DNA of 64,000 nt from Haliotis asinina (taxonomy: Eukaryota > Mollusca > Gastropoda > Lepetellida > Haliotidae): contig NC_090288.1 of the NCBI RefSeq assembly GCF_037392515.1, positions 3,651,501 to 3,715,500 of the forward strand, written 5' to 3'. Both the position numbers and the translations under genes were made by a program. Positions 1 through 64,000 of the stretch are shown piece by piece (the stretch's first letter is position 1; each line of letters starts with the position of its first letter). Below the pieces are notes generated by a model that saw only the letters and a program-made list of their open reading frames with translations, made no database searches and was not told the origin of the DNA.

Positions 1-1
1 T

Positions 2-48
2 CCACACACGCACGCACGCACGCACGCACGCACACACACGCAAGCACA
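2..48. repeat. microsatellite (CACG/CA)n
   Basis: Runs of CACG alternating with CA at the left edge. Confidence 0.9.
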
Positions 49-1495
49 CCTAATGTCATAAATGATATCAATATTACAAATGGCATCTCCCTCCTACAGT
101 TATGACATATTCTTATTTCACATCCCACCTCCCCAGAGGAAAAGCATCATCAGCCCCTGGCCGTAAATGTTATTTCCTTGATATTTAAATTTTAACATGT
201 AACAGGGCGATACACACAGATACAGGCGGTGGGTATTTTAACACATTACTAAATTTAACATGACACACGGCAGGGAAATGTACCCGTGGTGAGAATTGAT
301 GAGAAACAATATTTAAGTAGAGATATGCTAAACTACACGGTGTGATGTTCCGTTGATCGTTCAAACAGTGCTGCGATATTATACTTCCACAAAAATCCAG
401 ACAACTTAGGTATTGGATAGCATCTTGTTTCACAAGCTCTATGCGTTTTATATGTTTCCTTTGGTTTTACTCAGACATAACATATTTTACCATGTTTAGA
501 AAGTCAATGTGCATGTATTAAGATACGAGGTGTAATAATCGTATTAGTCGCCCTCGGCGACGAGATAGTATCGCTGGGATATCGTTTTAGTGACAAAGAT
601 GCAATCATATACTCGACCCATTGAAGGACATATTACAATATATTTCTTTATAGTAAATAGACTGGCTGCTTTATACATATGTTTGTTCGTTAGGGTTTTT
701 GACGCTTTCCGTCATAAAGAGAGAGATTTTCCTCATCTGCACGTCGGTTCATCAAACATGCCTGAAATAGTACAGACTTCAAAAATACACTGTACACATG
801 TGGCTTTGTTGGGTAGTCGACAAGGCTATAACACATCGACTGTATTTTCACTCTGTCGTCATGACAACGAGTAAAAATGGGATAAAAAATGGACTTTTGC
901 GAGCTCATATAACACCCAGGACTATCTCTCAACATTGAGCCATCTATTTCTGATGTTATCTTGTCTGTGAAGCGACCACAGGCCTACATGCTGGGGGCGC
1001 CGCATGTCGACAGAGGCCTAGCTGTTGCGGGCCCGGGAGGCAGATATACCTTGTTATCTACAGCCGCTGCCGCACCAGTGTATTGAGACCATGACTTGTC
1101 ACGTCACGCTATCACGACTAACTTACTAGTACTTCTCTCTACAGAGGTCTATTTACTACTACTACTACTGCTGATAGTCGCGATACGTCTGAGTTACTGC
1201 CCATATGGCTTGCAATTTTAATTCACTCACTACCATTGACATCTTCTATTTTGCTACTAGAAATACTGCATGAATTATTACTACAGCAAACATACTTACA
1301 TCAACATGTCTACAGCAATAACAACCTCAGGTACTACAACAGCAACTTTCGTAACTATAAGACACTACAAGAACAAACACTGCCGAAAGTAACAGACCAG
1401 CATGTGCAAACAGGACTAAATGATATTGGCGCTAAGACTACCCCATATGTCTATGTTAAGGTGTGGGAGTTACGGTCATGTAACTTCTACTGTTG

Positions 1496-1626
1496 TAAGC
1501 GTTCGCTCGTCACGCCGAAGACCATTTCCCGCATGGGTACAATGTGTGAAGCCCATTCCGGTGTCCCCGTCGTGATATTGCCGAAATACTGCTCGAAGCG
1601 GCGTAAAACTAAACTCACTCAGTCAC
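1496..1626 (+). mobile_element. SINE-A (tRNA-headed)
   Basis: Starts inside the head (TAAGCGTTCGCTCGTCACGC) and keeps the body and the GCGGCGTAAAACTAAACTCA tail. The B-box is mutated and part of the head is missing. Confidence 0.75.
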
Positions 1627-2099
1627 TCTACTGTTGCATTTTGAAGCATCATACAGAGTAGTTCTGTCTTTGATATCCTTGTGTGATATTATTATCGCAC
1701 TTACTACTGCTTCAGCAAACAGAGATAACGTGCCTTGATTCTGTTGATAGCAACTTTCCCATCTGCGGCTTGTTATTGTAATCATTGTTACACATTGCTC
1801 TCGACGCAAGGGCACTGCTAGGCATTCGGTGTGGTGCATCAGCTGACTGACGGATTGAAGTCTGCCTTCTCATTGGCTGTGGCTGATAGGTATTCTTCAA
1901 CGTCGCAATTATTTCATGACTGATAGCAATCTCGCGTTCGGCTAATTCCGTAACCGAATTTTCTGCCTCTCACAAAACAAATATTGAGGTTTGTGTTGGA
2001 TATTTTATTTGAAGGGTGGAGGGGTTATGTAGCACATGGCATCCGAGTTTGAAGATACATGGTGAGAGCACGTTATCACAAAGCTGTAAAAAGACGGGG

Positions 2100-2200
2100 A
2101 CTCCAACAATAACTGTTATGCTGTGCACCTTCTGTACGGGATCGAACCCCTGCCTTAGCCTTAATAAGAGGACGCTTAGACCACGTTCTGCTTCTGCAGC
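2100..2200 (-). repeat. tRNA-like sequence (pseudogene or SINE head)
   Basis: On the minus strand GTGGTCTAAGCG (A-box-like) and GGGGTTCGATCCC (B-box) are spaced as in a tRNA, but no clean acceptor stem pairs. Different from SINE-A. Confidence 0.35.
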
Positions 2201-2609
2201 AGTGTGAAAACACGCTATATTTATCAAACTCTGTGCATTCACGTGGAAAGATAATTTATACATATCAAGCTGGTGTTATCTGTAATGTATTACCATCACA
2301 TTACAAAATACTGTGTGATATGTTATAACGATTGGTGGCCTTAAATAATCAGCTGAGTATGACGACATATAGTATGCTGCTGCTGATACTAGGCACGAAA
2401 TGGCCCTGAGCGTTTCAGTGATACGATTCTGATCATTTAGCAGCAGCTTCCATCTTCAATATGAGATGGCCATTCTGAAACAAGGATGTGTTGTTTCTCA
2501 TCGATATCCCTCTGTGTAATCAGTGTCAATACTTACAGATTATCAGACATAAGACAGTTTCTATCATATCATCAAGGTTATTTGTTTATTTGGTTGGTTG
2601 GTTTGTTAT

Positions 2610-2755
2610 TTAACGCCGCACTCAGCAATATTCCAGCGATATGGAGACGGTTGGTATATAATCGAATCTGCACCAGACAATCACGTGATCATCAGCATGC
2701 GCTTCCATCTACGCAACTGGGATATGATGACATATCGAGGCAGACAACTCGATCA
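2610..2755 (-). mobile_element. SINE-B
   Basis: Starts with the shared tail AACGCCGCACTCAGCAATAT and runs through the SINE-B body to GATATGATGACATATCGAGG. Confidence 0.75.
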
Positions 2756-3354
2756 CGTTTTCACCTTTTAAGACAGGCATGGGCTACTGAAGACCAGTCA
2801 TCTGGACATCGCGTTACACGATGACACAATATGGTCCATGTAGATGCTTCCCAGATGATGCGTATGTTATGAACATGACACTCCGATTGTCTCGAACTAT
2901 GCATGTCTCGATGTTTGTGTGATAGCCGCTCAAAACGAAGAGTTGTAAAGCACCATTCAGTTGTAAATGTAACGTAAACAATATAACATTATTCTTCACT
3001 GAAAAGCTAATAATATATATTTTTTTGAGAACGTTCTCCGACTAAGCACGTTTTCAAGGCGGGATCCGTTGCACGGGCGTGAACAGAGCTACCGTTACAG
3101 TTGAATCATTATCTCGATATGTTGTTATTTTGGGGTCATTATCATTAGCATAGTTTTATATGTGAACCCCATGTCTCGAACAGATGGTAAATGGACAAAC
3201 AGAGCACCAGGATGTCTACAAAGTGGATATCAATTAATTTTATAACTTTTTGCAAATTACGGAATGCATGTTCGTGAGGTGTGATGAAATGAGGTTCCAC
3301 ACCTGGTTCATGTTCATTGTGCTTAAACGACGTACGTTCATGTCTGTTTAAGTG

Positions 3355-3435
3355 CATGTGTGTATGTCCGTGTGTGTAAGTGCGTGTGTGTAAGTGCGTG
3401 TGTGTATGTGCGTGTGTGTGTCCGCGTGTGAGGGT
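3355..3435. repeat. imperfect GT-rich microsatellite
   Basis: GTGTGTGTAAGTGC repeated several times with variants. Confidence 0.85.
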
Positions 3436-4379
3436 TGGGTGGGGTGGTGGGAGCGGGACGTATGGTGCCGACTGACATACCATTCCTCGTTTTTGCTAGA
3501 ATACATCAACCAGATTCAATATCCTGACTTCGATCCACGTGATCAGTTTAATTAACATCCAGTTTCAACGTCTTTTAGAATGTGATGGTCAGAAGATCAA
3601 CTCTCCTTTCTCCATCCATTATAGGCTAGAGGCGATGAGGCATGAAGTTGGACGTTGGCAGAGGCACATGAAGCAATCAGTTTGGAATAGCATGGCCTAA
3701 CTCTAAGTACGTACTTAACAGAGGAATGTGTAGGTAACCATATCGGAATGCCGATGCAACTATGCGGCGTTAACTTAACAGTATGTATTCAACATGTACA
3801 ACTTGTATTGGTTTGTTTGATGCAGCCATGAACAGATTTTGCCATCCGATTTGTGTATGGCATCAACAGAAATATATATTTTCTAATATTTATATAACCG
3901 ATTCATATATTTTCTGGGCATAAAACATTGTTTAAACTTAACAAACACTATCAACAAAGATTTACTGTCAGAAACAGACCAATACAAACCTTCATCTGTG
4001 TGGACTTGCAACACGTTGTCTGTCGAAAACATTGAGTTCCCGATCAATTTGGTAAATATATGTCGAGATGGGGTCGGCGGAAATTTATCAACGTGGGAGT
4101 GTTTGAATTGGGTTGGTGAGAAAAAATAACAGAAAATTAGAAGACATCCTAAATCTCTAACCTCTCTCTATAGGGGTCATTACATAAGCGATATAATATT
4201 ATTCTCGCCCATGAAACATTTTCACTGTGTTCTTACATAATGCCAATAATTTGCTCTGAGTGAAATTCTGACCGTTCTTATCTATTGGTATTCGTCAATA
4301 ACATTCAGTTATCTATGACATGTGATGGAGAATACCCACTAGGTTACGAAAGAATATTTTCCCTGAGGATGAACCGCGT

Positions 4380-4586
4380 GAGTGATCTCTGCCGAACACA
4401 ATCGTGTGAGTAATCCGGTTGCCGTCGCGAGCACAGGCGATGACGTCACGGAATTGAGAAAACCCCTGCGTTGCTCGAAATCTCGCCAGTTCCGATTTGT
4501 ACAGGGCCCGTAGCACAACCCAGTACAACTACCGAACCCGGCGCTTTTCTCCACACCGTGAAACTCCATTCACCGACACAGACAAT
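4380..4586 (+). promoter_or_regulatory. alpha-tubulin promoter / 5' UTR region (predicted)
   Basis: A block of about 200 bases much richer in CpG than its neighbours, ending at the ATG mini-exon. It contains a perfect palindromic CRE (TGACGTCA, 4441-4448) and a GTTGCC half-site (4418-4423) like those bound by RFX factors at ciliary genes. No TATA box is evident. The role is inferred from position and composition. Confidence 0.5.
4441..4448. promoter_or_regulatory. CRE/ATF palindrome TGACGTCA
   Basis: Exact 8-bp cAMP-response element, about 140 bases upstream of the predicted initiator ATG. Confidence 0.5.
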
Positions 4587-28933
<24,347 letters not shown>

Positions 28934-29700
28934 ACAACTCTGCCCACGGCCGGATGTGACAGTTCCGGAAGCGGAAGTAAATGCCCAATGCTCAAACCTC
29001 AGAAGCCTTCAAAACGACCTTGTGCAATGCGCTGCCTATGCAATCGCCATCATTTTACATAAATATGATTTTTACATCATGTAGATATTTTCGTGCAAAA
29101 CCAATTTACACTTTTTCAAAATGATTTTACACTTTCTAATATTGTAACTGGGGCCAAAAGAACCAGTTGATATTTATTTAATTTATATGCATTTATTCTA
29201 TTTTATCATTATGCGCGTCATGCGTCGATATACATTGTATTGTCGTTTCTTCGTTTTTATGCTGTTCCAGTTAATGTTCAACAAATTAACAAAATTTAAC
29301 CAAGATAATTTTATTAGCATGGCATATGAAATACACGCTGTTTGTTGGAAACAATTCTGTTCATCCAAACTAAACAGACTGAATAATGATTGGCTGTATA
29401 CTGTGCTTGTATTTATTGTGGCGTGGCCTGTAACCTCAAATATGTTTTACACGACCTTGACCCCCCGATCCAGTTCGTCTCTTAATTCTCTTTGAAGCCA
29501 TCATTTCAAAACGGTTTGAGAAATTTATGTCAATTTCTTGTGATAAAAGAAACACATTTTATGAAATTATATTTTTGAAATTACTCAAATATCTGTGATG
29601 CACGTGGTCTTTGCTACAGTAAAGTCATCAGTATGTTTAACGGCCATCCTCTGTAGACGCGTGGATACGAGTTATAAAAAAAATAAACTCTTTGCAATAT
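28934..29700 (+). other. alpha-tubulin 3' UTR (predicted)
   Basis: AT-rich sequence after the stop, without SINE insertions, up to an AATAAA at 29682-29687. The transcript probably ends 10-30 bases after that signal, though earlier weaker signals are possible. Open frames here are not conserved-looking. Confidence 0.5.
29682..29687 (+). promoter_or_regulatory. polyadenylation signal AATAAA
   Basis: First canonical AATAAA downstream of the tubulin stop codon, about 750 bases away. Confidence 0.5.
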
Positions 29701-29793
29701 GATTTCCTTTTATCTTTGAATCTGTATCCTTTGGTGATCCGGAGTCCTAATAGTTTGAAAGCTGGTTTGTTGACAAATACCCTGAACAATAGT

Positions 29794-30020
29794 GAGCGAG
29801 TGAGTTAAGTTTTACGCCGCACACAACAGTTTTCCAGTTATATGACGGGTGTCTGTAGGTAATGGACTCTGAACAGACCAGTGATCAATTGCATGAGCAT
29901 CATTCTACGCAAATGAGATACTATGACGTGTCAAATAAAGTAAGTGAGCCTGACCACCTGATCCCAATAGCCTCTTTCGACAAGCATGGGTTACTGAAGA
30001 TCAATTCTAAGCACTGGTCA
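29794..30020 (-). mobile_element. SINE-B
   Basis: Full-length reverse copy, GTTTTACGCCGCACACAACA to AAGCATGGGTTACTGAAGATC. Confidence 0.82.
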
Positions 30021-30064
30021 GAAGAGGTCCTCAGTATCCCATAGTTGTCGTGGATCGGATGACC

Positions 30065-30320
30065 AAGCTGTATCAGAATTGATCCTGAGAAAACCACGCA
30101 TGTCGTAAGAGGCGCCTTAAGGGCGGCGCTAGTAGGACTCTTGGTTCCAATCAACTGATTGCCAGGTCTAGGTCTCGTGCCGCATTAATCAACAAGCATC
30201 AGTGACGTAAGAGGCGACGAACAGGAATCGGGTGGTCAGACTCTTTAGTGTCAGTCACCGGATTGTCTGGTCCAATATCTACAGTCCAGCGTCAAATAGA
30301 CGGAATGTTGATGTGCAGCG
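30065..30320 (+). mobile_element. SINE-B fragments (two overlapping)
   Basis: A head fragment (30075-30118) and a second head-plus-body (30189-30320) with TAAGAGGCGACGAACAGGAA. Confidence 0.6.
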
Positions 30321-30654
30321 TTATGGAAAAGAAAAAGACCCAAACAAACCAGCAAACAAACTGTGACTTGATGTAAAACGTGTCCCGATGCCTCAGCAGT
30401 GATATCATTGGTCATTCAGTCACTTGTATAGAAACCAATGATCGGTTCGAATCCCCATTACAACTTATAACCTCATCATATTGTGATTTGTCAAAACCAA
30501 AGTGGTGAAAAACAGACCAGGTTTACTTCGGGCTTTCCTCCCACATCAACCAGACACGTTGTGATGAAACTGGAATACCGCGTTATATACACTCACTAAC
30601 TCAGTCACTGGTGTGTTTAATCTTGACTCGATTATACACAGGTCACCTGAACAT

Positions 30655-30868
30655 AGTGTGAGTATTGACCACCCATGAAAATGCCGGTTAGAATTGATCT
30701 TCAGTAACCCCTGCTCGTCGTAAGACACGACGAAACAGGATCAGGTGGGCAGGCTCGCTGATGTGGCTGACATGTCATCGCATCCCAACTGCGTAGATAG
30801 ATGCTCATGCTGTTGGTCATTGGTCTGGCATATAGCCAGAATATTGTTGGGTGTGGCTTTGAACAACA
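30655..30868 (+). mobile_element. SINE-B
   Basis: GGTTAGAATTGATCTTCAGT to ATATTGTTGGGTGTGGC. Confidence 0.78.
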
Positions 30869-31152
30869 AAGGAAAAACCCAATGGAACGAGCACGTTTAC
30901 ACCTGGCGGTTTGCAGCATTCACTCACTCATCTGTAACTCATGACATTTCAACATGTGTGTTCATGAACATGGAGCCTGAGACAGAGACACCAAATGAGG
31001 AAATCAAGAAGGGAGATAGTCCGGATACCTTTCCGTGTTCCCAGCTCTCGCTCTCCCCTTACAAGTAATGTATAAAGGACCCACTTGTGGCACCTTCGGT
31101 GAAAAGTAATATGTCAGTAAAAGTTCTCTTGAAAGTAAATTAATTGTGTAGT

Positions 31153-31158
31153 TTTATT
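31153..31158 (-). promoter_or_regulatory. possible polyadenylation signal of gene A
   Basis: AATAAA on the minus strand about 830 bases beyond the gene A stop codon. Plausible, not proven. Confidence 0.3.
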
Positions 31159-31344
31159 ATTCAATATGTGTTTTTAACAAAGACATCTTAGTATCATATG
31201 AAAAAAAGCAGAAAAATGAATTTTAAAGGCAGTATGTATGATTTGACACATTAATTAACTTCTAAAAAACATGAATTTAAAAAAAATATTGATGCATCAA
31301 TACAAAATCAAGATTTTCATAATTACAAGATTGTTTTTATAAAA

Positions 31345-31366
31345 CATAGTATATATATATATATAG
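31345..31366. repeat. short (AT)n tract
   Basis: TATATATATATATATA within an AT-rich stretch. Confidence 0.7.
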
Positions 31367-31988
31367 TAACTTCACACTAGATTAATGCTAAAAATAATAA
31401 TGCTATCAGAGGGTATCAACATTATCTCCAATTAAATCGTAACCCATATTAAATTTAATAAGGGGGATAACTCTTGTCCAGATTTACCTCTGGATAAATG
31501 CTCGTGTGGGCAAAGTATTAAGAAGCATGATCAGAAGCAAGATTCAAGAAAAAACTGCGTAACATAAAAAATAAGAGAGGTGCGCTTCTACCCTCACAAC
31601 AAAGGTATCCAGCCTATTTTACCACAGTTTTGACTTTTATGTGGAATCTGTCTTCATATATAATCGATATTGAGTACTCTGCTGCGTGGAATACTGCGTT
31701 TTGAATATACCGTATTAATCGTCCTATGATATTAATGAAAAGCATAAATTGTCCCCAAATAATAATTCAGGTCATATACAACAATACTTAGGTTTTGTAG
31801 GAGGAAGAAAACTCGGGCATTCAAACACTCAAAACGGATCTTGTGGGGATCAGCTGGCGTGCTCCAGTGACTATGAAACGCAGTGAGTCGGAAACGTCCG
31901 TTGTGTCAGTAGAAAACTTATGACCAGCGGTGTTCTTTGAGGTGACACTGATTACCTTCGACAGGGCTGACTCATGACCTCGTGTCTC

Positions 31989-32095
31989 CTACTTGGACAC
32001 AATGTTCTCGTCGCGAATGTGGTCGTAGATCGAGTTAGTTGTCGAGATGAGGTGAGTGCCATCACTTGATTTCATGTCAGTCTTAGTCGCTGATA
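31989..32095 (-). CDS. gene A exon 9: C-terminal tail with ITIM-like motif
   Basis: Acceptor CTTTTGCAG, 34 codons then TAG. Contains TTNSIYDHIRDE; the SxYxxI core satisfies the ITIM consensus. Gene B has NPIYDHI at the matching place. Confidence 0.85.
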
Positions 32096-33997
32096 CTGCA
32101 AAAGAAACAGGATAACATCGTGTGTAAAATCGTAACATCGTTTCAAAATATATATCCTTCTTCTGGTAAGACAGAAAAGTATTACTACTCCCACTACAGC
32201 TGAAACCGGCAAAACATTAGTGCTGGTATTAGCATGCAGCTGAGATGCGATACATCACGACACTGCCATTTTAGTCACGATGATGTATTACCAAAGTATT
32301 GTCCACTGAAGCTGCGGTACGTAACGAGTCACGATATAAGGGTGGCGATACGACATGTATCACGATATAAGGGTGGCGATACGTAACGAGTCACGATATA
32401 AGGGTGGCGATAGGACACGTGTCACGATATAAGGGTAGCGACAGGATACGTGTCACGATATAAGGGTGGCGACAGGATACGTGTCACGAAATAAGGGTGG
32501 TGATAGGACACGTGTCACGATATATGGGTGGCGATACGACATGTATCACGATATAAGGGTGGCGGTACGTAACGAGTCACGATATAAGGGTGGCGATAGG
32601 ATACGTGTCACGATATAAGGGTGGCGACAGGATACGTGTCACGATATAAGGGTGGCGACAGGATACGTGTCCCGATATAAGGGTGGCGATACGACATGTA
32701 TCACGATGTAAGTGTGGCGATACGACACGTATCACGATATAAGGGTGGCGATAGGACACGTATCACGATATAAGGGTGGCGATACGGCACGTATCACGAT
32801 ATAAGGGTGGCGATAGGACACGTATCACGATATAAGGGTGGCGATGCGACACGTATCACGACACCTAAATCTTTAATTCTAATACTATTTACAAAACACA
32901 ACAGATCCAAACAAAACCATTTTAAAGTATTTCGTCAAATTGGGTAGTAAAGTTTATGCACGGAGTGCTACATGCAAGTGCGACGTCTGACACAGTTCTT
33001 GGCGCAATTAAGACTTTCCGAGAAAATGTTTACTTATGAAGAGAAAATACGTAAGCATATACTTCAATTATCAAACAAAGGTAAATCTTTTTTTCTTGAC
33101 GGATACCGCGATTAAGTAATATTCTAAGTTAAACATCGCTGTATCATGGCTCATTTGAAGTGTATCGTACCAGTATCGGCGACCCATGTATCGATGCATC
33201 GATGTGTATCGATGAATCGTCACACCACTTTGAAAAAACATTCCACCGTATACATCCATTTTCATCAGTCTAAATATACTCTGTCCCTCACACACGCACT
33301 CACATGTATCCACCTTGGAATTTCCACCTAAAAGACACGAGAAAATCCATATTCAGACTCAACGTTTAAATGTTATCCCAACTCAAGGTGCTTCGTCTAA
33401 AACCATCCACTATCGAAATGCCCCACCGGGGGTCAGCCTCGCTGAATGTCACGATGCCCTTTTTTTTTTGATGACTGGATTGTCTGGTCCAGACTAGATT
33501 ATTAATCACAGACCGCATCCATATGGGCAATATAGCTGGAATATTGCTGAGTGCGGTGTAACATGGTCTCGTTCATCACAATTCACAATCACCCTACACC
33601 TCAACTCCAACTCGACACCAATTCAGTTCCTTACCCTCAGCGGTGCCTCCTCCAATCGGCAGAATGTAGCCCTCCTCCTGCATTCGTTTCCTCAATGTAT
33701 GCGGGGAGGGGAGTTCCTGGTAGAGATTGGAATCCATCACCGCGTTGACTCTCCTAGGTCAAAAACACATCAGTTCAGTTCCCTCGCAACCTTACATTCA
33801 TTATATTCCTTACTGTAAAGAGGCGATGCGGGTAGCCTGGAGGTTAAAGCGATCGCCTGTCTGGGTTCGATTCCGCACATGATCTCAGTGTGTGAAGACC
33901 ATTTGTCGTGCCCCCGCTGCGATATTGCTGGCATTTTTCAAAAACGGTCTAAAACCATACTTACTCACTCCAAATTGTAAACATATAAAGTGAGCGA

Positions 33998-34048
<51 letters not shown>

Positions 34049-37000
34049 ATGTGTCTTCAAAATAAATGATTACAGTATCAAGACAATTTCACTGTGTACT
34101 CAACGGTAGCAACGAAGTCAACAAGAGGCAATTCGTTGTAAGCGTTTTTCGTTTTACTAAAATGAAATATGCAGCACGTTTTGGGGGTAAAAACACAGTT
34201 CTCAAAAACCGAAGTTAGTTATAAGCATTGTTCGCTATAAACGCACTTTACACCTTTAGGTAAATATTTTTTGGATAGCCATACTGCGCAAGTCTACATT
34301 ACGTTGTCATCATACACTAATTGATTTGTCGGGTAGTGAATCAGACTTGCGCAGAAACATCCTTGAACATTTCTTGGTGCCATTAAACTAGGACGCCCCG
34401 CGCAGCCAGGTCAGATCAAAAAGACGAAGCAGGAATAATTTTTTTCCTTCCTTCCATATTTCCTGTCGAACAAAACACATCAAACAATATACCGGAGACG
34501 TGTTTATCAGGATGTTGAAACGGTCAGGTCTGATTTTTTTTATTTTTGAAAACTGCGTTACTCACATTTGTGTGGATGCGTACGGCGATTCTAGAGCTGT
34601 CAAGAAAAACAGTAATAATACTTATCATAATAATGAGTAGGATTTATATATCATGAATCGCATGATCAAACGTGAAAAATGAAACGGTGATGAGGCTATT
34701 TATAGGTGAGTGAGTTTAGTCTTACGCCGCACTCAGCAGCTATTACAGCTATATATGGCGGCGGTCTGTAAATAATCGAGTGTGGACCACACAATCTCGT
34801 GACCAACAGCATAATCATCAGTCTCCGCAGCTAGAATACGATGACATGTGTCAAACAAGTCATCGAGTCTGACCTTACTCACTCGTAACGTGGTACGAAG
34901 TATAAATACAACATTAAGTGCCTGATTGCCTGACATTGTCAGTTATCAGAGAAGGGTATGTTGTTTCCACTGCTTATCCTTTTATAACCCTTGCGGACAG
35001 ATGTCCCACCTGCCCCTGGGAAAATTACAAAACTGAATTCATAACGTGTTGAAACAACACACTTGTACGTGATGATAGCTTGATAAAGCTTAAAAGTTCG
35101 ACACATCGGGAGTTCGTTATTCACAGGTGTATTGTAAAGATACAAAAGCGCAGAACACGCCCGAACACGTGATTTTCGTATGTACAGCTTATTGTAGAAA
35201 ACGATGATGTAATCACTTTGGTCATTTCAGATTTATCGAACACTCGGATAAGTCGAACTTTCCCCTTGGTCCGGACGACTTCGACACTGGGGGCTTTATT
35301 GCAGTGACCTAGGTATGGCCAACCTCTTACATACGGAGTTGCTTGACCGATAGTTACCTCTCTTCAACTCCTTGTATTTTCTGCAGAAGATGACGGCAAC
35401 GATGATGAAGAGGAGCAGCATGGCAGCTGCACCAACACCGACACCGGGCCAAAACGTCAAGAGTTCTGTAAACAGAGATAGACGACGTAGATTACATATG
35501 TGTAACGTATTGATGTCTGACCTTTGGGGCTGGGGGTTCTTAATCAGGACATTTCATAAAGGTTTGAAGTGCCACCGTCATTACATGCCAACCACAAATC
35601 ATGTTGTAACTGGCCTTCGTCATGTGTCTTAAATTGCATTGTCATTGACTGATGTAAAAAGACGCATACCAACTCATTCTAACGTCATCGAGCGCAGTTC
35701 ACATCATAACGAGACGCCAAAAGGTTTCTTGTTTTACGCCGCACTCAGCAATATTCCAGCTACATGGCGACTGTGTGTAAATCTGGATCAGTCACTCCCG
35801 AGACTGACATTATGAGAACCGATCTACCCACTTGGGATACGATGACATGCATTCAGCATGTCTTCTCCGATTCGCAGTGCGGGCCAGGTTCCATCTTCAA
35901 CACCATCTAAAATTATAATAGTATCAAAATTAGAGTGAGCTGGTGAGTATGGTTTTACGTGACTGTTAGCAATATTCCAGCAATATCGGTTGTGGACACC
36001 AGAAACTTGCTTTACACATTGTACCTATGTGCCGAATCGAACCAGATCTTTCGGCATGACGAGCGAACACTTTATCCACTAGGCTACCCACATCGCCCCA
36101 TCTAATTTAGAACCCATTAAAGTTGGACGGCAGAATAATAATCTCTTTTAATGAGATCATTGAAAAACTGGAGAGAAAGACATATCTATCGACAATTATT
36201 CAATGTTCCCTCATTAAACATGAATAACGACGGTCACCGACCTTCACCTTGCAGATCGATGAAGACGAAGGTTCTTTCCACGATGTTCTCAGCAGAGACA
36301 CAGTACATGCCAAGATCGTGGGTTGTCTCAACTTTCACCTCCAACACAGCAGTCACACTGTCCCCAGCTCTCTCAGGGGTGTCTGAAAGAATCATGCGAT
36401 ATTAAGTCAACTAAAATACACTCAGTTCTCTCTCATACACATCTTTTCCTGGTAATTTCAGGTTTGTTTACATAGCTGTCTATGAAAATAAATCCAAAAC
36501 GACGATCGCCTGCGCGCTATAGCTAGTCCTCGATATCTCCAAGGGTATACGTTCCGATAAGTCTCCACTATACCCTGGATGCATCTACAGCTCGGCCCGA
36601 TAATTTTATTATCTCCCTTGGCTGGCTTTTTATCCATTCAGGTGTCTACGCTTGGAAGTTGCGCGTACCAATTACAACTCACTTTCGCTGTTTTAATTAT
36701 CCAGTTGCTCAAACTTGGCAACATGCAGACGAATTCTGAATGAGGTAGAAGTTCTTCAGGCTTCCATATATATTTCACAGTTTCGGACCTGACAGTTTGT
36801 CTGTATGATTTCCTAAAAATCTGAGTAGCACTGCGAGCAAATCGTCGCAACTGCGACCACTACATCATTGTTGACGGTGGCAAGCTCGGTTGAAACGGCG
36901 GCTTAGCTGATTAGCAACTGTGAGAATGCGGAGCAACAGCTAAGAGATATAGTGGAGGTATAGTGAAGATTTATCGGAACGTATAGGCCTACCCTCGAAA

Positions 37001-40000
37001 TACAGAGGACATCTATTTCATTAGGTACAGTAACCAATTCCATTTACAATATAAACCTAAGATGTCATATTTGTCACGTAACTTAGCGTACTGTGTCCTC
37101 ACTCCAATCTACACCAGGGCCAGCGCATGTCATGTAACGGATCGTACTGTGTCCTCAGGGCCACAATCTACAGCAGGGCCAGTGCATGTCACGTAACTTA
37201 GCGCACTGTGTTCCCGCTCTAGTCTTCACCAGCATTAGTGATTGTCATATAGCATACATACTGTGCGCTCTCTGACGTCCAAACGAGGGCTGCGTTGTCA
37301 CAGCTGACTATGGAATATTCGTAAAGTAATAGGCGTCTCAGTACAGGCCTTCGTGAAACGAGATTTTGTAAACACAATCCAATATGGCGGAAACCGCACT
37401 TAGGCGTTCGTGTGAGTATAGTTTCGAAAGCATCCCAACCGATTCTAGGTTCATCGGCTGCGTTTCAGATTTATCATTGGAAACTGAAATAACATGAAAA
37501 ACTGATATCAGTGATCGTTAGCATGTTATTTTAAAATCAAATAATCACAGTAATTATCCGATTTCCGCGTTCGAAATCATACCGTACACCAAATAACGTT
37601 GTGAATCATGATCTCACAATTTCTCAGGCCTTATTAGGTAGCGTGTTTTAATCACTTGCTGTACCATAGTCGTTGACGCCATCTTTTGTACTAGTAGTGT
37701 TTACAACCTCATAAAGCATTTACGACAGGTCAATCGGGGTCCTAAATTTGGGGCTGTTTACGACAGAGGTCTAAGTGAAAAGGGGTAAAAAAGTAAGAGG
37801 TGGTCTACGACCTGCTTTACGAGGTGGGACCGGTAAGAGGGCTTTGTGAAACGGGCCCCAGGTCCCGTTTCTGGAAGCGATCTTGGCACCAAAGTGGTCG
37901 TACATTCTAAACTTTAATACAGTGCTGCGGCAATTATCGTTATGATCACATTACCTCTATATTCCATGTTCACGACTACTAACGACTGGTCCCTGGGTCA
38001 AACATTCATGATTACCTTGATGCGACGTATTGACAGCGCCATTCACGGGGGTCAGAGAACCCTCTTCAATCTTCCACCAGCTGACATCAGGCCGTGGGTC
38101 ACCTGACAACGTCACCTCCAATCTAGCCGTTTGACCTGTCATTGTCTTCAATGTTGGAGTGAAGGCTGCATCAAGTTTTCTCTTCGGACCGGCTATAAAA
38201 GAGGTGTGAGAGTGACTTTAGTTTTACGCTGCTTTTAGCAATATTGCAGCAATATCACGGTAGGCACACCAGAAATTCCACATATTATGCTCATGTGGGG
38301 AAGCGAACCCGGGTCTTCTGTGTGACGAGCGAACGCCTTAACCACTAGGCTACCCCACCCCTTTAAGAGACAAAATATCAGCTCTTTCTCAAAGAACCCA
38401 TGAGTCTCAGCTATTGAATCAAACCACATTCTCTCTCTTTCCTTGGCTTAGTAGTTAAAGCGTTTGCTCGTCACGCAGAAGGCCGGACTCACTCACTCAC
38501 ACTCAATCAATCAGTATATCTATTTCTGTATGGGTGAAATGAGTCTCAAGTGCTCCGGACGTGACGGTTAATGTGGACCCAATCTCTCCTGGGTAAGTAA
38601 ACTGCGCTGGGATTTGGGGTTAGAGCATTATAACCAACTGAAAGTCGATTACAAAGCAAACAACTGGTCAGAATAGATTTGGTGGAAAAGACGGTAGTCC
38701 CGCACACACTGTTGATGAAAACTTATGGCTATTATGTGTATTGAAACTTCGGGTAAATGAACCCGTAAACCGGGTAATAACGCGCTGAATCCTTCATTCA
38801 TTGGTAAATAACGTCTTCTAAATAACTACACGGTCTTAAAGTATTAAAGGAAGTATTTAAAAAGCAAGCATTAATGACTGTTGTATAGATATCTAAAGAA
38901 AAATGATTGGAAAAAGTACTAATCTGCCCAAAATAAATTGGTTAAAAATATCCACCAAAAGGGAGTGTAGCATACACGCCATAAAACATACAGCGCCAGA
39001 TTGAGTGAGTGAATTCTGTATTAGTAATGATCCGGCAATATCACAGCAAGGGACACCAGAAATGGGCTTTACATATTACAGCCCTGTTGGGGGATCGAAC
39101 CGATGTCTTCGGCGTGACGAGAGAACGCTTTATCATTAGGCTACCCCACTACCCACGTCAGCTTCAGAAAGTCGCTGAAACATCGCAAGCATGCCGTAAA
39201 CGAAAAGATAAATAGTTTGGATTGTTGTTTTTCATTTGATTATAAAAACCTCCATTAACAATGGAAATTAGTAAACAATCAGTAACGATTGAAGTGGAAT
39301 GCTTAACTATCAAAAGGAACAACTTGTGTAAAGTTGCAAAGTTATAAACACCCGTGCCATATGGAGGACAGAGAGTTATGACAAAAAGGGTTATTCCTTG
39401 ATAAATATAGTTTTGGATCAGGGAAAATACATTTTATAAAAATGTACCCGGCGCTTATTAGAGGCCCCGCGTTTATTAGAGATCCGGCACTTATTAGAGT
39501 AAATACGCCCAATATCCCTCTCAGTTCCATTAGGCTACACTGCCTTTCCAAAACATGGATTTACAGAATGTAAAGTCACAAGAATAAAACTTGGACATTT
39601 CTCAGTTCAATATTGTGTATGGCCGCCCCGAGCATTCACCACTGCCAAACATCGTCTCCTCATCGACTGCCCGATGCTTGTGAACACGTGGTTGGGGATT
39701 CTGCGCCATTGCTCTTGCAAGGCAGTGCCAAGTTCCAGCAAATTCTGCGGTTGGTTCCTAAGAAATTTGCTGCGGTTGGTTCCTAAGACCACGAAGCCTT
39801 CTCCCAAGTGCATCCCAAACGTGCTCTATTGGATTAAGGTCATGGGAACTCGATGGCCAGTCCATGACGATGATTCCAGCGTTTTGAAGGAAATTTCGTG
39901 TCAGCATCGGGGTATGCGTCCGAGCATTATCATGCTGGAACTGTAGACCCGGGCCATGAGCCGGCATGAAAGGAACGAGTTCAGGGGTGAGCACCTGGTC

Positions 40001-43000
40001 GCGGTAAGCAGCAGCTGTGAGGTTTCCACGGATGACCAAAGTCGGGAACGGTTGTTCTCACAGAAAGCACCCCACACCATGCAACTTCTGCCCCCGAATC
40101 TGTCGACGTCCTGTACACAACAATGGGCATACCGTTCACGACGTCGTCGTCTCCAGACTCTATGCCTGCCGTCCCCGAATCTGAGGGTAAATCTGGATTC
40201 ATCACTAAAGATTCCAATCTCTCTAGGTCCATCGGAGGGGACATTGGGCCGCCCACAGCAGACGTTGTCGTTGATGCGTCAATATTGGCCCACGATATGG
40301 ACGTCGAAAAAGGAGATTGGCAGTCCGCAACCGATTTCGAATGGTCTGTGAGGACAGTCGACCTCTAAACATCTCAGCCTTGGTTCGTGTAGCCGGCAGA
40401 AATCTGTCACGTAGGTGAGGTAGGACGATTTGATGGTCTTCTGGTCGTGACTTCACAAGTGAACGACCCGACCTTGGGCGATCAGAAGTGGTGCCAGTTG
40501 GTTGTAAACGACCTCGCAAGTCATACAGAGTACGACGGCTTCATCCCATTGCTCTTGCGACGTCAACAACTGATCTTCCCGCTTGCAACATGCCAACGGC
40601 ACGTTCACGTTGCACATTTGACAATAGTGGCATTTAAAATATCGTTAGAACTGTGGTTTAAAAGTTTGTTTTTTTTAATTCTTGAGGCCAGTGCAAACAT
40701 AAAACTGCGAAGATCACGTTATCGACTGCACGTGCAATACATAATTTGGCACTAACGTCATTTGCACGACGAATGGATGGAGTGGGTTTTGCTAACGTTT
40801 TTCTAGAGTCGAGAGATAGGGAACCCGTTTTGGATACATAGATGTATCATCACAGAAAAAGTATTCATTACTTTTAGAAATTACATTTTGAAGTATACAT
40901 AATCTACCACTAAGGGAAATGCGTGCATGCTATCACTGTGGCGATTAAACCATACATCACTTCTCCTTTATCGCCTTGTAAACACCGCTGGGTGGAGTTG
41001 ATACGCCTAATATACTACTGGTTTCATGATCACTCACAACAATGGAAGTATAGGAGAAAACAGGCCTCCGATGTTTCCTAGACAATGTAAAGCCCGAGGG
41101 GGAGGGAAATTCTGAGGGTGGAGCCCTGAGGGATTTCCCGACCCCGACCGTCAATGATGGATAATTACAAAGCAGATGATCATTTAATGAAGCTACATAA
41201 CAATAACTGAAGCGTGCGTAAAGTCAATTTAATGACAGTAACTATAAGTAGATAATTTAACCCCGCAACCTTCGTTGGGCCGGTGGCCGTGAGGAAGAGC
41301 TTCTGCCTACGGTTCTGAAATCTGCTGTTCCAATCCAGCTTTGAAAAACATTTGCATTGTGAGTTTAACCTTGAACGATGTTTCTCAATAGATTTCAAAC
41401 ACTCATGGATCATTTGAATGTTCATGTTCGTGTAAAGTTAGGAAAGGTAGAATCTGGGAAGAGGTCTTTCTCGCGAGAATAGTAAACATTGTCCCTCCAA
41501 AACAAATACCTCAAGTGCGGTTATTCTGGGAAAACAAGAGGTGACCTAACGTATAGTGAGAAGTACACTTCAGGTTTATATTTAGTATGTAACAATAGCG
41601 ACCCTTTTGCCAGAACAGGGAAATTGTTTAAATGTTAACAGGAAGCAACTTCGTTTCTCTGTTGTCTGGTGGACAAGAATACAATGTAATAGTTTTCCTA
41701 TTGTAAACATGTGACAAATACTTTGAAACCCACAAACACAGATATGTGCTTTCTTGTAAATATACATGTAAATCAATAAAGAGTGAGTGAGTTTAGATTT
41801 ACGCCACACTAAATATTACAGCTATATGTCTATAAGTAAATAATCGAATCTGTATCAGACAATCCACTGATCAACATCATGAACATCAGATTAGGACAAA
41901 CGATATGGATGAAGAACTTCTTTATGAATTAAGATGTGCTCATCCATAAAGTTGGTCCTTATCTAATCCACCAACTTCTAAATGTGCCACTTGAAGACGC
42001 ATGAGCATCGATCCACTCACCCGGGATACGATGTCACCACCCGATCCCGTCAGTCGCCTCTCACGACAAGCATGGGTTACTGAAGATCAATTCTAACCCG
42101 CATCTTCACGGGTGTGTAAATCAATAAACCTTGGTAAAACTTTTAAAAGATGGTGCCATAACACCAGGACGCAGATCCAAACAACTTATGGCGGGACCTT
42201 AGACGATTTACCCATTAATGACTGGGATAACGCTAGCAAGTCCTTTAATAAACTGACATACAAAACTGAGCACACACCTAGCGCTTTGGAATAATTGTGA
42301 CCCTGAAAACATGATAATATCGCATTATTGTTGCATATTTTAGATGGGACGACAATACCAGCTATTTTGACATTTAAAACCGTTTTCTTGTAAAATTATC
42401 GCCCTTAAGTTTTAAAGAAACTATTTATCAAAACATATTCACATTCATATCGCTATTATTTAAAATTTCGCATTTAAATAATAACTGGGATTTCCAAAAT
42501 GGAGAAAATGAAGGAAAATAAGGCAGCTATTTTTTTACATTCGAAGTTTAATTTTCATGTTGCAACAAAACTACTCGGCCTCCATAGTTTTATTAACATG
42601 GTGGAAATGCACAATATTTTTAAAAAAGATTCTATGACAGAATATTTTATTGAAATATCGAAATGCTACACGTTCCACATCTTCAATCTGCCAAGAGTCA
42701 CACTGTTAACGAAGGTCCAAGACCAATATCTTGTAAGTGTCAACAGATGTATCATGTCTTTCGCTTGTCAACGCCGTTGTGGTCAATTACGTTATGAAAA
42801 TCTTTATGTAATTCTGACAGATAGAGTAACTTAACTTCGCAGTAGGTACGTTATCGGTAGTCGAATTAGGCAATAGGATTTAGATACAACGACTTATGAG
42901 CAATATTATCAGTAAACCCGATTAGCTATGACAACTGGGAAAGGGTATAAAACAGGGACAGGATGATTTGTGACTGTGGCGTAATAAACTCCTTGTTTAT

Positions 43001-46000
43001 TCACTCAGGTAAGACCCTTTACTTTCTTCTACCTTGGCAAATCGTTACCATTACTGTTCAATGTTTTCTGCAATACATTTTTGCTATCATGACCACATGT
43101 TAAGATCCTTGGCAGGGTCGTTATGTTTAAGTGGAACGTGGATCGTTAATATATTAGACTGTATTACTCTCTATTGCTCTGTTCACGAGCGGTACCCTAG
43201 GTACCCTAGTGGTTAGAGCGTTTGCTCGTCACACTGAAGGCCCGGGTTCGATTCCCCACGTGGGCACAATGTGTTAAGCCCATTTCTGGTGTCCCAAGCT
43301 ATTGCTGAAATATTGTTAAAATCGGTGTAAAACCCAACTCGCTCCCTGTATTGCTGTTCATGTTTTGTCTATTTGATAATAGTGGTTTCGTGGCTGGCGT
43401 GGAGCGTGTCGTGTATTGTTTCAATTATTGTATTATGAGTAAATACTTTCCAGTGTTGAATGATCCTGGTATAATGTATAGAGTGTGTTCGACACTGTGT
43501 ATTTCATTATGTACTGCGTAATGTTGTTTTGGATATGCTAGTATTATAAGATGTATGAACGAAATTGGGTTGATGTTATGTGTTAGAAATGTATCTTGAT
43601 TTATGTAGTATGTGTCGTGTACATCGACGTATGATGACTATGTACTTTGTATATCAGCATATAATGATAATGTAATTTGGCAACTTATTGTCAATATGTT
43701 CTAATAATTATTTGTACCTAATCATGTAAAAATCATCCTGTGACTGTGGCATAATAAACTCCTTGTTTATTCACTCTGGTTCTCGTGTTGTGTGTGGGTT
43801 GGTATAGTTACATCTCCTAGCTGCCAAGCGAGCTGATTCCCCAAACTCGCGAGTTAACAGTTTCGCTATTGTTTCCGCGACTTCTCTTTCTCCGCATCAA
43901 TTTCCTATTGTTCAGACATTTTGTCAGTGTATCTGTTAGACCACATTTGAGATCCGTACAATCATTTTCAGCCTTTCGAAGTTCAGATTTTCCATACATT
44001 ACATTATTGATTAATAAACCGAAAATAAAACACACAACAAAAGGCATATTGTATATGAAAGATTCATTTATCCTTTTCTTATAACAAGTAATTAAGGGTT
44101 TCAAACTGTCATATCGTAAGCGAGTGCGTATGGTTTTACGCCGCTTTAGCCATTATTCCAGCAATATCATGGCGGGGCACAGACCTAGAGGAAATGGGCT
44201 TCAAACATTGAATCCGTATGGGGAATCGAACCCGGGTCTTCGGTGTGACGAGCGGACTCTTTAACCATTAGGCTACCACCTCCCGCCGTATCGTACGATG
44301 TAGACATATTGCAAACACGTGTACTTACTCAGAACATGAAGGTTCACGGAGATGTTGCTGGCTTTGTTAGACGAGGGGTTGACGGCGGTGCAGGTGTACT
44401 TGCCACTGTCGTCGCCTAACACTCCGTTCAGAGCTAGGACCTGACCCTGACTCCCTTTGGTCTGACGGGTCAGGTCCTGTCCACCCTTGGTCCAGGTGTA
44501 CCGACAGTCTGGGAGACAGTTGGCCGAGCAGGTCAGGTTGACGCTCTCTTCCTCCTTGACCTGGAGTTCTGTCTTGTCCAGTTGTATCTGAGTTGGACCC
44601 TGGGGATCTGAAAGATAGAAACTCGTAATGATTTCACGAAAACCTATTCTTCATAATTCCACTTTTTGATCATGAGAGACAGTTTTATTTTATTGATACG
44701 TATCGATACCTTAGATAGTTATGCAAGATGGGTCTGGAGGTCTGGGATGAAGAAATTTGCTAAATGTTGAAGGGCATTTAGAAGTGGAATGTACAAGAAA
44801 ACAAGATTATGGATGGGGGATCATGCCGACATCCACAAATCTTGCTTTCTCTTAAGAAATTTGCTGTGTAGAGTTGTGTCCCTTCGTTTCAGGATCCGCT
44901 GATACTAAATCTTCACTTGTGCGCAAAACAACCGGTGTCAGTTACGGCATGGAATTGTAGAAGGGACATTGTTGCGATGTCGGCATCACAAAAAGAAGCG
45001 ATAAAAGGCAAAATGAACCAAAATGCGACCATCGACAGTGTCCCCATCCAGCATTCCATACTTTACTCTACCGTAAAGCAGTAACGTTCTGAGGTAACTA
45101 GAAATCCTGTTCAACACGGGTGCAACCATCTCACTCGATATACAATAGGCAATTTAGAAGAGAAAAACGCCGCGATGCTGGAAGTGCGGTAGCCTGATCG
45201 TAACGCGTTTAGTACACCGGGGTTCTATTTCTCAAATGGGTCCACCGCCGAGATATTGTTGGAAAAGCTTCTATAGATCGGTCTTACTCTCCACGTTTTC
45301 AGTGATGTCAGTGAGCGAGATTATTATTCTGCCATTCAGCTTAAATGAGTTCTAAGTTTGATGGGGCGATCGGGTAGCCTCGTTGTTAAAGTGTTCGCTC
45401 TGTCAGCATTTCTACTACCGCAACCACACCCCCCTCTGTCAGCATTTCTACTACCGCAAACACATCCCTCCCTGTCAGCATTTCTACTACCGCAAACACA
45501 TCCCCCTCTGTCACTCAGTGATAGAGATCGTATTGAAATGAGTATTAGGTTGACGCTGTATTCATTGACCCGTTATAACAATATACTCTTGGCATTGCTT
45601 CCTTCTGAAAAATGGGCTTTTGGGAAGCCTAGTGGTTAAAGCGTTCGCTCGTCATGCCGAAGACCCGGGTTCGATTCTCCACATGGGCACAATGTATGAA
45701 GTCCTTTTATGCTGTTCCCGCCGTGAACTGTTGAAATATTGCTAAAAGCGGCGTAAAACTTTACTCACTCAAACATTCAGGAAAACGTAATCTGGACGAT
45801 CCACTCCAGATGTAATACATTTTTCATTCCAGAAAACTTTACGGATGGATGAAATATATTTTACAAGGCATCCGTCAAAGCACATTCAGTGTAGTTTAAT
45901 TTATATTTACCTGTCATGTTAACACGGACGATGTTGCTAAAACCGTCAAATTCGCATTTCCAGTCTCCAGCGACGTCGTTGTGTAAGGAGGAGGCGTTGA

Positions 46001-47664
46001 GGAAGTAGACGTAGTTGCCGTCACCCTGTTGACCACATCTGCAAGTGTACTGTGTGTGGAACCACGTGGCTGACATGTATTGGGTACAATCGTCTACTTT
46101 CACTGTGCACATGGATCGATCGTTCCTTTGAAAGATGAGAGATTGAATCTGTATGTTGGCTGTCGTGACGTCACACTTGAATTGGAGCGACATCCTCGGA
46201 AAGGCTTCTAAAGGTTCCCGGGTCAAGGTCAAGGACGTGCCTGTAATGACGTTCATGTAATATGGATTATGAAAAAAATATGCAGAAGGGCGGCCTAGTT
46301 TTGAAAGTGTTCGCTCGTCACGCCGAAGACCCGGGTTCGATTCCCCACATGGATACAGTATGTGAACCCATTTCTGATGCACCCCGACGTAATATTGCGT
46401 GGATGTTGTTAAAAACGGCATAAACTGTACTCACACTATGATGCAGAAATGGCATTTCACTGGTTGCAGTGAGTATGCACTGACCCTTCACTGGTTAACG
46501 GGCAGTGTGCTAACGTTTTAATCATAAAGGGCGTATCACTTGGAAAGAGCACTATGAAACAAACGCATTGTATGAACTGCAGTGAGTAAGTATACTTTTA
46601 GCAATTCTCCAGCAATGTGAAGTCAGTTGAATGCCGGAAATGACTTTCAGACATTGTTCGCATATGACACTTGAACCCGAGTCTTGGGGCTCGAACCAAG
46701 GTCTTTAAGCGAACGCTGTAACCATCGGACTGATGGGTTTGTGGAACAGACACAGCGTTTTAATGGTAAGATTGTAATGGACGTGTGAAGGAATAAATAT
46801 GCTCGAATACATTTATTCATGGTACTTAATATATTGAAGTTAAACACGTTTTACGTTACTTTACACTACAAAAACTCACAACGTAAACAGACATAATTTA
46901 ATATCTACACAGTAATCAACGCATTCATACACAAATTACCCTTGTGACGCAACGAAAGTTTTAAATATTTTTGTGTATTAGTTTCTACATCCAAAGCAGA
47001 TACCAACACATAAACAAGTGAAATGGTCTCACCAAATTACGAAATCTTGATCTTTCATCCGGAGTGAGTGAATGAGTAAGTGAACATGGTTTTACGCCGC
47101 TTCTAGCAACATTCCAGCAATTTCAGGGCGGGGGATGTAAAAATGGGTTTCACACATCGTACATACCCATGTGTGAACCGAACCCGGATCTTCATTTGGG
47201 TTACGCCAACAAATCATATGAGCACCCCTTCCATCTCCCAAGTCCAGGACCCACCCCAACTTATCGTTCCCTGAATCCAAACGAGTCGTCTCCAAAATAC
47301 CAGGTTTAAATCGTAAGAAGCAGGAGTCGTCCAAGAGGCGACTTTCAGGGATTCCTTTCACAAAGCGCTAAGGTGATCGTAAGTCACTAAGGTAACCTTA
47401 GTGCAATGTTAAAGAATGGCAGTTAAGGTTAACCTCAGTAAAGGTTGCTTCGTGAAAGGAACCCCAGATCTGTACTGAACCCCGTGTATCACGAGTACTG
47501 CAGGTAGGTTTGTTTATGACTCTCAGTAGGCAAATTACAAAATCGCCTTCTGTCTTTTTATGTGACACCGAACGCTACTATGTCTAACAGTACTCACTGG
47601 TAGTGGAGGATATCTGGACGTAGGACATGGCAAACATCAAGGTCATCTTGTGCAGCGCCCCCAT
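31989..47664 (-). CDS. Ig-superfamily receptor, gene A (9 coding exons, complete)
   Basis: Predicted type I membrane receptor, not recognised as a named family. Exons in transcript order: 47664-47598, 46240-45911, 44607-44329, 38192-38016, 36382-36248, 35465-35358, 34596-34566, 33753-33635, 32095-31989. All introns are GT-AG and phases agree, giving 450 residues. Order: signal peptide (1-22); V-like Ig (24-132); C2/I-set Ig (134-225) with DDSGKYTC; an Ig domain split by an intron (227-329); transmembrane helix (about 334-357) followed by RKYK; tail with Tyr 371, 387, 405 and 439. SIYDHI at 437-442 fits the ITIM pattern, so inhibitory SH2-type signalling is inferred. Gene B next door repeats the last six exons, which strongly supports the model. 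Expression is unknown. Confidence 0.82.
32320..32866. repeat. 31-bp minisatellite, about 17 copies
   Basis: Unit ACGATATAAGGGTGGCGATA followed by GGACACGTATC. Copies differ mainly at the TACGACACG/AGGACACG positions. It begins about 225 bases upstream of gene A exon 9, within the last intron. Confidence 0.95.
33415..33565 (+). mobile_element. SINE-B with internal deletion
   Basis: Joins a shortened head to GATTGTCTGGTCCAGACTAG and GCTGAGTGCGGTGTAAC; a run of ten T lies between. Gene A intron. Confidence 0.72.
33635..33753 (-). CDS. gene A exon 8: cytoplasmic tail with LYQELPSP
   Basis: 119 bases, entry phase 2, exit phase 1, donor GTAAGG. Contains MDSNLYQELPSP and EEGYILPIGGG, aligned with MDPNHYQELPSP and DGGYLLPEGDR in gene B. 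Confidence 0.83.
33821..33970 (+). mobile_element. SINE-A
   Basis: Head with a 10-base deletion before GGGTTCGATTCC; normal body and tail. Gene A intron. Confidence 0.8.
33996..34050. repeat. microsatellite (AAAT)n
   Basis: About 14 uninterrupted AAAT units at the end of a SINE-A tail region. Confidence 0.95.
34566..34596 (-). CDS. gene A exon 7: 31-nt tail microexon
   Basis: Acceptor CTTGACAG, donor GTGAGT; enters phase 1 and leaves phase 2. Encodes (A)LESPYASTQ. Gene B has an independent 31-nt exon with DLEFPYASTV, so the microexon is conserved between paralogues. It is needed to bring exon 8 into frame. Confidence 0.82.
34708..34870 (-). mobile_element. SINE-B
   Basis: Reverse copy from GTCTTACGCCGCACTCAGCA to TCATCGAGTCTGACC. 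Gene A intron. Confidence 0.8.
35358..35465 (-). CDS. gene A exon 6: transmembrane segment
   Basis: 108 bases, phase 1 at both ends. Encodes a glycine/alanine-rich hydrophobic helix followed by a basic stop-transfer CRKYKELKR. The paralogous exon in gene B has exactly the same length. Confidence 0.88.
35727..35890 (-). mobile_element. SINE-B, diverged head
   Basis: GTTTTACGCCGCACTCAGCA to GGGATACGATGACATGCATT. Gene A intron. Confidence 0.75.
35938..36099 (-). mobile_element. SINE-A
   Basis: Reverse copy, GGTTTTACGTGACTGTTAGC to AGGCTACCCACATCGCCCC. Gene A intron. Confidence 0.82.
36248..36382 (-). CDS. gene A exon 5: second half of split Ig domain
   Basis: 135 bases, phase 1 at both ends, acceptor TTTCAG. 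LEVKVETTHDLGMYCVSAEN supplies the E-F strands with the F-strand Cys312, which lacks its usual partner. Its paralogue is 57835-57966. Confidence 0.88.
36525..37020. mobile_element. MITE with long terminal inverted repeats
   Basis: Left end GTCCTCGATATCTCCAAGGG and onward (CGTTCCGATAAGTCTCCACT) is mirrored at the right end (GTATAGTGAAGATTTATCGG ... CAGAGGAC). Arms of roughly 50 bases at about 80 percent identity enclose about 380 bases without a coding signal. It lies in a gene A intron. Superfamily not determined. Confidence 0.65.
37072..37258. repeat. 56-60 bp tandem repeat, three copies
   Basis: GTCACGTAACTTAGCGTACT and ...CACCAGGGCCAGCGCAT recur at 37073, 37129 and 37188, the third more diverged. 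Confidence 0.8.
38016..38192 (-). CDS. gene A exon 4: first half of split Ig domain
   Basis: 177 bases, phase 1 at both ends. ARLEVTLSGDPRPDVSWWK is a typical I-set B-to-C strand segment, except that Val252 stands where the B-strand Cys is expected. Its paralogue is 58830-59009. Confidence 0.88.
38205..38361 (-). mobile_element. SINE-A
   Basis: Full-length reverse copy about 15 bases upstream of the exon 4 acceptor in gene A. Confidence 0.85.
38446..38515 (+). mobile_element. SINE-A head fragment
   Basis: CTTAGTAGTTAAAGCGTTTG head joined directly to CACTCACTCAC; the middle is deleted. Confidence 0.6.
39002..39158 (-). mobile_element. SINE-A
   Basis: Reverse copy with an altered tail end; GGATCGAACC and CTACCCCACT recognisable. 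Confidence 0.8.
39448..39510. repeat. about 20-bp tandem repeat (GCTTATTAGAG), three copies
   Basis: GGCGCTTATTAGAGGCCCC, GCGTTTATTAGAGATCC and GCACTTATTAGAG in tandem. Confidence 0.75.
39590..40625 (-). mobile_element. degraded Tc1-like (DD34E) transposon
   Basis: Minus-strand remains of a transposase spread over several frames: HTH region near 40519-40223 (GRSLVKSRPEDHQIVL), a middle part, then QHDNARTHTP and HDLNPIEHVWDALGRRL near 39758-39960, and RCLAVVNARGGHTQY at 39613. The spacing between HDN and PIE is 34 residues. At least two frameshifts and a 24-bp internal duplication near 39750-39790 disable it. Ends are approximate; no clear inverted repeats seen. It lies in the gene A intron between exons 3 and 4. 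Confidence 0.82.
39600..40519 (-). pseudogene. Tc1-like transposase pseudogene
   Basis: Coding remains of the element above, spanning the DNA-binding domain to the C-terminal GGHTQY motif. The catalytic Asp and Glu of the second half are preserved, but the reading frame is broken more than once. Confidence 0.8.
41786..42115 (-). mobile_element. SINE-B interrupted by a hairpin
   Basis: Tail and body up to CATGAACATCAG (41890) resume near ATGAGCATCGATCC (42000). Between them lies an inverted repeat of about 80 bases (GATTAGGACAAAC.. / ..GTTGGTCCTTATCTAATC). Confidence 0.7.
42930..43795. mobile_element. possible LTR-derived fragment
   Basis: TATAAAA near 42947 is followed by a 39-base segment (GACTGTGGCGTAATAAACTC and on) that recurs in direct orientation at about 43740. 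The TATA-to-AATAAA spacing resembles an LTR. A SINE-A has inserted between the repeats. No internal genes; a fossil fragment at most. Confidence 0.3.
43196..43346 (+). mobile_element. SINE-A
   Basis: Near-consensus A- and B-boxes. Lies between two 39-base direct repeats at 42.97 and 43.74 kb. Confidence 0.85.
44118..44287 (-). mobile_element. SINE-A
   Basis: Full-length reverse copy; ends about 40 bases from the gene A exon 3 donor. Confidence 0.85.
44329..44607 (-). CDS. gene A exon 3: C2/I-set Ig domain
   Basis: 279 bases, phase 1 at both ends, acceptor TTTCAG and donor GTAAGT. Canonical Ig features: NLTCSA for strand B, YTWTKGG for strand C, DDSGKYTC for strand F. An extra NCLPDC pair could form a second disulfide. 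NLT and NIS are potential glycosylation sites. Confidence 0.9.
45184..45275 (+). mobile_element. SINE-A, degraded
   Basis: GCGGTAGCCTGATCGTAACGC head and GCCGAGATATTGTTGGAAA body fragments. Confidence 0.5.
45361..45400 (+). mobile_element. SINE-A head stub
   Basis: GGGGCGATCGGGTAGCCTCG to GTTCGCTC, then broken off by a 36-bp tandem repeat. Confidence 0.6.
45401..45508. repeat. 36-bp tandem repeat, three copies
   Basis: TGTCAGCATTTCTACTACCG followed by CAAMCACAYCCC, exact 36-bp steps at 45401, 45437 and 45473. Confidence 0.92.
45625..45777 (+). mobile_element. SINE-A
   Basis: Near-consensus copy, GCCTAGTGGTTAAAGCGTTC to GCGGCGTAAAACTTTACTCA. Confidence 0.85.
45911..46240 (-). CDS. gene A exon 2: V-like Ig domain
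   Basis: 330 bases, phase 1 at both ends, acceptor TTACAG and donor GTAAAT. One exon encodes one divergent Ig fold: B-strand Cys in SLQFKCDV and F-strand Cys in AGDWKCEF, with several extra Cys (SMC, DDC, YTCRC). NAS and NMT are potential N-glycosylation sites. Confidence 0.8.
46288..46437 (+). mobile_element. SINE-A
   Basis: GGGCGGCCTAGTTTTGAAAG head, good B-box, shortened tail. Just upstream of gene A exon 2. Confidence 0.8.
46582..46738 (-). mobile_element. SINE-A, diverged
   Basis: Reverse copy with low identity and a duplicated CTCGAACC-like segment. Confidence 0.6.
47062..47194 (-). mobile_element. SINE-A, head truncated
   Basis: GAGTGAGTGAATGAGTAAGT through ACCGAACCCGGATCTTCA, then lost. 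Confidence 0.75.
47355..47465. mobile_element. foldback element, type 1
   Basis: TTTCACAAAGCGCTAAGGTGA ends in GGTTGCTTCGTGAAAGGAACCC; the interior TAAGTCACTAAGGTAACCTT is itself partly palindromic. Just upstream of gene A exon 1 in sequence order. Confidence 0.55.
47598..47664 (-). CDS. gene A exon 1: signal peptide
   Basis: Starts at an ATG (MGALHKMTLMFAMSYVQ) with a short hydrophobic core and ends phase 1 at donor GTGAGT. An open frame continues upstream of this ATG, so an earlier start cannot be excluded, but this one gives the best signal-peptide shape. Confidence 0.6.
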
Positions 47665-48439
47665 CACGCAGATGTAAACATGTGACAGATATTCTTTTCT
47701 TCTCTCGAAATGCGACGAATGTCGACGGGTACGACCTTGATAGCATTTATGTATCCGTACATTATATTTCCTTGTAATTAGCGGAATTGTCACGGAAGTG
47801 ATTTCGACACTGATTAAAAGTTGCGTGTGCCTCATTCGTGATTACTCGAGTCATTCCGGTTACGGAAAGAGGCGAGTAGTTCCGAATGGGATGTGTCTGT
47901 GGCAACCATGACCCTTTTGACCTTTCATAGTTCTTGTCCCTGCACGTGGCTGCAATAGCTCGGCACAGCCTTTCCATGACGCTTTGGTTTTGTCTTAAAG
48001 ACATTGGTTATTCGGTTCCCTGTTGTACAGGGTATAGGCAAATACAGCGTAACACATGTTAACATGTTAACATATGTGTGATATGGTTAAGTTCAAAATT
48101 TTCCACTTTGTATTGAATATTTCGCGAATAACCCCAATCTTGTACTGAAATTTCGTTGCATGGATTTAAAGGCCATATAAATATCCTATGATATAATATT
48201 TCAAACAAAAGTTATATCGATATAATGAAATCCGAAGTACAGAAATCGTGCGGTCAGTTCTTCAATAACATTATTTTTTTAAATATTACTCTTAAGATGT
48301 TAGATTATGCGTATTTTTTCATTTTGAAAAACTGTCTGTGCACTTGATATATTTTCTATTTTATTTCCTATCCAAGGGCTAGGAGACAGCATGTGTTAAT
48401 ATGTGTGTGCTTGGCTCTGGAGAAAAGGTTAGTGCAAAG

Positions 48440-48601
48440 AGAGAGAAAGTTTCGATTTACGTCGCTAATAGCAATATTCCAGCTTTATCACGGCCGGGGA
48501 ACACCAGAAACAGGATTCACTGACCATACCAATGTGGTGAATCGAACTTCTTCCTCAAGACGAGCCAAAGCTTTAACCACAAGGCTACCCCACCGCCCCT
48601 A
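48440..48601 (-). mobile_element. SINE-A
   Basis: Reverse copy from GATTTACGTCGCTAATAGC to GGCTACCCCACCGCCCC. Confidence 0.82.
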
Positions 48602-49084
48602 AGTGCAAAGAGGTGCCTATAGAGATATCGACTCCCACTGATTCGCTCCTTGACATAGGTGTCGAGTACCCGGAAGTAAACTGAGAAGAAAATGGTACTG
48701 TAACCATCAGCAAACTAGTTAAACTGTATTTTTGTCCTGTTGGTGTAGCTGTATCTCGCTTCAAAATCGATATCTTTTTTCATGCTGCGCGCGTGTGTGT
48801 ATGTGTGAATGCGTGAGAGCGGGCAAATGTCCTTTACCTATATACATGTCACGTACAGTATTTGAACGGTCTTAATGCAGTGCGTGTGTCAAAGCACACA
48901 CGTGCATTTTGCTTTCAATTTCCGTTTATTGACAGTTTCAATACAAAATATGTATTACGTTACATATTTGATACGGTTGCTTACTGTACATCCTACAGAT
49001 ATGTGTGACCAAAGTGGTTCAGTCAAAACTATTCATTTATAATGAATAACAAAATTCAGCTGTCCTATGCATTTGCTTTTCAGA

Positions 49085-49310
49085 AACATCTGGGTTCGAA
49101 CTGCTTTAGTAACCCAGGTGTTGACTAACGGGATCAGGTGGCAAGACTCGCTGATCTGGTTGACCAATGTCATATTGCAATAGTGTAGATCGACGCTCAT
49201 GCTGTTGATCACCAGATTGTCTGCCGTGACTCGATTATTTACAGACCGCTACTACATACCGGGAATATTGCTGAGTGCGGCCTAAAACTAAACTCACTCA
49301 CTCGTCTGAT
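49085..49310 (+). mobile_element. SINE-B
   Basis: GTTGACTAACGGGATCAGGT to GCGGCCTAAAACTAAACTCA. Confidence 0.8.
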
Positions 49311-50077
49311 AAAATATATATTCGTATCATTTGGTCAAATTTGTCATCAAATATAGAAAAGGCTAAGACGTTATGAAAAAAACCCCAAACTCGTTTCATG
49401 TTAGAAAATTTATTATAAAATATATAAAAGCTGAGACATTTAGATGCGTGAAAAAACTAATCGTTGTGTGAAAATATATTTTCAGGTCAACGAAAAGCTG
49501 AGATGGAAGGGAGGATAATATGTGTATGATATAGTTCCCTGATCAGTCGAAACAATGGCTTCCAGGAAGGGTAGCGTTCACCTGGATGCGGATGCGGGGG
49601 GTCATTGTTGAGCGCGGCTGATTCCGCTTTATAAATATCATACTTTTTTGTCTGCTCTAATTAGGTTCAAATCAAATTTCCCCATCATGACATTATGCAC
49701 AAATGGAGAATTGTTAGGTTAATGAGTAAGAGAGTTAAAATTTAAAGTTGCATCGATGTTATTTCAGCCACATAGGGAAACTGGAGTATTATACTATTGT
49801 AAGTCCAATATTTCTACAGCATGAAGGTATTATAAAGGAAAAGAATTCAGGATACAAAGCAGAAAACCCCTGTGATGAGTTAAATCATAATGTGCACCGC
49901 TCATCTTCTTCCATCTACTTGTAACAAAAGGAAATTCCTGGTGGAACATTGTCCGGGTTGGCAGATACGTGTCATTCTGTCTTAAAGATCCCCCGTTATA
50001 ACAACACATAATCCCTATTCCTGCTTATATACCATGCTTACAATTTACGACTCTCCCCAGTTGAAGTAAACTGTTAT

Positions 50078-50310
50078 AAAGTCCCCGGTCATCATGAAGT
50101 CAACTCTTTACAGTCCTCGGTCACCATGGAAAAAAAACTGCCATAAAGTGCCTGGTCACCATGAATTCAACTCTTATAGTAGGTAAAGTTCCCGGTCACC
50201 ATGGAAACAACTGACATAAAGTCCCTGGTCACCATGAAATCAACTGTTATTAAGTCCCTGGCCACCAAGGTGTCGACTATTACAAAGTTCCCGGTCAAGA
50301 TGACGTCATT
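50078..50310. repeat. 33-bp tandem repeat, about 7 copies
   Basis: Unit AAGTCCCTGGTCACCATGAA plus ATCAACTGTTATA; period 33, so reading frames are kept but no gene is suggested. Confidence 0.85.
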
Positions 50311-50624
50311 CGTTACTATGAAGGCAATAGCTACATAGAGGCCCTGGTACCCCACGCGAAGATACATAGTCATCTCATGCAAGGCTCTCAAATTGATAAA
50401 ATGTTTAATACAAAGAGCAAATTGTTAAATAGTGAACATTTGCGTCGTGATACGGTTTGATTAACACGGTTTGAAGAAGGGGGAGGGATTTGAGTACGGC
50501 ATTAGGAAAGTGAACTGAAGTTAGGAGAATCTGGTAGGAAGTAGACTTTGGGTTAATCTGAGGGTCGTGATGGGCTTGAGCTGAAAATACACGTGGATTT
50601 TGGTTCGAGAGACCCTAACGCCTC

Positions 50625-50745
50625 GTTTCATAAAACATAAGGTGACCTTAAGTCACAAAGGTAACTTAATGGAAAGGAAATGTTAAAGAATGGGAGTTAA
50701 GGTTACCCTCAGTAAAAGTTGCATTGTGAAGGAACCCCTGGAGTA
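50625..50745. mobile_element. foldback element, type 1
   Basis: TCGTTTCATAAAACATAAGG ... GTTGCATTGTGAAGGAACCCC, same layout as the copies at 24.9 and 47.4 kb. Confidence 0.5.
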
Positions 50746-51489
50746 GTGCTTATAGGATGAAAGTAGAATCTGGAAGACTGTAGACAGGTTGCAGTTTGAG
50801 TGTGGTTGGATTGGAGGGAGAATTTATGAGAGGTTTCAAAGACAGCTGAGACAGGTGTCGAGCTGGATATGAGGTAAGGTTTAGAAGGACATTCTGAAAA
50901 GGGTGTGGTGGTTTGAGGTTAACAATTGGACCAAAAATTAGGCTGTATCAGGGGAACACTGGACTGAGTTGGTATTCTGTGTTGGGTGTGCCAATAGTGA
51001 CATCTATTATATTTGACAGGACTGGGTTGTTTTCGGATTGGAACTATTTTCGACCATATATGGCTTTCCGATCTCGACAGCAACAAATTCAAAAAATTAA
51101 ATTAGAATCAAACAAGAAACGTCTATAACAATACAGTAAGTATTCAGTCCTTAACGTGAACATACATAAATCAGGCAAGGTTTTGAGAATATGAAAATAT
51201 CGAAGACGTTGATAATGTATTGTAAAATACCACTGACAAAAGACATTTCGTAAATCTGCTCTCACACAGACTGGCGTCTCCTGCTTGAACTAACTGGACA
51301 ATAGCCAGAGTCCCTGTCAGCATTTTCCATGTCGGCCAAGTTGTTCAGCTACTACTGGTGCTGCAGTCGCTGTTCCTGTGGTCAAAGACAGTACAGGATC
51401 AGATCAACGGCTAACGACCATCGGAAAAGTAAATAAGCATTAGTCCGCGCAACTTTAGTCAGACGATCGATGAGGAAGAGCGTGAGGAA

Positions 51490-51895
51490 GAAGATTAGGT
51501 TAAAGGTAATGTGTGAGTTCAGGCGTTTGATGGTTCCACTTCGGGGCTGAGAATGATGCTGAGATAATGTTTGGGATGAGGATGATTTTGGGCTTAACCA
51601 AGGTTGAGGTTCGACTTGAGGATGGGCATGGGGTGAGGCTGGTATTCGGGTTGCTGGTTACGGATTTCAATATGGAGTTAGGGTTGAGCGTGAGGTTGGT
51701 TTGGATGAAGGTTGGCGATGAGGATGACGCTTGGATAGTGTTAGTGACGAACATAACAATGGGGATGGGGTGGTTGGGTTTATGTTGTTATTGATGGTGG
51801 AGTTCAAGATGAGAATGCTGATGATGAAAATGAGGAATAACGTGATGCTGGTGTTAAGAATGAGGATAAATTGGGTAACTAGAAACGACGAGGAG
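51490..51895. repeat. degenerate GAGGATGA/GGTTGAGG-rich sequence
   Basis: Purine-rich degenerate short repeats (GGGATGAGGATG, GTTGAGGTTCG). Open frames on both strands here are compositional. Confidence 0.6.
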
Positions 51896-52037
51896 TGAGC
51901 TAGTTTAGTTTTATGCCGCACAACCACTGACATACAATTTCACGCATAAAAGTCTCACCACTGGCTGAGACATTGAGGATGTAACGGCGATTTTACAGAC
52001 CACTCTGCTTTTAGAAGCATAGTTTATGACTATGCAA

Positions 52038-52200
52038 AGTGAGTGAGTGAATTTTGTTTCACACCGACCTGAGCAATATTCAAGCTATGTGGTGGTGGTC
52101 TGTAAATAATCGAGTCTGGACCAGACAATCCAACGATCAACAGCATGAGCACCAAACTATTGGCAACAGACAACAATCAGCAAGTCTGGCCATCCCGTTA
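52038..52200 (-). mobile_element. SINE-B
   Basis: GTGAGTGAGTGAATTTTGTT tail, then AATAATCGAGTCTGGACCAG and CATGAGCACC; the head is rearranged. A shorter tail fragment lies at 51897-51950. Confidence 0.7.
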
Positions 52201-52257
52201 GTGGAAAAGATGGCAATATGTAGGAGGATAAATGTTTCACTGAGTCTGATGGCATGG

Positions 52258-52365
52258 GCCCAGATTTTCGAATCTCTCTTAGCGCTAAGATAGTCGTAAT
52301 TTAATGTTAATGTATGGCACTTACGCTTCTCTTAACGCTAAGAGAGCTTCGAAAATCTAGGCAAT
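52258..52365. mobile_element. foldback element, type 2
   Basis: GCCCAGATTTTCGAATCTCTC at the left and GAGAGCTTCGAAAATCTAGG at the right form an inverted repeat with inner TTAGCGCTAAGAT / AACGCTAAGAGAG. It overlaps the 3' side of gene B, just after its stop codon in transcript order. Confidence 0.55.
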
Positions 52366-52439
52366 GTTTAGTATTTAAGTTAGGGTTCGTGTTGATGTCA
52401 GGGTTATGGATGAAGGCAGAATAACGTCGAGTGGCGTCC

Positions 52440-52561
52440 TTACTGTCTTTGGATGGTGCCATCGTCGAAAAGGCTGATGTGGTCGTAGATTGGGTTGGTG
52501 GCTGCCTTGGTGGCGATGGCTTTGTCCTCAACCGATTTTTCGTCAGTCTGAATACAGTACA
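52440..52561 (-). CDS. gene B: terminal tail exon
   Basis: Acceptor TTACTGCAG, 39 codons then TAA. QTDEKSVEDK and TNPIYDHISLFDDG align with the gene A terminal exon. A second AG just downstream would put a stop in frame, which decides the acceptor. Confidence 0.83.
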
Positions 52562-55500
52562 CTGCAGTAACATAAATTGATTGCTATAGCCTATTATACT
52601 GCTACATGTACTATGCCATGTACTAACGCTTATCCAAGAGTAAAAGACACCTATCCTATTGTTTCATTTCAATTTTTCAATTCTTTGTTCCTAAAGGTGC
52701 GATGCTTCTTCCTCTGGAACATAGTGGAAATAATGTTTCATCGAATTGGGTAGCGGCCCTGAAAACAACCACTTAACCAAAAGAATGATTCCTTACCCCC
52801 AGGACGATCTCCCTCTGGCAGAAGGTACCCTCCATCTAGCAGGCTTTTCTTCAAATTCTTCGGAGAGGGGAGTTCCTGGTAGTGGTTTGGATCCATGCCG
52901 CTTGGGGTACTACGAAGACAAGAAACAACACATCAGGTTGTGAGGGAGCAAGTTATGTTTCTCGTTAATCTTTAAACTGATGATGGACGATTTTGACGAT
53001 TTTTACAGTAACCGAGACAAAATCTTTAGGGAGGTCCATTATATTATATGACATTACAGTTGGAATTTGAAGGAGTCTTGTGTTGGTTGTGAATAGTTTA
53101 CTTTCGTTTTAACTGAGTTAGAGCTTATGGTTCGATGTCAGCTGCAATATAACACTCTTTTAGCCTTGACTGTGCCCCTAACTCGTAAAATACGAGTTTA
53201 GGTTTGAATTATCTCCCCTACACTACAATGAACGACCATGCCAATTAATGAGCTTTGAACTGCTTTCAGGAATATTCCAACAAAATGATGACGGTGGACA
53301 CCATGAATGGGCTTCACACATAGTACCCATGTAAAAACTCGAACCCGGGTCTTCCGCGTGGCGAGCGAACGCTTAAACCACTGAGCTACCCGAATTTTGT
53401 ATATAAATTAACATCAAGTAGGGTTTCCACCAAATATTTTCTCCTTGATTGTCTCTGAATCCGGAAACGGGAAGAAGTTATCCTCAATCTGTTTCATCTC
53501 GACATACTTCCGAGCTTATACCAGCATACTATACTGCCCTCATCCGATGTAAACTGCTACATGTGACAAGTTTCACAAACCTGACAGTCGAAGCATACGG
53601 AAATTCCAAATCTGTAAAGACAAATGATAGCTAATATTGCCAGTGGTATAATTATATTTCAAATCTTAAAAATAACATTTAGAAAATCAAATGAAACATT
53701 TAGAAAATGAGTGAAGCATAAATTAATTCTCTGGTTTGTTTGTTGGTTAGATCTTTGCCTGATGGATAAAATTTGACCTCTTCTATTTTTTCATCCATTC
53801 CCAGATGAATATATCATTAATTAACTCATGTGTCCATATGTTATCCATGTCCATAAGTGACCACTGCCTGATAAAGGACATGTCATTTAAACATTCATGC
53901 ACTGTCCAACATTGGATAGGTCATTCATTAATTCAGGTGTCTATTGCTTGAAGAAGGATATGTCATTCATTAATTCGTTTGTCCATTTCCTGACATAGGA
54001 TACGTCTTTCATTTATTCATGCGCCCATTGCCTGACAAAGGCTATGATATATATTGTGAATATAAGTGTAGGACGCAGGCATGCGTGCTATGAGCTAGTC
54101 TTTCAGTCGAGCTCTTGACATCTTAAAAGCGGTAGAGCGCCATTTCAACAACAAAAATGGTTACCTCTTTTTATCTTGCGGTATTGTCCCCAGAATGCAA
54201 CAGCAGCGATGGTTCCAATAGCGAGCATGACGCCTACACCGACACAGGCTCCAAATCCGAACATGCGCATTCCTGGACATACAGATATGTAGTGGTATGA
54301 GTAACTGAACTTACTAAGGTTTCCGAATCCGAAAGTGCTGTGACGTACTTGCATAAAGATATGTTATTACGTCTCTTTATCAGGTTATGCGATGACGTAA
54401 CCAATAGGAATCTATTATGACGTGCCACCTTTGGAGTATGTTATGACGTACCTCCATCCTCCATTTACAGCGTATCTCCATCAGGAAGTGTTAGGAAGAT
54501 CTTCAAACGGGACATGCTATGACGTTCCTCTACAGGGGTATGCTATGACGTACCTCCATTGGGATATGCCATGACGTACCTCCGAAGGGGTAAGTTATGA
54601 CGTTTTCCCATCGGGACACGTTATAACTTACCTCAGTCAGGCCATATTATGGCGTACTTCCATCAGGGATATGCTATCAAACGGAATAGGGCTATGTTAT
54701 AATGTACCTCCATCGGGATATGTTATGACGCACCACATAGGGCTATGTTATGTGAAGACGTACCTCAAACGGGATGTGGTATGACATACACCACTGGGAT
54801 ATCACATGACGTATTTTCATCAGAATATATATTTCCACGTACCTCCTTCAGGCCGTGCTGTGGTGTACCTCTATCAGTATATGTTATGACGGACATCCAT
54901 TGGGATATGTTAAGACGTACAACGTAGTTATATGCGAGGACGTACTCAAACGGGATGTGCTGTGACATATCCCACTGGGATATCGTTATGTGTTATGCGC
55001 ACTACCACAGATATGTGTTAGGACGTATGTCTCCATTTGGACATGTTATAACGCGCCTCACACTAGATATGCTATGACATATCTCCATCAAGATATCCCT
55101 TATCCTCATCGGGATGTTTGCATACCACCATAAAGATATGTTAGGGCGTGCCTTCAGTCAGCCAGTCTGTTTCTCGTGTTTTTAAATAGACGACATAAAC
55201 ATGACCGCTTACTTTTATGAGATTTCATTTTTTCGAAAATTGCGTTTCTGTTGTTGTTCAGTATATTACCCGCATAAAATTATTAATGAGGGGTCTTAGC
55301 TTCATTACTCACCATTTTCAGCTGTGCCGCAAAGTGCACCAACAGTCTGATCACCTACAATATGAATCGTCATATCAGTACTTCAGTACAGCTATATCAA
55401 TATCTCAACTTCACACCAATACAACATGATACAGTCATGTCCATATTTCAACAAGTCACATCGATACCTCAGCTCCGATGAGTGGATTGGGGCATAGACA

Positions 55501-58500
55501 CATCGACAGATGAGGAGAGAAGGACAAGGGAGGTTGGAGTGGTGGATTGAGGCAGACACACATTGACAGATGAAGAGAGAAGTGCAAGTCAGGTAAATTG
55601 TGGTGGATGGAGGCAGAGACACATTGACGGGTGGGTAGGCGAGGACAAGGGAGGTAAGTAGTGGTGTATTGGGGCAGACAGACATTGACAGATGGAAAGA
55701 CAAGTGCAGGGGAGGTAAGTAGTGATGGACTGAGGCAGATATACATTGACAGATGGAAAGACAAAGGCAAGGGAGGTAAGGAGTGGTGGATTGAGGCAAA
55801 CACACATTAACAGATGGAAAGACAAGCTAGGGCAAAGGAGGTAAGTGGTGGTGGACTGAGGCAGACACACATTGACAGATGAAGAGAGAAGTGCAAGTCA
55901 GGTAAATTGTGGTGGATGGAGGCAGAGACACATTGACGGGTGGGTAGGCGAGGACAAGGGAGGTAAGTAGTGGTGTATTGGGGCAGACAGACATTGACAG
56001 ATGGAAAGACAAGTGCAGGGGAGGTAAGTAGTGATGGACTGAGGCAGATATACATTGACAGATGGAAAGACAAAGGCAAGGGAGGTAAGGAGTGGTGGAT
56101 TGAGGCAAACACACATTAACAGATGGAAAGACAAGCTAGGGCAAAGGAGGTAAGTGGTGGTGGACTGGGGCAGACACACATTGACAGATGAAGAGAGAAG
56201 GACAAGGGAGGTAAGTAGTGGTGGATTGAGGCAGACACACATTGACAGATGAGGAGAGAAAGGCAAGGGTCGTAAGGAGTGGCGGACTGAGGCAGACACA
56301 CATTGACATACGGGGAGAGAAGTGCCAGGGAGGTAAAGAGTGGCGGACTGAGGCAGACACACATTGACAAATGGGGAGAGAAGTGCAAGGGAGGTAAGTA
56401 GAGGTGGACTGAGGCAGACACACATTGACAGAGGGAAAGACAAGTGCAAGTCAGGTAAGTAGAGGTGGATGGAGGCTGAGAGACATTGACAGATGAAGAG
56501 AGAATTGCAAGGGAGGTAAAGGGTGGTGGATTGAGGCAGGGACAGGGACACACTGACAGAAAGACAGGGAGGTAAGTAGAGGTGGATTCAGGCAGACATA
56601 CATTGACAGATGGAAAGACAAGGGCAAAGGAGGTAAGTAGAGGTGGATTGAGGCAGAGACACATTGACAGATGAAGAGAGAAGTGTAAGTCAGGTAAGTA
56701 GTGGTGGATGGAGGCTGAGACACATTGACAGATATAAAGACAAGGGCAAGGGAGAAAAGTAGTGGTGGATTTAGGCAAACACACATTAACAGATGGAAAG
56801 ACAAGCTAGCGCAAAGGAGGTAAGTAGTGGTGGATGGAGGGAGACACACATTGACAGATGAAGAGAGAAGGGCAAGGGAGGTAAGTAAAGGTGGATTGAG
56901 ACAGACACATTGGCAAATGGAAAGACACGCTAGGGCAAAGGAGGTAAGTAGAAGTGGATTGAGGCAGACATATACTGACAGATGGAAAGACAAGGATAAG
57001 GGAGGTAAGTAGAGGTGACTGAGGCAGACGCACATTGATAGATGGAAAGACAAGTGCAAGTCAGGTAAGTAGAGGTGGATGGAGGCTGAGAAACATTGAC
57101 AGATGAAGAGAGAAGTGCACGGGAGGTTGGAGTGGTGGACTGAGGCAGACACGCATTGACAAATGGAAAGACAAGAGCAAGGGAGGTAAGTAGAGGTGGA
57201 TTGAGGCAGAGACACATTGACAAATGAAGAGAGAATTGCAAGGGAAGTAAGGAGTGATGGGCTGAGACAGACACACACTGACAGATGAAGAGAGAAGTGC
57301 AAAGGAGGTAAAGATTGGCGGACTGAGGCAGACACACATTGACAAATGGGGAGAGAAGTACAAGGGAGGTAAGGAGTGGTGGAATGAGGCAGACACACAT
57401 TGATAGATGAGGAGGCGAGGGCAAGGGAGGTAAGTAGAGGTGGATTGAGGCAGACACACATTGACAGATGAGGAGAGAAGAGCAAGGGGTGTAAGGAGTG
57501 GTGGACTCAGGCAGACATACATTGACAGATGTGGGGAGAAGGGCAAAAGAGGTAAGGAGTGGTGGACTGAGGCAGAGACACTTTGACAGATGGGGAGGTA
57601 AGGGCAAGGGAAATACATAGTACTGCACGGAGACACTTGAGAAATGGAGAGAAAGTAGGAGAGCTGGAAAAGGGACAATGAGAACTGAGCAGAGACTGCT
57701 AGATTGAGAGAGAATAAATACAGAAGGAAGGTGAAACATTCAGACAAACTAGACATGGAGGGAGACATACACAAACATGCACACATACACGAACCTACAT
57801 TGACCAGGTGCCTGGAAGAGCCACTGACCTTCACCCTGCAGATCATAGTAGACGTAGGTCCTATCCACGACATTCACGGCTAAGACACAGTACATGCCAA
57901 GGTCCTTGTCCGTCTCCACCTTCACGTCAAACACAGCAGTAACACTGCCTACTCTTCCCGGGGCACCTGAAACAATCATGCGAAACTTGGTCCACAAAAA
58001 CGAGACTTACAGACTGATCCTAACGCGGATACGGACTCTGTGACATCAGTAACATGGTATTTAGAAAATATGCTACAAATTAATACTGATGAAAATAGAA
58101 TTTTATCTTCATCAAGTTGTTATAAGTTATGTATTTAAAACTTAGATGCTGCCAAACCCGCGAACATGGGTCTCTATCGAAGAGATCCTTGGATACTCTT
58201 TGTACCTTGCCTCAACAGAATATTTTCACTTACTGGTGGTCACGTATGGCAAGTCGTTTTCACATTTGTCAAGAAACTAAACATATCTTCAATTGGTTTA
58301 AATATATCTGTATTCTATCTAAACAAATTTGTATTAATAATGTTTTGCTTAATTTCTGATATCCACATTAAAATTACTGATATCTTAACAGGACATATTG
58401 GTGATACTTCTAATCACTCACTTCACTGTACATATCGTCCCCTACTTTCCTCTTTACAATGGGGTGACAGGGTAGCCTTGTAGTTACAGTGCTCGCTTGT

Positions 58501-59009
58501 CACGCCAAAGGCCAGGGTTCGATTCCCCACATAGGTATAATGTAAAGGCCATTTCTGGTGTTCTCCGCCGTGATATTGCTGGAATATTGGAATAATCACT
58601 CAACAAGTGTACAAGAGGCAGGGTGTCCCACCAACCTTGGTCAGTTTTGTCCTCTTTTTCCTCTGACACAGCTCCCCACCCAGGCCCTCCCATCTTTAAC
58701 GGCACCAAGGCTGACTTGCACGAAGCGATCGTAGCGCTACAATAACTCCCATTTTTCAGCATAGGCTTAAAACAGTCCTAGCGCTAAGATTGCTTTGTGC
58801 AAGTGGGCCCAGGGCGAAGTTCTACCTACCTTGAAACGCTGTATCCACGACGACATTGTCAACAGGGGTCAGAGCTCCCTCTTCAATCTTCCACAAGCTG
58901 ACCTCTGGTAGTGGGTCGCCGGAGAAGGTGACCTCCAATCTGGCTGCTTCACCTCTCGAGGTTCTCAAGGTCGGGGTGAAGGGGACTCCCACTATCCTTT
59001 TCGGTCCAG
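52440..59009 (-). CDS. Ig-superfamily receptor, gene B (3' six exons; 5' part outside window)
   Basis: Tandem paralogue of gene A in the same orientation. Exons in transcript order: 59009-58830, 57966-57835, 54272-54165, 53611-53581, 52909-52797, 52561-52440. Phases are consistent throughout and all introns are GT-AG. It encodes the split Ig domain, a transmembrane segment and a tail with PYAST, HYQEL, GYLLP and PIYDHI tyrosine motifs, ending QRQ-stop. No signal peptide, V-like or C2 exon was found between 59010 and 64000, so these probably lie beyond the right edge; loss is the alternative. The final motif has Pro where the strict ITIM wants S/I/V/L, so signalling may differ from gene A. Confidence 0.82.
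52797..52909 (-). CDS. gene B: tail exon with HYQELPSP
   Basis: 113 bases, entry phase 2, exit phase 1. TPSGMDPNHYQELPSPKNLK then GGYLLPEGDRPG. Confidence 0.82.
53269..53393 (-). mobile_element. SINE-A
   Basis: Reverse copy with tail truncated; CTCGAACCCGGGTCTTCC and GAGCTACCCG seen. Gene B intron. Confidence 0.8.
53581..53611 (-). CDS. gene B: 31-nt tail microexon
   Basis: Acceptor CTTTACAG, donor GTTTGT (weak). Encodes (D)LEFPYASTV. Length, phases and PYAST core are the same as in gene A. Confidence 0.78.
53812..54050. repeat. degenerate 40-50 bp tandem repeat
   Basis: GGATATGTCATTCATTAATTC and TTGCCTGACAAAGG-like segments recur about five times. Gene B intron between microexon and TM exon. 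Confidence 0.65.
54165..54272 (-). CDS. gene B: transmembrane exon
   Basis: 108 bases, phase 1 at both ends, same length as gene A exon 6. Gly/Ala-rich hydrophobic helix followed by QYRKIKR. Confidence 0.85.
54370..55140. repeat. 26-bp degenerate minisatellite
   Basis: Unit like TGCTATGACGTACCTCCATT GGGATA with many variants. Starts about 100 bases upstream of the gene B TM exon in genome order. Confidence 0.85.
55480..57615. repeat. 61-bp minisatellite, about 35 copies
   Basis: Unit contains GAGGCAGACACACATTGACA, GATGGAAAGACAAG and GGGAGGTAAGTAG. Includes an exact higher-order duplication with a 309-bp step (55562 and 55871). It fills the gene B intron between TM exon and split-Ig exon 2, ending about 220 bases short of the latter. 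Long minus-strand open frames here arise because the unit lacks stops in that orientation. Confidence 0.95.
57835..57966 (-). CDS. gene B: second half of split Ig domain
   Basis: 132 bases, phase 1 at both ends. FDVKVETDKDLGMYCVLAVN matches gene A exon 5, with the F-strand Cys kept. Confidence 0.87.
58461..58600 (+). mobile_element. SINE-A
   Basis: GGGGTGACAGGGTAGCCTTG head, GGTTCGATTCC B-box, tail truncated. Gene B intron. Confidence 0.82.
58700..58812. mobile_element. foldback element, type 3
   Basis: CTTGCACGAAGCGATCGTAGC is mirrored by GCTAAGATTGCTTTGTGCAAG; ends about 110 bases apart. Abuts the donor side of the gene B split-Ig exon. Confidence 0.5.
58830..59009 (-). CDS. gene B: first half of split Ig domain
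   Basis: 180 bases, phase 1 at both ends, acceptor TTTGTAG and donor GTAGGT. AARLEVTFSGDPLPEVSLWK matches gene A exon 4. Both the B-strand Cys and one of the two Trp are replaced (Val, Leu). Confidence 0.87.
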
Positions 59010-59889
59010 CTACAAAACATGTGCAACAACTTTTGTCCATAATCACATGAAATAGTTGTTGAAACAGACTTCATTGAACACTCCAACCTTTAACATACAC
59101 ATGAACAACCTTCAAACAGTGATGATACAAGGTATCAGGTGTCCTGCCAGTGATACCTGTCAACAAGCACATGAAGAGGTAAGTTAAATAGCAGGTGGGT
59201 AATTGAAATCTTAAAACCAGAAATGTAGTTCACAATTCTTCTCTAAATGCTATTGAAAGTTATGGCCTAAAAGAGAATACTGGAAACTGTTTTAACTGAC
59301 TGAGTTCAAGATAAAGTCATCAGAAATATGTATGCCAAATTTAATGCCAAAATATCATCATAATTTAATCCGTTTCTGGTATCTCAGCTTCGACTATTTA
59401 TCCACTAGTAACTTCGGCAACTCACGTGACCTTTTACAATTGTGACGTCATATGTGACATAGTTCAGCCATAATTCGTCAGACCATTCGCTTCAGTAATG
59501 CATACCCTCTTGTCCCGTCTGTCTATATTACATTTTACAACTTCAAAATTTACTGACAGTAGTATTTTTGAACATTGATAAAATCAAAAGTCCGATTGTG
59601 ATTGAATAGGCAATTAAATCGTAGGCATCATACTTGCTATTTGTCCGTATTGTGTTCCTTGAAAGTTGTTCTGTATTGTCAGTCGTGATTTTATTTTATG
59701 GTTAGCATCTGACAACATAACTATACTATGAAATAAAGAAACTGTAAATTATTTAATGTCATTTCATAATGCAAACAATAATGTGATTTGTTGTGTTTTC
59801 CGTAATGAATGTGTGCCTACTGACAGGGTAATGTCTGTATGACTTTACACTGGGTATTGTGACACGCCCTTGACGAGATGTAGTGTCAG

Positions 59890-60010
59890 ATGTCAGTTCA
59901 CAAATCCAGTATCTTGTATGTCCACCACTGGCGTTGATACAGACAACGACGACGTATAGACGGTTGGAGAAAGATTGGAGAATTTTGTTCCATGTCGTTT
60001 TATAATGCGT
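59890..60010 (-). pseudogene. fragment of Tc1-like transposase C-terminus
   Basis: Minus frame reads WNKILQSFSNR then VVVCINASGGHTRYW, which resembles the conserved end (RGGHTRY) of Tc1-like transposases such as the copy at 39.6 kb. No catalytic domain recognised upstream (60010-60200). Confidence 0.45.
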
Positions 60011-60477
60011 TGCCTCATACTTTCCAAGTATTTGTTACAAATAAATTCTGACCTGAAATGCAGGTCATAGCGGTTAAAAGGACCCAATCTCAACTTCTGT
60101 TTCCGTGAGATGTAATGGGATTTGGATTTGGCGGGATATTGGAGACTGTTGCACAAATGATTTTGTAGCCACATAAATGCAGCTTTGTGAGGTTGTGAAT
60201 GACAGGATCTTATAAAAAGGAGACTACAGACTGTGAGGAATGGTAATATGAGCCTTCGCTTCGTGCATTCAAATCAGCTTAGCAGAGGAATGATCTTGGA
60301 ACGATTAAAAGCCTCTTGTCGAGGCTGACTCACTGACCGCTCTGCAAGAATGCTTGACTTCGGAAAGGATTTCATACATTTCACCATTCCAGTGAAACAC
60401 GCAGAGTTAAATTTATTGGGGAGAAGCGGAATTTTAAACCAGGAAAACGTTATACGTCTTCCTCTACTTTTGCACAA

Positions 60478-60640
60478 AGGGCGGTGGGGGCGCTTAGTGT
60501 TTAAAACGTTCCCTCGTCACTCCAAAGACTCGGGTTCGACTCTCCACATGGGAACAAAGTTTGACGCCGATTTTCGGTGTCTGCCGCTGCGATATTGCTG
60601 GAACACTGCTGAAACCGTCGTGAAGACATATTTCTCAGCG
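60478..60640 (+). mobile_element. SINE-A, diverged
   Basis: GGGCGGTGGGGGCGCTTAGT head and GGTTCGACTCTCC B-box; the tail end is poorly conserved. Confidence 0.72.
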
Positions 60641-60736
60641 CAACGAATGACGGTGCGTCAAAATCCACCCTTGCGTCACAGAATGGAGCTGTTGGGCACT
60701 GGATAAGTAGGGAATGATGTTCACTGCGTGCCAGGA

Positions 60737-60868
60737 ACATGAAGTGACGCAACGTCGCTCTCACGTACACGAGTGACGTACACGAGTGACGCAACGTCTC
60801 TGTCACGTACACAAGAGACGCAATGTCGTAGTCACGTGCACGAGTGACGTAACGTCTTTGCCACGTAT
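60737..60868. repeat. 29-bp minisatellite, block 1
   Basis: CACGTACACGAGTGACGTAA CGTCGTAGT-type units, about four to five copies. Confidence 0.85.
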
Positions 60869-61687
60869 CAGGTTAGTTTAATATATCTCTGCATATTTAT
60901 ATCATTGCACTTATATGTTGTGATACGTTAAATATGTTCTATTAAAGTAAACTAGGCGTTTGATATTGTCTAAATGTCATCCATTATCTATAAACATAAA
61001 TATGCTAAACCAGGCTTAGCAGTTGTAATGTTTTTTTGTAATTACTATCAACTTTCTACATCTTTACTCTGCGTGTATGAGAATGTGAATAGTCATATTT
61101 TAATTCTGTTGTTTAGGTATGTGTATACAATATGTGCAAATAACATTTCACAAAGAACATAAATTGTAAAGCATGTTAGTTTTGAGAGTAATTATATTTT
61201 CTTCAGATATATTCTGGATACAGTGTGTTGCCGTGCTGTGTCGTCACCCCAGTCTCACCCACAGGGTAGCCTCATTGTTTGAATAATTCATTTCAGATTT
61301 GTACTATTATCCTATGTATTCCATTAACTATATCCAATACATTAACAATTGTAATATAGATCAGTTACCATCCAACCCATGTATTATATAAACATCAATT
61401 TGTAAACATGTTCATAACCTTGTTTAAATTTGAATATTTATTCATATATGTCTTGTTATATACTTGACAAGATAAGTTGTAACATTATCGTGTATTTTAT
61501 GTTATCTTGTCTGTTTATAGCTACTAGTAATAAGTATTGCACATTGGTGATTTGATGTACTATTTATTGCATCATTATTTCTGTAAATGTTTCAGGGTTA
61601 CTTATCGACAACAAAATAAACATTCCTCGACCAGTAGCTCACACCCGTAGCGTGTTTGTCCTTTGTACATTCACTGCCCTGATACAT
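60866..61687. mobile_element. possible insertion splitting the 29-bp minisatellite
   Basis: About 820 AT-rich bases between two blocks of the same minisatellite, with GTATCAGG at the left end and CCTGATAC at the right. An AATAAA lies near 61615. Possibly LTR-derived or a non-autonomous DNA element; no coding capacity. Confidence 0.4.
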
Positions 61688-61795
61688 TTGTCACGTACAC
61701 GAGTGACGTAACGTCGTAGTCACGTACACGAGTGACGTAACGTCGTAGTCACGTACACGAGTGATTCAACGTCGTTGTCACGTACATGAGTGAAC
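61686..61795. repeat. 29-bp minisatellite, block 2
   Basis: Same unit as block 1, about four copies. Confidence 0.88.
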
Positions 61796-63374
61796 CTAGA
61801 TCAGATATAGATTTTCCAAAATGGGGGCTTCAGGTTCGTCGAAGGCATTTATATGTGTTCCTTTATGGTGTGACACTCTCTGACTCTTTACGTCATTAAA
61901 TATCTCAATGTTTTCGCGTAAAGAGTAAGGATTATACAATAGACGCAGAAAATCCACGCTCTATGTTATAGGTTACCACAAAACAACTTTAGACTTGGAA
62001 AACTAGGTGGCTGCTGCGTACTTCCATTGATGTTTGTACAGCACAAGGAAGGTATTTGATAAGTAGGTCGAAGGAAATGGAATTTACGTCTCTGTTGTAG
62101 CACACAAAACACATATGTACACATGTATATTCATCAGAAATATCACCGCAGAAGCAGACTGACCTTTAACGCTGTAGTGCTGTATATCCTAAAATATACT
62201 GGTGAACAAAAGAAACTATACATCTGATGTTTCGGGATTATTTTGCACAAATTAACGTAAATACTTTGTAATGTATGCTGACTGTGGCCTACAGTAGGCA
62301 AACCTCTGTTCAAAGCATTTACGCTGGTTATGTTTTTTTTGTAGCTATCGTACAGATACCGAATGCGGACGCTAAATTTGAATTTAAGCAAACAGCGAGA
62401 GCGTCGTGTCTTACAAATCAACAACACGAGGTGGCCTTGGTTCGGCTTAAAAAAAATACGGTCTGTTTTTCCAGCCATTCAAGGAAGAATAGCCTTTTTA
62501 AAGCGATGTTATCATTACCCCAGATAACACCAGCTGCCTGTGAGGCGCTAGAAGGTTAACTGTCACATGACATTTCTCATCGGGTACCCATTCTCTGCAG
62601 GTTGAAGAGGCAATTTTGAACAAAATCACCTGCCTAAAATGAGACCACATATATCGCATGTTCTTCTGTGTGGGGCAGGACTGCAGTCCTAGAGACTCTC
62701 AGGACTCAAGCTGCCAAACACAGTCACCCATCCAAGGATTATCCGCTCTCAACGTTGCTTTGTTTCAACTGTTCAGTGGTTTAATATTGGAGAATCCGTA
62801 GAAGCAGTTGAACGACTCCTGGAATCGGGACCCGTGTACAACTGTAAGGTACAGCTGGCAAATCTGACTGGTTTTCATCCATGGTGACTATTTTTTGCGG
62901 TTTGATTCATGAGAGGTAGGATACTCAGCTACCTGGTGGCTGGAACTAGCGACTTGAAACTTGACACCAAGAAAGTACAATTGTAACAGACATCTGATAG
63001 ATCGCTTGATTCAGTACATGTTAGAGCGTTCAATAATTATGAATATGAAAAGTTACAAGTGGATTTAAACTCCCATGATATAGGTACTGTGAAATATGTT
63101 CTGCTCGTGTACACACGAGACACCCCACTCAGCGCCATAACGTCGGAAGTGCACATCTACACCCATTCAAGCCATTTAATTATAACACACCTATTCAAAT
63201 TGCCAAATTGTAAAATGTGGCCAGTAAAACCTAGATTACACACTGAAAGTGAATCTCTAGTGAGGTCAAGTTTGGAATTCTCTCATCAAAGCATATGTTA
63301 AATATATGCGCATCGTCATGCAAATTAAAATCACTTAACGACCTGACGAAAGTATAACCTCAAAACGTTCATCA

Positions 63375-63560
63375 AGACTTAATGACGTAACAACAATGGT
63401 GTGACTCACCAAAATGCTGTGACTTAACAACAACGGTGTGAGTTAAACAAGAAAGTTGGCATGACTCAACAGCATGACTTAACATGACTTAACAATAGTG
63501 GTGTAACTCAACAGAAACTGTGTTACTTAACAAGAATAGGGTGAGTGAACAACAGTAGGC
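63375..63560. repeat. degenerate GTGACTTAACAA repeat
   Basis: GGTGTGACTCA/AACAACA motifs repeated about eight times. Confidence 0.65.
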
Positions 63561-63584
63561 TGCTCTGAAGCCGATTCCTTGTCT

Positions 63585-63875
63585 TTGTTGACTAACACCT
63601 CACTCAACAATATTCCCGTTATTTGCCGGCGGTCTATAAATGATGGAGTCTAGTTTGTCTGTTTTATCTTGTTTAACGACGCATTCAGCGATATTCCAGC
63701 TGTGCAACAGCGGCCCATACATAATCCATTTTGGAATAAACATGAGCATCGATCTACGTGAAAAGCACATGATGACATATGTTAACCTTGTCAGCGAGCC
63801 TGACCATCTGATCCCGTTAGTCGCCTCTTACGACAAGCATGTGTTCCTGAAGATCTTCACGGGTTCTTTAGATGA
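63585..63875 (-). mobile_element. SINE-B, partial copy followed by full copy
   Basis: A tail fragment (63590-63645) is followed by a nearly complete reverse copy (63665-63875) ending ACGACAAGCATGTGTTCCTG. Confidence 0.75.
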
Positions 63876-64000
63876 GAAAGGGCAGCTACGTGCAATGGAT
63901 GTACGCTTCGGGATCATTGCACTTATTAAAAGAGGTGCATGCCTTGAACGTGAGTTTACTTGTGTCTCTTTCTCTAACTGTGACAAACAAACAAACAAAC

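Follow-up and report, generated by a model that had tools for sequence, protein, structure and literature searches.

Ig-superfamily receptors with tyrosine motifs in their tails

The oyster Crassostrea gigas carries a receptor, CgIgIT2, which is described as having five Ig domains and an ITAM, and which the title of the cited work calls an inhibitory receptor (PMC11999971). As far as the descriptions of CgIgIT and CgIgIT2 in that source go, both resemble two of the genes reported here, A and B, in being molluscan and in combining several extracellular Ig domains with one transmembrane (TM) segment and a tyrosine motif in the tail (PMC11999971). By the same descriptive comparison, CgIgIT2 differs in its five Ig domains, as opposed to three Ig-like domains in A and B and two in their paralog C (PMC11999971). 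Another oyster protein, CgSiglec-1, is reported to have two I-set domains (PMC5877582).

Outside the molluscs, the tails of the FcoR proteins encoded at the fuhc locus of Botryllus are described as containing an ITIM, a hemITAM, or a core motif, Y-x-x-I/L/V, with no known function (PMC12065747). Like A, B, and C, the FcoRs are clustered Ig receptors whose tail motifs vary between members, but by that account they contain a sushi domain as well and are paired with fester genes (PMC12065747). No sushi-domain match was reported in protein A or in the part of protein B from the third Ig-like domain to the tail, and, as far as tested, the FcoRs and the abalone proteins are not homologous. The Alr allorecognition genes of Hydractinia are outlined in the same source as tandem Ig-like receptors with ITIM/ITAM-type motifs; at the level of description they share with A, B, and C the arrangement of tandem invertebrate Ig-like receptors, the Alr genes being cnidarian (PMC12065747).

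Among vertebrate proteins, the Siglecs, LILRB, and CEACAM1 resemble gene A in layout, i.e., an Ig ectodomain, a single TM segment, and an ITIM, and CEACAM chains are found among its PDB matches, mostly through the second Ig domain. Siglecs are marked by an N-terminal V-set domain whose arginine binds sialic acid. The abalone locus differs from vertebrate inhibitory receptors in that only one strict ITIM is present among its three paralogs. A search over open-licence papers found no publication on this locus, which is not proof of its absence from print.

The A/B gene pair

The window analyzed here is the 64,000-nucleotide stretch C9:3651501-3715500, and the genome searches were run on the 1.14-Gb, 159-contig assembly to which it belongs. 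Window-wide tblastn with protein A and the exon models place genes A and B in tandem, both on the minus strand (Table 1). Gene A (9 exons, 452 aa) lies wholly inside the window and runs from a weak signal-like start through three Ig-like domains (Ig1 to Ig3) and a TM segment to the tail; gene B (9 exons, 451 aa) extends 4.0 kb beyond the right window edge. AG/GT flanks every internal exon boundary in both genes, and the phases are equal exon by exon, those of the six exons from exon 4 onward being 1-1, 1-1, 1-1, 1-2, 2-1, and 1-stop. The two proteins are 54% identical over their shared part.

The initial annotation had described a same-strand tandem pair with six consecutive common exons in the same order and with matching phases, and the splice sites and phases bear this out. 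Five of its pairs of exon lengths were exact; the remaining one, given as 135/132, was off by 6 on each side, so that the A/B lengths are 177/180, 141/138, 108/108, 31/31, 119/113, and 107/122. That reading covered the 3′ part of the genes only, to which exons 1–3 of gene A, with the start codon and two more Ig-like domains, are now added. The pair is thus real and was correctly spotted, is larger than described, and belongs to a known kind of receptor; taken as a whole, the earlier observation is confirmed in part and its interpretation supported in part.

Table 1. Exons of genes A and B (positions within the window unless prefixed with C9, which denotes contig positions)
Exon	Content	Position	Strand	Support or remark
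A exon 1	start codon and a stretch weakly resembling a signal peptide (MGALHKMTLMFAMSYVQISSTT)	47598..47664	-	open frame with a phase 1 donor, GTGAGT
A exon 2	N-terminal Ig-like domain with six cysteines (Ig1)	45911..46240	-	homologous exons in B, C, and five remoter loci
A exon 3	canonical Ig domain (Ig2); its last 217 nt are the same in exon 3 of gene B	44329..44607	-	I-set match
A exon 4	first half of membrane-proximal Ig3, without B-strand Cys	38016..38192	-	splice sites, phase, paralog 58830-59009 (E 3e-17)
A exon 5	remaining half of Ig3, with DLGMYC	36242..36382	-	splice sites, phase, paralog 57829-57966 (E 1e-12)
A exon 6	TM segment and basic juxtamembrane KYKELKR	35358..35465	-	paralogs in B (E 2.6e-5) and C (E 3.9e-5)
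A exon 7	31-nt micro-exon, SPYASTQ	34566..34596	-	top candidate among 3 intronic AG-31nt-GT stretches; 31 nt in B and C too
A exon 8	tail, YQELPSP and GYILP	33635..33753	-	no homologs other than in B and C
A exon 9	end of the tail, with SIYDHI (strict ITIM) and the stop codon	31989..32095	-	
B exon 1		C9:3719450-3719507	-	right of window
B exon 2		C9:3717886-3718212	-	right of window
B exon 3		C9:3715639-3715917	-	right of window
B exon 4	first half of Ig3	58830..59009	-	tblastn, splice sites
B exon 5	second half of Ig3	57829..57966	-	tblastn, splice sites
B exon 6	TM segment, QYRKIKR	54165..54272	-	resembles A exon 6
B exon 7	31-nt micro-exon, FPYASTV	53581..53611	-	
B exon 8	tail, YQELPSP and GYLLP	52797..52909	-	tblastn, genome search with tail exon
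B exon 9	PIYDHI and stop	52440..52561	-	

The gene structures of A, B, and C are predictions resting on homology and splice signals. In the window-wide tblastn with protein A, exons 4, 5, and 8 of gene B were matched with E 3e-17, 1e-12, and 1e-5, and exons 6, 7, and 9 had no score of their own; exon 6 was matched in a small region-against-region ORF comparison (E 2.6e-5), and exons 7 and 9 were assigned by motif, order, phase, and splice sites. The least certain part of the models is the first exons, and exon 1 of gene A is the weakest exon: the signal-exon scan found none for this gene at the stricter hydrophobicity threshold, the exon given being the best of 5 candidates at the relaxed one. 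The signal-like first exon of gene B (MAPMVVALFFICVQLDTIT) passed the stricter threshold.

Several repeats lie in and around the two genes. Intron 5 of gene B contains a 61-bp minisatellite of 34.8 copies (alternatively, a 309-bp unit) at window positions 55482-57611, which shows a strong G skew and, on the minus strand, stop-free frames as long as 351 aa. Two tandem arrays, each of a different 31-bp unit, are found at 32324-32861, in the last intron of gene A, and at 20186-20685, and two arrays of a related 29-bp unit at 60763-60867 and 61690-61793. The window also holds a 336-aa frame of a Tc1/mariner-like transposase (16418-17425, minus strand; DDE_3 E 9.8e-16, with a weaker Tc3-type HTH); a tRNA search of the window gave none.

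Paralog C and the wider family

The initial annotation had suggested that the family might extend past the right edge of the window, and both exons 1–3 of gene B and a further paralog are indeed located there. This paralog, gene C, is on the plus strand at C9:3748771-3757842, to the right of gene B, and is inverted relative to A and B. It has exons matching exons 2, 3, 6, 7, 8, and 9, including the 31-nt micro-exon, with phases as in A and B, and encodes 308 aa without its first exon. The signal-exon scan did not find that first exon, giving mainly copies of a tandem repeat; equally spaced, identical scan candidates belong to a tandem repeat with a period of 1374 bp upstream of gene C, at about C9 3734700-3741700. 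No counterpart of exons 4 and 5, which encode Ig3, was found in the region of gene C. Since these two exons together begin and end in phase 1, the reading frame is kept when both are absent.

Searched against the whole genome, the tail exon of gene B gave three places, namely A, B, and C, the weaker two with E 0.002 and 0.039, and exon 3 DNA of gene A found A, B, and C only, so that by tail and Ig2 DNA the local family appears small, with three predicted genes. With Ig3, A and B alone were below E 0.01 (4 exon matches among 21 at E up to 10). The models of A, B, and C support the earlier proposal of a local family of single-pass Ig-superfamily receptor genes in a mollusc.

A wider family, as judged from sequence similarity, has the same six-cysteine first domain on other contigs. 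The genome search with Ig1 returned A, B, and C, followed by four places on contig C1, with E from 6.5e-9 to 3.4e-5, by a single one on C4 at E 0.0014, and by four weak places, 12 matches in all at E up to 10. Starting from a C1 relative, the search gave 21 matches with E no higher than 1; 13 of them, including A, B, and C, were below 1e-4. Besides the same first domain and more Ig exons, the relatives on C1 and C4 have hydrophobic segments and an exon resembling Ig3, and in two C1 relatives that were compared a conserved open stretch reads LTYTEL in one, which fits the strict ITIM, and QTYTEL in the other; this stretch is probably an exon. On contig C26, Ig1-type matches occur in pairs of equal score, possibly unplaced copies or haplotigs, and entries on C1 and C26 may in part duplicate each other within the assembly.

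Elsewhere in the genome, dense groups of Ig_3 matches were noted at C10:37.35-37.69 Mb, C2:26.38-26.41 Mb, C1:12.7-13.3 Mb, and C7:57.6-57.7 Mb, in a survey that scored 150 of 1371 candidates and whose counts are hence to be read as "at least". Lysin is a protein of vetigastropods, i.e., abalone and their relatives; six matches to the egg-lysin family PF01303 above the cut-off lie on contig C14, as compared to none in 14 control genomes. The host is hence probably an abalone or a near vetigastropod, in line with the mollusc of the initial annotation.

Ectodomain and transmembrane segment

An Ig-type ectodomain is present in protein A by profile, with Pfam I-set above the cut-off (E 2.5e-20), the best stretch being residues 145-221 in Ig2, an ordinary Ig domain; in gene B, Ig2 (C9:3715688-3715882) is above the cut-off for Ig_3. 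The Ig3-to-tail part of B stayed under the cut-off (E 0.029). The six exons first noticed do hold Ig sequence, but just one degenerate Ig domain, Ig3, which exons 4 and 5 encode together, so that a count of two Ig domains in these exons was rejected. The B-strand cysteine of Ig3 is absent in 5/5 aligned relatives and the F-strand cysteine in 3/5, and a profile of five Ig3 sequences matched titin-type domains (E 4.3e-15).

The first domain would be classed as Ig-like through its relatives only. Ig1 of protein A itself had no Ig-family match in Pfam, and one of the three copies on C9 matches Ig_3 (E 0.28); among eight aligned copies, six match Ig_3 at E up to 1, the best at 2e-5. A profile of three Ig1 sequences had no PDB hits up to E 10, and one of eight sequences gave weak antibody-type matches (best E 0.0051); a single-sequence AlphaFold model of the A domain was unusable (mean pLDDT 39.6). 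Six cysteines are invariant in all eight copies, which suggests extra disulfides. A regular-expression scan for more Ig exons in A, B, C, and their flanks returned exon 3 from both A and B, plus four further ORFs that were judged non-Ig by eye; as the scan missed Ig1, Ig3, and exon 3 of gene C, its silence means little. In all three genes exon 6 encodes a single hydrophobic TM segment, as read by eye.

Tail motifs and their conservation

The strict ITIM consensus is (I/V/L/S)xYxx(I/V/L). Among the three paralogs it is found in A alone (SIYDHI), the equivalent residues being PIYDHI in B and TVYDLI in C, the last of which is the only one with the ITSM pattern. The designation "ITIM-like" for the whole tail is not supported as it stands, and the ITIM label is borne out in part only: a strict ITIM is present in one of three paralogs and also arises with a chance of 0.24 (24%) in shuffled A tails. 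As to the YxxI/L motifs initially listed, the pattern is matched by YQEL and YDHI/YDLI in all three paralogs but not by GY(I/L)LP: the YILP/YLLP in it has the form YxxP, and C has GYSLT in its place, so that GYILP was rejected as YxxI/L; PYAST fits neither YxxI/L nor YxxPhi. The juxtamembrane YKEL (A), YRKI (B), and YQKM (C) fit YxxPhi, and the three YxxPhi motifs per tail are mildly unusual relative to shuffled tails (P 0.072, 0.074, and 0.041). An ITAM, defined by two YxxL/I spaced by 6-12 residues, was rejected on spacing, YQEL and YD(H/L)I starting 43-53 residues apart and YKEL and YQEL 26-27 apart in the three tails.

Common to the tails are YKR, PYAST, N-x-YQELPSP, GY, and TN-x-(I/V)-YD-x-I. 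Their alignment has 82 ungapped columns, of which 28 are invariant, five of these being tyrosines. Within positions -2 to +3 of a tyrosine, 12 of the 24 other columns are invariant, as compared to 11 of 53 elsewhere (Fisher p 0.015, with aligned residues taken as independent and three sequences being few). It is this higher conservation of residues near the tyrosines that argues for a function of the tail.

An identical tract in divergent genes

Exon 3 of genes A and B is identical at 258 of 279 nt, including all of the last 217 nt, as compared to 57-75% DNA identity in the seven other exons compared (exons 2 and 4-9). Over the 72 codons of Ig2, dN is 0 and dS is 0.019, whereas dS is 0.45-1.4 in the other segments; dN/dS lies below 1 in each segment compared (tail, 0.425 vs 1.364), these being uncorrected NG86 estimates with dS near saturation. 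In 10,000 shuffles of all compared sites without exon 7, the longest identical run was 54 nt with exon 3 included. Another identical run, of 58 nt, is found in exon 2 and is longer than in any of 10,000 shuffles made without exon 3 (maximum 38). Between A and C and between B and C, identical runs reach at most 33 nt.

Gene conversion between A and B is the simplest account of the identical stretch and our best reading of the alignment: one gene seems to have recently received part of a domain, Ig2, from the other. A similar pattern could arise by misassembly or by a partial duplication of very recent date, and the comparison does rest on one assembly, with the identity ending 3 nt into the downstream intron on one side and inside exon 3 on the other. 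These explanations are nevertheless quite unlikely given that blastn of A against B aligns exons and dispersed repeats only, both the flanking introns and the other exons (exon identities 0.57-0.75) having diverged, and given the separate run in exon 2.

Proposed function and competing explanations

The reading that we favor, with a probability of roughly 0.55, is that A, B, and C are paralogous type I Ig-superfamily membrane receptors of an abalone-like snail, SH2-coupled and regulatory. It builds on the observed gene structures, domain order, conservation, and conversion tract; the binding of a ligand, phosphorylation, SH2 recruitment, the sign of the signal, and the cell type are what we infer, and a role in immunity or recognition would be a further step of the same kind. 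The full models with equal phases in A and B, together with the six exons found for C, speak for receptors, as does the same layout in distant relatives, and the oyster CgIgIT receptors and Botryllus FcoRs supply precedents in a mollusc and a tunicate. The uncharged TM segment suggests that no adaptor chain is needed, and a single pass, an uncharged TM segment, and conserved tail tyrosines in combination make signaling through SH2 proteins most likely. Weak points of this reading are the rarity of the strict ITIM, the only mildly unusual YxxPhi counts, the lack of ITAM spacing, the lack of an Ig match for Ig1 of A, the weak signal peptide of A, and the missing first exon of C.

In such a receptor, the six-cysteine N-terminal Ig-like domain would probably bind the ligand, with Ig2, plus the disulfide-poor Ig3 in A and B, forming a stalk. 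Clustering by ligand would lead a Src-type kinase to phosphorylate the conserved tail tyrosines, and, once phosphorylated, YQEL and YD(H/L)I may attract SH2 proteins, for example an SHP2-type phosphatase, which would fit best in A with its ITIM and C with its ITSM-like motif. The recruited SH2 proteins would tune the response of the cell.

The main rival is that these are adhesion or trafficking receptors, in which YxxPhi motifs would be endocytic or sorting signals for clathrin adaptors and the Ig domains would serve neural or epithelial contact. YxxPhi is the consensus of sorting signals, for which a position adjacent to the membrane is fitting, and each tail has three such motifs with a bulky hydrophobic residue, one of them (YKEL, YRKI, YQKM) right after the membrane. 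Conservation, on the other hand, reaches upstream of the tyrosines and includes PSP and PYAST, exceeding what YxxPhi needs. The nearest solved sequences in the PDB, i.e., contactins, DCC, Dscam, CEACAMs, and neuroplastin, are adhesion proteins, with titin in addition, yet these matches reflect generic I-set similarity with little bearing on role. This explanation is possible, though less likely than the favored one. Recognition proteins like the FREPs (fibrinogen-related proteins), secreted or lectin-like and with a C-terminal fibrinogen domain, share the molluscan origin, an N-terminal Ig-like domain, and gene duplication; they are a very improbable match, and a FREP-like protein was rejected, since the models proceed from Ig domains to a TM segment and tail in 3/3 paralogs, and no fibrinogen-domain match was found in Pfam for protein A or the Ig3-to-tail part of B.

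A more far-reaching reading, which we consider speculative and unlikely, is that C9 could be a recognition locus with paired-type receptors carrying ITIM (A), ITSM-like (C), and degenerate (B) tails, in which A and B exchange ectodomain sequence by conversion and one ligand contact is thereby joined to differing tail outputs. It would then be a lophotrochozoan counterpart of the NK-type paired receptors and the tunicate FcoRs, based on the six-cysteine Ig domain of the wider family.

Implications

What deserves a second look at this locus is the conversion tract, together with the six-cysteine first domain. The A/B tract offers a concrete and inexpensive way of testing whether the ectodomain evolves separately from the tail, as it does in paired receptors. 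If the proteins are SH2-coupled, they would provide a compact abalone family in which lophotrochozoan phosphotyrosine signaling, inhibitory or activating, could be tested outside the vertebrates and tunicates.
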